Part shown: positions 1 to 64,000 of the stretch, piece after piece
Numbering within the stretch: the first letter of the stretch is position 1
Layout: every line of letters starts with the position of its first letter
From: Ostrinia nubilalis
Lineage: Eukaryota > Arthropoda > Insecta > Lepidoptera > Crambidae
Assembly (NCBI RefSeq): GCF_963855985.1
Contig: NC_087117.1
Location: 625,001 to 689,000 of the forward strand
Direction of reading: 5' to 3'
Length of the DNA: 64,000 nt
Notes under the pieces: generated by a model
Database searches by the model: none
Seen by the model: the letters and a program-made list of their open reading frames with translations, nothing else
What the model was told of the DNA's origin: nothing
Made by a program: the position numbers and the translations under genes

Positions 1-152
1 TAGGGTCTTAAAGGAATAAATAAATGAATAATTCTCACCAATAGAAGCCCTAAGCTCGCACTGCGGGCCCGCGGTGCCGGCGCGGCAGCGACATGTGTAG
101 TCTGAAGGCGAGCCTTCCTCTCTCACGCAGCGCCCGCCGCGCGCACAGGGAT
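1..152 (-). pseudogene. Echo of sli EGF7 exon (3' part plus donor)
   Basis: Positions 39-152 repeat the last 115 nt of exon 674-803, followed by a donor (GTGAGA) and at least 38 bp of the same intron. It lacks the first five codons and any nearby acceptor; upstream in frame there is a TAA. I count ten differences from the intact exon, all at third positions and all synonymous. The copy continues past the window edge. Confidence 0.9.
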
Positions 153-471
153 TATTATATTACGTCACTGTGAGAGTATATCCGTCTCTTTTACACCTTC
201 ATAGAGAGAAACTCCAGCAACATCGTCTCCCTGTCACTTACCGACACCACACGTCACTGAAAGTCGCAGTCGCAGTTCAGCAGGGCTTCTCCGAACACTG
301 TTCAGGGCAGTTTTAAGTGTATCTGTCACCGTCGCTCGTGCTAATTAATATCTTGCTTTGTGTGAGAGGGATAGCTTGCTGTCTCATCGGCTGTCAGTTT
401 TATGGGCTGTTACATGGATAAACTCTAGAACATTGCTGCCTCATCGGCCGTCAGTTTATGCATAACAGAGC

Positions 472-497
472 TCACCAATAAAAGCTTGCAGCTCACA
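472..497 (-). repeat. Short echo of EGF7 exon-donor junction
   Basis: The plus-strand string ctcaccaataaaagcttgca resembles the exon end and GTGAGC donor at 667-690. It is flanked by two short RTE-LINE scraps (367-402 and 423-458, containing catcggccgtcag). Confidence 0.5.
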
Positions 498-673
498 TTA
501 TTTGGCGAAGCCTTTAAGCAGCGTTTTGTTGCAATAACACACCGCTCGTGTGGCACTCAATGTGTTGAAATTAGCGTCAACCCTCGTGTGGTATCGCTCT
601 GTGTGTGCTGTGGCGCTGTTTTGGTTTCTAATGGAATAGGGTCCTAAAGGAATAAATACAGAAATATCCTCAC

Positions 674-803
674 CAATAGAAGCCCTGAGCTCGCACTGCG
701 GGCCCGCGGTTCCAGCGCGACAGCGGCACGTGTAGTCGGACGGCGAGCCTTCTTCTCTCACGCAGCGGCCGCCGCGCGCACAGGGATTGGGGACGCATGG
801 GTC
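674..803 (-). CDS. sli: sli window exon 32: EGF7
   Basis: A 130-nt exon, [15 protein letters not shown], then [15 protein letters not shown]. The acceptor is TTCGCAG and the donor GTGAGG, phase 1. The remaining coding sequence (the cysteine knot) would lie below position 1. Confidence 0.93.
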
Positions 804-3800
804 CTGCGAAGAGAGAAGAAAGGTTAGTATAGGTACATGACTATGATATCATGATCATCAGATTATTTAGGTCCGTTAATAAAACACCGCTCAAAATATC
901 CACCAAACCAAAGGTGCGTGGTAGGCAGGGGATATGAGGAGAGGAGTATGGAGGTAGAATGGAAGAGGATAGGAGGAGGGATATGGGTATAGGCGATAGG
1001 GGAGGCATGGGTGATAGGGGAAGGAGACATGGATAAAGAGGATTGAGGCTTTGGGCTAGGGGGGAGACAAGGAGTTAGAGATGAGGACAAGGGGTTAGGG
1101 ACGGAGGACAAAGGGTTAGAGGATGAGAGACAAGGTGATGAGAGGCAATAAGGGGTTAGGGGAAGAGACAAGGGGTTATGGGAAGAGACAAGGAGTTAGG
1201 TGGTCGAGAGACAAGGGGTTAAGGAAGAGATAAGGGGTTAGGTGGTCGAGAGACAAGGGGTTAGTGCTAGTTACCTGGCTATGCCTCTGTCCGTCATCTT
1301 GCACAGACGGCGCGGGTTGTGGAGCGGGCGGCTCGTCGTCGCCGCAGCCCGCCGCCGGCCGCTGCATGCGGACCGCGTTGCTGAAGTCCACGCGCTTTGT
1401 GGAAGACAGGGTGTAGGGACAGAGGGAAGGGGATAGGAAGAGGAGTATGGGGATAGGGGAGCAATGAGTGATAGGGGATGGAGACTTTTGGGGCATTGGT
1501 TTAGGGAAGAGACGGAGTTAAGTGGAAGAGAAAAGGGGTTAAGGGGAGATGTGCCATAGGGTTAAAGGGAGAAGGACAAGAGGTTAGGAAAGAGACAAGG
1601 GGTTAGAGGCAGACGGGATAAGGGGTTAGGGTAAGAAATAAGGTGTTCGTGGAAGAAACGAGGTTTGTGGAAGAGAGAGCCTAGTTACCTGGCTATGCCT
1701 CTGTCCATCATCTTGCACAGACGGCGCAGGTTGGGGCGCTGGCGGCTCATCATCGCCACAGCCCGCCGCCGGCCGCTGCATGCGGACCGCGTTGCTGAAG
1801 TCCACGCGCTTGTGGTTGATCCACGCTTCTTTTAGGCAGCCTGAGGTTACAAAATGATTACAGGTATTAAGTAGTCGCAAATTCGAATAGGCATGTTGAA
1901 GAAAAGAAAAAAAGGTTTAGGTGGCACTAAGCAAATAAAAAAAAATTCAAAAAATTTAAAAATAAAAAAACAAAAAAAAAAAACAAATAAAATGGCATTG
2001 AAATTATCTTCATTCAAAATAAGCCCGTGACACAGAATTTAGAGGTAATAAAGGGAAGCGCTAGGATGCGAGAAGCCAGGATTGCTCGTGGTGGAAATCC
2101 TTAGGGAAAAAAAATCTCACAAAACTCATATTTTATTTTTGCTTTTAAAAAGCACTTTTAGTTACAGGTTCCTGTATTTAACCCTACCATTGCTTCGGGA
2201 CAATAAATGGGCCAGTGTTGAGAAGAATCAGCGCAAAAAAAACTGGATCCCTTTTGTTAGCCCCTTTTTCAAGGGTTTATAATACCTACAGTATCTATAA
2301 TGTATAATTAATAAGCCAAAAAGAACAAAAAAAAAAACATAACTTTCCAAACTTGTTCAACAATATTGATCTTGACATTACTTAGACGTGTTTAGGCATT
2401 GTGATAGTTTTCTGATTTGATCACTCTTCGGTGCCTTACCTTTGAAGCTGGTAACGTTTCTGAGGTGCCAGCGCCCGAAGGCGACCTTAGCAGCGTCGTC
2501 GGGCAGCCCGCCTAGATACATTGCGTTCTCTAGTCGAAGGTACTCCTTGCTGCCTGGAAGATTAGCACTCATCAGCTGACTAGTTAGTTAGGAGTGATCC
2601 TAACTAACTACCTAATTCAAAACACATTATTATGCTCTTGTTTACAAGATTTGATTTTATCTTTGTTGAGTTCCGGTAGAATAGGATCAGTTTGACTCGT
2701 CCCATGGACATCGAAAAGGGCGACTATGAGACAAATATTTGCAATCATCAGGCGTTGCATCCCCAACACCGAATAGCATGCCTATACTATGCAGGAGCAC
2801 GAACCTCTCTAGAACCAGAGGCAAAATTAAAATTTCGTCGATTTCGAATCTTAAAGAAAGATTAAGGTGTTATATGACATGCGTACAATTAGTTGTCATC
2901 TGGGACATTAGTTCGCGAAAAAATTATGCAATTTGATCACTTAATATTATGTTAAAATTTAGTTATCTACTTAACTACATAATATTACGTGTAAATCAGC
3001 CTTTAAATCCGGCCCTGCACTGCACACAAGTCTGTAAGCCTACCTTCATTGATGATGGAGCGCGCGGGCCCGTCGTCCACTCGAAGCGTGAAGTTCTTCT
3101 TGACGGCCAACAGCTCGGCTTTATGGTAGTTGCCGTCGGACACCATCTCGAAACTATGAGAAATAAAGTTGGTCTACAATGTAATTATTTGTCGTTTTCC
3201 TCTAATAAAATAAAATGAAAGAGGTTTGAATAAACCACGGATACTCTCGGCGCACTTAAGGGACTCTTATCTAGGTTTGCACAGCTGATTTGAACTTGTC
3301 CCAATTTATTTACTGATTTTTATTTAATTTAATATCATAAAAGGTCTCTAAACTCATCACTGTTACTGTTTTATGTAATTATAAGTGAAATAACGTTTAA
3401 ATCTGTGTATTGCATTGTGTTTATGGTGCAAATTGTGCAAATACTTAGAACCGATTTGACAGTGCAATTACGAAAATATTACGTTGGATTTTGTTAACAT
3501 TGTTCTATCTTTCGAAACAGGTACCTATTTGTTTTATATTTACAACAGTAGTGCATATTTTAGAAACGAAATACTATTATTGTGACCTTATACTGTCACC
3601 CGCGTAAGAGGTTATATTTACCTACATTTTTGTCAACCTCCAATTATTGATCAATTGATCCTTTGGCATTTACATTTTAATACTTTATTATTTACCAAAA
3701 GAAACAATGCTTACACGTAAAGCCTTTGCTCGCCGGGAGGAGTCCCAACTCCAACTGGCTTTGAGAGATTTGAAGGCAGCCAAAGACTTGATTGAGCAAT

Positions 3801-6800
3801 TAAATAGGGAAAGAGAGGACAATGAGAGGGAGCTGATGGATGTGTGGGATAAAAACAAGCATTTAAAGAAAGAGATGGCTGAGCTGCACACCAACTATGA
3901 TACAATTGTAGAGGAACGGAATAGGCTACAATTAATCATTGACGGGTTTGGTGAGTGCAATGAAGAGTAGGTACGTACACAACCTCAGACGTATGACCAT
4001 CATGAAACAAGACCTTTATGATGCTCACAGCCATATCGAATTAATGGAAGCTGAAAGAGAAGCCTGCACAGCCACCAAAACCCAAATCATGTTTGACGAG
4101 TTAGTCGGTAGTGCGCCCAGCCTGACCCAAACTGCATCTGACAAACAATTAATTACCATAGACCTAACTTGTGATAATACTTTAAACAATACTCCTGTAT
4201 GTGGTAAGATTGTCAGATGCAGTAAAAATAAATTTAAAAAGTATGTAAAAATTAGTAATTATATTAAAAAAACAAATAAGTTGATTAAAAAACAAAAATG
4301 CTTATACAACAAAGTAAACTATATAAATGAGAGACAGCGTCTAAAGAATGAGCTTGACATATGTTCCACAATGTTAGAGAATAGTGTACTGAAATATGAA
4401 CATGATGTCGAAAACCTAGAATATAAATTATGTAATCTTAAGAAATCTTTGAACACAATGTCTGAACGGTATCAATGTACAAAAAAAGAGTGTGATGAAC
4501 ATTTCCAGGCTTTAAAAAAATTTATATCTAATTGCAACTGTCAAAATTCTATCCTATTGGATGAATCTTGTACAGATAGTTTTCAGTCTGGTTGTGAGTC
4601 ACCACCTACTCTAAACACCCTAAACAAAGACTACTGTCCTAGGATATCACACACATTTACCAGCGGCTCCCCAACTAAAAATATTGAAAAAACCAACATA
4701 GTAATGTTCAGTGATGAGTTAGGCAAAAATATGGGCCAACTTATTAATAGTTACTTGGGACAAAGTGTAATCAACCATTGTTTACCGGGTGCTTCCTATT
4801 TACAAATTATGAGAAAAATAACAAATTATTCGTTCTCAATAAATACCACATTAGTAATTTTAATAGGAAATAGGGGCAATGTAGGCAAAAAAGACCTACT
4901 AAATATTTTTGATAGCTTATGTTTACTCAATGTAGATAAAATAATTTTGTTCACATTCCCCTACAGTAGAAGCTTGCCACAGGAGGAAAATAATTTAAGA
5001 TATAAATTGAATTTGACATTGAATACACTGACATATAATCAATGCAAATTCCATGTAATTGACATTAACAATTATTTAAAAAATAAATGTTTATTGACAA
5101 TAGATAAATATAATTATCTAAATAAATATTGTAAAAGACGAATAGCGAATTCGCTATCATATTTTATTAAATATTTAGCCATTAATTTGGCTAGCCAAAC
5201 TGCTTTTATTGAGCAGAACATGGATGTTCGACCCTTGGAATCTGTTCCAAATCATAATTTAAATTACATCGTAAGACAATAGAGGATAACTCTGGCATAC
5301 AAAATTCGGGTACAAAGAAATTTAACGGTTTTAATTTGGTGCATCAAAATGTACAAGGCTTCTCCGGCAAAGACTTGGAAATTGAGTTATTTATCCAAGA
5401 ATTGAATATTCATGTCTTATGTTTAACGGAACATTGGCTCAGGCAATATGAACTAATGCTGAGCATTAATAATTATAAGCTTATTAGTTCATTCACTAGA
5501 GAGTTAGCTATTCGTGGAGGGTCACTAATATTAATCAATGATAAATTAAAATGTAAAGAGCGTAAAGATATTGTATCTCTCTCTGTCGAGCGAACTATTG
5601 AGCTGTCATGTGCAGAACTGGACGACTATGTTATTGTATGTGTATATAGACCCCCATCTAGTAACTATGAATTATTTGAAACCACAATGGAAGAGGTACT
5701 TAGAAGAGTGTGTAATAGTTCAAAGAAAGTAGTTGTATGTGGAGACTTTAATATTAATATAATAGAAGATTCCTCTCTTTCAATACGGTTTTTAAATTTA
5801 TTCAAATCTTTTAACTTGTTAAATCTTTTCTCTGAACCAACTAGGGTGACTCCAACATCAGCTACTTGCTTAGACAATATATTCTGTAACTGCTTAGTGC
5901 TAGAGAAATCAATAATAAATTTTGTTAATTCTGATCATTGCGGTCAAATAGTGTCATTTCAACACCATTTTGTGCCATCGAGCAAGGAAATAGAATATAC
6001 CTAGACCAGTCACTGCATCCCAGAAAGACAAATTTAAATCTCAAATATCTAATAAGGTCCCACTTTTGCATTATTTTAACTGTAGTATAAATATTTTATA
6101 TGAGCAATTATTTGAATTAATTAAAAATGAGTTCAATAAAACTTTTCCTAAGAAAACAATTATTATTAAAAACAATAAAACTAAATTCAGTGACTGGGCT
6201 ACAGTAGGTAGGTATTTATATTAGTAGGAAAAAAATGATTGAATTATATGGTAGAAAAGCCTATAGTAGCGACCCGGACTTTATAGAATATGTAAAAAAA
6301 TACTCAAAAGTTTTTAAACAAGTTTGTACCATGGCAAAATCTATTTACATACGTGACAAAATTAAAAACTCTGGCAACAAAATTAAAGCTACTTGGAATT
6401 GTATTAATAAAGAAACTTGTAGAATTATATCTCGGGATGACACATTCGCATTAAAAATTGATAATAAGTATATTAAATGCAATGATAAGGTAGCAAACGC
6501 ATTCGAAGGTTACTTCTCAAATGTACCAATCATAACAACAAGCAATCTTAATTCATGTTCATATCAGGCAATGTCTCTTCTCGAGGGTTGTGTTGATGTT
6601 TGCAATAGCCCATTAAAATTTAGACAAATAGACCCCATAGTTATTATAAAAACTTTCAAAGAACTAAATATAAAAAAGACAGAGGATATATGGGGCATAT
6701 CAACAGACATAATAAAACCCATCATTCCTCTTATAGCTCCCCATTTAGCTCATATCTTTAATGAATGTATTAACGAAGGTCAGTTCCCTACCCTGATGAA

Positions 6801-9800
6801 ACATAGTAAAATCATACCATTATTTAAAGCAGGAGACAAAAGTGACCCATCCAACTTTAGACCTATATCGATACTACCTGCGCTCAGTAAAATATTTGAA
6901 AAAATTATTTTCAATCAACTACTGTCTCATTTTAACTTAAATAAACTGTTTCATGAAAAACAATATGGGTTCACAAAAGGGAAAAGTACGACCGATGCAG
7001 GGGTTGCTCTTATCAAACACATTTTCGATGCTTGGCAGGAGAAAAAGGATGCTATTGGTGTATTTTGTGACTTATCGAAGGCGTTTGACTGTGTTGATCA
7101 TCAAACTCTGTTATTTAAGCTAGAACATTATGACGTATCAGGCAAGGCCTTAAGCCTATTACACTCTTACCTCTCAGACAGATTACAAAAAGTAAATATT
7201 CACGGAACTAACTCTTCGGGCGCCCCCCTAAAAATGGGAGTGCCCCAAGGCTCAATACTGGGACCATTGCTCTTTCTGATTTATATAAATGATCTACCTT
7301 TTTATTCAAAGGACCTTTGTGAGATAGTATTATTTGCTGATGACACTTCTTTAATTTTTAAAACTGACAGGCGTCAGGAAATATTTGACGACGTGAATAA
7401 TGCTCTTTCCAAAGTATTAGACTGGTTTACAACTAATAATTTGCTATTAAACGCAAAAAAAACTAAATGTTTAAAATTCACTATGCCTAATGTCAAACAA
7501 GTTAATACTAATATTACAGTAAATAATGAACGCATTGAACTGATAAACTCTACTGTCTTTCAAGGTATTACCCTAGACTGTAAATTACAATGGGGCCCCC
7601 ATATTGCTGCCTTGGCGGGAAGACTTAGTTCAGCTGCCTTTGCGGTGAGAAAGATCAGAAACTTGACTGATGTTGAAACAGCAAGGCTTGTATATTTTAG
7701 TTATTTTCATAGTATTATGTCTTATGGTCTTTTACTGTGGGGCTCAGCAGCAGACATAGAATCAATTTTCATTTTACAGAAAAGAGCTGTTCGGGCAATA
7801 TACGGTCTTAAACCACGTGACTCGCTTAGAGAAGTTTTTAAAGAAATCAATATATTGACTGTGGCTTCGCAATACATATTTGATAACATTATGTATGTCC
7901 GTAAACATATACATTTATTTACTAAGAAAAGTGACGTCCACTCATTTAACACGAGACATAAGAATAAACTTGCTGTTCCATCATTTAGGTTGCATAAGAT
8001 AGGTAATTCATTCTTGGGGAAATGTATTACCATATTTAACAAAATACCACACAACCTTGTCGAATTGCCAATAAACAAATTTAAGATACATATAAAAAAT
8101 ACCCTTATGTCCAAAGGGTACTACAAGGTTCGAGACTATATTGATGACAAGGATGCGTGGTCAGTTCAGTCTGCACATATTTGATGTACTTAAATTTGAC
8201 TATTCTTACCGTTAGATAATTCCTGGCAATAAGTGGTGACTGAGTTTGTTCCGGCGTTTCTTCTCAGCACTTGCCATATGTTTGTCTCGAAGCGCTGGTA
8301 GGGCCCAAAAGATAAGGAGACATGTAAAGTGCCCCATAAGGGCTACCTTTTCTTTTTTTATTATTTTCTATTGACGTTCATAAGTGCCACTTGTGGTCTA
8401 AACTGAATAAATATTTTTTGATTTTGATTTTTGATTTTGTTTAAATAAGACGTCAATATTTAGGTGACAATTTATTGCTTGACACAGGTTGTCAATGGTT
8501 CACACAGGTTGTCACAGGTTAACAGATGTCAAAATACTCCAGGTATATAAAGCCAGGGAAAAAAATCTGGACACCGCGGTACAGCTTTACGCGTCTCAAA
8601 GAGCAGTGACATCTCTCGGCAAATAACACAAACAAGTTTCATGGTAGGTTTATACAAGGTTTATTGGTAGGGCAAAAAAAGAATGAGACATGCAATGATA
8701 TTATATAAAAACAAAAGCAGATATGTTATAATAAGCGCTCGCGCTGTGAATACTCAAATACGTCCCAATTGGGACGTCTTGTGTTTAGTCTTCGTGTGGC
8801 CTGCGTCGTGCGCAATCGCGTGTACCACACCGTAAGTTCCTGTGTTCTTACCAAAATAAATAAAAAATGCCATCGTGAGTGTTTCGAAAGTGTACCAATT
8901 ATGACTCTAAAGTAAACAAAATACAAGGGATCTCTTACCACATGTGATTATGCAAAATTATTTAGTATTTATATTTTCAATTATTTATGCAAACAATCAA
9001 GACGCCATGCGCCATGTTCAAGTTAAGAAAGAGAAAGCGATCTTGTTTTGACGTTAGAGCGATAAGGATGCGTGCGCTGCGGACATAGATTAGTTAGTGC
9101 AGAATCGTTAAAACTATAGCTATCTCTTTCATTTGCGTGCTATTTCGTATCTTTTGTTTCACTTATCAGTTACATTTGTCAATGTGTGCAATTTGGAATA
9201 GCTCGGCACGGATTAAAATCGTAATTTCTATGAACGTAACATATCTATAGTTCTATAATATCATTGGAGACATGTATAGGCTCCTTAAGCGCATTTGACG
9301 ATTTGCAAGTACTAATTTAATTAGTCTAAACAAATAAAGAAAATTTTGATTTTGATTTTCGTTATTAAACAATAAAATAAATAGAAGTGGACGTAAGATA
9401 GCTTCAAGGCCAGTTCGGATAGCACGAAAAACTTTCGAGTTCAAATCGTTTGCGTACTCGAATCGCCATCAAAAGATTTAGTACGAAAACTACAACAGCG
9501 CCCTTGTGAACGTGTCGTAAAGTGAAGTATAAGAAATGGTTGCACGAAACTTATTTTGATTTGAGAATCAAAATTGTCACGTTATCGTTTAATTCGAAGA
9601 TTGAGTATTGAATATTATCGAATACGCAAACGATTCGAAGACGAAAGTTGTTCATGCTAGAGGTACAGGTGTTAGTGGTGGCTCACTGTAAATAGTAGTG
9701 TGGTGGCTCACTGGTCGCAGTGGCTCACTGCACTTGATGGCTTGGTAGCGCACTAGCGCGTACACGGTAGTGTGGTGGCTCGTAGTATATGGTGTCGTTG

Positions 9801-12800
9801 GTAATTCACTTTACATGGTGGCTCACTATTTGCGTGGTAGCTTACTGTACAATGTGTCGTGGTAGCTCAACTGTATATTGTGGTAGTTCATTGGTGGCGT
9901 GTTGCTCACTAGTGACGTGGTTGCTCGCTGATGGACTGGATGCTCGCTGGTTACATGGTGGCTCACCTGTACATTGCAGTGTTGCAGCAAGTGGGATGGT
10001 TTCTCACGTCGTAGCTGACACGCAGACGGCTGTTGATCAGCTCCACGTCCGGTGGTGCTCGCGGTAGCTTACTAGATAAAGGTAGCTCACTCGTTATATA
10101 GTAGCTCACTGGTTATACGGTAGCTCATCTGTACATAGTAGAAGTGGGATGGTTCCCCACGTCATAGCTGACGCGCAGGCGGTCATTAAACAGTTCCACG
10201 CCTAAATGCTCGCGATAGCTCACTGGTTTCATGGTAGCTCACTCGTTACATAGTTGCTCACCTGTACATGGTAGAAGTGGGATGGTTTCCCACATCGTAG
10301 CTGACGCGCAGGCGGCCATTGAATAGCTCCATGCCAGGTTCTAATGGTAGCTTACTGGTATCAATAGTTCCACGCCTAAATGGTCGTGGTAGCTCACTGG
10401 TTACATGGTAGCTCACTGGTTACACGGTAGTTTACTGGTTACTTGGTAGCTCACTGATTACAAGGTAGCTCACTGGTTACAAGGTAGCTCACTGGTTACA
10501 AGGTAGCTCACCTGTACATGGTGGATGTGGGATGGTTTCCCACATCGTAGCTGACGCGCAGGCGGCCGTTGAATAGCTCCACTCCTAAATACTCGCAGTA
10601 GCTCACTAGTTACATGGCAGCTCACTGGCTACATGGTAGCTCACTGGCTACATGGTAGCTCACTGGTTACATGGTAGCTCACCTGTACATAGTAGAAGTG
10701 GGATGGTTCCCCACGTCATAGCTGACGCGCAGGCGGCCGTTGAATAGCTCAACTCCTAAATGCTCATTGTCGCCGAAGTACATCAGTACGCCGTGCTTTT
10801 GGGTCGTACTGAACACTGCAATTGAAGAAAAACATGATAGATTAGATTGACTCGATGGATTGACGACCATAAGAGAACTGTCGATGGCTCAAGAAATAAA
10901 TATAGCTTAGAGATGTTACAATTCAATCTCAATAATAGATTCTGTCATGTAATCTTACATACCGTCCAGAACAATACAAACATAATATTTATTAATATTT
11001 TCTGGAGTTAAGAGTCGCCTCTCGATCTAAATTTTTAAAATAACTTGAAATGTCGAACAACCTAAGGTGGTAATCGAACCCACGACCTTTCGCTTGCCAG
11101 GCGAATGCTCTTCCATCTGAGCTACTTAAAACACTTGAAAATTTCGAGTTCATCCAGTGTCTAAGTAGGTAGCTCAGTTGGAAGAGCAATCGCCCGGCAA
11201 GCGAAAGGTCGTGGGTTCGATTCCCGCCTTAGGCAGTTTGATTTTTTCAAATCACGCTAATATTATAAATGCGAAAGTTTGTGAGTGTATATGTTTGTTA
11301 CTTCTTCACGTCTAAACGGATGGAGCGATTTTAATATTTGGTTTGGAGGTAGCTGACACCCTGGTTTTATACATAGGCTACGTTTTACGTCACAGCTAGT
11401 TATTTATAATTTAGTTCGAACTATGGAACAGTTAGGTTTAGAACGTACTTACGTAAAGTAACGTTTGCTTGCGGCATAGTGCGCAGAGGTTCTAACTCCA
11501 CCCAGGAATCGTTGTGGCTGAACGTCAGCGACGTCAGGTACTCGCAGAAGCGGCCTAGGGAAGACAAATAAATAGATAAAAATATTATAAAGCTGAAGAG
11601 TTTGTTTGAACGCGCTGATCCCAGGAACTAATGGTCCAATTTGAAAGATTATTTTTGTGTTGGATAGCCTATTATCCAGGAACGCTTTAGGATAAAAAAA
11701 TATCATCATCCTACAGCCAACAGGGGCGGAGCAGTAAAGAAATATGTTGTTTGCAACATTTTTCCGGGAAAATGGAAATATTATTCAAACTATTTTCACG
11801 CGTACGAAGTCGCGGGCACAGCTGGTTAACCAATAATTTGAAGACTACTTCTTTATTAACCTTCAATTATTGTTAGGCCTAGAAATTGAGTTAAGGTAAG
11901 TGCCCCCTACTTCGGTATATTAAGGCTCTTACGACTTTAACATTTTATTTAAAAATAACCAAGCATGATATCAGTATGAAAGCTTTTGTATGCTAAACTT
12001 TGGTCTTTTGACAGTAAGTTAATACATAATTTATAGTTATATAGTTTGAACTTTTTTTTATATTAATTGTTCTGCGGACCTCTTGTTTGGATCCTGTTTC
12101 GTGACAAAATTTTGCTCTGTTTCTAAGTTCGTGAACTCATGTCCCCTATTTCGGGATAAGGTTTTATGCATACAGTTAGGATATTTTAATAGTGATTAAA
12201 GGTTTAATAAATTTAAAAATGATAATAAAAATTTAGAATAAAATAATTATGTGAAATTGACGATATTACTTACCTGAAATATTCATAAGAAATAATGTGA
12301 GTCTAGTACAATATTTTGATTTGTTCATTCTAACAATATGTGAAAATATTTATATAACCATTAGAAATGTAGGAGCGGGGGGGGGGGAACTTAAACCCCC
12401 CCCCCCCCCTCGTACCCATAAAATTTAGATTTGTTATTTCTAGCGATATGTGAAAATATTAATATTAACCATTAGAAATGTGGCGGGGACTTACCCCCCC
12501 CCCCTTCGTACCCATAAAATTTTGATTTGTAACCCCCCCCCCCCCTTCGTACCCATAAAATTTTGATTTGTAACCCCCCCCCCCCCTCTTCGTACCCATA
12601 AAATTTTGATTTGTAACCCCCCCCCCCCCCTTAATCCCACCTGTTTCAAGTGAGGGTAGCCCCCCCCCTCCCCCCTGAAAATAATCCCAGATACGCCAAT
12701 GACTCATAATAAAAAGTAAGTAATTAATTAATTTCTTAGGTAGGTAAGTATTAAAAACTAAAAAATATGTCGATTTCTTTGATGGTGTGTGTCATAAAAG

Positions 12801-15800
12801 TACCTAACACCATACATTTATATATCACGAACTTGGAAAAAAGTAACAATAATACGGTTCCTTGTTTCGTGATACTGATTATTCCAAATTCCCCAAGTAA
12901 AATTCATGGATTATTGTCAAAATGTGTCAATTAACTATTATCTATCCCATATACAATACAAATAAACAAAGATAAATAAAACAAATCGAAATAAAACCAA
13001 AATTATGCTGGTTCTACTTATGCTAATTTATCTTAAAATTGGTCATATATGTGAACTTCAAACTCGTGTCATATAAATTCTAGTGAACGAAACATATACC
13101 GAATTTAGGTCATGAGAAACTTAAATAAATGCATTATTTGTTTCATAACTTACATTTTAACTATCATAAATAATTATTTAAAAACCAAGCATCAAAATGT
13201 TATCCATAATATCCTTGAATCGGTAGTGTCACGAAATAGGGGACACCCGAAAAATAATATGTACGCTATTTCGTGAGTCAATTAATCGCAATTTTAAAGG
13301 AATTCTACGTTTTCATATAACTTTTTTCTAAGCCAAATCAATTGTCAAGGAACACATGAAACCACTATTACAAGTTTTATTTAAATGGACGTTCCTTCGC
13401 CTTTTTATAAGCTTAAGAAGTTGGAGCGCTAACCTTACGGTGAGAGCAACCTTTGCAAGCCGCACGGCTGTTTTTGGCTCTCTGAGAGTTTGAAGCTTCG
13501 TATTGCTCTCATTTTTGGCGCCACAATGTTGGTACTTGGTTTTTTAGATAGCTTAAATAATAGAGTTTTCGTAGTAATGAAGAATTTTTATAAATAATAT
13601 TCCATTTGCTTGTTATTTGAGCTAAAAAAAAAACTTACGAACTTACGTACTATCACGAACTAGTAGCCGTTTACCTTAGTTTTCAATTTGCTGTTATAAA
13701 CGATTTTTAGCAGCTTTGGAACCTTTTGTTAGCTTCAATTGTCCTCAATTAACTACACTGTTATTCTTCAGGTTATAAAGTTACTGTGTTATTTACTTAT
13801 CAATTTACCTGAGTAACCTGGCGCGCACTTGCACAAGTAGTCGCCAGCTAGTGAAGGCCGGTCCATTAGCATGTCATCCTAAATAGAAAAGAAAGATTAT
13901 TTTAAACATTTTTAAGTAAGACTGCTTGGAGATATGCACAGTTTCATGTCGCACAGATCTAATTCAATTTCTAAAACATTAAAATAACTTCGCCGAGGTC
14001 CAGGGGTCCAGGGGTCCATGAGTCTGGTGGCCAAGGGGACCTGAGGGCCACGATCTTGGGGGGGCCCGGGACCAGGGGTCCATAGTGTGGGGGTCCAATA
14101 CCTGTTGAGGCCGGGGCAGGTAGCACACGCCGTGTCGACAGTCGTGGTGCGCGCAGGGCGAAGTCCCGAGTCCTGCGTAGGTCTGAGAGTCCAGTATCTG
14201 GGGGTCCAGGGGTCCATTACCTGCTGTGGCCGGGGCAGGTAGCACACGCCATGTAAACAGTCGTGATGGGCGCAGGGCGAAGTCCCAAGCGCGGCGTGGG
14301 GCGCAGCCTCGTAGTACCGGCCGGGGGTTCAAGGGTCCAGGGGTCCAAGGGTCCAGGGATACAAGGGTCCAAGGGTCCAGGGGTCCATTACCTGCTGTGG
14401 TCGAGGCAGGTAGCACACGCCATGTAAACAGTCGTGGTGGGCACAGGGCGAAGTCCCAAGCGCGGCGTGGGGCGCAGCCTCGCAGTACCTCCCGGCGTAG
14501 CCCGCGGCGCACGCGCACTTGTACTCGTCGAGGCCGTCTACGCAGGTTGCGCCGTTCTAAACGAACAGAAAAATACATAATCAGCAACATCAAGGTGGAC
14601 AGACGACCTCTTAATGGTAGCAGGAAGGCGCTAGATGTATGCCGCTGTCAACCAGCCAATCTATACTAATATTATAAAGCTGAAGAGTTTGTTTGTTTAC
14701 TTGAACGCGCTAATCTCAGGAATTATCGGTACGATTTAAAAAATTATTTTACTGTTAGATAACCCATTTAATTTTATCGAGGAAGGCTGGCTATTAATAT
14801 ATAAAGAGCACACGTCAGTTCCGCATTGTTCTAAAGAGCACACGTCAGCTCTCACGCTTACCTGGCACATGTGGTTGATGCAGTCGTCGGCATTGACAAT
14901 GCAGTTCTGCCCCGAGTAGCCCTTGGGGCACGAACAAGTGTAGTGGCTGGTGTGATGTTTACAATTAAAGGACGACGCACATTTATCAACCCGGAAAGGG
15001 ATCGTAACCATATCAACTCGAGGCGGTCAATATTCTTTGTATGAACTCCTTAATGAAACACTCAATTATCCGCACCGGAACGTAAACGCCTCGCCTCGTA
15101 ATTGACAGCGCGCGAGAGGCGATGACAGCTCCACTTTACTAAACGGCCAACTAAGTTACACTTCTTACCTGGCACATGTGGTTGATGCAGTCGTCGGCAT
15201 TGACCGTGCAGTTCTGTCCCGAGTAGCCCTTGGGACACGCGCAGGTGTAGTGGCTGGTGTGGTCGCTGCACACCGCTCCGTTGGCGCACGGGTTGAACTC
15301 TGCTGTGCAGAAGGGTATCTTCTTCTCGCAGAATTCGCCTGGGGAATGAAGACTAGAATTAATATTTATGCCTTTAAAGTTCCTAAATAGAGCCTTTTTC
15401 ATCATCATCATCTCAGCCATAGGACGCCCACTGCTGAACATAGGCCTCCCCCAATGCTTTCCATGTTACCCGGTTGGTAGCGGCCTGCGTCCAGCGCCTT
15501 CCTGCTTTATGATGTCGTCGGTCCACCTTGTGGGTGGACGTCCCACGCTGCGTTTTCCGGTACGCGGCCTCCACTCCAGAACCTTGCTGCCCCATCGACC
15601 GTCAGTTCTGCGTACCCATAGAGCCTTTTTAGCTTGGGTTTTTTTTCTAATTTCTAGCCTGTTCCTCTGTGGTTGAGGATTCCGGATGAAACCTTCCACA
15701 TTCGGTCTGATCACCACTTTGCATCAGGTGAGATTGAGATGCAGGTCAAGAGCTGAGCTTCCTCATTGTGGATTTTAAAAAAGGGATGATGACCTACAGA

Positions 15801-18800
15801 TGACGATTATGATGATGATCACTCACCCATATACCCCGGCGCGCATTTACACGAGTATCCCTCCAGTCTGTCCACACAAGTCGCGTTGTTCTGGCAGCGA
15901 TGCGCCGCGCAGTCGTCGATGTTCGCTTCGCACCGCACTCCTGTGTAGCCTGGCTGGCAGGAGCAACTGGGTAAGAAAGGGAGACGTCATTAGAAATATT
16001 GGAACATTGATGTCGGACACTAAAGCGACTGAAGTTCTTCTTCAACATCAGCTGAGAGTGTCAGTGCTGTGTTTTTGAGCACACGGGGCCTAATTACTCT
16101 AAAGAGCACACGTCAGCTTCGCGTCGTCCTAGAGAGCAGACAACTCCGAGAGTCAGCTACTCACTGGAATCTTCCGTCTCGCTCTAAAGAAGAGCACACG
16201 TCAGCTACTTAATTACTGAAATCTTCCTTCTTCTAATAGCTGACACTGACCGTGAGCGCACGGGGGGAAGCCTTTCGACTCGTTCTAGAGAGCACACTAC
16301 AGTTCCATCTCGCTCTAGAGAGCTTACGTTAGCTCTGTCTCGCTCTAGGAGAGCACACGTCAGCTCCGTCACGCTCTAGAGAGCGCACAGCAGCTCCGCC
16401 TCGCTTTAGAGAGCACACGTCAGCTTTGACAATTGGCTACTTACTGAAACCGTCCCTCCTCTAACAACTGGCACTGCCCATGAGCGCACGGTGCCCCGTA
16501 GCACGCATCAATCTCGTGCTGGCAGGCGTCGCCGTGGAAGCCCCGAGCACAAGCACACTCGAAGCCGCCGCTGCAGGTGACGGAGCAGGCTTCACCGTAA
16601 AAGCCTTTCGTCTCGCTCTAGGGGAGCACACGTCAGTTCTGTCTCGCTCTAGAGAGCACACGTCAGCTCCGTCTCGCTCTAGAGAGCACACGTCAGGTCC
16701 GTCTCGCTCTAAAGAGGAGCACACGTCAGCTACTTACTGAAATCTTCCTTCCTCCAACAACTGGCATTGTCCATGAGCGCACGGGGCCCCGTAGCACGCA
16801 TCTATCTCGTGCTGGCAGGCGTCGCCGTGGAAGCCCCGAGCACAAGCACACTCGAAGCCGCCGCTGCTGGTGGCGGAGCAAGCGCCGCCGTTGCGGCACG
16901 GGTTGTTGTGGCAGCGGTCGCATTTGGAGACCACTTCGGACGGTGGTTTGCCTGGGGAGAAAATAAAAATTATAAATAGGTAAATTTTCTATATTTAATC
17001 CCACCAACAACTGTGAAAAAGTTATTTGATCGCATGTAGAGCTAAGTTTCTAACTCTACACCTTAGTAAAAAAATATTTGACATGACCATTTCACTGTCG
17101 CCACCTAGGCGTAAGGTGAAAATTCACTGGTTTTTGCTTTTTTGCTATACAATAGTTCTTGTAGTAATTAACGAAACGGCCAAGCAACATATTTTGACTA
17201 CTTATAGTGTAGTTGTAGGTAGTACCGTGCCCCCAGATTTTAAATTAAATTCACGGCCCTTCACTTTGAAATGCTCTTATCATTGAGCTACTGAGCGGAC
17301 AAATGCTCTAACCAATGAGCTACCTACTTAGCGGACAACTGCTCTGACCGCTGAGCTACTTAACGGACAACTGCTCTGACCGCTGAGCTGTATACACCCA
17401 GGGTTGTGCTGATGTGAACTTCAGAACGTGAAATTCAGTTAACTGCTCCTGAATCGAATGTACCTACTACTGCTATTTCTATTTATTTATATTAACCGGC
17501 AGACAGTGGTGACTGAGTTTGTTGCGGCGCTTCTTCTCAGCACTTGCCAAGTGTTGGTCTCGAAGCGCTGGTAGGGTAAAAAGATTATGAGACATGTAGA
17601 GGCTCCTTAAGAGCAAAATGACGATTTGTAAGAACTATTTATTAGTCTAAACAAATAAATAAAATTTTGACTTTGACTTTGACTTTGATGATGATGATGA
17701 CTTACCCTTGCATACGAATGCCGAGGTCTGCGTACTAAGCACCAGCTTATCTCGCATAGGCGGTGGACCAGCGCATCGCGCGATGCCTGGTTCGACGTAT
17801 TCGCCCGCAGTCTTTACCCATTCTGATAGCCAGCGAGCGCCGCAATCACAGTAGAGAGGGTTCGAACCCAGCGCTCTGGGGAGAAAAAAAACATGAAAAG
17901 TCATAAAAATAAATAAAAAAAATAAAAATAAAAGTATTTATTTCAGATAACAGGGATCCATAATGTTAGTAAAAAACTTAGGCTATGTTAGTATCTTATT
18001 TCTAAAACAGACTTCGTCCTGCTGAGCATGTGGCCGATCAGTGGACAATCCCCACTATCGGCTATTTCCTAACGCCAAAAGTGGTTTGAAACGTCTTCTT
18101 AAAACTTATCGCTGCTTCAAAACAGAACAATAAGGGCCTTTTAATGGCATCCAGTTTTGTGGGATCCTGCATAACTGGATCCTGTAAACTGGACTTACGT
18201 GCTGCAAAAAAGCGGGATATTTCCGAAGAGTTAACGTCGACTAGTGATAAGAAAGAATCTCAAAACAAATATTAATAGCACCCCAATAATAGGACCCCCA
18301 CCTAGGTGGACTGACGATCTGGTGAAGGCTGGGAAGTACCTGGATGCGGACGGACAGAGCAAGACCGGTCGTTAAGGAAATCCTCGGGGGAGGCCTTTGT
18401 CCAGCAGTGTGGACATGATTGGGCTGAAACAAACGACGAGCACCAAAAATTAAAACAATGTAATAATAAATACTCACACGTGCGAAATGGATTCCAAGTC
18501 CCTGAACACTCCGTCGGCTAGCGTGGAGATATTGTTTCCATGAAGAGATAGCACGCGGAGCTGCGTCAAGCCTCGCAGGGCGTCGCGCTGTCAAAGATAA
18601 TGTTGACAGTTCAGGTCTCTAAAGAACAGGTTGACACTCAACAGGTCTGTTGAGGGAAGTCTGCGGAGTACAGTGGCCTAATTCACGTATTTTGACAGTC
18701 AAGATCTCGCTGACGTTCAGAAGTCGTCCCATTGAAAAACAGTTCTAAATCCGTATTCACATACAGGTGATACAGGCTACAGTAGCTTTATTCACGTAAC

Positions 18801-21800
18801 AAAACTTCAACGACAACAAAACACTGAGTTGCGACCCTATCGAGTAATCGTTCTATCAAAATGACCCTTGTGAATACGGATTTAGAACTGTTTTTCAATG
18901 AGGAGACTTCTGAACGTCAGCGAGATCTTGACTGTCAAAATACGTTAATTAGGCAACTGGTCTGTAACATACAGGTCCGTAAAATGCAGGTACTGTCTGT
19001 AATGAACAAGTGTATCGGATGCAAGGTACTGATCTGTAGGTACCTACTACGTAAATAGAGTACCTACAGTACACCGAGCTCTTGTTGTAGCGGCGCTGTT
19101 CTGTTTTTCATACAAAAAAACAATTGCCGTAACATATTGATTAGTGCTTGGGGTACTGATCTCCGAAAGACAAGTCTGTGGAATAGTTCTATGATATAGG
19201 TAAGTAGAGTAATACTATAAATAACAAGCCTGTAGAATACAGGTCTGTGAGATGCAGGTATATACTTACAGCACTACAGTAACTGACCTGTACGCATCTC
19301 AGCTGGTTATAGCTCACAATCAGGGTAGCCAGTTTAGTCAACCCTTCAAAGGTGTCGTTTGCGAGCACACTGATCTGGTTGTTTGATAGATCAAGGCGCG
19401 TGAGCTGCGACAGGTGACGGATCTGGTCCGAGGTGATTGTTGTTATTTTGTTGGATTCTAGGTACCTGGAAAAAGAAGAGGATAATAAATGCTTTAGATA
19501 GGGCTGTTCTGCTTCTCCTTTGGTCCAGTGAAAGTTTAACTGTCCCCGGGACAAACTTGATCTTAATTGGTTGGGTTTTTATGGCGGTCAAGCTGTAGAT
19601 TCTGGCTACACAGGAGTTGCAGCGGTGGGAACAAGAGGTGGGAATAGTCCCGTTCTCCTTTGGTCTGGTAGGATTCGATTAACTTAGTCTACTTTAGCTA
19701 CAGCTACACAGCTCGCTTAGTCTACTTTAGCTACTTTCATAGCCTAATGTCATATGGAATCATGCTATGGGGCAAAGCTGCAGATTTTGAAACAATATTT
19801 ATTTTGCAAAAACGTGCGATAAGATACTTGTATAAAATGAAAGCAAGAGCGTCCCTTAGAGAATTGTTTAAAGAAATTGGCATTCTCACGGCCGCTTCAC
19901 AATACATCTTAAACTGTATTCTATTTATTCAACAAAATATTAACGAATTCAAAAAGAAAAGTGATATTCACCAAATTAACACTAGAAATAAAAATAAATT
20001 GGCTATACCCGCTTTTAGACTTAATAAAGTGTTTGCCACTTTTATGGGACAAGGTATCCATTTTTATAACAAAGTCCCTGATAAATATAAAGAGCTACCG
20101 TATAATAAATTTAAAGGTATAGTTAAAGATCACATGCTTAAAAAAGCCTATTATACAACTCGAGATTTTCTTAATGATAAGTCATCCTGGGAGTAGGATT
20201 ATGGTCCTCTCATGCTCGCACTAAAAAGAATTAAAATGAAAAGTAATATTGTATAAACTAATAATAATTTCTCAAATGTTATAGTGTCATGCTTCTCAAT
20301 CTAGACTGTTACTTAGCTTTATTATTAGTTTTTTAAAGAGATAACTTGGCATTGTCATTCTCACTAAAATGTCTCTGGGGTGGTGGCGTAGTGAGGCGGG
20401 TCGTTACATTCCCTCTAATATCGACCATATTATACAGTGAAGCGATGGCTGGTTCACTCGTCATGTCTGTGAACAGGCGCTGCTTTCGGGGACTGGTCAA
20501 TCCAAGTTATTCAAATTTATGTATGCGAGTCATTTCTACTAGTACCTTAATATGTAAGTCTAGATAATAATATACCACGCAATCTTGTATACCTACCCAT
20601 TCTTATGAAACACCATGCAAGAATGCATGGTAAATTCAGTGAACTGCTCCTGAATCGAATGTACCTACTACTGCTATTTCTATTTATTTATATTAACCGG
20701 CAGACAGTGGTGACTGAGTTTGTTGCGGCGCTTCTTCTCAGCACTTGCCAAATGTTGGTCTCGAAGCGCTGGTAGGGTAAAAAGATTATGAGACATGTAG
20801 AGGCTCCTTAAGAGCATATTTTATGACGATTTGTAAGAACTATTTATTAGTCTAAACAAATAAAGAAATTTTGACTTTGACTTTGACTTTGACTTAAAGA
20901 TTGGATTTTCTTTTAAAGATAGATAAATAAAAAAGGTCTTCAAACGCGATACCTGGTAAAAAACACTGTATTAAAATTTTGGCTAGTCTGTTACCTCTTT
21001 TGGTTTTGTGTTATAATTATTTCTTCAAAGGAACGTACAGAATGCATAGTTTCAGGTTTCGTGATGCATTTTTACGTGTATTTGTAGTTCAGTGGTTACT
21101 AACTACATCTCAGTGGTTACTCACAGCCCAGCGATCACAGTTCGATTGCAGCTCATAGCTTAGTAGTTACACGTCAGTGGTTGCATAGCTCAGTGGTTAC
21201 TCACAGCTCAGCAATCACAGCTCAATCGTTATCGAAAGCTCAATGGTTCCCTTACATTTTAGTAGCTACTATTAGCTCAGTGGTTACTCACAGCTCGGTG
21301 GTCTGTCTCGGTATATTAGCTGGCAGGGCTGTTAGCTGAGCGCGCGAGCAGCGGACGACGGTGCCGGTGCAGACGCAAGCTGAAGGACAATAGTCCGGTG
21401 CGAGGCAGCCCTTGTCTTCCGCTGCGAACAAAGTAATATTTAGTTATTTATTTATTTATACTTTTGCACAAAAAACTGTACAGTGGCGGACTTAATGCCA
21501 GGTGGTATTCTCTGCCAGTCAACCACAGGTCGAGTTGAGATACTAAGGCGGTGCAATAAATATGACGTTTAGTTAATATACTTACATAGGATTAGATAAA
21601 ATAAATAACATAAGAATACATATTAATATAATAGACATCCCAACTAGTCCCAACTAATATTATAAATGCGAAAGTAACTCTGTCTGTCTGTCTGTCTGTT
21701 ACGCTTTCCCGCTTAAACCTCGCAACCGATTTTGATGAAATTTGGCATAGAGATAGTTTGAGTCCCGGGAAAGAACATAGGATAGTTTTTATCCCGGTTT

Positions 21801-24800
21801 TTGAAACAGGGACGCGCGCGATAAAGTTTTTCTGTGACAGACAAAATTCCACGCGGGCGAAGCCGCGGGCGGAAAGCTAGTACTATATACTATATACATA
21901 TAATAGACATAATATGTAATCAATGCGAACTGCTAGGGACTGGAACAGACTATTTGACACCATTCCCCTATAATTCGAAATCAAAACTATTTAAAAATGA
22001 CACATTCTGTTCTTAAAAACTTAATTAATTTTCATGTAAATAAATTAGGAGTTTTGGTTGCATTGTATTTGAAAAGGTAGTTTTGAGTTGACAAAATAGT
22101 GACGTCACTTGCTTGTACCATACAAAAACTATGGTCTCTCGTTTTGACAATTTTAAAAAGTACGTTAATTGATTGGTAGTGTCAAATAGTCTGTCAACTG
22201 CCTGCTGCTGACCTTTTTAAGACGCTTACAGGGATGTACCTTCCAAGCTTACCCCATCTCATAATAATTTATCGTTTCATAAGTACATAGGTGGTGATCT
22301 TAAACTAAAAGTCTCAACTTATGACCCTGTAAGTTGTACTTACGCAAGCATTTAAAGTCGCTCAGTTCTAAGTGATGTAAATTAGCATCCCGTAGCGTTG
22401 ATGGCGAGCCGCAAGTTGATAGCCAGGAGATGTGGCACGCGCATTCCACACTGCTCCGCTAATACACACTGCTTCTCCGCTTCGCTCTGCTAACCCAGTA
22501 CTAATGGGATAGGAGCTGGACCCCCAGTGTCTAAAAAGGGGTTTCTCCGCTTCGCTCCGTTAACGCAATTTGCTTGTCCGCTTCATTCCGCAAACTCACT
22601 CTTCGTTGCCGCTCCGTTAACCCACTGCTTCTCCGCTAACCTTCTCTGCTTCTCCGCTACTCTCCGCTAACCCACACTACTTCTCCGCTTCGCTCCTTTA
22701 ACCAAATTTTCTTGCCCAATCTACTTATCCATTACGCTCCGCTAACCAAATTTGCTTCTCCGCTTACCTGCGTCAATTTAATCTGCTTCTCCGCTTCGCT
22801 CCGTAAACTCACTTCCAATGCACTCTCATCCTCTGCTCCGCTAACATATGCCTCCGCTTCGCTCCGCTAATCTATTCCTCATCTCCGCTCCGCTAGCTTA
22901 TACTCACGCGAGCACTTAAAGTCGTTGAGCCAAGATATATGACAAGTACACTCCAGTGGGTGTGCTCTAGGCTGTCTAAGGACCTTGGTTCGACTCCCAG
23001 TGGATGCTGCCCTACAGTGTCTAAAAGAGGGGCTCGACTAGCCTGCTCCACTAACGCTCCGCTAATACACTCTGCTTCTCCGCTACGCTCCGCTCACCTT
23101 ATCTGCTTATCAGTTTCGCTCCGCTAACCCGCACTACTTCTCCGCTTCGCTCCGCTAGCCTAATTATCCGCTTCGCTCCGCTATCCCACACTATTTCTCC
23201 GCTTCGCTCCGCTAGTCTATTTCTCCGCTTCGCTCCGCTAGTCTATTTCCCCGCTTCGCTCCGCTAGCCTACTTCTCAGCTTCGCTCCGCTAGTCTATTT
23301 CTCAGCTTCGCTCCGCTAGTCTATTTCTCCGCTTCGCTCCGCTAGCCTACTTCTCCGTTTCGCTCCGCTAGCCTACTTCTCCGCTTCACTCCGCTAGTCT
23401 TTTTCTCCGCTTCGCTCCGCGAACCCACTCCACATCTCCGCTCCGCTAACATACTTTGCTCCTTTACCATGTTTACCAGCTCCATTCCGTTTAACTAAGT
23501 TATACTCACGCGAGCACTTAAAGTCGCTCAGTTCCAAGTGATGTAAATTAGCGTCCCGTAGCGTTGACGGCGCTCCGCATGTGGCTGTCGGAGCCAGGCG
23601 ACGTGACCGCAGCCAGGTCGACAACCAGGAGATGTGACAAGTACACTCCAATGGGTTGTGCTCTAGGTTCCTAAAAAAGAAAGAAATAAAACTTTATATA
23701 AACATACAAAAAACTAGAAACACAATAGAAAAACTTGTTAGTTATGTTGCCATGTAAAAATATTATCATCATCGAGTCAGTTAGGGCTGAGCTAAACACA
23801 ATGCAAAAGTGGCGCACTTACCTATTCTAAGTTGAAAGGTTATAAATTATAACTTTTTGTAATGATTGATTCTATTATAATGATATTCAAAAATTACCTC
23901 AACTAAGGGGGAGTTGAATTTCTTTGGCTTGGCCGTACGACCCATAATACTAGCTACCACTACCCAGCATTTATGAAGCAACACTGGCCGTACACTTTTA
24001 CTGTACCGTACACTGGTTTACCCAATGTCTAAGTAGCTGACCGTTGGTCAGCGGCAAGCGAAGGGTTAATAAATATAGGTTTGATTCCCTTCTATTAAAA
24101 AATGAATCTAGGTAGGTATACAATTATTCATTCTAGATTGATCATCAACTTACAGAGTAGACAGCATGGTCAGATGATCGAACGCCCCCGGTGTGATGCA
24201 TTTGATTTTGTTTTCTCCCAATGATCTGAAATTATAAATAATTAAATTCTATAAGGTTATAATAATCAGCATCAAATTATTCTAAAGATGTGAACACACA
24301 AGTATGTAATCATTGCAAACATCATCATCATCATTTCAGCCATAAGACGTCCACTGCTGAACATAGGCCTCCTCCAATGATTTCCATGTTGCCCGGTTGG
24401 TAGCGGCCTGCATCCAGCGCCTTCCTGCTACCTTTATGGTGTCGTCGGTCCACCTTGTGGGTGGACGTCCCACGCTGCGTTTTCCGGTACGCGGCCTCCA
24501 CTCCAGAACCTTGCTGCCCCATCGGCCGTCAGGTCTGCGTACTATGTGCTCTGCCCATTGCCACTTCAGGTTGCTAATCCTTCGGGATATGTCAGCGACT
24601 TTACTTAGTTCGTTTACGCATCTCTTCATTTCTGATTCGATCTCCTGAAGAAACACCGAGCATAGCCCTTTCCATAGCACGACTACATAATACTCACAGC
24701 ACTGTCAAGCTGTGCAGCCCGAAGAACATCTTGTCAGTGACAGTCTGCAGCAGGTTGCCATCAAGCAGCAGTTCCTGTATGTTGGCAGCGCCGTCGAACG

Positions 24801-27800
24801 CGTTGTCTTCGATTACTGTTATGCCTGTATAGTGAAATAGCGTCAGTAGGTGCGTGCTCAAAGAATGGTGGATCAGGAGGGTAGTTGAAGAAAAAAGAGA
24901 CGATGTGTGTACTAGGGCTTGTTCCCACGGAGACCTAAGGGGACTATTCCCACCTCTCGTTCCCACCGCTGCAACTCCTGTGTAGCCTAAAATACGTCTC
25001 GTCTCCGCTTTGGGGGAAAACGGCCTTTAAGAGGGTAGTTGAACAGAAAATATTTTCAATATACTAATGTAGTTACTACAACTGTTAAACTCAAATAAAT
25101 ATCCACCAAAAACAAAGTTTTTTAGAAGTTGTTTAGTAGGTACCTAATTATAATTTAAAGAGTCGTGAATAGATGAAGACATAAATATTGAAAATCTGAA
25201 GTCTAGTCATCGTATAGCCTAGGCGCAGACCCCCAACTTTTAGTTGGCCGATAGTTGGGCCCGATTCTGATTTGTATGAAGAATCGGCTGATAACAAATC
25301 AGATTAATGTGCGCACTTTCATACATGCCCATACTAATTAACTGTCAGACTAAAAATCGGTGGACTGCGCCTTGGCTAAACGAGAGTTAGTTTTGCGTAG
25401 GGTATGTTAAAGTCCTTACCGTTATTCCTGAAGTCCAGTTTAGTGAGGTCCGGCAGCCTGCCGAACAGGCCGTCCGACTTGATCTGCCCTAAAGCGTTGT
25501 CGGACATCAGTCTGTAACAAGTTTACATGTAGGTACACATAGTATAGCGTTTGTCGTGTAAAAAGAAATGCATCAGAAGTTCTATTTAACCAACTTGTAA
25601 GCATCAAGTAACTTTGGAAGCCTACATTATGTTGTCAAAAGATTAGAAATGCCTCTTACCTTTTTTATTAACATTGACTTTCATAAGTGTCACAATAGTG
25701 ACTCATAATTTAAACTAGTGTCCAGTATTTGAACAAGCAACTCAGAATTTGAACAAGTAACTCAGAATTTGAACAAGTAACTCAGAATTTGAACAAGTAA
25801 CTCAGCATTTGAACCAGTAACTCAGCATTTGAACCAGTAACTTAGTATTTCAACAAGAACTTAAAACTTGAACCAGTGATTACATAAATAAATTTTATTA
25901 AATTTTAAATTGGAACAAATAAATTGGAATTTGAACCAGTTATTCAGAATTTGAACCAACATTGGTTCAAATTGCCATTGCAATGGCTTGGAAATTAAAC
26001 CAGTGACTTAAGAAGCAAGTACTTACAGGGCATCAGTGTTAAGCGGCAGGTCCTTAGGCACTTCGCTAAGCGACGCGCGCGCGCACGTGACGCTGACGGA
26101 GCGCGCGCCGTACTCGCACGCGCACGCTGCCGGGCACGCGCCTGACACGCCACACGCGTTGGCGGCTTCCTCGCCCGCTGGCAGAGAGAAAGAGAAAGAA
26201 ACGTTTATTACAATGAACAATACTCAGAAAAGGACAATAAAGGTACAATCCTGACGAACTAACTGCGCACCTGGGCCCCGATTACGCTAATTTTTAACGT
26301 CTCCAATACAGACGCGCTTCTTCGATTTCTTCGATTTCTTCGATTCTGCGATACGGATTGGTCAAAACAGCTGAATCCGTATCGCAGAATCAAAAGTGCG
26401 TCAGTATTGGAGACGTCAAAAATTAGCGTAATCGGGGTCCTGGCGGCCGTGACGTTACTTCGACGCTCTGAAACGGACGGGGCGAAGTCGAGTGGTCTGC
26501 GGGTGAGTGCGAGGGAGAGTCGCATTATAGCGAGGTGCGTAGTTGGCTCGATGTGATTGGAATCACACAAAAAACAAAAAAGGTATCCACATACATAAAA
26601 AACATGGCCCAACGATGCTGAAACGTCAAGTGGCTAAAATCAGAACTAACGACCCAGCATTGATAGTAGCGCCCTCCTGTAAATATCATAATTACATGAG
26701 AAACTTCTGAACTGTCCTATCCATGACATTGACAGTGGGGCGCCACCGTTAATACCGGATCGCTGGTTCCGATTTTTACCATGTTGGAAACCATAAAGTT
26801 GAACGATGGTAGCGCCCCCCTGTCATTGAGTTTGGTGGGACAGTTTAGCGTGGGTCATCTTATAATGATATTAGCGCCTTCTTGTAAATGTCATACATGT
26901 CTGGGACACTGAAGTGTTGTAGGGTCGGGTGGTCGACAGTGGACCAGAGGTACTGAATGACCCAGGCAAATAACTTGGAAACGCGACGTTGCCAATTGGT
27001 GCACATCACAGTAAGCAAGCCTCTGTTAGAAATATCGCTCCCTACAGCTAGTATACAAGTGGCTGTTTTGTGGACCCTGTCAATTGTCAATCGAATATAT
27101 TAGCTAAGTGACGCGCGCGCACGTGACGCTGACGGAGCGCGCGCCGTACTCGCACGCGCACGCCGCCGGGCACGCGCCCGACACGCCGCATGCGTTGGCG
27201 GCCTCCTCGCCCGCTGGTAGAAAGAAAGAGATGTTATTGTAGTGGACATAGGGCTTGCTATCCCGTGGGACATCATACAAAGATGAGGGATCCCGCGCGG
27301 AATCGAGGAATCCTGCATATTATCCCGCGGGATTGAATGTAACCCCTAAGTGGACATCACTCGTAAAACGACGAAAAGGTACCCTTAAACACAGAAGACA
27401 TATAGCCCAACAATACTGAAACGTCAAGTAGCAAGAATTGGAACAAATAACCCCAAGGTCATGCCCCCCCCCTGGAAGTGGAAATTTGACTTGCCCCCGA
27501 GGCCAGAAGCTAGGTCCAGTCATAACCGATATTCCATAGGAGCGGCCCTAGGACCGACCCCTGTCGAACACCGCACTCTACTGGCCTTCGGCCCCACCCG
27601 TCAGCCGTCGGAAAGATCTATCTATCAGATAGATATTCTATCTGCTAGGTAGGCCCGGATAATCTTTTGTAAGTATTGAGGGACCCTATGGTGCTTCAGA
27701 GCCTCTTGTATGCAACTGTGGGGCTTGTGGCTGTTTTGTGGACTGGACACTGTCAATTGTCAATCGAATATTAGCTAAGCGCCGCGCGCACGTGACGCTG

Positions 27801-30800
27801 ACGGGCACGCGCCCGACACGCCGCACGCGTTGGCGGCCTCCTCGCCCGCTGGCAGAGAGAAAGAGACAGAAACATTTATTACTATTGACAACACTCAGGA
27901 AACGACAAAATGGTACAATCCGGTCGAATTAACTGCGCACCTGGGCCCCGATTACGCTAATTTTTAACGTCTCCAATACAGACGCGCTTCTTCGATTTCT
28001 TCGATTCTGCGATACGGATTGGTCAAAACAGCTGAATCCGTATCCAAAACAGCTGTATCCGTGTGATTGGAATCACTCAAAAAATGAAAAAAGGTATCCA
28101 CATACATATAAGACATAGCCCAACGATGCTGAAACGTCAAGTGGCTAAAATCAGAACTAACGACCCAGCATTGATAGTAGCGCCCTCCTGTAAATGTCAT
28201 AATTACATGAGAAACTTCTGAACTGTCCTATCCATGACATTGACAGTGGGGCGCCACCGTTAATACCGGATCGCTGGTTCCGATTTTTAGCATGTTGGAA
28301 ACCATAAAGTTGAACGATGGTAGCGCCCCCCTGTCATTGAGTTTGGTGGGACAGTTCAGCGTGGGTCATCTTATAATGATAGTAGCGCCTTCTTGTAAAT
28401 GTCATACATGACACATCCGGGACACTGAAGTGTTGTAAGGTCGGGTGGTTGACAGTGGACCAGAGGTATTGAATGAACCAGGCAAATAACTTGGAAACGC
28501 GGTAGGCAAGCCTCTGAACGAAATATCTCTCCCTACAGTTAGTATAAAAGTGGCTATTTTGTTGACCCTGTCTATTGTCAATCGAATACATTTGCCAAGA
28601 GGCGCGCGCGCGTATCGCTGAAGATGTAAGTAGGGTAAATTTTTCAAACGTGATTTTTTTATCAATATAGCTTCGCGCGGTTTTCACGTACTTCCTACTA
28701 ACTACCTTTCTGAAATCTGCGATCCACCTTGTGGGTGGATATTCCACTTGTCGGTACGTGGCTTCCATTCCTTACTGCCCCATCGGTCGTCAGTCCTACA
28801 TGTCCTGCCCGTTGCCTCTTCAGCTCTCTTATTCGTCGCTTCTTAAGTCAGTCGCAGGAGAACGGGCTGCGGCCGCCGGTCAGCGGAGAGAGAGAGGAGG
28901 GAGAGAGGAGAGAGGGGGGAGAGAGAGGGAGAGAGAGGGAGAGAGAGAGAAGAGAGAGAGGGAGAGGAGGGAGAGAGAGAGGAGAGAGAGATAGTGAGGA
29001 GGGAGAGAGAGAAGGGAGAGAGAGAGGAGGGAGAGAGAGGAGGGAGAGAGGAGGGAGAGAGGAGAGAGAGGGAGAGAGAAAGGAGAGAGAGGGAGGTGGT
29101 AAGAGAGAGAGAAAGAAAAGTGGGAGAGAGAAAGAGAGAGGAGAGGGGAGAGAAGAGAGAGAGAGGAGGGAGAGAGGGAGAGAGGGAGAGAGAAAGCAGA
29201 GAGGGAGAGAGATAAGAGAGAGAGAGAAAGAAGAGTGGGAGAGAGAAAGAGAGAGGAGAGGGGAGAGAAGAGAGAGAGAGGAGGGAAGGAGAGGAGGGAG
29301 GGAGAGGGAGAGAGAAAGGAGAGAGAAAAAAGAGCGAGGGAGCGAGAGAGATAAAGAAGCCAGTCAGTCGTACTCACGCTTGCACTTGAAGTGCTCCTCC
29401 CTCAGCGCGTCTATCCGCTTGCGACTCATTCTCTTGGGCGCGTCGCACTTGGCGCCCGACGTCTCGGTCGGGTTCTTGCGCAAGTCCGCGGCCAGCCAGC
29501 GCAGTGCGCAGTCGCAGGAGGACGGCGCGGCCGCCGGGCAGCGGAGAGAGAGAGAGAGGAGGGAGAGAGGGAGAGAGAGGAGAGAGAGAGGGAGAGAGGA
29601 GGGAGAGAGGAGGGAGAGAGAGAGAGGAGAGGGAAATGAGAGAGAGAGAGGAGGGATAGAGGAGGAAGTGAGAGAGAAACAGGAGGGAGAGAGAAAGAAA
29701 CAGGAGGGAGAGAGAGAGAGAGAGAAACAGGAGGGAGAGAGAGAGAGAGAAACAGGAGGGAGAGAGTGAGAGAGAAACAGGAGAGAGAAACAGGAGGGAG
29801 AGAGTGGAGGGAGAGAGGAGAGAGTGAGAGAGGAGGAGAGAGAGAGCTGAGGAAGGGAGAGGAGGAAGAGAGAGATAGGAGGGAGAGAGAGACATAAACA
29901 AGTCAGTCAGTCGTACTCACGCGTGCACTTGAAGTGCTCCTCCCTCAGCGCGTCTATCCGCTTGCGACTCATTCTCTTGGGCGCGTCGCACTTGGCGCCC
30001 GACGTCTCGAGCGGGTGCTTGCGCAAGTACGCGGCCAGCCAGCGCAGTGCGCAGTCGCAGGAGGACGGCGCGGCCGCCGGCAGCGGAGAGAGAGAGAGAG
30101 GAGAGAGGGAGGAGGGAGAAAGGAGAGAAGGAGAGAGAGAGAGGAGGGAGAGAGAGAGGAGGGGAGAGAGAGAGGGAGAGAGAAAGGAGAGAGAGAGAGA
30201 TAGAGAAAGGAGAGATAGAGGAGGGAGAGAGGAAGAGAGAAAGAAGAGAGGGAGAGAGAGAGAGAGAAACAGGAGGGAGAGAGAGAGAGACAGAAACAGG
30301 AGGGATAGAGTGAGAGAGAGAAACAGGAGGGAGAGAGTGAGAGAGAAACAGGAGGGAGAGAGAGAGAAACAGGAGGGATAGAGTGAGAGAGAAACAGGAG
30401 GGAGAGAGAGAGAGAGAGAAAGAAACAGGAGGGAGAGAGTGGAGGGAGAGAGAGAGAGAGAGAAAAGGGAGGAAGAGAGAAAGAAACAGGAGGGAGATAG
30501 AGAGAGAAACAGAAGGGAGAGAGAGAGACAAAGAAGCCAGTCAGTCGTACTCACGCCTGCACTTGAAGTGCTCCTCCCTCAGCGCGTCTATCCGCTTGCG
30601 ACTCATTCTCTTGGGCGCGTCGCACTTGGCGCCCGACGTCTCGAGCGGGTTCTTGCGCAAGTACGCGGCCAGCCAGCGCAGTGCGCAGTCGCAGTAGGAC
30701 GGCGCGGCCGCCGGGCAGCGGAGAGAGAGAGAGGGAGAGAGAGAGAGGAGGGAGAGAGAGGAGGGAGAGAGAGGAGGGAGAGAGAGAGAGAGGAGAGAGA

Positions 30801-30825
30801 GAAACAGGAAGCAGAGAGTGGAGGA

Positions 30826-30862
<37 letters not shown>

Positions 30863-33800
30863 GAGAGAGAGAGGGAGAGAGAGGGGAGAGAGAGAGGAAG
30901 AAAGAGGAGGGAGAGAGAGAGAGAGAGGAGAGAGAAAGGAGAGGGAGAGAGAAGTGACAGAGGGAGAGAGAAAGGAGGGAGAGAGAGCTAGAGGGAGAGA
31001 GAAAGGAGAGAGAGTTGGAAGAGAAAGGAGGAAGAGATAGAGAGAGGAAGAAGAGAGAGGAGGGAGAGAGGAGAGAGAGAGAGAGAAATAGGAGGGAGAG
31101 AGAGAGAGAGAGAAATAGGAGGGAGAGAGAGAGAGAAATAGGAGGGAGTGAGAGAGTGAGGAGAAAGGAGAGTGAGTGGGGAGAGAGGAGAGAGAGAGGA
31201 GAGAGAGAGGAGGGAGAGAGAGAGAGAGAGGAGGGAGAGGAGGGAGAGAGAGAGAGAGAAATAGGAGGGAGAGAGAGAGAGAGAGAAATAGGAGGGAGAG
31301 AGAGACAGAGAAACCGGAGGGAGAGAGAGAGAGAGAAACAGGAGGGAGAGAGAGAGAGAGAGAGAAACAGGAGGGAGAGAGTGAGAGAGAAACAGGAGGG
31401 AGAGAGTGAGAGAGAAACAGGAGGGAGAGAGTGAGAGAGAAACAGGAGGAAGAGAGAGAGAGAGAGAGAAACAGGGGGAAGAGAGAGAGAGAGAGAGAAA
31501 CAGGAGGGAGAGAGAGAGAAACAGGGGGAAGAGAGAGAGAGAGAGAGAAACAGGAGGGAGAGAGAGAGAAACAGGAGGGAGAGAGAGAGAGACAGAAACA
31601 GGAGGGAGAGAGAGAGAGACACAGGAGGAAGAGAGAGAGAGGGAGAAAGTGGAGGGAGAGAGAGAGAGAGGAGAGAGAGGGGGAGAGAGAGACAAAGAAG
31701 CCAGTCAGTCGTACTCACGCGTGCACTTGAAGTGCTCCTCCCTCAGCGCGTCTATCCGCTTGCGACTCATTCTCTTGGGCGCGTCGCACTTGGCGCCCGA
31801 CGTCTCGATCGGGTGCTTGCGCAAGTACGCGGCCAGCCAGCGCAGTGCGCAGTCGCAGGAGAACGGCGCGGCCGCCGGGCAGCGGAGAGAGAGAGAGAGG
31901 GAGAGAGGTGGGAGAGGGAGAGAGGGGAGGGAGAGAGAGGAGGGAGAGAAAGGTGGGAGAGAGAGAGAGAGAGAGAGAAAGGAGAGAGAGGAGGGAGAGA
32001 GGGGAGGGAGAGAGGAGGGAGAGAGAGATAAAGAAGTCAGTCAGTCGTACTCACGCTTGCACTTGAAGTGCTCCTCCCTCAGCGCGTCTATCCGCTTGCG
32101 ACTCATTCTCTTGGGCGCGTCGCACTTGGCGCCCGACGTCTCGAGCGGGTTCTTGCGCAAGTACGCGGCCAGCCAGCGCAGAGAGATGATGATAATGACT
32201 GAAGTACACTAGGGGACAAATGTCTCGCAACACGTATCTGTAACATGTCGAGCGAAGTCCAGCGGTTTCGCTTCGCATGTGGCAACAAAGCGACTTGGTC
32301 AGTAGCGACGTCAGGCGATTCGCAAAACTTCGCCTGACATATCTTATTGACATTGCCAGTCGATATCATGACACCTGTCACATGACCTGTCGAGCAAAGT
32401 CCAGTAACGTCACACGATTTCATTTCATGACGCTGGCGACACGTGTCGCACTACTTTAGTCCCTGTCTAATTTAAAGTAAGTACTCACGTTTGCAAAGGC
32501 TCATTCAATAGCGAGCCATAGCCTAAGACGGAGCCGCAGACGAAAATTCAAGTTAGCTCCGTTTCATTGGGCTCTGGTGGTCATAGGCTGGTTTTAGTGT
32601 CACGCGGACTGTCAGTGCGGATCGCTCCGCACAGCCGATCTGTATGAACTGCTAGGGAGCGGAGCGGTTCCTCCGGACCGCATTACTCTAAAACGCTCCC
32701 TAGAAGTTCATACAGATTGGCCGTGCGGAGCGGGTCCGCATTAAAACCAGCCATAATGGTTTGGTGATGTCTTTCTCCCAATCGATCTGTGAAAAAAGGT
32801 ACTCACGTTTGCACTTAAAGTTCTCTTCCCTCAGCGCGTCGATACGTTTCCTACTCATTCTCTTCGGCGCGTCGCACTTGGCGCCCGACGTCTCGATCGG
32901 ATTCTTGCGTAAGTACGCTGCTAACCAGCGCAGTGAACAGTCGCAGGAGAACGGGTTGCGGCCTAGGTGGCTGGGGAAAATAGAAAGAATAATTAAATAA
33001 TGAGAAGATTCTTTATTTTGGAAACTTGGAGCTCTTTTCGCTCTCCCTCGCTCACTGGTCGATCTATGTAGCGCAGCAGTGTTCTTAGTTCGAGTTTTAC
33101 CAAACTGCGTAAAAAAATAATATTACAGCGTCTCTAGCAGATACTTTCAAAAACTGAAAACTTCATAATTTTTTGGACGCACTCGCTAGCGATGACGTTC
33201 ATGCAAACTCGCACTAACTTAATTTTGTTTTGATTATTGCAATGTAAGCGCGTACCAAATCTTCCCCTTTGTTCTAATCTATGAATTAAAAACAAATTCG
33301 GATCGTGGAAAATTAATGCGAGAAAAAATAACAGACATGACAGGCGAGAAAATTAACAAAAGTGTAACGAAATTGTTGGATGTAAAAGAATATCATGGTA
33401 CCTATTCGTGGTGGCCAGTGTCGCGCGACCAAGGAGTTATGAGGGCCAATTATTGTTATTTGTAGATTTAAACTAGGGATGTGATGGATATGTAGTTTCG
33501 GTTATGGATATTGGAATAATATTATACCGGTTTCGGTTACGGTTACGGATATTTTTTTATTTCGGCTATGGTTACGAATATCTGTGCTAAGTATAGAACG
33601 CAAATTCTAATAGTTGTCCAACACAGTTCTTGCCTTACGAATAGAATGGGCACAGAATACCTTTTTCTAAACCTTCTTTTGGTCTCACAAAAAGCTTTTT
33701 TTTGCAAAATGCAATAATTAAATCAGCGTAGGGACTTGCTTGACTCTGCCTACATCCGAAACTATCCGAAACCTTTGAATCGGTTATGGTTACGAATTTT

Positions 33801-36800
33801 TATTTTATTTCGGATATCCGAAACTTTCGGTTACGGTTACGGATATCCATAACATCCCTGATTTAAACACCGTCGTTAAGGAAATTATAAACTCAACTTA
33901 TGTAATGACCTCAAAATAGTATTGTACTAACTAATTTCTTACTTCCTAAAGTTCAAAAATTTCTACTTACAGCGTTTGTATCCCAGTCAAAGCATCAAAA
34001 GTGCCATTTGATAGAGACCTGATGTTATTATCGTACAGCGATCTGAAAATAAATATTAAATGATAGCTAATTTAAAGAAAATATCATTTTATTAAAGGCA
34101 TGAATGACGTTAAAGTACTCACAATAATTTCAGATTCTGCAAGTCTCTAAACGTGTCTTTCCTGACGCACGTTATTTCGTTTGAATTCAGCAATCTGTAA
34201 AAAAGTTGTTGTTATAATAAAAAAAAATATAGTGGGCAGATACATAAAGAACTGTCAAAATTTTAGACTCACAGTAGTTGTAGAGACGCCAAACCGTGAA
34301 ATATTCCAGATGGAAGTTCCTTGATTTTATTCCCGTACAGGACCCTGAAAAATATACATTTTCAGTTAATAAACTAATTCGTTTAATGTAGTAACCTACA
34401 CTAGTTCTGCCTTTGCAAATTCAATCAACAACGGAAAAAAAGATGTCAAAAAGGTCACTCACACAGTAATCATCTTGACATGTTACTGGCAATTAAAAAT
34501 AAATAAAAACAAAAATAATAAAATAAATATAGAAGGACTTACAAAGAGCTCAGATGAGTTAACCCAGTAAACGCGTCAGCAGCGAGCTTCGTGATCTTAT
34601 TGTTAGACAGATCTATGCGCGTGACCCGCTTCACAGCTGCGAACGCTCCTGTCCCCACTTCTGTTATCTCGTTCTGTTCGAGGCGGCTGGAAAAGGATAG
34701 ACATATGTTAGGAATGAGAATCAAAGGTAATTTAGTTTTTATATCATTTGTTTTAGTAAATATAAAGAAGGACCTAGAATCGACCCCTGCAGGAGCCTTA
34801 TTTGTTGTAAGAGAAATATAGTTCTGAGACAGATCATTTTAATTTTATTATGAGGTATTACAGAACATGGGTTAATAATTAACGAATTAACAAGGCAATT
34901 CAGGCGTAAGGTCGAAAATCGGTTCATAATTAACACTATCAAAAGCATTAAGGAAATCATTAATACAGAAAATACCCAAAGAGTGCAAAAGTTGCGAAAA
35001 ATAATCTAAGTATCTACTTACGAAGTGGTGGTAGGGCAAGCAATATTTAGGACGTGTATAAAAATGACCTTAATACTAATTCGTATTCGTTTCAGCCAAA
35101 TGACGTCTACTGCTGGACAAAGGCCTCCCCCAAGGATTTCCCTAACGACACACACATCTTCCGTCTCGTAGTCACCACTCGAGAACTTTTCTGCCCCAGC
35201 GGCCATCAGCTTTACGTCCCGCCCACTGTCACTTGATTTAAGCAATTCTGAGGGCTATGTCGGTCACTTTGGTTTTTCTGCGGATCTCCTCATTTCTGAT
35301 TCGATTAGGTACATAAGACTATTAAAGAATTTGACTGTTTTTAAAGCTTACATCTCAGTGGCTCTATGAGGGATGGTGGTGGGCAGTTCTGACAGCAGCT
35401 TCTCTCTGCAATCCACGGTCCCGTCCAACGAGCAGCGGCAAGGCGGCGGACAGCGAGGCTCGGCGGAGCACTCGCCTGAGGATATAGCGTTGGTTGGACC
35501 TGGAATAAAAATATTATTCAGGTTAGAGAAACTTCATCACTGTCATTTTCAGTATAATTTTATCCACATGACGTTTATGGCTGAACAAAAGCCTCGCCAA
35601 ACGATTTCAAGATTAAAACGGGACTATTTCCACCTCTCGTTCCTACCGATGCAACTCCTGTGTAGCCAGGATCTACAACTTGACCATCAATAAAAACCCA
35701 ACCAGTGAAGGTCAAGTTTGTCCCGGGGGAAAGTTAAACTGTCATTGAATCCGCAACGAAATTAATCAGAAGAACATACGAGGAGTTCGAATTTATGGAT
35801 CGATTTCTCTCCAGTGTAAACTGAGGTATGAACGTACCACTGCAGACCAGCTCGTGTGCTTCCAAGTCAGTGAGCAGGGCACCTTTCAGCGCTGCTGGCG
35901 CTTGACACCTGTTGATAAAGAAATAGTTGTACTGTAAGCTCATAATATTTCATATTCTTTTGAAAGTTATGCAGCAGATGCTTCGTTTGTTTGTTTTCAG
36001 CTAAATGACGTTCACTGCTGGACGCCAAGCTTCCTCAATGACTTCCATAACGACCGGTCAATCCGGCGACCTTCACCAGATCGTCGGTCCACCTAGTGGG
36101 TGGCCTGCCCACACTACGTCTTAATGCCCGTGGTCGCCACTCGAGAACTTTTCTGCCTCAACGACCATCAGCTCTGCGCACTATGTAGTGGTCTCTGGCC
36201 TCTGGAGATGGTTACTACAAAATACTACTACTCGTACTAGTGTCACAGAGGGTGTGCAGCAAGCAGGAGTTTCAGCCAAAAGACGTCCACTGCTGGACAA
36301 AGAACTTCTAAGGATTTCCACAAGGACTCTTCCTTAGCTGCCCCAATGCCATCAGGGGTTACACAAGTTATCTTGTACGAGCTAGAACTCACCTGGCACC
36401 AACTCCCGGAATAGCGGCCTGCATCCAGCGTCAAACTTTTAGAGGTTGTCGGTCCACCTTGTGGGTGGACGTCCTACTGCGTATCAGTATGTGGCCTCCA
36501 CTGCAGAACCTTGATGCCTCACCTGCGTACCGTACTATGTGCCCTGCAGCAGATGCTTACCTGGCACCAACTCCCGGAATCCCAGCGGCCCTCACAGCAG
36601 TAGACAGTCTCGCCACCCTACAGTCGCAGACCACCGGGTTATCCGTGAGCCTCAGGGTGTGAAGCCTGGTAATGGCGGCCGGCTCCAAGGCCAGGTACGT
36701 CAGGTTGTTGTTATTGAGGGTGCTGTGGACAACATTATAAGGCCATAAGTCATGGAATGTGTTAATGAATATCATTTCTGTGCTGTGGACAAAGGAACTA

Positions 36801-39800
36801 ATTTGGTATTACCTATATTTACGTCACAAGGCCATAAGTTAAGAATGCCAAGATTTGGAAGTTTAACTTGGCTTGTCTTCTGAACTGGCACTCATTAAGA
36901 TTCAAGTCGACAACTTATGACTGTGTCATTAGTCTAGGCGCAGACCACCGATTTTTATTTGGCCGATACCAAATCTTTGTAATGTGCGCAATCTCATACA
37001 TTTCCATGCTGATTAACAGCCCGACCCAACTATCGGCCAACTAAAAGTCGGTGGTTTGTGCCTAGGCTTAGAAATCTGACAATTTGTTAAAACATAATGG
37101 CAATCTACAAAGAGGTTGATAAATGCAGAATCTTCTATTATTACATTTACATACTTTACTTCATCAAAGGTACCTTACAGAAATTACAATATAGGCATCT
37201 TAACATTCTGTGTACAAGTTATTCGGGTTTATTTGTTAGAAGAAACACCAGTTTCTATGGTTGGCTAGTCACATTTGAACTTGATGGGATTACGAGTACC
37301 TATTCTTACACGTCTCAATAATTAAATACTTAATTATGTCTAAAATTAAATACTCACAGCACTTCAAGGCTCTTCAGATGCTCCAGCGCCTTCTCATCCA
37401 CACACTTGAGCTGGTTCCCATCAAGATGGAGGCTCTTCAGCGCCGTCAGCCCACGGAAGGTGCGCCGGCTTATTGCGGTCAGCTCGTTCCTGCTTAGGTC
37501 TCTGGAATGTACAGGTAATGTTAGAAATAGGCAGGTGGGATGCCAAACGTATCGTCAGCAGAATATGAGTAGACTGTGAGAGGGAACGTGAAGAGAGACT
37601 GCATGATGAGTTTATAATGACAGTGAGGCATTTAAACTTTTTAAGACCAGTGCAGATGGACAGAAAAAAATAAATAAAAAAAAATCTCCGAAAAGTACAC
37701 AGGCACTGACTTAACACTCAAGGTGTGCGGAAAAAATAGTACCTCGTCTGCGTAGGCTTTTTACGTTAACCCTGAGACATAAGATTTTAAACTTTCGCGT
37801 TCCATTTCAACTAAAATAGTAATAAAGAACTTATGGACATCGAGTAAAAAAAAAAGCCTAAGAAATAATAATAATAAAGTCCTTTATTGCTTCTACAACA
37901 TACTTATTCTAGTTACAATAATGTTGATTGACATAATATTATGAGGAAGCAATTGGAGGTGGCTCAGCGAATGCTGCCTGAAAAATACTCAGGCTGCGCT
38001 GATTTTCAGCCACTCCCATTTCTCTATAGGTCTTATGCGAGAATTGGGTAATGAGGGCTAATAGTAATACATTTACAAGTGGCAATTAAAAAAAAATAAC
38101 AAGGATGTTAACTAAATTTAAATAGTAAGACACGAGCCGCCAGTCTGCTTGTGACCACGGCTGCAGCATCGCAGATTCGCAGCCGAAACGTCAAGCCAGA
38201 GTACATAGTGTAACTCATTAATAAACGTCGCGTTAAGTCGTAAGTTCGTGTCTTACTATTTTGAGACAGCTTCGTGAAAATAATATGGCTGAGAAGAAGC
38301 AGCGTCAGCAACTCGGCCATTTTGTCGGCCTCTTCTCATAAAAAATACTAAATTTGAATTTGGATCTTCTACCACAAGGTAGATCGACAACCTCATAACG
38401 ACAGCAGGAAGGCGCTGGATGCAGGCCGCTACCAACCGTGCGATGTGGAAGTCATTGGGGGAGGCCTATGTTCAGCAGTGGACGTCCTGTGGCTGAAATG
38501 ATAAATTATGATGAATTTGGGTGAATAAGGTAAGCTAAGGATACCGAAATGCAGTAAATAAATATTGTTCTCTCTCACAGTCATCGGCTGACAATACGTT
38601 TGGTTTTTTCTTGGCCAAATGCCAAGCTCTGGACATCCATTGGGGTAAGCGTCAGGGGTTAAGAGGGTTAGCTGACACCATGTTAGGACGTAGCATAGAA
38701 CGAAGGTATTTTGAAATGTTGTAAAGGATATAAAATATGATGATGTATAATGTTTTTAGAATGATTCAAGTACGTAATACTGTATCCTGTATCCTAACTG
38801 AGAAAATAAAACTACTGCTATTTCGAATTCAATTAGCAGTTTTCTTTGTAAGTAGGTATACTCGTACCTAGAAGTGAGCCTTAAGTATTTTTTGTATGTG
38901 AACACACAATACTTTACTAAACACATCTTTCAGGAAAGAACGAAAATATTTGATGTGTCACATACGCAAAATGTCAGATACTCATTGGCAGAATTGCAAA
39001 AGCCCAGAACCGAGATACGCAAAAAATTTGATGTACCTACACAGAAGACCGTACGTGGAATGGGACACGGAACCATTGAGATATAATGTAATGTACCTAC
39101 TAGTAATATTACTTCAATGCATGGAACGCTGAATGTCAGACACGTATAATGGTAAGATACCTACACAAAATGCTAGACATAGGTACCTACGAACTGTAGG
39201 TACCTACGAACGATCTTCTAATGACAAACGAAAAATGCTCACAACTTAACTACGAATTCTCACCGCTAATTTCCCTCGCAAATCTCTACTTCAAAAGTAG
39301 CCTAATCAAAAAGGCTTGTCCACAATTTCGATTACAAAGTTTCAATCAACAACTCCTCAACCACTGGAACCCTGAGACTTGGCTAATTAAGGGGTAGGAT
39401 CGTTTGCACGCGATCTCCCCGTTTTACTTGTAAAATATTCATAGTGGAGAAGCGAGAGGATTGTATGGACATGACCTCTAATATTAATAAACTATAGGCC
39501 GATAGAACATGTAGTCCACGGGAACTGTAAGGGCACTTTTAAATAAGATGTTTTTGAAACATTTGTAAAATAAGTTTATAAAAGTCAACAAGCAAATTAA
39601 ATAGAGTCTTTAAGTATTACAAGAACTACCTATTGTATTATTATTCTGTTAAACGGCTTCAATATTGGTGTGTATTTAAAGCACAATGCTTTCGCCAATG
39701 TGGAGTGTTAAAAAGAGACATGGTGGACGATGGAGTTTGTAACGGAAAAATAATGAAGAGTGGATACATTTTTTACGACGTTTGCGAAACTAAAGACGGT

Positions 39801-42800
39801 GTAGGTAGAGTTTATGGCAAGGGTTTTTAGAGTTATAATTCTTGTAATCTTGGCTCTACGTGAGATTTGATAACATTTTAAGCGAGCCAAATGTTCTTGT
39901 ATTTACAACAATTTACATGAAAATGTTTTGGGGGGATGTTTCTTGTATGGTACCCAATCACCCCATAGTACTACAATACTTGCTTATTTCGAGACTACCA
40001 GCTGTTTAAAAGTTGGACATAGTCAGGTCCACACTAAGCCTTCCCACCCGTGGGGTCGGCAAATTGTTTCCTATCATGAATAATAGAGCTGCTCTCAAAT
40101 TGGGCGGTGAGACTTTACGAGCTTTAGCGAGCTTTTTATTGGAGGTCGCTTTACTTCGGCTTAGAGCTTGCGAATAGGATGGAATTCTGATTTAAGCTAC
40201 TAGATTTTGCTAGTGGCTTTGCACGCATGGATTGAAATTGATATATACTAATACAAAGCTGAAGAGTTTGTTTGATTGAACGCGCTAATCTCAGGAAGTA
40301 CTGGTCTGATTTGAAAAAATATTTTTGTGTTGGATAGCCTATTTATCGAGGAAGGCTTTGGGCTATTCATCATTACCCTACAACCAATAGGGGCGGTGCA
40401 GTAAAGAAAAATGTTGCAAAAACGGGAAATATTATTCAAACTATTTTCACGCGTAGGAAGTCGCGGGCACAGCTAGTAAATTATAGCCTGTATGTTATTC
40501 TGGTGTTCAAAGAACATTACAGTAAAGTTTTATATAAATCCGTTGAGTAGTTTTTGCGTGAGAGAGTTACAAACATACCTACATCGATCCATTCTCACAA
40601 ACTTTGGTACGAATACGAAAACAGCGCTGGTAGGGCAAAAAAAAGAATGAGACATGTATAGGCTCCTTAAGAGCATTTGACGATTTGTGAGTACTAATTT
40701 AATTAGTCTAAACAAATAAAGAAAATTTTGATTTTGATTTTCTTGTTTCACTGCTAGGATAGGGTACAACGAATTAAAATGACTTCACAGTAAAGATGTC
40801 AGAGTATTTTGAGCCAAAATACCTAAATACACCAATTTTCTGTTATTATCGACGACCAATGCCAGACAATTATTTGGTCAATATTGGTTACTAACATGCC
40901 GTTATTAACAAGCCGTTAGAACGAAAATAGATAGTATTGATTATTCCTCAGACGATGTTGGATGTCAGGTTAATAAATTAAGAAATCAGTATTAATGGAC
41001 TCTCTATTTGAAACTGCTCCTGAATCGAATGTACCTACTACTACTATTTCTATCTATTTATTTATATTAACCGGCAGACAGTGGTGACTGAGTTTGTTGC
41101 GGCGCTTCTTCTCAGCACTTGCCAAATGTTGGTCTCGAAGCGCTGGTAGGGTAAAAAGATTATGAGACATGTAGAGGCTCCTTAAGAGCATATGACGATT
41201 TGTAAGAACTATTTATTAGTCTAAACAAATAAAGAAATTTTGACTTTGACTTTGACTTTGCCTAGCTAACACCAGCACCTACCTATACAGAAAATTTATT
41301 GAAAAAGAGGCTGACAATAGTGACTGAGTTTCTTGCGCTGCTTCTTCTCAGCACTGGCTCACACTACTGTCACAAAGTAATAGTGCCTTTAAAAGAACAC
41401 TCAAATCCCAAATTTCAAGACAATAATGTGGGCTGATACCGAAAAGAAGTAAGTAGAGCAAAGAAAAGAAGTTATTCAAAGAAAATGTAACAATCACGTT
41501 TAAAGAAGTTTGACTGCCATTAAACAAAAGAAGAAGAAGAAAAACTGACATTCAGTCCACAGACAAGCAATTAGAATCAAGTGACAGCTGTCAATTTACC
41601 ACCACTTGAATTTTTCCTCTTTTCCATTCACCCTGAGCAGTTGTGTATTTGAAAAACCCAATAATACCCGTCGGAAAATCTTCAAGAGTCCTGAAACGTT
41701 TCAAACCCAGCCGAAACCACAAAGAAGGCATTGTTTTTGGATTGCTTCAGAAGTCGAGAGGTCCATTAGACGCCATTTTGGATTTGGCAAATGGCGGACG
41801 GATTAGTTGGCGGGAAACTTTTAGTGCTGCTTTTTTAGGTTAGTTTTTTCGGAAACGCTTTAGTGTTTTGAATCTAAACTGTTTTTGGGGAACAAGTGCG
41901 AAATAACACGGAATTTAATTGTTTAAAATCTTATTGTGAAGACAAGAATTCAATTAAACTTTCTGACTGAGTTTTAGAACCATTTTGGAAGTACCTAGGT
42001 GACTGTCACCAACGAAAAGTTCGAATGTAACAACTCAATTAAAAAGATGTAACAAAGCGTTTATTATGATTTGAAAATTAAATAATTGATTATTGTTAGT
42101 TTTTCAACCTTTACATAGGTTTTACACGTTTGGTGTAAACTCGCACTAAGCACAGTGTTTCTCTCGCTCACTCACAATCGGCTAAATAAATCCCTAAGTT
42201 AATATTATAAATGCGAAAGTAATTTGTCTGCCTGTGTCGCTTTCACGCCTAAACCACTGAGCTAATTTTGATGGGCAAAGAGATAGTTTGAGTCCCGGGA
42301 AGGGACATAGGATAGTTTTTATCCCGGTTTTTGAAACAGGGACGCGCGCGATCAAGTTTTTCTGTGACAGACAAATTTTAACGCGGGCATAGCCGCGGGC
42401 GGAAAGCTAGTTACTCATAAATGTCAAAAACATGAAGAAAAACATCTCAGGACAACCTGTCTAAAACAAAAAGTGTTTGACCCTATCTATCTAGCCCAGA
42501 CGAAAGTCATTAATCTGTGGGACAGCCGCCATCTTGCGGAGCGCGGGAAGCTGCAAATGGCGGATTACGGCGAAAGCTTTTACTTGTCCCGCGGTTTTAT
42601 ATTATTTTTTCTCCGAGAGGATGCGACTGTTTTTGAAGTGAGGGAGGTTTGTCAAGTTCGCGTTGTGCTAATTGATTGGTTAACTTCTGTGGACGCGAAG
42701 TACTTAATTAGAAGTGGACAGCACGAATTTTTTGCTGCAAAATACCTCCTTTTTTTGAAAATTATAAATAACTTGTAAAAATCGAACTGCCTAAGGCGGG

Positions 42801-45800
42801 AATTGAACCCACGACCTTCCGCTTGCCGGGCTTTTTTTTTGCTTGACTCTTAACGCTAAAAATTAAATAACTAAAATACCTCCTATTAATTAGGTCCTGA
42901 ATTGCTAGTGTCTTGCTTTATTTCCTATAGTTAGTTATACTATGTTCAGCAGTGGACGTTCTATGGCTGAAATGATGATGATGATACTTAATTAACATAC
43001 CTACACCTACCTATAATTAATATACCTACCTATAGCTTGAAAATCTTATGTTATGTTTTATTCTTGTAGCATCAAGCCTTGTCAACTTTTCGGTCAACTA
43101 GCTTTTTCCGCGGTTTCACCCGTTCATCCATCCATCCCCACAAAATTTCACTGTCTGGTACCTTAAATATGTAAAAGTATTTCCATTTTATATTTTCAAC
43201 ACAGCATTAAAGACATTTTCCTTAATCACGAAAGAAAACTTGGACATTGTCTTCAAAACTCTCATTAATACACTAATTATAACCCTTCGCGGAGTAATTC
43301 AGTTGCGGAGTTACCAAAAATCCTGCCAAATTGCTTTCAGCCGCCATTTTGTGGCGCAACAAGATGGCGGTGTTTCCTGTCATAGATTAAACAGAAAAAC
43401 CAATGCAGATTACAGAACCATTTAGATCATTGGTTACCAAACTTATTAGAGACGCGCCCCCTTTCGACCATATAAAAGCAAACTTGGCGGCGCAGAACAA
43501 GGCGAAAAAAATCGGAATAAAACGCGAAGCTCAAGACCGAACGCGATGGAGGACTGTTGTGACGCCCTCTGCCCCATCTAGGGGATCTATGTATGTAAGA
43601 CATTAACACCCGTATTCACAAACGATGCTTGCTTAAGTGAAGCAGCAAATTAAACGCACAGCGTTGAATAGAGCTCTGTGATTGATTCGTGTGTGACTCT
43701 GTGCGTTCACGCGTAATATTTGTGATTACGGGCGTAAGTCAAGTTATTTCACGAAAGATTTTCTTGAGCTGGCTGTTATCCCACGAGCTACGCCAAGATG
43801 GCGCCTCCCGAATCGCGGCTCATCACGCTAATTGCTTAAATTAATTATTGTTTAAGACACTCGGTTTTAGTTACCCTCAGGGCGAACGTGTTGCAATTGG
43901 GATATAATTACTAATTGAGTACATTTCGCTGGCTTTTGGCGGATTGGGATTACTTCTGGGTCAGATGATAAGGTTTAAGATACAGATATGAGCACCTACA
44001 GAAGTACCTAAAGAAATAAAAGTAATTGAATTTGTGCAATATTAACAATATTAGAGACCCGCCCCGGTTTTGGACGGATTCAATGTATTATGCCTTGAAT
44101 CGCTCTATATTAAAATCCGTTGCATAGTTTAAAAGTTTGCATATAGACGGCGGGAGCGACTTTGTTTTATACTATGTAAAGATGACGTTGAAGAAAATTA
44201 ATAATTTATATGCTAGATCCGTGTAGTTCTGGCAGAATAAATTAGGACCACTCACACTCTTCCCATTAAGGCGATTAAGAGACAATTATGCGAGCATCAG
44301 GCCTCTCCAGGTTCTGGAGTGGAGGCCACGTACCGACACAAGGTGGATCGACGACCTCATAAAGGTAGCAGGAAGGCGCTGGATGCAGTCCGCCACCAAC
44401 CGGCCTTTGTGGAAATCATTGGGGGAGGCCTATGTTCAGCAGTGGACGTCCTATGGCTGAGATGATGATGATGATGGTGATCCTGAGGCCTCTTCAACCC
44501 GTCTGATCAGCCTGGGGAGTGTAGGCCAAATCCTTCATTTGCCTGAGCTCCGTGCTCTAGCAGTGATGATGATGATGATAATGCGCTCTACAAACAATAA
44601 TGTCGTTCATAGTCTGTGCCATGATTACACAAAACTACATGAGACAATGGAAGTTTTTCTCGGATTTCCTGTGTTATGATTTTGGAAGAATCGATTGATC
44701 AACATGTTTTAAGTTTAAGACTCATAAGTAGGTAACTCATAAGCAGGAAGACGCTGAACGCAGGCCACTACCAACCATTCATTGTGGAAATCTCAAGTCA
44801 TTGGGGGAGGCCTATGTTCAGCAGTGGACGCCCTAGGTCTAAAATAATGATAAGTAAGTAGGTAACTGTTGTTTAACAGGTATTTAGTGGACATCTTAAT
44901 CAATTTAAATTCTTTTTATGAGGTGGCAAAACTGAAATTCTTGAGTATTAACGTCAACTCTCCAAATGTAGCGTCTCTCATTTTCACAGTTGGGACGAGG
45001 CCTGTCCCTACAGTTCTGCAGTTGGACGTTTAAATAGGTAGACTTTTTTTTTAAACTGTAGATCTATTCAAGCACTACAGACAGATAGAGAAAGGTAATC
45101 CGTCATTGGACCCGCAACGAAATTAATACCCGTATTCACAAACATTACTATGAGGTTTCACAGTCTGCGTGGACGTACAAGGTGACACACGATCCAAACA
45201 CAGAGCTCTATTCAACGCTGTGCGTTCGATTTGCTGCTTCACTTAAGCAAGCATCGTTTGTGAATACAGGCGTAAGTACAAAATAGGAGGTCGCAAGCAA
45301 GATAGGGTTCTTTCAATTGAATTTTTTATGACACACATACCTACCTCCAGCCTTTTCGATTTACACGCGAAAATATTCATCGAAATCCATGTGAAATTCA
45401 GGAGAACCTTAAAATAAATCGCCAGTAATCCTCGATCGCTACCCTCCTCAAGTTTTCAGGAGTAATGTGTTTCGGCTAGAAGATTGACGTTCCGTTTTAC
45501 TGAAGGTGTTTTATGGATGGGATTTGTTGACGGGAATTGAAAATATCTTACTACGTAAATTGGAAAACTCCCCATACAGAAATATAAAATAAACATTTAC
45601 TGACCGAGATTGGTTCAAAAGTCGATATGCCAGCAGGCCTGTTCATCTCCGCGAGTTTGCATCAAAAACAAAACACGCGCGACTACCCCTCCTGAGATAC
45701 TTAATCGACAGGACCATCACGAGCGAGTATTGACGCACGCACGTGTATTCTTCACCCATTTGCATTGTAAAGACAATAAACTATGAACATGTAAAAACGG

Positions 45801-48800
45801 TGGTGTAATTAGTACTGTGCAGTATTTTAACTTCCTGAATAATAATAGAAACACAAAATATAATTCATGCTTATTCATGTATTTCCTCAGCCATTTTCCG
45901 CAGTTTGGCACCTCACGTCACACATCATTTTACCGAAGTCAGCCCTATGGCTTCGGCGCAGTACCGATCACTGACGTTTGTCAACAAAATGGCGCTCAGA
46001 CAGACAGACTTGACTTTGGAGTAAGTATAAATAGGTAAATGAAATTACAACATAGATTTATTTTGGGGCTAGATGGCGCTGTGTGAGACTGTCCAAAGAT
46101 ATTTATATTATTTATTTATTTACTTTATTTATTTATTTATCAAAAATAAACTATCTACATAACATAAGTAAGTATATGTATTAATGTATAAAATTCGCAG
46201 GTAGACCGAGCGAAAAACATTGTTCTACGGAGCTCATTAGACGGAGGCACTTCCGGGGCGACAAAATGGCGGGCGCACTTCCGGTTAGGGAGGGGACATG
46301 TAATCGATATATCGATATCGAAATTGTACATGGTATGATACACGAATAGGCAAAAATGGCAGCCGAGCTGGTAAAAATCAATGCGACATGTACTGGCTAT
46401 TAGAGCCAGTTTAAGATTTGACAACTACACTTTGATCTTCTAAATAATTAATTTACCAACTGGTGTTTCGATACTTATTGGTGATCAAATAAATAAATAC
46501 CTAGTCGTCAGTTTAGTTTCCACTGCAGGAACACGACCCTCTCTAATTTACCAGAGGCAAATTAATGATTAAGAATACATTCCGCACACTGATCAGATAA
46601 GTCGGAGTGGCTTATTTTTGCAATTTTTCAAACTTTACTAATAGTCAAAACTGACGAAGGGGTTAAAAGTTTAGAACTATCGATCCAATTGATTGACTCG
46701 ATTGCTTTCATATCGATATCATCATCTACTTATCGATAAGTACTGCACATCACTAGCGCCTTCAAAGCCAATACCGTCTGTCGTTCTTCCGGAGCGATAT
46801 CGCAACTTTGATCACTTCGCGTCACTACCAAAGTACCAAGGACAAAGCTTTGTGATCGACTCTGAGGGTAGAACAATCAGAGAACTTGTATGGAATCCTG
46901 GTAGAGACGGCAAATCATGGTACAAATACTACGGCATCTTAACTATGTCACTAAAATCAAAATTTATTGAAGCGTTTAAAGTTTTCTTTTCAAGATTTAA
47001 GTACGTAGTATTTCTAGTAATAAATAGGTAGGACAAAGTTTCTTTCGCCAGTTCTTCTTAGCACCAAGCTATTTTTAGGACTTGTAAATAACAATTGCCC
47101 TAATAAGGCAAATCATCTATACTAATATTATAAATGCGAAAGTAACTCTGTCTGTCTGTCTGTCTCTCTTTCACGCCACTGAACAGATTTTAATGAAATT
47201 TGGCATAGAGATAGTTTGAGTCCCGGGAAAGGACATAGGATAGTTTTTATCCCGGTTTTTGAAACAAGGACGCGCGCGATAAAGTTTTTCTGTGACAGAC
47301 AAATACACGCGGGCGAAGCCGTGGGCGGAAAGCTAGTTCTAATATAAATAATTTGAATTAGTTAAAGACGGATACGTTCCTCAGTCAAAACTTCTTATTT
47401 TTCTCATCAACAAATTTCTTTATTCAATTAGGTACCAACAAAGGTACAAACAAACAAAGCAAAGATTATGGATTACTTATCTGTACTAATATAATATTTC
47501 AATGCGAAAGTATGGATAAATAAGAAGAAGATAGATAAGATCGAATTTATTTTCAGACCTGAGACGAGGCCCCATAAAATTATGAGTTGAGAAGTTTTTA
47601 TCCCGGCTTAAAAAATGTGAACTCATGCGGGAAAATCTTCGAGTATGCACTTATATACATACATTATATTTTACAAATATTTTGGTCGCCCCGATACAAA
47701 GATAGACATAATACCCCAAAGAAAACCCATGTCCCCAGCCATCCAACCACCTCAGCAAAGTTCACAATCCTCGGCTGCACCCCCCGGAACGTCTTAAACT
47801 ACAATGGAGGCGAAAATTGCGAAGGAATCTCCCGAGGGACATGCGGACTGACGCGAGCATCACAGACTACTATAGTTCTAGACTCTAATGCCCGTCTTCA
47901 CAAACATTACTATGAGGTTTCACAGTGCGCGTGGACGCACAGGGTGACACACGAACCAATCACAGAACTCTATTCAACGTTGTGCGTTCGTTTGCTGTTT
48001 CATAGTTTGTGAATACGGGCGTAAGGCTGGGTTGCATCACCAAACTTTAACAGTAAGTATGTTTAACAATAACCGGTGTTATTGTCGACATTTTTGTATG
48101 GAGTTTGACAGATTTTTGACGTTTGTTAAAGTTAAAGTAAAATGGTGCAACTCAATCTATACTTTTGTTAGTTGACTAGCTTTTACCCGCGGACGCGTTA
48201 CTCCTGTCGTAAAAAATCAAAAAAGCTCATAAAACTAATTTTATTTTTGCAAAAAGCACTTTTATAAGCCCCAGTATTAACCCTACTACCAGGCCTGTTC
48301 ATCTCCGCGAGTTTACATCGAAAACAAAACACGCACGATGGCCCCCTACAGGATTACTATTCGACAAGGCCTCACATACGAGCGAACATTGACTCACGCA
48401 TGCGTATTCTTGTGTATGATGGAAAAAATTAAGAAAATGGTGTACTAAATACTGTGCTGTATTTAACTGCCTAAATAATAATAAAAACACAGAATGTACT
48501 TTTTTAAGTTGCCTGAAGACATGGAGAGGTAAATAAGTAGTTAATATTATTCATGATAATTCATGCTAAATCATGTATTTCCTCCGCCATTTTCTGCAGT
48601 TTGGCACCTCACGTCACATCATTTTACCGAAGTCAGCCCTATAGCTTCGGCGCAGTACCGATTACTGACGTTTGTCAACAAAATGGTGCTTGACTCTTGA
48701 GACAAGCTAAATTACACCATATTGTTAATGACATTGAGCATACATTTTTTTAAATACCTTCGCGAAGTAAAACTTCTGTACGTAGTACTTATTATTCTGT

Positions 48801-51800
48801 GCTACTACCACTGCTACGGGACAATAAATGGGCCAGTGCTGAGAAGAAGCAGCGCAAGAAACTCAGTCACCATTGTCAGCCTCTTTTTTAAGGGCTTACA
48901 GTTTTTAAAATAGTATACATAGTTATACATTTTCAAAACTGAACTGTCGTGTGGAAACACAGAATATGAGCGTTTGAAGTTCAAATAGCTTTGAATAGAT
49001 CGGTTTTTTTTATTAAGACACGTTATTATTAAACGGGATCCTGCACTAAACAGGACATGTCTCCTTTTATTTTCGTCTAAAAATTAAAAGCCTAATTTTA
49101 GAAGCACTTCAAACTCCTTCTATGTTCTTCTGATTAATTTCGCTGGGGGTCCAATGACAGTTCAACTTTCCCCCGGGACAAACTTTAACGTTACATTAAT
49201 GCACTAAAATGTTTTGGCATAACCTTAATTTTTAATTACTTTTTTGTCGTCTATTGCTAGAATTTGTCTGCATACCCCTCAGACGGCGGACGGAGTCTCT
49301 AGTACATAATTCAGGACAACATTTAATTTTACAAGGGCTGCCGGGGTAGTGTGGGAGTTGTTCTTTGTTTTGTTTGTGTTTTTTTAGTTTTTAGAGGGTA
49401 AGATGACGTGACTACACTAAGATAAGTTAAAAAGTAGCTTTTTCCTACGAATGCGTGTTTTCAAAATATATCAATTATTAATTATAGTTTATCCCACCAA
49501 AAACATCTACATAAACATATTTACATAACTTCACAAACTCTACAGTTACTTAATGCTTGAACATTTAGGCTGATTTGCACTATCTTACTTTAACTTTGAC
49601 AAACGTCAAAAATGTGTCAAACTCGCAAACTCCATACAAAAAACACCGGTTATAGTTATTGTTACGGTTAAAATAAGGTTGTGTAACTATCTTACCGTAT
49701 TGCAAATAAGGGAAAGTCGTAGGTAAATAGATCCTAGTCAGTAATATGTTACTTAAATAAGCTACGGCATCACTAATTCACGAACTAAATTTAACAACCT
49801 AGCTTTAGAAACTTTAAAGGTCAATGTATAACCCACTTCATTTTAAGCTGCATGTGTCAAACAAGGCTGTATGTTTCTTTAATAAAGATAAATAAAAATA
49901 AATTGAATATTTATTGATACAGCTTTCAGCCAAACTTTAATCGAACTTGAAAAAAGAGCGTTGAAAACTAACTCTGTATTCAAGGTTCTATATTAAACCG
50001 TTTTAAAACGAATAATTAATGTGTCATCTACATAATTATGTATGAATATAAAAACCCCAACTAAATCCCAAAAAAAAGAACTAGTGTACAAAACCCTTTT
50101 TTCCTGTTAGAAACAAAACTCAAAAGCTCTACCCAGCTTTAGCAATGAGCTTACTCTCAAAGCTTCGGGTATTGTGTGTACGCACGGGCGCTTTAGAGCT
50201 CACCTTTGAAATCGTATACTGCAGGCCACAGAAAGGTAACACTACAGATTTTTTTTAAAACTTTGGGCCAAAATTTGGGAAAACGAGAGGGTTTCATTAG
50301 AAAGATTTAAGATGGAATGTCAGGCGATATTGACATTAAAATTGTCAGAAAGTCAAGATCAGTTTCGCAATAAATGTTTGGCAATTTGCATGCATAAACC
50401 CACACATACATACGTTGTGGAGGTATAATAGACCATGTCATTGCTGCAATTTCTTTTCCTCTCTCCAACAATGGTTTCCGCAGAATAAGCATGACGTGTC
50501 ATGCTCTGGGTTCTACTACCTACCTCCGAGCATGACACATGCTGAGCGGGAGCCATTTTTGGTTCTAACTCCGTATAATTCCAACTTGTTAATTGTAATT
50601 TATGTTCGAACCAAAATAAATGTTTTTCTTTCATTCAGTTTTGCAGTCCACTTCCCGCGACGCCAACTTCAAGTTGTGTCAATCGTCTTCTTCGTCGTCG
50701 TTCGGTCGTCGGTTAATCGATCTGGGAACGTTCCTTGCTACGTTTACCGAGACGTGATCCAATAATCCGGTTACTCCATCTTACATCACTTCTACGACAT
50801 ACGAAGCTCGCCCACTGTCAGATTTTTTAAAATAAGCTAAAGTAAAAGTCATTTCCTTTTTTTACACGAGCTAGGAGCGCGCTACTTTCTGCACAAGCTT
50901 TAGTAGGTACCTATATGGCTAAAATACGCCCTAAAACTTAATGTTGCCAGTTTCTTTGCCTCGCAGTGCACGCCACTTTTATCGTAAACGTCTGGAGGAT
51001 GAAAGGCGCGTGTTATTCCTCGCCTCAGTTAAGTCTGTGATTGTGCCTCTGCTGCTTTAGATTCTACAAAACAACGCTTAAAACGCAATTTAAAATGTAG
51101 AAATTGAGCCAATTAAAGACTTAATTTTTGCTTGAAATTGAAACGTGCTTTGGGCTTGTAATATGCTTCGGGATTGTTAAAACTCATTTATTTATGCAAG
51201 TAGGCTTTTAAAAAGTACTTTTACACGTCCCAGTATTAACCCTACCACTGCTTCGGGACAATAAATGGGCCAGTGCTGAGAAGAAGCAGCGCAAGAAACT
51301 CAGTCACATTGTCAGCCTCCTTGGGTTTGGTTGGCGTTGCACGAAGACATCCCGTTTATTGCAGGAACGGTTTTTTTGTAGGATCCCCTTTTATAGTATC
51401 AATGTTCACACTAACATCCCGTTTGCAGTGTCCCGCAAAAAAACGATCCGTTCGAATTTGTAATTCGAATTTCAAACACACATTTATCTGTGTTCAGACG
51501 ACATCGCAACAGTCCAGTTTTGCGGGATACTGCATTACTGGATCTTTTAATAAGATATCTCTTTCGAAGCCACACAATTTACCCTGCATTTACACTAAAG
51601 TTAAGTTCACTAATTTCACACAATAAACTACCCTTAAAACAAAGCCGGAAAAACCCCCCAACTTAAATTAATTAGTGGCTACGTCACATCCGGGGCAAGA
51701 TGGTGGCGCTTCCCGCGCTACAATTTAATCACTCCCCGTCGAACCGCCTAGCACGTCGGTCGTGCATGGTCTTGCATTTATTACCAAGGATGTTATTTTT

Positions 51801-54800
51801 TTTTTTTTTTATGTGACAGGAGCAGACGGATCACCTGATGGTAAGTGATTACCGTCGCCCATAGACACATGTTATGGATACGGTTAAACAATTTACGGGA
51901 CTATTCCCACCTCTCGTTCCCACCACTGCAACTCCTGTGTAGCCAGGATCTACAGCTTGACCGCCAATAACCCAACCAGTGAAGGTCAAGTTTGTCCCGG
52001 GGGAAAGTTAAGCTTTCATTGGACCCGCAACGAAATTAATCAGAAGAACATAGGAGTTCGAAATTAAGGCTCGACTTCCCTGGATACGGGTAGGGATATT
52101 AGAATAATATTATACCTGTTTCGGTTACGGTTACGGATATCCATAACATCCCTTAGCGCTCATAATAAATTATGTTCGAGACGTGTACATTTGCGCAGCT
52201 GATATGGAATTTTGTGCGTCTACGAGTTGGGTTGGATGGAATTTGCTTGGAAAATGGGCGTAATAAATTGTTTTGTAGACTACGTGCTCTGGCAGTTAAG
52301 TAATTAATAAAAAATATGACTTTAATAATTTTATCATTAAGTAAAACACAAATTATGCATTTTTGTTAAGTCAATCTAGAAATCTACCACAAAGTATTTT
52401 GGTGGATAGAATATTCACTATGAAAGGATCATGAAAACCCTTCTGTATCAATGAGAATACGTCATGGTCAGTACAGTAACTTGTTCGAATAATATTGTTA
52501 TTCTACTAATCTCGTTCTCTCTCAATTTTGAAATCGACAAATAGTGGTGACTGAGTATTTTGCGGCGTTTCTCTTCTGGCAAATGTTTGCCTCGAAGTGC
52601 TGGTAGGACAAAAAAATTAGACATGTAAAGGCTCCTTAAAAGCTTTTGACTATTCGTAAGTACTAATTGAATTAATCCAATACTCAATCGTTTATTGCAT
52701 TTCAAGTAACAAGTGTAGTATAGTTTGTATCCAAGCAAATAAAGACATTTTTTATTTGATTTGATGACGCGAGCGACATCTTCCGATTGACGATTCGCAC
52801 TTGCCTAGTTTTTTTAGACAGTTTAACTTTCCTCCAGGAAAAACTTGACCTTCACTGGTTGGGTTATTGGCGGTCAAGCTGTAGATCCTGGCTACACAGG
52901 AGTTGCAGCGGTGTAACGAGAGGTGGGAATAGTCCTGTTTTTAACCAGAGTTTTATAATCAAATCATTACCAACTTCACAACTTACCGTCTACAATAATC
53001 AAACAAACATTGTATCTCTAATTAGATTCATAGCAAACATTCATACTAAACCTCTCGGAATCACGTTCCCATTCATTTGTAACGAGTCTAACGCCCGTAT
53101 TCACAAACATTACTATGAGGTCTCACAGTGCAGACGCACAGGGTGACACACGAACCAATCACAGAGCTCTATTCAACGCTGTGCGTTCGATTTGCTGCTT
53201 CACAAGCAAGCATCGTTTGTCAATACGGGCGAGAATCACGTTCCCATTGGGTTTGTAACGAGCCTATGACATTTACGGGCCCTTAAACTTAAAGTAAAGA
53301 CACCTACACACACGTCCGGTTGTCTGTCTGTTCACATGCGCATATATCACGGCTGTCATCGTAGGGAAGGGCCAAGATTCGGCGCTGGCGCATCGTAGAG
53401 ATGGGCGGCGCTTTCTAGTTTTATCGATGAAAATTGACTTTCGCCTCCAATCCATTTGCCAGAGGGTTTGGCTTTCTCTCAGACGGGTTACGGAGGCCCG
53501 ATATTCGCACATTTTGTCCCAGTGGCATTTTACACAGAAATATTTTTTTTTGATGTTAGATGATAATGATCAGACGTGGAATTGTGTAAAGCAATGGTAA
53601 TCATTTGACAGTTCATAACGTACGATAAAGTGTTTTGACAGAATAATCGTACGTTATGAACTGTCAAATGATTACCATTGCTTTACACAATTCCACCTCT
53701 GGCTGGGTTACTGTTATATTATTATAATGTATACCATCAAAAAATAAGAAAGGCACTTAAATTTAAACCCTGCTGTAAACCCAGTTAATAAAAGCACGTA
53801 ACTATAACATTATGCTTAAAAGAGAAATTCCAAACTCTATAAATGTAGAATAAACTCATTGAAAACCAAATAAAATAATTTGGTCTTATTTGAATTAATC
53901 AGAATTTTGCGCCATTCGTAGTTGACACATCTGCGCATCATTTAGAAAAATAAACCAAACATGACCGACTTACAGTAACAATAGGAAAGTCAACAACAGA
54001 AGATTAAAACCAAATATAAATTTCGTCTCTAAGTACACTCATACAAAGCCGGAACACAAATCAACTGTTACAGGACGTGATAAATCCGCTACCGTATTTG
54101 ACTAAGCAGAAACGAATGGCCCAAATCCTTTACGCTCCATTCAGTGGCATGCGCGCGTCGATATACGTTTTTATCGACATAATCCCCTCACTAGAGGCGT
54201 GAGCACGTATGTATAATAAAAATCTTTCATTGTGGACCAGTTTGGGCCTATTATGATGTATCCTGTGTGGACACTGTGGACATTGGCCATAAGAGGGCTT
54301 GGATTTATAATGTAATCATTGGGAGAGTTCATGAGTTTTTTTGGAAGTAGAAGGGTATTTAGGAGTGACGTATTTAACTTCTTAAGACCGTCGTTGTTTG
54401 GGAAAACTGTGAGACTTGTTTTCAAGCTTGTTAATTAACGTAAATTTGAAAGATTGTGAGCATGGATGGTTTTTATATTTAGCTTATACCACTAGAGCTA
54501 TTTGGATGATATTTGCTATAATATGTAGAGATAGTTTGAGACCCAGGGAAAAATAATAGAATGGCTTTTATCTCTATTTTTTACAGGGGGACAAGCGCGT
54601 TTTTTGATTGATTTTTTTTAACAAACTTATGAATACTTTCTGTGATAGCCCGAAGGCGGGCGATGCCGCTTGGAAAATATTAGGGGTTATAATTTTTGAA
54701 GTTTGAGAAAACCTTGAATATTTTGGTCATTTTTTCATACCTAATGATACTAAAAAACAACCATTTTTAACTTCCACATGTTTAAAGAAAAGGTTTTGTA

Positions 54801-57160
54801 AAAAAATATAATGAATTTGATGTTATAGGTTCACAATGTTATATCATTATTAATATTAGTAGTGACGTGAATGTGATCCACTTAAAATGTAACTTAAATC
54901 TAAAACTAGCTTATATACAGTGTTGCCACCACACAGAAAGCCTAGGTCGGGGTTACCAGGCTAGAAATTTAGCACATGTTAACTGTCACCACAGACTGTG
55001 GAATACAGGGTGTTTATTGCAGGGAGACAATGTTAGAAGGGTTGGTTGCAAGTGGATTTTTTTGAGAAATTTTTTGTTCAAAAAATCTCAAAAAAGTCTC
55101 AAAAGCTTTTGTTAAAAAACAGTTTCTTTCACCTTTAACAGAGGCCATAATTGAAACTTTTTTTTAACAAAATCGTTTATCTTGCAACATTTTTTAATCT
55201 TAATGAAAGAAAGAGGTTTTAAAACATTGGAATTATAAACAAAATCGAGGAACCCATCTAATGGAAAGAAGCATGAGGGCATTAATGTGCTATTCACCGG
55301 ACGAAGGGACCGCCACATACTTGCGACTCGCGACTAATCGTCCTCAGACTTAGTCGTCAGTCGCAATTCTGTGGCGGCATAGGTCAAGGCCAAGCTTATG
55401 GGGTTATTGAGACTCAAGCGTCGGGTCGTAATTTTGTTATGATCCGACTATTTTAAACGCATTTTTTCTACATTTTAACGTAAAAAAAATCAGTTACGTT
55501 ATATTTTCTTAGTTTTTTTTTAATTTAATTTAACATCTTATATTTTTACAAAATGTAAATTCAAAAGTAGAGGCTATTCTTGTAGGTCGATATTATTATG
55601 CTGTTAGCTTTTAGAAAAACGTTTTCTCAAAAAATGACGAATAAAATAGTTCAGACATTGAGCCGTCATGAGCTGAGTTTTAGTGTGTTTCTTGAGCATT
55701 TCTTTTATTAATCAATAATTATTACATAAATATAATCTTTTTCAAGTTAATTGAATGATAAATAAATTTACCTGAGTAGGTTAAATAAAGCAGTTTTATC
55801 TTATTTTTATGGCCATGATTATATTCAATTACTTCAGCCAGTTTTTAAAAATTGTATGTTCTTTCATAATACCTATTATTTTGGGATGCTTTTTCTACGG
55901 TCGTTTTTTTTTCTATTAAATAAAAGGATTTTCTAAAATGTTTTGAAACACAATAAACTCAAGCAACACGACAGCCGGGAATCGAAGCGGGGACCACACC
56001 GGAGGATCCTGCCTCTACTCACAGCCGCTGCAGGTGTCTCAACCTCAAAAACAGACCGTCGGCTAACTGAGTCAGTCGGTTATTGTTCAGTTTCCTGAAA
56101 TAATACACAGTGACAGTGATATTGGGACACAGTTAGGGTTTTTTAAGTTTTGAAACGAAAAATTGAGAGATTTAGAATTTTTTGAAAGGTTAAAAAAATG
56201 TTTTTTGTTAAAATGTCCTTCCGTCCTTTTATTGCACTCACAACAGGAATTGGAAATACACAATAATGTTTTTTTTTTTATTTCAACAATTAATTAAGTT
56301 AATTGTGATGCTTCTATTGACATTAAAAATGTGGAATTTATGCATTAACTGTCTATTTCTAATGCACAAGTTTGAAAAGGACTTTTTATGTTTTTTAATA
56401 AATGTGTCTCAAAATCTACACCGTTCTTCAATCTGAAATCTCTAGTTAGAAGAACATACGAAACTAATAGAGTTCTAAAATTAAGTATAGCTTTTATATA
56501 TTTATTGAAGCCATAATTTTTCAAAAAATATATAAACAGAGAATTGAATTATGGAAATAATAAATACCAATTTTTAAGTGTCAACAAAATGACTAAAATA
56601 TACTAGTGTTGTAATTGAACAAGAAAAACTATCGATATTTTTCAGATGAAGTCTATGTAGGTAACTTATGTAAATACTATAAAGGTAAATTATATTATGT
56701 AAATTGCTTAAAAAATGAACTTACAGTCTCTCCAAGCCGTTGAGCTCCAAAAAGGCGTCTCGTTCGATCGTGTGGATTTGGTTCTCCGATAGTTGTCTGA
56801 AATATGTATTTTTTTTTATTAAAAAAATAAGTACCTAAGTATTACACTAAAAACTAGAAACTATTAAACGGAGGATTGTTTTTAGTTATGTACCTACGTA
56901 CAAAAAAAATTCTTATTTACTTGTAGAAAAACATTTTTTGTAATCTTTAAATATTTTTTTATAATTTCTATGTACATTTTATTTTTTTAAGGTTTTTGCA
57001 CGAAATTAGAGTAGGTACATACTTAGATGTTTTTAGTTTCTTCTTCAACCTAAAAGAGTCTTATTAAAGTATTAAAAAAATAACTTACAATATCTTCAAA
57101 TCTTTCATGTTCTGGAAGTCGCTCTGGAAAATGATGGTGATGTTGTTCCCTTGCAGGTCT
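674..57160 (-). CDS. sli: slit (32 exons in window; partial at both ends)
   Basis: Secreted axon-guidance ligand of Robo receptors. The Drosophila protein is made by midline glia and consists of four LRR domains, seven EGF repeats, a laminin-G domain and a C-terminal cysteine knot. Seen here: 32 minus-strand exons joined in one continuous frame (3,956 nt), all with AG acceptors and GT donors. Domain order matches slit exactly: LRR domain 1 without its N-cap, LRR domains 2-4 each with Cys-rich N and C caps, six EGFs, LamG, EGF7. Telltale strings include [47 protein letters not shown] and [18 protein letters not shown]. The signal peptide and LRRNT-1 exons are presumably above 57160, possibly outside the window, and the cysteine knot is below position 1. 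Identification rests on remembered Drosophila slit; the frame and splice sites were read directly. Oddity: many exons have partial echoes in neighbouring introns. Confidence 0.96.
881..1690. repeat. Purine-rich minisatellite around exon 31
   Basis: Degenerate tandem units near gagacaaggggttagg fill the intron on both sides of the echo at 1275-1394, up to the donor of exon 31. On the gene strand it is pyrimidine-rich, giving long polypyrimidine tracts. Confidence 0.8.
1275..1394 (-). pseudogene. Echo of sli exon 31; possible 120-nt cassette exon
   Basis: Forty codons ([17 protein letters not shown] to RHSQ) repeat the end of exon 31 with the same GTAACTAG donor. Eight nucleotide differences, all synonymous. 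An AG directly precedes the first codon, behind a CT-rich tract at about 1397-1440. Start and end are both phase 0, compatible with splicing after exon 31 in frame. Whether it is used cannot be seen from sequence. Confidence 0.85.
1689..1840 (-). CDS. sli: sli window exon 31: end of laminin-G and linker
   Basis: A 152-nt exon, [20 protein letters not shown] then PAAGC, followed by an acidic/proline linker ([17 protein letters not shown]). The acceptor is CCTCAG and the donor GTAACT, phase 0. The last 40 codons are duplicated at 1275-1394. Confidence 0.94.
2115..2290 (-). mobile_element. LINE 3'-end fragment (ctgcttcttctcagcac family)
   Basis: It shares with 48770-48905, 51210-51325 and (inverted) 58190-58320 the signature of a LINE 3' region: reverse complement of ctcagcactggcccatttat near gtcccgaagca. 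Diverged. Confidence 0.6.
2440..2553 (-). CDS. sli: sli window exon 30: laminin-G
   Basis: A 114-nt exon, [20 protein letters not shown], then [13 protein letters not shown]. The acceptor is TTCCAG and the donor GTAAGG. Confidence 0.95.
3044..3153 (-). CDS. sli: sli window exon 29: laminin-G
   Basis: A 110-nt exon, [20 protein letters not shown], then [16 protein letters not shown]. The acceptor is CTCATAG and the donor GTAGGC. The 7.5-kb intron before it holds the LINE at 3.4-8.45 kb. Confidence 0.95.
3707..5282 (+). pseudogene. LINE ORF1 (frameshifted; coiled coil and esterase-like domain)
   Basis: Two overlapping frames (3707-3970 and 3939-5282) form one ORF1 after a frameshift near 3950-3970. 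The N-terminal part is charged and heptad-like ([17 protein letters not shown]), suggesting a coiled coil. The C-terminal part has VMFSDELG and later [12 protein letters not shown], reminiscent of the SGNH/GDSL-esterase domain found in some CR1-group ORF1 proteins; the classical GDS serine block is not clear. Role: RNA binding for retrotransposition. Confidence 0.65.
5336..6004 (+). pseudogene. LINE ORF2, apurinic endonuclease domain
   Basis: Endonuclease motifs in order: HQNVQGF, LCLTEHW (catalytic Glu), [33 protein letters not shown] and [10 protein letters not shown] (catalytic Asp-His). This domain nicks target DNA for target-primed reverse transcription. The frame ends at a stop near 6004 and resumes as the RT at about 6235, so ORF2 is broken. 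Confidence 0.88.
6235..8184 (+). pseudogene. LINE ORF2, reverse transcriptase domain
   Basis: A 649-codon open stretch with the RT blocks [54 protein letters not shown] and the catalytic FADDTSLIF, then the LINE C-terminal region ([22 protein letters not shown]). Continuous with the endonuclease at 5336-6004 except for a stop or frameshift in 6005-6234. Confidence 0.93.
8447..9659. other. Intron segment, repeat-poor
   Basis: Intron between exons 29 and 28. Apart from a truncated LINE/SINE tail at about 9265-9360 (ctccttaag... ending attttgattttc), I see no gene or clear element. Confidence 0.5.
9967..10062 (-). pseudogene. Exon-28 echo 4 (LamG), most diverged
   Basis: Contains RLRVSYDV followed by an altered, lengthened 3' end and a GTGAGC donor. 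Several amino-acid changes and small indels make it the most degraded echo. Confidence 0.75.
10129..10212 (-). pseudogene. Exon-28 echo 3 (LamG), donor mutated
   Basis: Repeats the last ~84 nt of exon 28. The donor GT has become AT (ATGAGC). About six synonymous changes and one Gly-to-Asp. Confidence 0.85.
10262..10334 (-). pseudogene. Exon-28 echo 2 (LamG)
   Basis: Repeats the last ~72 nt of exon 28 with a GTGAGC donor; mostly synonymous differences. A further scrap of the same exon interior sits at about 10362-10386. Confidence 0.85.
10512..10592 (-). pseudogene. Exon-28 echo 1 (LamG)
   Basis: Repeats the last ~81 nt of exon 28 with an intact GTGAGC donor. Seven synonymous codon changes and one His-to-Tyr at its 5' edge. 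Confidence 0.88.
10683..10815 (-). CDS. sli: sli window exon 28: laminin-G
   Basis: A 133-nt exon, [16 protein letters not shown], then [19 protein letters not shown] and TSTMY. The acceptor is AATTGCAG and the donor GTGAGC. Four 3' copies and a 19-bp minisatellite resembling its donor junction follow downstream. Confidence 0.95.
11062..11133 (-). repeat. tRNA-derived SINE head (Ala-like, GGC anticodon)
   Basis: The minus strand has a D-arm GCTCAGATGGAAGAGC, an anticodon arm TTCGC-CTGGCAA-GCGAA and a T-arm with GGTTCGA. The acceptor stem is imperfect, so a SINE or pseudogene is more likely than a working tRNA. Confidence 0.65.
11159..11236 (+). repeat. tRNA-derived SINE head, inverted partner
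   Basis: Plus-strand GTAGCTCAGTTGGAAGAGC, GCCCGGCAAGCG and GTGGGTTCGATTCCCGC, ending CTTAGGCA. Extra bases lie between acceptor stem and D-arm. It forms an inverted pair with 11062-11133. A third partial copy is at about 42783-42830 (minus). Confidence 0.65.
11453..11554 (-). CDS. sli: sli window exon 27: start of laminin-G domain
   Basis: A 102-nt exon, [20 protein letters not shown], then [13 protein letters not shown]. The acceptor is TCCCTAG and the donor GTAAGT. Confidence 0.93.
11580..11825 (+). mobile_element. Helitron-like repeat (aaagctgaagagtttgtttg family)
   Basis: About 245 bp beginning aatattataaagctgaagag and ending gtcgcgggcacagctgg. Related copies lie at 14662-14800 (truncated) and 40248-40477. 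The CTAGT-type end suggests a non-autonomous Helitron, but this is an inference. Confidence 0.6.
12377..12672. repeat. Poly-C/poly-G tandem array
   Basis: Four to five units of about 44 bp, each a run of 12-17 C followed by ttcgtacccataaaattttg. The first unit has an adjacent G run. Run lengths may be assembly-limited. Confidence 0.85.
12720..13800. other. AT-rich intron, no feature recognised
   Basis: Intron between exons 27 and 26. No coding homology or clear repeat was seen. Confidence 0.5.
13809..13878 (-). CDS. sli: sli window exon 26: end of EGF6
   Basis: A 70-nt exon, [18 protein letters not shown] then APGYSG. The acceptor is ATTTAG and the donor GTAAAT. It joins in frame to RFCE in the next exon. 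Confidence 0.9.
14102..14182 (-). pseudogene. Exon-25 echo C (EGF6), possible 81-nt cassette
   Basis: Encodes [20 protein letters not shown] followed by YLPRPQQ, with donor GTATTG and a CTCTCAG directly before its first codon. Phase 0-0 and 81 nt long, so in-frame inclusion is conceivable. About eight synonymous changes and one Leu-to-Arg. Confidence 0.8.
14221..14322 (-). pseudogene. Exon-25 echo B (EGF5/6)
   Basis: Repeats the last ~100 nt of exon 25 ([13 protein letters not shown] to PRPQQ) with the same GTAATGG donor. Four synonymous changes and one Cys-to-Tyr at its 5' edge. Confidence 0.88.
14392..14556 (-). CDS. sli: sli window exon 25: end of EGF5 and start of EGF6
   Basis: A 165-nt, phase 0-0 exon, [20 protein letters not shown], then [17 protein letters not shown]. 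The acceptor is CGTTTAG and the donor GTAATG (weak). Two 3' copies lie at 14221-14322 and 14102-14182. Confidence 0.94.
14588..14660 (+). mobile_element. RTE-type LINE 3' fragment
   Basis: Plus-strand ggtggacagacgacctctta and gcaggaaggcgctagatg, the RTE signature encoding RWTDDL...AGRRW. Confidence 0.65.
14662..14800 (+). mobile_element. Helitron-like repeat, truncated copy
   Basis: Begins ctatactaatattataaagc and matches 11580-11825 and 40248-40477 for its first ~140 bp. Confidence 0.6.
14862..14966 (-). pseudogene. Exon-24 echo (EGF4/5)
   Basis: Repeats [18 protein letters not shown], then [11 protein letters not shown] and a donor GTAAGC. About four synonymous and two amino-acid changes (Ala-to-Ser, Thr-to-Ile). 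Its flank switches to the agagcacacgtcag minisatellite otherwise found beside exon 22. Confidence 0.88.
15169..15338 (-). CDS. sli: sli window exon 24: EGF4 and start of EGF5
   Basis: A 170-nt exon, [18 protein letters not shown], then [15 protein letters not shown] and [11 protein letters not shown]. The donor is GTAAGA, phase 0. Its 3' end is copied at 14862-14966. Confidence 0.95.
15400..15620 (-). mobile_element. RTE-type LINE 3' fragment
   Basis: The minus strand encodes [20 protein letters not shown], an RTE reverse-transcriptase C-terminus, and ends near gctgagatgatgatg. Confidence 0.8.
15827..15966 (-). CDS. sli: sli window exon 23: end of EGF2 and EGF3
   Basis: A 140-nt exon, [13 protein letters not shown], then [16 protein letters not shown] and [11 protein letters not shown]. 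The acceptor is TACCCAG and the donor GTGAGT. Confidence 0.94.
16217..16264 (-). pseudogene. Exon-22 echo 2 (short)
   Basis: About 48 nt of the exon 22 3' end with a mutated surround. An even shorter donor scrap lies at 16160-16176. Confidence 0.7.
16445..16598 (-). pseudogene. Exon-22 echo 1 (EGF1/2)
   Basis: Repeats [20 protein letters not shown], then [13 protein letters not shown] and a GTAAGT donor. In the core only synonymous changes (seven counted); three amino-acid changes crowd its 5' edge. Confidence 0.9.
16738..16951 (-). CDS. sli: sli window exon 22: EGF1 and first half of EGF2
   Basis: A 214-nt exon. EGF1 is [16 protein letters not shown]...[14 protein letters not shown] and EGF2 starts [14 protein letters not shown]. 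The acceptor is TCCCCAG and the donor A|GTAAGT, splitting a codon after Phe. A copy of its 3' two-thirds lies at 16445-16598. Confidence 0.95.
17270..17400. repeat. Tandem tRNA-like fragments
   Basis: Four imperfect copies of gacaactgctctgaccgctgagctac, resembling the D-arm region of a tRNA read backwards. Confidence 0.5.
17440..17693 (+). mobile_element. 254-bp (TTTGAC)n-tailed SINE-like element, copy 1
   Basis: Starts aactgctcctgaatcgaatg, contains a LINE-like 3' end (gcgcttcttctcagcacttg) and ends (tttgac)n. Nearly identical copies are at 20642-20895 and 41011-41263. Confidence 0.8.
17706..17875 (-). CDS. sli: sli window exon 21: LRRCT, domain 4
   Basis: A 170-nt exon, [20 protein letters not shown], then [20 protein letters not shown] and FVCK. 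These are near-verbatim slit motifs. The acceptor is TCCCCAG and the donor GTAAGT. Confidence 0.96.
18296..18436 (+). mobile_element. RTE-type LINE 3' fragment, diverged
   Basis: Plus-strand ggtggactgacgatctggtg followed by gggggaggcctttgtccag and gggctgaaac. Confidence 0.7.
18478..18587 (-). CDS. sli: sli window exon 20: LRR, domain 4
   Basis: A 110-nt exon, [20 protein letters not shown], then [16 protein letters not shown]. The acceptor is TGACAG and the donor GTGAGT. Confidence 0.94.
18677..18953. mobile_element. Foldback element with ~88-bp arms
   Basis: Left arm from cctaattcacgtattttgac to about 18764; the right arm (about 18866-18953) is its reverse complement with few mismatches. 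Looks like a MITE or foldback transposon. Confidence 0.75.
19288..19465 (-). CDS. sli: sli window exon 19: LRRs, domain 4
   Basis: A 178-nt exon, [35 protein letters not shown] and YNQLRCVQ. The acceptor is TTCCAG. The donor is GTCAGT, phase 0. Confidence 0.95.
19510..19680 (-). mobile_element. Short repeat (ctacacaggagttgcagcgg family)
   Basis: Shared with 24910-24985, 35617-35790, 51894-52053, 52806-52940 and 49110-49180. The common core is tggctacacaggagttgcag and cccgggacaaactt. Probably a SINE or MITE; class unknown. Confidence 0.6.
19718..20346 (+). mobile_element. 5'-truncated LINE of the 3.4-8.4 kb type
   Basis: Encodes the last ~150 residues of ORF2 ([20 protein letters not shown], then [17 protein letters not shown]), clearly homologous to the C-terminus at 7700-8160. 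The open frame 19747-20196 is only the tail of a reverse transcriptase. Confidence 0.85.
20642..20895 (+). mobile_element. (TTTGAC)n-tailed SINE-like element, copy 2
   Basis: Near-identical to 17440-17693 with a small insertion near agagcatattttatgacg. Confidence 0.8.
21085..21291 (-). repeat. Minisatellite built from the exon 18 donor junction
   Basis: Degenerate units of agctcagtggttactcac. On the gene strand they read GAGCTGTGAGTAACCACT, which is the exon 18 end plus its donor (GAGCT|GTGAGTAACCACT). Confidence 0.82.
21292..21421 (-). CDS. sli: sli window exon 18: LRRNT, domain 4
   Basis: A 130-nt exon, [20 protein letters not shown] then [12 protein letters not shown]. The acceptor is TTCGCAG and the donor GTGAGT. 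Its exon-donor junction seeds a minisatellite just downstream (21085-21291). Confidence 0.95.
21653..21881 (+). mobile_element. Helitron-like repeat ending CTAGT, copy 1
   Basis: Starts actaatattataaatgcgaa with a (tctg)n stretch, has gagtcccgggaaagaacata, and ends cgaagccgcgggcggaaagc then TAGT. Copies at 42199-42411 and 47120-47336; a decayed relative at about 54470-54690. Confidence 0.7.
22344..22450 (-). pseudogene. Exon-17 echo 2 (LRRCT-3) with 36-nt in-frame deletion
   Basis: Encodes [20 protein letters not shown] and then [13 protein letters not shown], with donor GTAAGT. Twelve codons between Thr and Cys are missing, frame kept. Synonymous changes outnumber amino-acid changes. A GCAG lies just upstream. 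Confidence 0.85.
22440..23509. repeat. ctccgcttcgctccgctag minisatellite
   Basis: Units of about 19-24 bp, most regular at 23130-23420, filling the intron after exon 17 and separating its echoes. Confidence 0.88.
22908..22971 (-). pseudogene. Exon-17 echo 1, internally deleted
   Basis: Joins the first ~40 nt of exon 17 directly to its last ~25 nt and GTGAGT donor; the middle is missing. Confidence 0.78.
23510..23670 (-). CDS. sli: sli window exon 17: LRRCT, domain 3
   Basis: A 161-nt exon, [20 protein letters not shown], then [13 protein letters not shown] and LSDFKCS. The acceptor is TTTTTTAG and the donor GTGAGT, phase 1. Two rearranged copies occur at 22908-22971 and 22344-22450. Confidence 0.95.
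24154..24225 (-). CDS. sli: sli window exon 16: LRR, domain 3
   Basis: A 72-nt exon, [18 protein letters not shown]. The acceptor is TTTCAG and the donor GTAAG. Confidence 0.94.
24318..24680 (-). mobile_element. RTE-type LINE 3' fragment (longest)
   Basis: The minus strand encodes [47 protein letters not shown] and [12 protein letters not shown], the C-terminus of an RTE-clade reverse transcriptase, followed by the (atg)n tail. Confidence 0.88.
24698..24824 (-). CDS. sli: sli window exon 15: LRRs, domain 3
   Basis: A 127-nt exon, [20 protein letters not shown] and then [11 protein letters not shown]. The donor is GTGAGT. It abuts an RTE-type LINE fragment (24318-24680) that sits immediately after the donor. 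Confidence 0.94.
25213..25375. mobile_element. MITE (cctaggcgcagaccaccga family), copy 1
   Basis: Imperfect terminal inverted repeats around aggcgcagac and gtggactgcgcct. Second copy at 36937-37068. Confidence 0.65.
25420..25511 (-). CDS. sli: sli window exon 14: LRR, domain 3
   Basis: A 92-nt exon, [20 protein letters not shown], close to Drosophila around [12 protein letters not shown]. The acceptor is TTACAG and the donor GTAAGG, within the next LRR (phase 1). Confidence 0.94.
25719..25965. repeat. 20-bp minisatellite aatttgaacaagtaactcag
   Basis: About ten imperfect tandem units in the intron between exons 14 and 13. Confidence 0.85.
26027..26177 (-). CDS. sli: sli window exon 13: LRRNT, domain 3
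   Basis: A 151-nt, very GC-rich exon, [20 protein letters not shown] then [16 protein letters not shown]. The acceptor is CTGCCAG and the donor GTAAG. Its 5' part is copied upstream at 27103-27213 and 27773-27848. Confidence 0.93.
26270..26440. mobile_element. Palindromic MITE inside the exon-13 repeat block
   Basis: The left end ccccgattacgctaattttt is the inverse of the right end at about 26420-26440. A truncated copy is at 27950-28060. Confidence 0.78.
27103..27213 (-). pseudogene. Exon-13 echo 1 (LRRNT-3, 5' part plus acceptor)
   Basis: Retains the acceptor (CTACCAG) and about 111 nt of exon 13; the 3' end and donor are missing. Confidence 0.87.
27773..27848 (-). pseudogene. Exon-13 echo 2, with internal deletion
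   Basis: Retains the acceptor (CTGCCAG). It lacks about 34 nt from the middle and the 3' end. A faint third remnant lies at about 28595-28620. Confidence 0.85.
28705..28847 (-). mobile_element. RTE-type LINE fragment abutting the LRRCT-2 array
   Basis: The plus strand has gatccaccttgtgggtggat and tactgccccatcggtcgtca. It is fused directly to the exon-12 remnant at 28848. Confidence 0.75.
28848..28877 (-). pseudogene. Exon-12 echo 6 (remnant)
   Basis: Only the 5' portion (GCCGCAGCCCGTTCTCCTGC) remains. It keeps the same length as the intact exon here, unlike the other copies. Confidence 0.75.
29378..29543 (-). pseudogene. Exon-12 echo 5 (LRRCT-2)
   Basis: [20 protein letters not shown] with a GTGAGT donor. 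Four amino-acid differences in the cap core against about thirteen synonymous ones. Confidence 0.92.
29921..30084 (-). pseudogene. Exon-12 echo 4 (LRRCT-2)
   Basis: [20 protein letters not shown] with a GTGAGT donor. One base shorter near its 5' edge than echoes 3 and 5. Confidence 0.92.
30555..30720 (-). pseudogene. Exon-12 echo 3 (LRRCT-2)
   Basis: As echo 2 but with a Ser-to-Tyr before the CDC motif; [11 protein letters not shown] retained, GTGAGT donor retained. Confidence 0.92.
31719..31879 (-). pseudogene. Exon-12 echo 2 (LRRCT-2)
   Basis: Encodes [20 protein letters not shown], then [20 protein letters not shown] and a GTGAGT donor. About eleven synonymous and four amino-acid differences from the intact exon. 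No AG acceptor at its 5' end; a (CT)n tract lies directly upstream. Confidence 0.92.
32055..32180 (-). pseudogene. Exon-12 echo 1 (LRRCT-2), 5'-truncated
   Basis: Matches [20 protein letters not shown], then [20 protein letters not shown] and a GTGAGT donor. Truncated at the codons upstream of the CDC motif. Confidence 0.92.
32586..32752. mobile_element. Palindromic MITE
   Basis: Ends ggctggttttag and taaaaccagcc; the inner arms share gatctgtatgaactgctagg and its inverse. It sits between exon 12 and its first echo. Confidence 0.75.
32807..32970 (-). CDS. sli: sli window exon 12: LRRCT, domain 2
   Basis: A 164-nt exon with [20 protein letters not shown], then [19 protein letters not shown] and FKCK. 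All four cap cysteines are present. The acceptor is TCCCCAG and the donor GTGAGT, phase 1. Five further copies and one remnant of this exon lie between 28.8 and 32.2 kb. Confidence 0.96.
33475..33862. mobile_element. ggttacggttacggatatcc element
   Basis: Starts gggatgtgatggatat and ends gatatccataacatccctg, with internal ttcggttacggttacg repeats. A related end is at 52085-52155. Confidence 0.6.
33971..34042 (-). CDS. sli: sli window exon 11: LRR, domain 2
   Basis: A 72-nt exon, [18 protein letters not shown]. The donor is GTAAG. Domain 2 is the Robo-binding domain in known Slits. Confidence 0.95.
34123..34194 (-). CDS. sli: sli window exon 10: LRR, domain 2
   Basis: A 72-nt exon, [18 protein letters not shown]. 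The donor is GTGAGT. Confidence 0.95.
34273..34344 (-). CDS. sli: sli window exon 9: LRR, domain 2
   Basis: A 72-nt exon, [18 protein letters not shown], almost identical to Drosophila slit. The donor is GTGAGT. Confidence 0.95.
34543..34686 (-). CDS. sli: sli window exon 8: two LRRs, domain 2
   Basis: A 144-nt exon, [15 protein letters not shown] and [16 protein letters not shown]. The acceptor is TTCCAG and the donor GTAAG. Confidence 0.94.
35085..35310 (-). mobile_element. RTE-type LINE 3' fragment, diverged
   Basis: Plus-strand gtttcagccaaatgacgtct, tgctggacaaaggcctccc and atttctgattcgatta match the 24318-24680 copy. Confidence 0.75.
35352..35499 (-). CDS. sli: sli window exon 7: LRRNT, domain 2
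   Basis: A 148-nt exon with the N-cap [18 protein letters not shown] and then [14 protein letters not shown], matching slit's CxxxCxC...VDCREK signature. The acceptor is TTCCAG and the donor GTAAGC. Confidence 0.94.
35838..35908 (-). CDS. sli: sli window exon 6: second half of LRRCT, domain 1
   Basis: A 71-nt exon, [15 protein letters not shown] followed by ELVCSG, completing the four-cysteine cap. The acceptor is CAACAG and the donor GTACGT, a weaker donor than its neighbours. Both neighbouring phases fit (AG|G and G|GT). Confidence 0.92.
35990..36210 (-). mobile_element. RTE-type LINE 3' fragment, diverged
   Basis: Plus-strand agctaaatgacgttcactgc, cggtccacctagtgggtgg and accatcagctctgcgcacta. 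Confidence 0.75.
36268..36556 (-). mobile_element. RTE-type LINE fragments split by an exon-5 echo
   Basis: Pieces at 36268-36345 and 36413-36556 match the RTE 3' end. Between them lies unrelated sequence and, at 36393-36412, the end of exon 5. Confidence 0.75.
36393..36412 (-). pseudogene. Exon-5 echo (20 nt plus donor)
   Basis: Repeats the last 20 nt of exon 5 (CCGGGAGTTGGTGCCAG core) followed by GTGAGT, a stronger donor than the real GTAAGC. Confidence 0.75.
36561..36722 (-). CDS. sli: sli window exon 5: last LRR and first half of LRRCT, domain 1
   Basis: A 162-nt exon starting [10 protein letters not shown] and running into the cap motif [19 protein letters not shown]. The donor is GTAAGC. 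A 20-nt copy of its 3' end with its own GTGAGT donor lies just downstream at 36393-36412. Confidence 0.93.
36937..37068. mobile_element. MITE (cctaggcgcagaccaccga family), copy 2
   Basis: Terminal strings ctaggcgcagaccaccgatt and ggtggtttgtgcctaggct are inverse to each other. Confidence 0.72.
37358..37501 (-). CDS. sli: sli window exon 4: two LRRs, domain 1
   Basis: A 144-nt exon encoding two LRRs ([15 protein letters not shown] and [15 protein letters not shown]). The acceptor is TTCCAG and the donor GTGAGT. Its phase joins exon 3 to give Leu across the junction. Confidence 0.95.
38375..38500 (+). mobile_element. RTE-type LINE 3' fragment
   Basis: Plus-strand gcaggaaggcgctggatgca, then ggaggcctatgttcagcag and gtggctgaaatgat. 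Confidence 0.8.
40248..40477 (+). mobile_element. Helitron-like repeat, copy 3 (ends CTAGT)
   Basis: Full copy of the family at 11580-11825: starts actaatacaaagctgaagag and ends gtcgcgggcacagctagt. Confidence 0.65.
40624..40742 (+). mobile_element. LINE/SINE tail, attttgattttc end
   Basis: gcgctggtagggcaaaaaaa, then gagacatgtataggctcctt and the TTTTGATTTT tail. Same family as the 3' end at 8220-8440 and 9265-9360; related tail at 52540-52765. Confidence 0.7.
41011..41263 (+). mobile_element. (TTTGAC)n-tailed SINE-like element, copy 3
   Basis: Near-identical to 17440-17693 and 20642-20895. Confidence 0.82.
42199..42411 (+). mobile_element. Helitron-like repeat ending CTAGT, copy 2
   Basis: Same family as 21653-21881; ends agccgcgggcggaaagctag followed by t. 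Confidence 0.7.
43606..43736. mobile_element. MITE (cccgtattcacaaac family), copy 1
   Basis: Terminal acacccgtattcacaaacg and tttgtgattacgggcgtaa with internal gttgaatagagctctgtg. Other copies: 45127-45274, 47889-48023, 53091-53231. Confidence 0.78.
44268..44475 (+). mobile_element. RTE-type LINE 3' fragment
   Basis: Plus strand encodes VLEWRPRT...[15 protein letters not shown], then gggggaggcctatgttcag and gatgatgatgatg. A shorter piece follows at 44735-44845 and a scrap at 42938-42985. Confidence 0.85.
45127..45274. mobile_element. MITE (cccgtattcacaaac family), copy 2
   Basis: Terminal inverted repeats tacccgtattcacaaac and gtttgtgaatacaggcgta. Confidence 0.78.
45625..46010 (+). mobile_element. 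DNA-transposon relic, possible THAP-type, copy 1
   Basis: Shares over 300 bp with 48290-48690 (ctgttcatctccgcgagttt; ggcacctcacgtcacacatc). In one frame it has a cysteine-poor LNNNRNTKY string corresponding to the [15 protein letters not shown] string of the other copy. Confidence 0.5.
47120..47336 (+). mobile_element. Helitron-like repeat ending CTAGT, copy 3
   Basis: Starts actaatattataaatgcgaa, has (tctg)n, ends ccgtgggcggaaagctagt. Confidence 0.7.
47889..48023. mobile_element. MITE (cccgtattcacaaac family), copy 3
   Basis: Terminal atgcccgtcttcacaaac and gtttgtgaatacgggcgta. Confidence 0.76.
48035..48165. mobile_element. MITE (gggttgcatcaccaaacttt family)
   Basis: Imperfect inverted ends (ggttgcatcaccaaacttta and aagtaaaatggtgcaactc) with an internal aataaccggtgttattgtc. 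A related copy is at about 49570-49695. Confidence 0.6.
48290..48690 (+). mobile_element. DNA-transposon relic, possible THAP-type, copy 2
   Basis: One frame gives [15 protein letters not shown], resembling the start of a THAP zinc finger. Flanking homology to 45625-46010. Too short and broken to classify with confidence. Confidence 0.5.
51210..51330 (-). mobile_element. LINE 3'-end fragment
   Basis: ccactgcttcgggacaataa and gccagtgctgagaagaagca. Same family as 48770-48905, 2115-2290 and, inverted, 58190-58320. Confidence 0.65.
51340..51545. mobile_element. MITE-like repeat (atccgttcgaatttgtaatt family)
   Basis: gcagtgtcccgcaaaaaaac and gatccgttcgaatttg are shared, inverted, with 60475-60685. 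Confidence 0.6.
51894..52053 (+). mobile_element. Short repeat (cccacctctcgttcccacc family)
   Basis: Best copy of the family also found at 19510-19680 and 35617-35790; an inverted copy follows at 52806-52940. Confidence 0.65.
53091..53231. mobile_element. MITE (cccgtattcacaaac family), copy 4
   Basis: Starts taacgcccgtattcacaaac and ends gtttgtcaatacgggcg. Confidence 0.76.
53576..53696. repeat. Perfect 51-bp inverted repeat with 19-bp loop
   Basis: Arm 53576-53626 is the exact reverse complement of 53646-53696 (gtggaattgtgtaaagcaat... and its inverse). Transcribed, it would form a perfect 51-bp hairpin. Probably a very young palindromic MITE or a hairpin-RNA source. Confidence 0.93.
56023..56094 (-). 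CDS. sli: sli window exon 3: LRR, domain 1
   Basis: A 72-nt exon, one LRR ([15 protein letters not shown]). The acceptor is TTTCAG and the donor GTGAGT. It is followed by an 18.5-kb intron, the longest in the window. Confidence 0.93.
56725..56796 (-). CDS. sli: sli window exon 2: LRR, domain 1
   Basis: A 72-nt exon, one LRR ([15 protein letters not shown]), nearly the same as the Drosophila string around NQIHTIER. Flanked by AG and GTAAG in matching phase. Confidence 0.94.
57089..57160 (-). CDS. sli: sli window exon 1: LRR, domain 1
   Basis: A 72-nt exon encoding one 24-residue LRR ([15 protein letters not shown]). The acceptor is TTCCAG and the donor GTAAG. It begins in phase 2, so a preceding exon (LRRNT-1) must exist further upstream; I did not find it between 57.2 and 64 kb. 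Confidence 0.93.
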
Positions 57161-58439
57161 CTGGAACAAGCGAAAAAGGTTTATTAATAATAAACCTTAA
57201 ACCTTAATAAAAAATAATAAAAACAAATAATTATTTTACTAAATCAGCTGTTCAGAAAAAAACAGCGCGGACGAAATTAAACAGTCTGTGTAAAATAATT
57301 TCAAGTCACTTAAAAAATGCACACGTAAGTATTAGCTTATTTTTTTTAATGTATATTTGGAATTATACTGGCAGAAATCATGGAGAAATGATTCGCAGAT
57401 TAAGGCCCGCGTTAAACCAAGGCGGAGCGGTGTGGAGAACTGATTTAAATAATCTATCAGATTTCATTATTTCCATTTTTATTCTCCGCTCCGCGCTAGC
57501 CCCAAGTCCCCAACCGCTGTCAAATTCTATAGAAAAATTCGTCCGCCTTGGTGGAAACGGGTAGGTAACCCTAAAACTCTGAAATCTAAATTTCACGAAT
57601 CTTTCACCAAAAGGTAAAAAAAAAATGTTATAAATAAATAAATTATTATTAATTATTACTTTTTTTAATGTTGTTTATAACGAAACGTAACGTAACTCGA
57701 CTTTTTTCATAATTTTTATTTTGCATTAAGATAATTGCATCTCACAATTTTTTCGTGCACGAATCTGATCCGAATATTATGTACTCCCAAAATATATCCC
57801 CAATGGTAATAGTAAGTAATATTGTCACTCACTAACGTACGTGATAGTGCCATATTCGTCACTAAGTAACACTAACATTTACTTAACGGCGCCACTTAAC
57901 CGGCACTTAGAAGCACTCAGTCACCAGCACTTAAGTGTCAAATTAAGTGTGCTAAGTTCACTAAGTTAGTGTGTAGAAGGTCTGTGGGAAATTGTAGAGT
58001 AAAAGCTAGGTTTGGAATATGAATAGAATATGGGAATGGAATAGCTATAGGTTAGAGCTTAGCTGAGTAATGCCTGAGGTATGGGAGGGTGTTTTTCTTG
58101 AGACTTCAGAATGATGTCCTTCAGATTTGTAATAATGTCATTCCCTCCCGTGCCGCTCCGCTATATTTTAAAGACTGTAAACCCTTGAAAAGGAGGCTGA
58201 CAATAGTGACTGAGTTTCTTGCGCTGCTTCTTCTCAGCACTGGCCCATTTATTGTCCCGAAGCAGTGGTAGGGTTAATATCGGGACGTGTAAAAGTGCTT
58301 TTTAAAAGTAACACTGTCTGTATGTTACTTAGACTAAGTTACGAAAATAAATTTATTATTTATTTCATTTATTATGAGTTATTTTTAAAGGCTTTCCTAA
58401 AAGCCTGTAGTCTGTGGGGTCTAACTCAAGAAAACTTTT

Positions 58440-58680
58440 TTTTTTTTTTTTTTATGTGATAGGAGGCAAACGAGCAGACGGATCACCTGATGGTAAGTGA
58501 TTACCGTCGCCCATAGACACCCGCAGACCCAGGGGCGATACAGGTGCGTTGCCGGCCTTTAAGATAAAGATACGCTCTCCTCTTGAAAGCTTGCAGGTCG
58601 TATCCGTCCGGCTTACCTGCTGCCCGCTTGAACTCATTACCCAGTAGAATACTGATAGGGCACATCCCATAGTTTTAAGC
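58440..58680 (+). mobile_element. gcagacggatcacctgatgg repeat
   Basis: Preceded by poly-T, contains gtaagtgattaccgtcgccc and gcgttgccggcctttaa. A shorter copy is at 51795-51870. Probably a SINE or LINE 3' end in reverse orientation. Confidence 0.65.
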
Positions 58681-58959
58681 ACCGAAAAAACGCCATGGGA
58701 AATTACCCACTTATGATGGATTTTCGTACGAAAACTCCTTCGTTATTACGACTTTAATCATAAAGTTTCGCGCGGAAAAATGTTGCCAGCTAAATATTAT
58801 AACCTCTTTCTACAGGGTAATAAACTTTTTACTGCCTCTCCGAGTGGATAATAAACCTGCCTTTAGTCCATCGATTAAACATTACATGCACTTACGTCTG
58901 ACATAAAATTGCGATGTTCTCGCCGATAGAATTTTGTAAATAAGATATGAGAAGAAATG

Positions 58960-59193
58960 AAAAATCCTGCTTTTTAAGTTACACACTTTTTGCAGCCACC
59001 AATTTTTTTTAGTCTTACAAATTTTGACTTTTTTTTTGTGGCAAGCCGAAAATTTTAGTGACTGTTACCTACTGTTAGCTGTTAGTTAGTTAGACCACAG
59101 TTAATTATTTAATTTAGTCAAAAATGTAATTTATTTGTAAGACTAAAAAATAGGTGGCTATAAAAAGTGTGTAACTTAAAAAAGCAGGATTTT
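58960..59193. mobile_element. Foldback MITE with ~60-bp arms
   Basis: Ends aaaatcctgctttttaagtt and its inverse near 59174-59193; arms extend past tagtcttacaaatt. Confidence 0.8.
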
Positions 59194-59845
59194 AGCATAA
59201 TTTAATAATAAATAAATAAATTCACGCAACCGACGCGCCGTAGATGTTAGTCATAAAACAAAATTTCCATCTACCTTCAAGGAATGTCACTTGACTCGAT
59301 CAAGACCCGCCGCGCCGAAAAAACGTAACAAAAATATATCATTCGAATTATGAGCAATCAAACGAATTAGAGACGATCACGAGCGATTGTGTGGAATCGT
59401 TGAAACCCAATGAGTGCACTAGTGATGTGCGTGGGAGTGTCGGTCGTTATCGACGTCGATATCGTAAAGCAGGAGGACTTTTTAACCGCAGCGGAGAAAC
59501 TTTTGGCTTGCATGGGTATTTAAGCTGATGGAAAGTGGTGATTAGGCCGAAAGGTGGAATGCTCAACTATGGAGGATATTATGGCTGCTTCTTCTTAGCA
59601 CTGATCCGAAGCTTATTTGAGACTAAATTATTACTTGAAGACATACAATTGTTTTTTAATATCATAATTATTGCAATAATGAATGAATTAAAATGAAAAA
59701 TTATTTATTTAGTTAGTTACGTTAGTAACTTACGAAATAAATATTTACAACTAATCAGTAATTTTTCATGTCTTTTTTTAGTATTATCTTGTTTGAGTAA
59801 AAGTGTGTGTTAAACCAAAATAACAAATCAATGTCGTCTTTATTT

Positions 59846-60107
59846 GAAGGGTGCAGGGGCAAAACAAGAATTATGTGACAAAAACAAAAAGTTATGTAAT
59901 GAACATTTAAATTTATTAAAGTTTAAAATATTCTTATGTGTCACTTAAAATTATAAACTACTAATATCAATACATATGACTATTACTTACTTGTTTTTAC
60001 GATTTTGTATAATTTCAAATAAAAATACGCGGGAAATCGAAAATATTGCCATCAAAAATATACTTTTGAATTTTAGGGACATTCCTTGTTTTGCCCCTGT
60101 ACCCTTC
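59846..60107. mobile_element. MITE with gaagggtgcaggggcaaaac ends
   Basis: Left end gaagggtgcaggggcaaaac, right end inverse (gttttgcccctgtacccttc), AT-rich interior. Confidence 0.8.
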
Positions 60108-60474
60108 ATTTGTGTTAAACTATAAAGTAATTTCGCTTCTAAACTTCTAAAATACATTCGCCACTTCAGCTTTATTTCAACAAGCCACAATTATAGATAC
60201 AATCTATCCCTTCACTTTCAACCGTTTGATCCAATAATTACTGTCGATTGCATCCCGACTCCGACCAATTTATCGACACAACTATTTATATCCAATTATC
60301 GATACAATTTATCGACTGTGCCCCTTCACTACACGACGCCATATTGCAACTGTTTGTAATCCTCTAATTACACCAATCAAAGACTCCATTAAACAAGCTC
60401 TGTGATTAGTTCGATTGACTTGACTAATTAATTATAATTCATTTGGGAACAATAAGGAAGACTTTTATTTAGGG

Positions 60475-60685
60475 GTTTGTTCCCACAGTTTTGCGGGATC
60501 TCATGCAGAATCCCACAAAACTGGACTGTCATGTGTCAAATCTCGTAAGTTGTTTAAAATTCGAACTACAAATTCGAACGGATCGGTTTTCTGTGGGACA
60601 CTGCAAACGAGATATTCGTGTGAAGGTGCTAAAACAAACACGTATGTTACTAAACAGTATCCTGCAAAAAACGGGATGACTCCGT
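60475..60685. mobile_element. MITE-like repeat, inverted copy of 51340-51545
   Basis: ttttgcgggatctcatgcag and cgaacggatcggttttctg, ending ctgcaaaaaacgggatgac; scraps also at 18120-18190. Confidence 0.6.
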
Positions 60686-60783
60686 GATAACAAGCCCTTA
60701 GCTTTTGCCCGCGACTTCGCGTGAAGTTCTTTCTGTCACAGAAAGATTATCACGCGTGTCCCGCTTTGAAAAACCGGTATAAA

Positions 60784-61403
60784 TGTTACGGTCAAAGTGA
60801 TAAATGTGAAAATTATGAATAATCGCCGGTTATTATGAATAATTACCGCATGATTTGGTTAATGTGATTAATATGAGGTCATTTATGTGTGTATAAAACT
60901 AAATAGGCGGCTTAGGGGTGGCCCAAGGGCCACCCCCGCCGCACCTTAACCTATTTTTCACTTTAAATCAAAACATTATGTTATAGGCATCATGGAAAAG
61001 TAATATTATGCAAGAAACATTCCAAACTCATTATGCCAAATTATATTAATATACTAGTGGCCGCCCGCGACTTCGTACGCGTGGATCCCGTTTTACCCCC
61101 TTCATCTATCTTACGCGGTTTAGATTTTTTCATAGAAATGTTTTTTCCCGCTAACTCCCGTTCCCGTGGGAATTTTGCAATATCCTGTTGTAACTAAGCT
61201 TTAAGTTTACTAAGATACCTGAATACCAAATTTCAAGCGTCTAACTTAAGCGGTTTAGATTTTTCATACAAAAGGATTTTCCCGCTAATTCCCGTTCCCG
61301 TGGGAATTCTTAAGTATACTATAACCTGCCCAGGAGTACGAAGAATAATTGTACCAAGTTTCGTTAAAATCCGTCAAGTAGTTTTTGTTTCTATAAGGAA
61401 CAT

Positions 61404-61456
<53 letters not shown>

Positions 61457-61787
61457 AATTTTACTGATTGCATTTTTGGGATCAGTATCGATCACTAATC
61501 ACCCCCTGATAGTTATTTTGAAAATATATTTCATGTACAGAATTCACCTCTCTACAGATTTATTATAAGTATAGATTATGATATCAAAACGTTAAAAAGT
61601 TTGGCTGTACACGAGCACGTACACAAGATGTTGTTCTCTTTTAAGAAATTTGTTAGTACTAAGGTTGAATTATTAAATAATCACTGTTAAATGTGATTAA
61701 TTTATCACTTTTACCGCGACTGTCGGTAATTATTCATAATAACCGGTTATTATTAATAATTTTCAATTTATCACATTAACCGTAACA
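60784..61787. mobile_element. Inverted-repeat element tgttacggtcaaagtgataa
   Basis: Left end tgttacggtcaaagtgataa...cgccggttattatgaataat; right end (about 61715-61787) is the inverse, ending attaaccgtaaca. It is interrupted by the left arm of the element pair at 61056-62577. Confidence 0.72.
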
Positions 61788-62174
61788 TAAATACTATTTT
61801 TTATTATCCTCTGGTCAGAAATTATATACGAGTATTTCATCCAAATCCTCAACCACAGAGGAACTGGCTATCTTACTTCCAACTGCCGAAACAACAATGC
61901 AGCAATGCTGTTAACATTGTTGTTATGGCGACAGACTTAAGTAAGATGGTGGAGGCTAGCCAAACTCTCTCAGTCTCACTCGGAGCACAATTAGAAATAT
62001 TTAAAAGGAAAGTGATTTTTTTCAACCATAAACATCTATATACTTATAATATATCTGTAGAGAGGTCAATTCTGTACATGAAATATATTTTCAAAATAAC
62101 TATCAGGGGGTGATTAGTGATCGATACTGATGCCAAAAATGCAATCAGTAAAATTTTTGTCTGTCTGTCTGTCC

Positions 62175-62217
<43 letters not shown>

Positions 62218-62577
62218 CGCCTGTATGTTCCTTATAGAAACAAAAACTACTCGACGGATTTTAACGAAACTTGGTACAATTATTCTTCATACTCCTGGGC
62301 AGGTTATAGCATACTTAGGAGTATCCCACGGGAACGGGAATTAGCGAGAAAATCGTTTTGTGTGAAAAATCTAAACCGCTTAAGTAAGACGCTTAAAATT
62401 TGGCATGCAGGTATCTCAGTATACTTAAAGCTTAGTTACAACAGGATATTGCAAAATTCCCACGGAAAAGGGAGTTAGCGGGAAAAAACATTTGTATGAA
62501 AAAATCTAAACCGCGTAAGATAGATGAAGGGGGTAAAACGGGATCCACGCGTACGAAGTCGCGGTCGGCCGCTAGTG
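61056..62577. mobile_element. Two inverted ~520-bp element copies with (GACA)n/(TGTC)n
   Basis: 61056-61575 and about 62045-62577 are inverse to each other: actagtggccgcccgcgact at one end and gtcgcggtcggccgctagtg at the other. The internal (gaca)n at 61406-61453 mirrors (tgtc)n at 62158-62217. CTAGT-type ends suggest Helitron-like or LINE-related elements. Confidence 0.78.
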
Positions 62578-62788
62578 CTAAAATAAATTAAAACAGTAGT
62601 AAATGATATATTATTATCATCATCAATAACCAGATAATAAAAATAAATGCAGCCATTTTGCATCTACGTGCGCGGGAAAATTTACCACATATTAAAAACA
62701 GCCCATAAAACGTCATCCGTATTACAATAGCAATAAAGACTTCTTTCTTTCGTATTTCATATTTTTCCCGTTTGTTGTTTATTACTTA

Positions 62789-63531
62789 TAGCCTGACCAG
62801 GAACATAAAAACCCTGGCATAGAGGCGCGTCAATTGCATTTGATAGTGCAACACTGAGTACAGTCGTACCTGTGTTAAATTAATAGGCTAACTTTATGTA
62901 TCGGGATTCAGGATTACGGGCTAATTTGATATTTTCATTAATTATCGAAAAAATATTATTATAGGTAACCTGGTTTAAATAAATTAAATGAAACCATCAA
63001 TCGACCTAGTAGGATTTATTTTATTATTCATCAATAATTAAATTCAGAATTTGAATATTCAACTGCAATGTCTGCTCATGAACGCTTCAAACTCGGTACT
63101 TCTTTCCCAATTCCATAAAATTCAACACTTAGAAAGTGACAAAAAATTTTAAAATATGTAGTTGAAACAAACCACAGCAAATTTTCATAGTGGACTGTAC
63201 TATACGATAAACATGTCAGTCAATTTGACAACCTTTGTCGGAAACATTATTCAATGAAAATATTGTCCGAACCCATAGTATTTCTCTTCGACAAATACTT
63301 TAACACATTGTGAACCACTTTTCTTTCACGACTATAAAAAGATTTTAGCAATTTAATTCACAAAATCAATTGCACACATTTAAAATAAAGTTTGTTTACA
63401 CTTTGACAGCAATAGACTGACATGCAAGGTGACATGTCAATGAAGTTTTCAGTTACTGTTGTCATTAAAAGAAATTAGTACCATTAGTTTTCCGCAACAT
63501 GGCGACGGTTTTTATGTTCCTGGTCGGGCTA
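62789..63531. mobile_element. 743-bp TIR element with TA target duplication
   Basis: Left end tagcctgaccaggaacataa; right end is its inverse with one or two mismatches over ~25 bp (ttatgttcctggtcgggcta). TA flanks both sides. Size and TA duplication fit a non-autonomous Tc1/mariner-type element. No transposase seen. Confidence 0.78.
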
Positions 63532-64000
63532 TACTAATATTTTTTAAAACGCATAAAGGTTATTTATTCTTTGTTTTTTACAGCTGTCAATATGGCAGAT
63601 TATTTATTGTTTTAAAAAGAAAGCAATTTATGTTGTTTTGACCGCAGTTAATAAATTGAAAGCCCATTGGTTATTTAATGAACAAAACGGTTTTGGAAAA
63701 AAAAATGAAGAAGTAATGGCCAGAATCTGGCTTTACAAGTTGTAAAATGCAAAAAGCGTCCATCTTGAAAATCATAATACGTTATTATAACGAAAAAATC
63801 TTTTTAAATTAACATGAGTTTAAAAAACTAAGACTTGAAGGTTATATTTTCTGGAAAAAAGAACGAGCCCAATAGAAAATAGGAATACTATAAAACACCA
63901 CTGTAAGAAAGTTTTTCAGAAATCGTTTTGTTTATAAGTTCACTGAACATCCATAGTAAGTAGGTAATTATTCGTCAGCTCAATTAACTTCAATATTGAA

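Follow-up and report, generated by a model that had tools for sequence, protein, structure and literature searches.

Many exons of slit in Ostrinia nubilalis are echoed: part of the exon is repeated nearby, usually in the following intron and with the donor site, and the copies differ from the exon mostly by synonymous changes. We propose that local tandem duplications arise without regard to exon borders, that those that copy an acceptor site tend to be lost, and that the surviving intronic tails stay coding-competent by trading sequence with the active exon. We give this joint explanation a probability of about 50%. Two things go by the name "echo" here: the tandem duplications, which are of a common and ordinary kind and have probably been filtered by splicing, and the way in which many of the copies have changed, which is unusual.

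The genome has 52 contigs that total 495 Mb, and the analyzed window is a stretch of 64,000 nucleotides (C30:625001–689000). C30 is 7.5 Mb long, and the other contigs whose length was seen are 8.0–27.8 Mb. Slit lies on the minus strand, as identified by tblastn with Slit sequences as the query. We drew exon limits by hand from splice sites and mapped 32 exons in the window, numbered as in the original prediction, with AG and GT at every border and a joined reading frame that has no stop. The joined protein differs from the Ostrinia furnacalis protein slit at 2 of 1,318 residues, and the top PDB match for its D2 part is SLIT2 (2v9s, E = 4.7e-67).

We compared each slit exon, with 40 flanking bases, to the window using blast. 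The original prediction, that there are partial copies beside exons 5, 12, 13, 17, 22, 24, 25, 28, 31, and 32, was borne out for every exon, and the copies are on the same strand as the exon (best copy E = 4e-5 or lower). The predicted form of the copies was correct as well: the downstream copies at exons 5, 12, 17, 22, 24, 25, 28, 31, and 32 consist of the 3' part of the exon and its donor, as does a short additional copy at exon 18, and exon 13 is the exception, with two upstream copies that have the acceptor and the 5' part.

The coordinates that follow are window positions on the minus strand. Exon 5 (36561–36722) has a copy of its final 30 nt with the donor (36388–36419, E = 4e-5). Exon 12, which has 164 nt and encodes the D2 LRRCT (32807–32970), has five copies with donors: copy 1 (GTGAGTAC, 32047–32184), copy 2 (31711–31866), copy 3 (30547–30702), copy 4 (29913–30068), and copy 5 (29370–29525). 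Gapped alignments of these copies extend across almost the entire exon, yet the acceptor AG is lost. The upstream copies of exon 13 (26027–26177) are at 27100–27231 and 27779–27885; both have an acceptor and neither has a donor. Exon 17, which encodes the D3 LRRCT (23510–23670), is followed by copy 1, which has an internal deletion and a donor (22884–22971), and by copy 2, a 3' part with the donor (22330–22434). For exon 18 (21292–21421), the next repeat unit includes its donor (GTGAGTAACC), and the short echo has the end of the exon, 11–12 bases, and the donor (E = 0.002 and 0.09; the match with E = 0.002 is at 21085–21136).

Exon 22 (16738–16951) has copy 1 (16395–16598) and copy 2, of its final 49 nt (16173–16265), both with the donor. 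The other copies with donors are those of exon 24 (15169–15338; copy at 14857–14954), exon 25 (14392–14556; copy 1 at 14202–14324 and copy 2 at 14065–14199), and exon 28, which encodes laminin G (10683–10815; copy 1 at 10472–10594, copy 2 at 10222–10351, and copy 4 at 9937–10046). In copy 3 of exon 28 (10089–10211), the GT of the donor is changed to AT. Exon 31 (1689–1840) has a copy with the donor at 1267–1402, with 8 synonymous and 0 nonsynonymous differences. Copy 1 of exon 32 (674–803) is at the edge of the window (1–153), with the donor and with 10 synonymous and 0 nonsynonymous differences. Outside of the window, there are more downstream copies of exon 32 and one upstream copy of exon 33.

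The slit copies are in direct orientation, adjacent to their source, and in a constant unit order, as is typical of tandem duplication. The expectation that a minisatellite would separate each exon from its first copy held for 5 of 9 exons: Tandem Repeats Finder identified intervening arrays at exons 17, 22, 25, 28, and 31, where they are short, but not at exons 5, 24, 32, or 12. At exon 12, several GA/CT-rich arrays (28886–32028, no strand assigned) lie among the copies and are broken up by them, with none between the exon and the first copy. The minisatellite units at exons 18 and 28 themselves include the donor. A 171-bp shift is seen at exons 5, 25, and 28.

The suspicion that there are more copies than chance would produce is supported by the density of local direct duplications, which is 1,138–4,729 bases per 10 kb in positions 1–40000 of the window. 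At the same thresholds, we found 522–1,883 bases per 10 kb in four other stretches of C30 and 0–1,278 in nine stretches of larger chromosomes. On average, local duplicates account for 1,669 bases per 10 kb in 10 C30 stretches and 285 in the nine stretches from larger chromosomes (P = 0.002, with data pooled from two sets of thresholds: E = 1e-6 and spacing of at least 30, or E = 1e-5 and spacing of at least 60). Two of the 10 C30 stretches were chosen because they adjoin another echoed gene, CCDC186 (P = 0.005 without those two); the other comparison stretches are at round coordinates rather than being a random draw. According to two papers, small lepidopteran chromosomes have higher recombination and repeat content, and non-allelic recombination has been proposed as a driver (PMC8476138; PMC12308830).

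The process had been suggested to be specific to the slit locus, which is incorrect: CCDC186 and NSE4, which are both on C30, and a RhoGAP gene on C1 (19.7 Mb) also have tail-plus-donor copies. These cases rule out specificity to slit, and the RhoGAP gene rules out a limitation to the small chromosome. Because the RhoGAP case is on a large chromosome, beside the cases of slit, CCDC186, and NSE4, echoing belongs to this genome more widely, and neither to slit nor to the small chromosome alone. The position of the RhoGAP case also implies that high recombination is not needed for copies to arise. At CCDC186 (C30:4.0 Mb; named from an O. furnacalis entry with 98% identity over 59% of the exon), one exon has eight copies in tandem downstream, each with the 3' part and the donor. 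NSE4 (Pfam Nse4_C, E = 1.3e-12) has a single downstream tail-plus-donor copy, and so does the RhoGAP exon (Pfam, E = 4.2e-12).

These genes came from two kinds of searches. We scanned the differences between local duplicates for a period of three, in 13 stretches of 10 kb (4 from C30 and 9 from larger chromosomes) and in 7 that flank the window. In window positions 1–40000, 4 of 154 blocks passed, all at echoed exons, and in stretches L009–L028, 3 of 143 blocks did, all in CCDC186; these counts are uncorrected for the scanning of sub-intervals. In stretches L036–L041, 1 of 525 blocks passed, also uncorrected (in L038; we have no explanation for it), and in window positions 36001–64000, 0 of 3 did. 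The scan missed NSE4 and RhoGAP because their copies differ too little. Instead, we found NSE4 by reading open frames by eye in six more stretches of C30, and RhoGAP likewise in nine stretches of larger chromosomes. This reading was of open reading frames of at least 65 residues that overlap local duplicates, at 7 C30 loci and in L020–L028, L039, and L040, and was not a systematic survey. When the peptides picked by eye were compared to Pfam, 1 of 7 from the first set had a match (NSE4), as did the only one from the second set (RhoGAP).

Why do the copies have donors rather than acceptors? The original prediction invoked a process at exon-donor junctions. We considered local direct duplications (E = 1e-4, spacing 60–4000), which cover 32.6% of window positions 1–37600, and compared them to the splice junctions using 10,000 circular shifts. 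Donor junctions lie within local duplications at the rate expected by chance (9 of 29, with 9.0 expected), which rules out a donor-targeted mechanism. What is missing is acceptors: just 1 of 29 acceptor junctions lies within a local duplication, instead of 9.0 (P = 0.0011; donors vs. acceptors, P = 0.0004). So the duplications ignore donors, and the ones that carry acceptors are missing. Across the four genes, 13 exons have duplications that run from the exon into the next intron, and 2 have duplications that run from the previous intron into the exon (P = 0.004), or 12 vs. 2 if the short case at exon 18 is set aside (P = 0.006). The tail-plus-donor rule would then arise because ordinary tandem duplication is followed by the loss of stray acceptors. 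The simplest explanation that we can infer for the missing acceptor copies is selection on splicing; a general constraint on the 3' ends of introns would look alike.

The differences between exons and copies are concentrated at synonymous sites. With one copy per exon, the 11 exon families have 79 synonymous and 15 nonsynonymous differences. If the exon were constrained and the copy were neutral, then the expected synonymous share would be just 0.40 (P = 1.8e-18). Across all 32 aligned pieces, there are 240 synonymous and 58 nonsynonymous differences. In these counts, we trimmed 9 bases at each breakpoint and treated copy 1 of exon 17 as two pieces. The 79:15 count is of families other than NSE4, RhoGAP, and the short echoes (exon 18 and small fragments at exons 12, 22, 25, 28, and 32). 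For example, copy 7 of CCDC186 has 11 synonymous and 0 nonsynonymous differences, and two copies of exon 32 that are truncated at the same point have six differences from one another in 115 bases, all of them silent. Other copies are less one-sided, with 11 synonymous and 8 nonsynonymous differences for copy 2 of exon 25, and 5 and 4 for copy 4 of exon 28. The copies of NSE4 and RhoGAP were counted by hand, with 1 synonymous and 0 nonsynonymous differences for NSE4 and with 1 silent difference and 1 amino-acid change for RhoGAP.

Copies 2–5 of exon 12 have 15 silent changes from the exon, but all 7 sites that vary among these copies alter the protein. Some copies are neutral now; the common ancestor of these exon 12 copies was not. 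(When we searched proteins with one of the exon 12 copies as the query, there was no match at E = 0.001.) Given these copies and the 1:1 count for RhoGAP, the synonymous pattern is absent from some copies. The RhoGAP copy is uninformative about selection, and that case only widens the finding.

The variants that copies have in common suggest how the pattern might arise. Among synonymous variants, 46 of 85 are common to at least two copies, vs. 7 of 36 nonsynonymous variants (P = 6e-4; this count leaves out exon 17 and families with a single copy). Without exon 12, these are 33 of 72 and 2 of 28 (P = 2e-4). If the active exon were the route by which variants spread, then such an excess of sharing of silent variants would be expected. 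Within the part of the CCDC186 tail that is common to all copies, all four combinations are present at 27 of 55 pairs of informative sites, or at 47 of 105 pairs if flanking breakpoint sites are included. (Repeated mutation can also produce all four combinations at two sites.) The active exon 28 is a mosaic as well: its first half resembles copy 1 and its second half resembles copy 3.

In NSE4, the tail of the exon and its copy are identical at 150 of 151 positions, while the adjacent intron is identical at 122 of 139 (P = 3e-5). In RhoGAP, these are 59 of 61 and 44 of 53 (P = 0.02). Copy 2 of exon 22 shows the reverse of NSE4, with a diverged exon part and an almost identical intron part. Overall, the mosaics, along with exon tails that are more alike than the adjoining intron, suggest exchange between the copies and the active exon, by which selection at the protein level would reach the intronic fragments. 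The exchange was read from one haplotype. The tandem units and the mosaic copies both fit with unequal exchange, as had been proposed.

We used simulations (100 genomes and one run per setting) to ask what ratio of nonsynonymous to synonymous differences (N:S) exchange could produce. Simulated ratios were 2.2–2.7 without exchange, 0.76–2.4 with one-way refreshing of the copies, and 0.29–3.0 with two-way exchange, where low values were reached only if exchange was very frequent and selection was strong. With weaker selection, two-way exchange gave 0.88–3.0, which is no gain over one-way refreshing. No simulation reached the observed ratio of 0.19–0.24; the nearest was 0.29. In that simulation, synonymous divergence was 0.11, which is below the actual silent divergence of roughly 0.2–0.35 per synonymous site (as reckoned by hand), and the silent diversity of the active exon was 0.10, vs. 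0.02–0.03 without exchange. Since the observed ratio is out of reach of the simulations, we consider the exchange model to be feasible rather than proven.

Several other explanations could account for parts of these results. The silent differences might have existed before the copies did, if the copies were pasted in recently from a diverged functional source, be it another slit gene, a copy linked to the W, or a haplotype that has diverged deeply. This would give few amino-acid changes without any exchange, and it fits with a silent divergence that is fairly even among exon families (by hand) and with the exon 32 units, whose intron part is diverged as well. However, the copies contain neighboring intron sequence of the slit locus itself, several diverged sources would be required for each of exon 28, exon 32, and CCDC186, and the event would have to recur in several genes. 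A search for LRR_8 (150 of 688 candidates were scored) gave 15 LRR loci, of which 14 match slit at 22–41% identity and 1 does not match it at all. We think that diverged sources are rather unlikely. An error in the assembly, with haplotypes or reads joined in tandem, comes to mind because repeat-rich arrays are hard to assemble and the copies adjoin their source. But the copies number from one to eight and are about 1–25% different from the source, and six versions cannot come from two haplotypes. Also, an O. furnacalis protein model seems to hold a CCDC186 echo, which bears indirectly on the proposed refutation that relatives would lack the copies, and the chromosome is a 7.5 Mb contig. An artefact is very improbable.

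The copies might also be conserved directly, as alternative first exons, which need a donor but no acceptor. In favor of this, the NCBI model of CCDC186 isoform X2 from O. furnacalis opens with a sequence that reads as an echo copy (MEMFLEEHAKQLTGELRAK...), to which the next exon is joined. Copies 6 and 7 of CCDC186, which have that start, have 18 synonymous and 0 nonsynonymous differences, and both have an in-frame ATG. Gene models in repeats can be misaligned, but if this model is right, then use as first exons is possible in CCDC186. Among the 18 slit copies that we tested, 5 have an in-frame ATG upstream, but in 13 the closest stop on that side comes without one in between (the count is of ATGs outside the copies), and the copies of exon 32, which follow directly after a stop and whose tail has no methionine, still have 0 nonsynonymous differences. 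For these reasons, translation of the copies is disfavored as a general explanation: direct use is unlikely overall. If instead the copies were dead fragments of tandem duplicates, left to decay neutrally in introns, this would explain the tandem geometry, the frameshifts, stops, or internal deletions in some copies (of exons 13 and 17 and copies 2, 4, and 8 of CCDC186), and why copies 2–5 of exon 12 differ from each other only at sites that alter the protein. Neutral pseudo-exons should have differences spread randomly across codon positions, which is not what we found. The pooled counts contradict neutrality since the split from the exon, and they rule out plain neutral decay for the pooled data. 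Dead fragments may be the correct description of single copies, and are an improbable account of the whole.

We favor a combination of border-blind duplication, loss of acceptor copies, and exchange. Local tandem duplications would strike the genome regardless of exon borders, and densely so on the chromosome with slit. If a duplication ran from an exon into the next intron, then the exon would stay whole and its true donor would be made first. A downstream copy of the 3' end and donor should be tolerated, since transcription reaches the true donor before it. A duplication from the previous intron into the exon would place a stray acceptor upstream, ahead of the real one, and most of these were probably lost because they spoiled splicing. 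The tail-plus-donor copies would be what remains. Unequal crossing-over and gene conversion would then move sequence between many of them and the active exon, and from copy to copy. Amino-acid changes would be purged whenever a tail occupied the active position, while silent changes would spread, so the intronic tails would form a pool that exchange keeps coding-competent. Splicing selection as the remover of acceptor copies, and exchange as what keeps amino-acid changes out, are our interpretation of these patterns. The strongest form of the idea, that exon fragments in introns are under purifying selection at the protein level without being translated, via continual swapping with the active exon, we put forward tentatively, at somewhat less than even odds.

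If there is exchange with intronic tails, then selection on proteins extends into introns, and introns hold silent cassettes of exon ends, which would make active exons more diverse at silent sites with no change in the protein. The silent diversity of some exons would be fed from a local reservoir, and tests that treat silent sites as a neutral clock would be misleading there. The absence of acceptor copies would serve as a natural experiment on the choice of splice sites, in which a spare downstream donor is tolerated and a spare upstream acceptor is not.

Among known systems, the echoes resemble the mutually exclusive exons that arise by tandem exon duplication, as described in PMC6071210, in that exons and adjoining intron are copied in tandem beside the source, with similar sequence and within one gene. 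Unlike those, the downstream copies are cut off, vary in length, lack an acceptor, and are not an in-frame replacement. A duplicated exon should have its own acceptor and donor, whereas these copies start inside the exon. The small chromosomes of Lepidoptera, which are rich in repeats and recombine at high rates (PMC12308830; PMC8476138), are another parallel, as slit is on a small chromosome with many repeats. But one of our echoes is on a large chromosome, and the accessible parts of those papers concern transposable elements, diversity, and functional turnover; the word "exon" is absent from the main text of PMC12308830. In the literature on partial exon duplication, on selected or converted exon fragments, and on slit in Ostrinia, with few subscription journals covered, we did not find the phenomenon.

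Multigene families evolve in concert via unequal crossing-over and gene conversion. The echoes share with such families mosaic copies, shared variants, and tracts that are more alike than their flanks: we found recombination among copies in CCDC186 and exon 28, and tracts that are homogenized relative to their flanks in NSE4 and RhoGAP. However, the members here are fragments of single exons, and just one of them is in the reading frame. Finally, the echoes are like minisatellites (VNTRs), in that tandem arrays lie beside many copies and the donor is inside the unit at exons 18 and 28. Unlike plain minisatellites, their units include coding sequence, and the differences between units follow the codons.

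Partial exon copies of the kind seen at slit are also present at other genes. In a 10-kb comparison stretch of the slit chromosome (C30:4000001-4010000), a CCDC186 exon is followed by eight tandem copies of its 3' part with the 5' splice site (positions 3205-4670, plus strand). A copy of this kind apparently forms the beginning of the O. furnacalis CCDC186 gene model, isoform X2. In another stretch (C30:4020001-4030000), the tail of an NSE4 exon (3164-3014, minus strand) has a downstream copy at 2605-2455; the exon part is near-identical, while the intron part has diverged. A third case is on a large chromosome (C1:2000001-2010000), where a RhoGAP-domain exon ending at 5247 (minus strand) has a downstream tail-plus-donor copy ending at 5114.

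Within slit, exon 33 (at -2660, beyond the window edge) has an upstream copy of its acceptor and 5' part at -2469 to -2565, with 75% identity. This is the second acceptor-type case, after exon 13. Exons 5, 25, and 28 are each followed by their first copy at an offset of exactly 171 bp, which may be a coincidence. The minisatellites that separate exon 17 from its copies (22612-23456) are built from units some 20-31 bp long, with a higher-order period of 78 bp.

Other repeats were found as well. Between exons 28 and 29, the slit intron contains long open frames with reverse-transcriptase-like sequence (3936-8184, plus strand, opposite to slit), which resemble a non-LTR retrotransposon. A dispersed repeat has three copies, about 96% identical (17431-17688, 20632-20892, and 41012-41260), one of which lies close to exon 21. 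Elsewhere on the slit chromosome (C30:1000001-1010000), local direct duplications take up 5384 bases, or over half of the 10 kb, and the differences in one duplicated block are spaced in steps of three.
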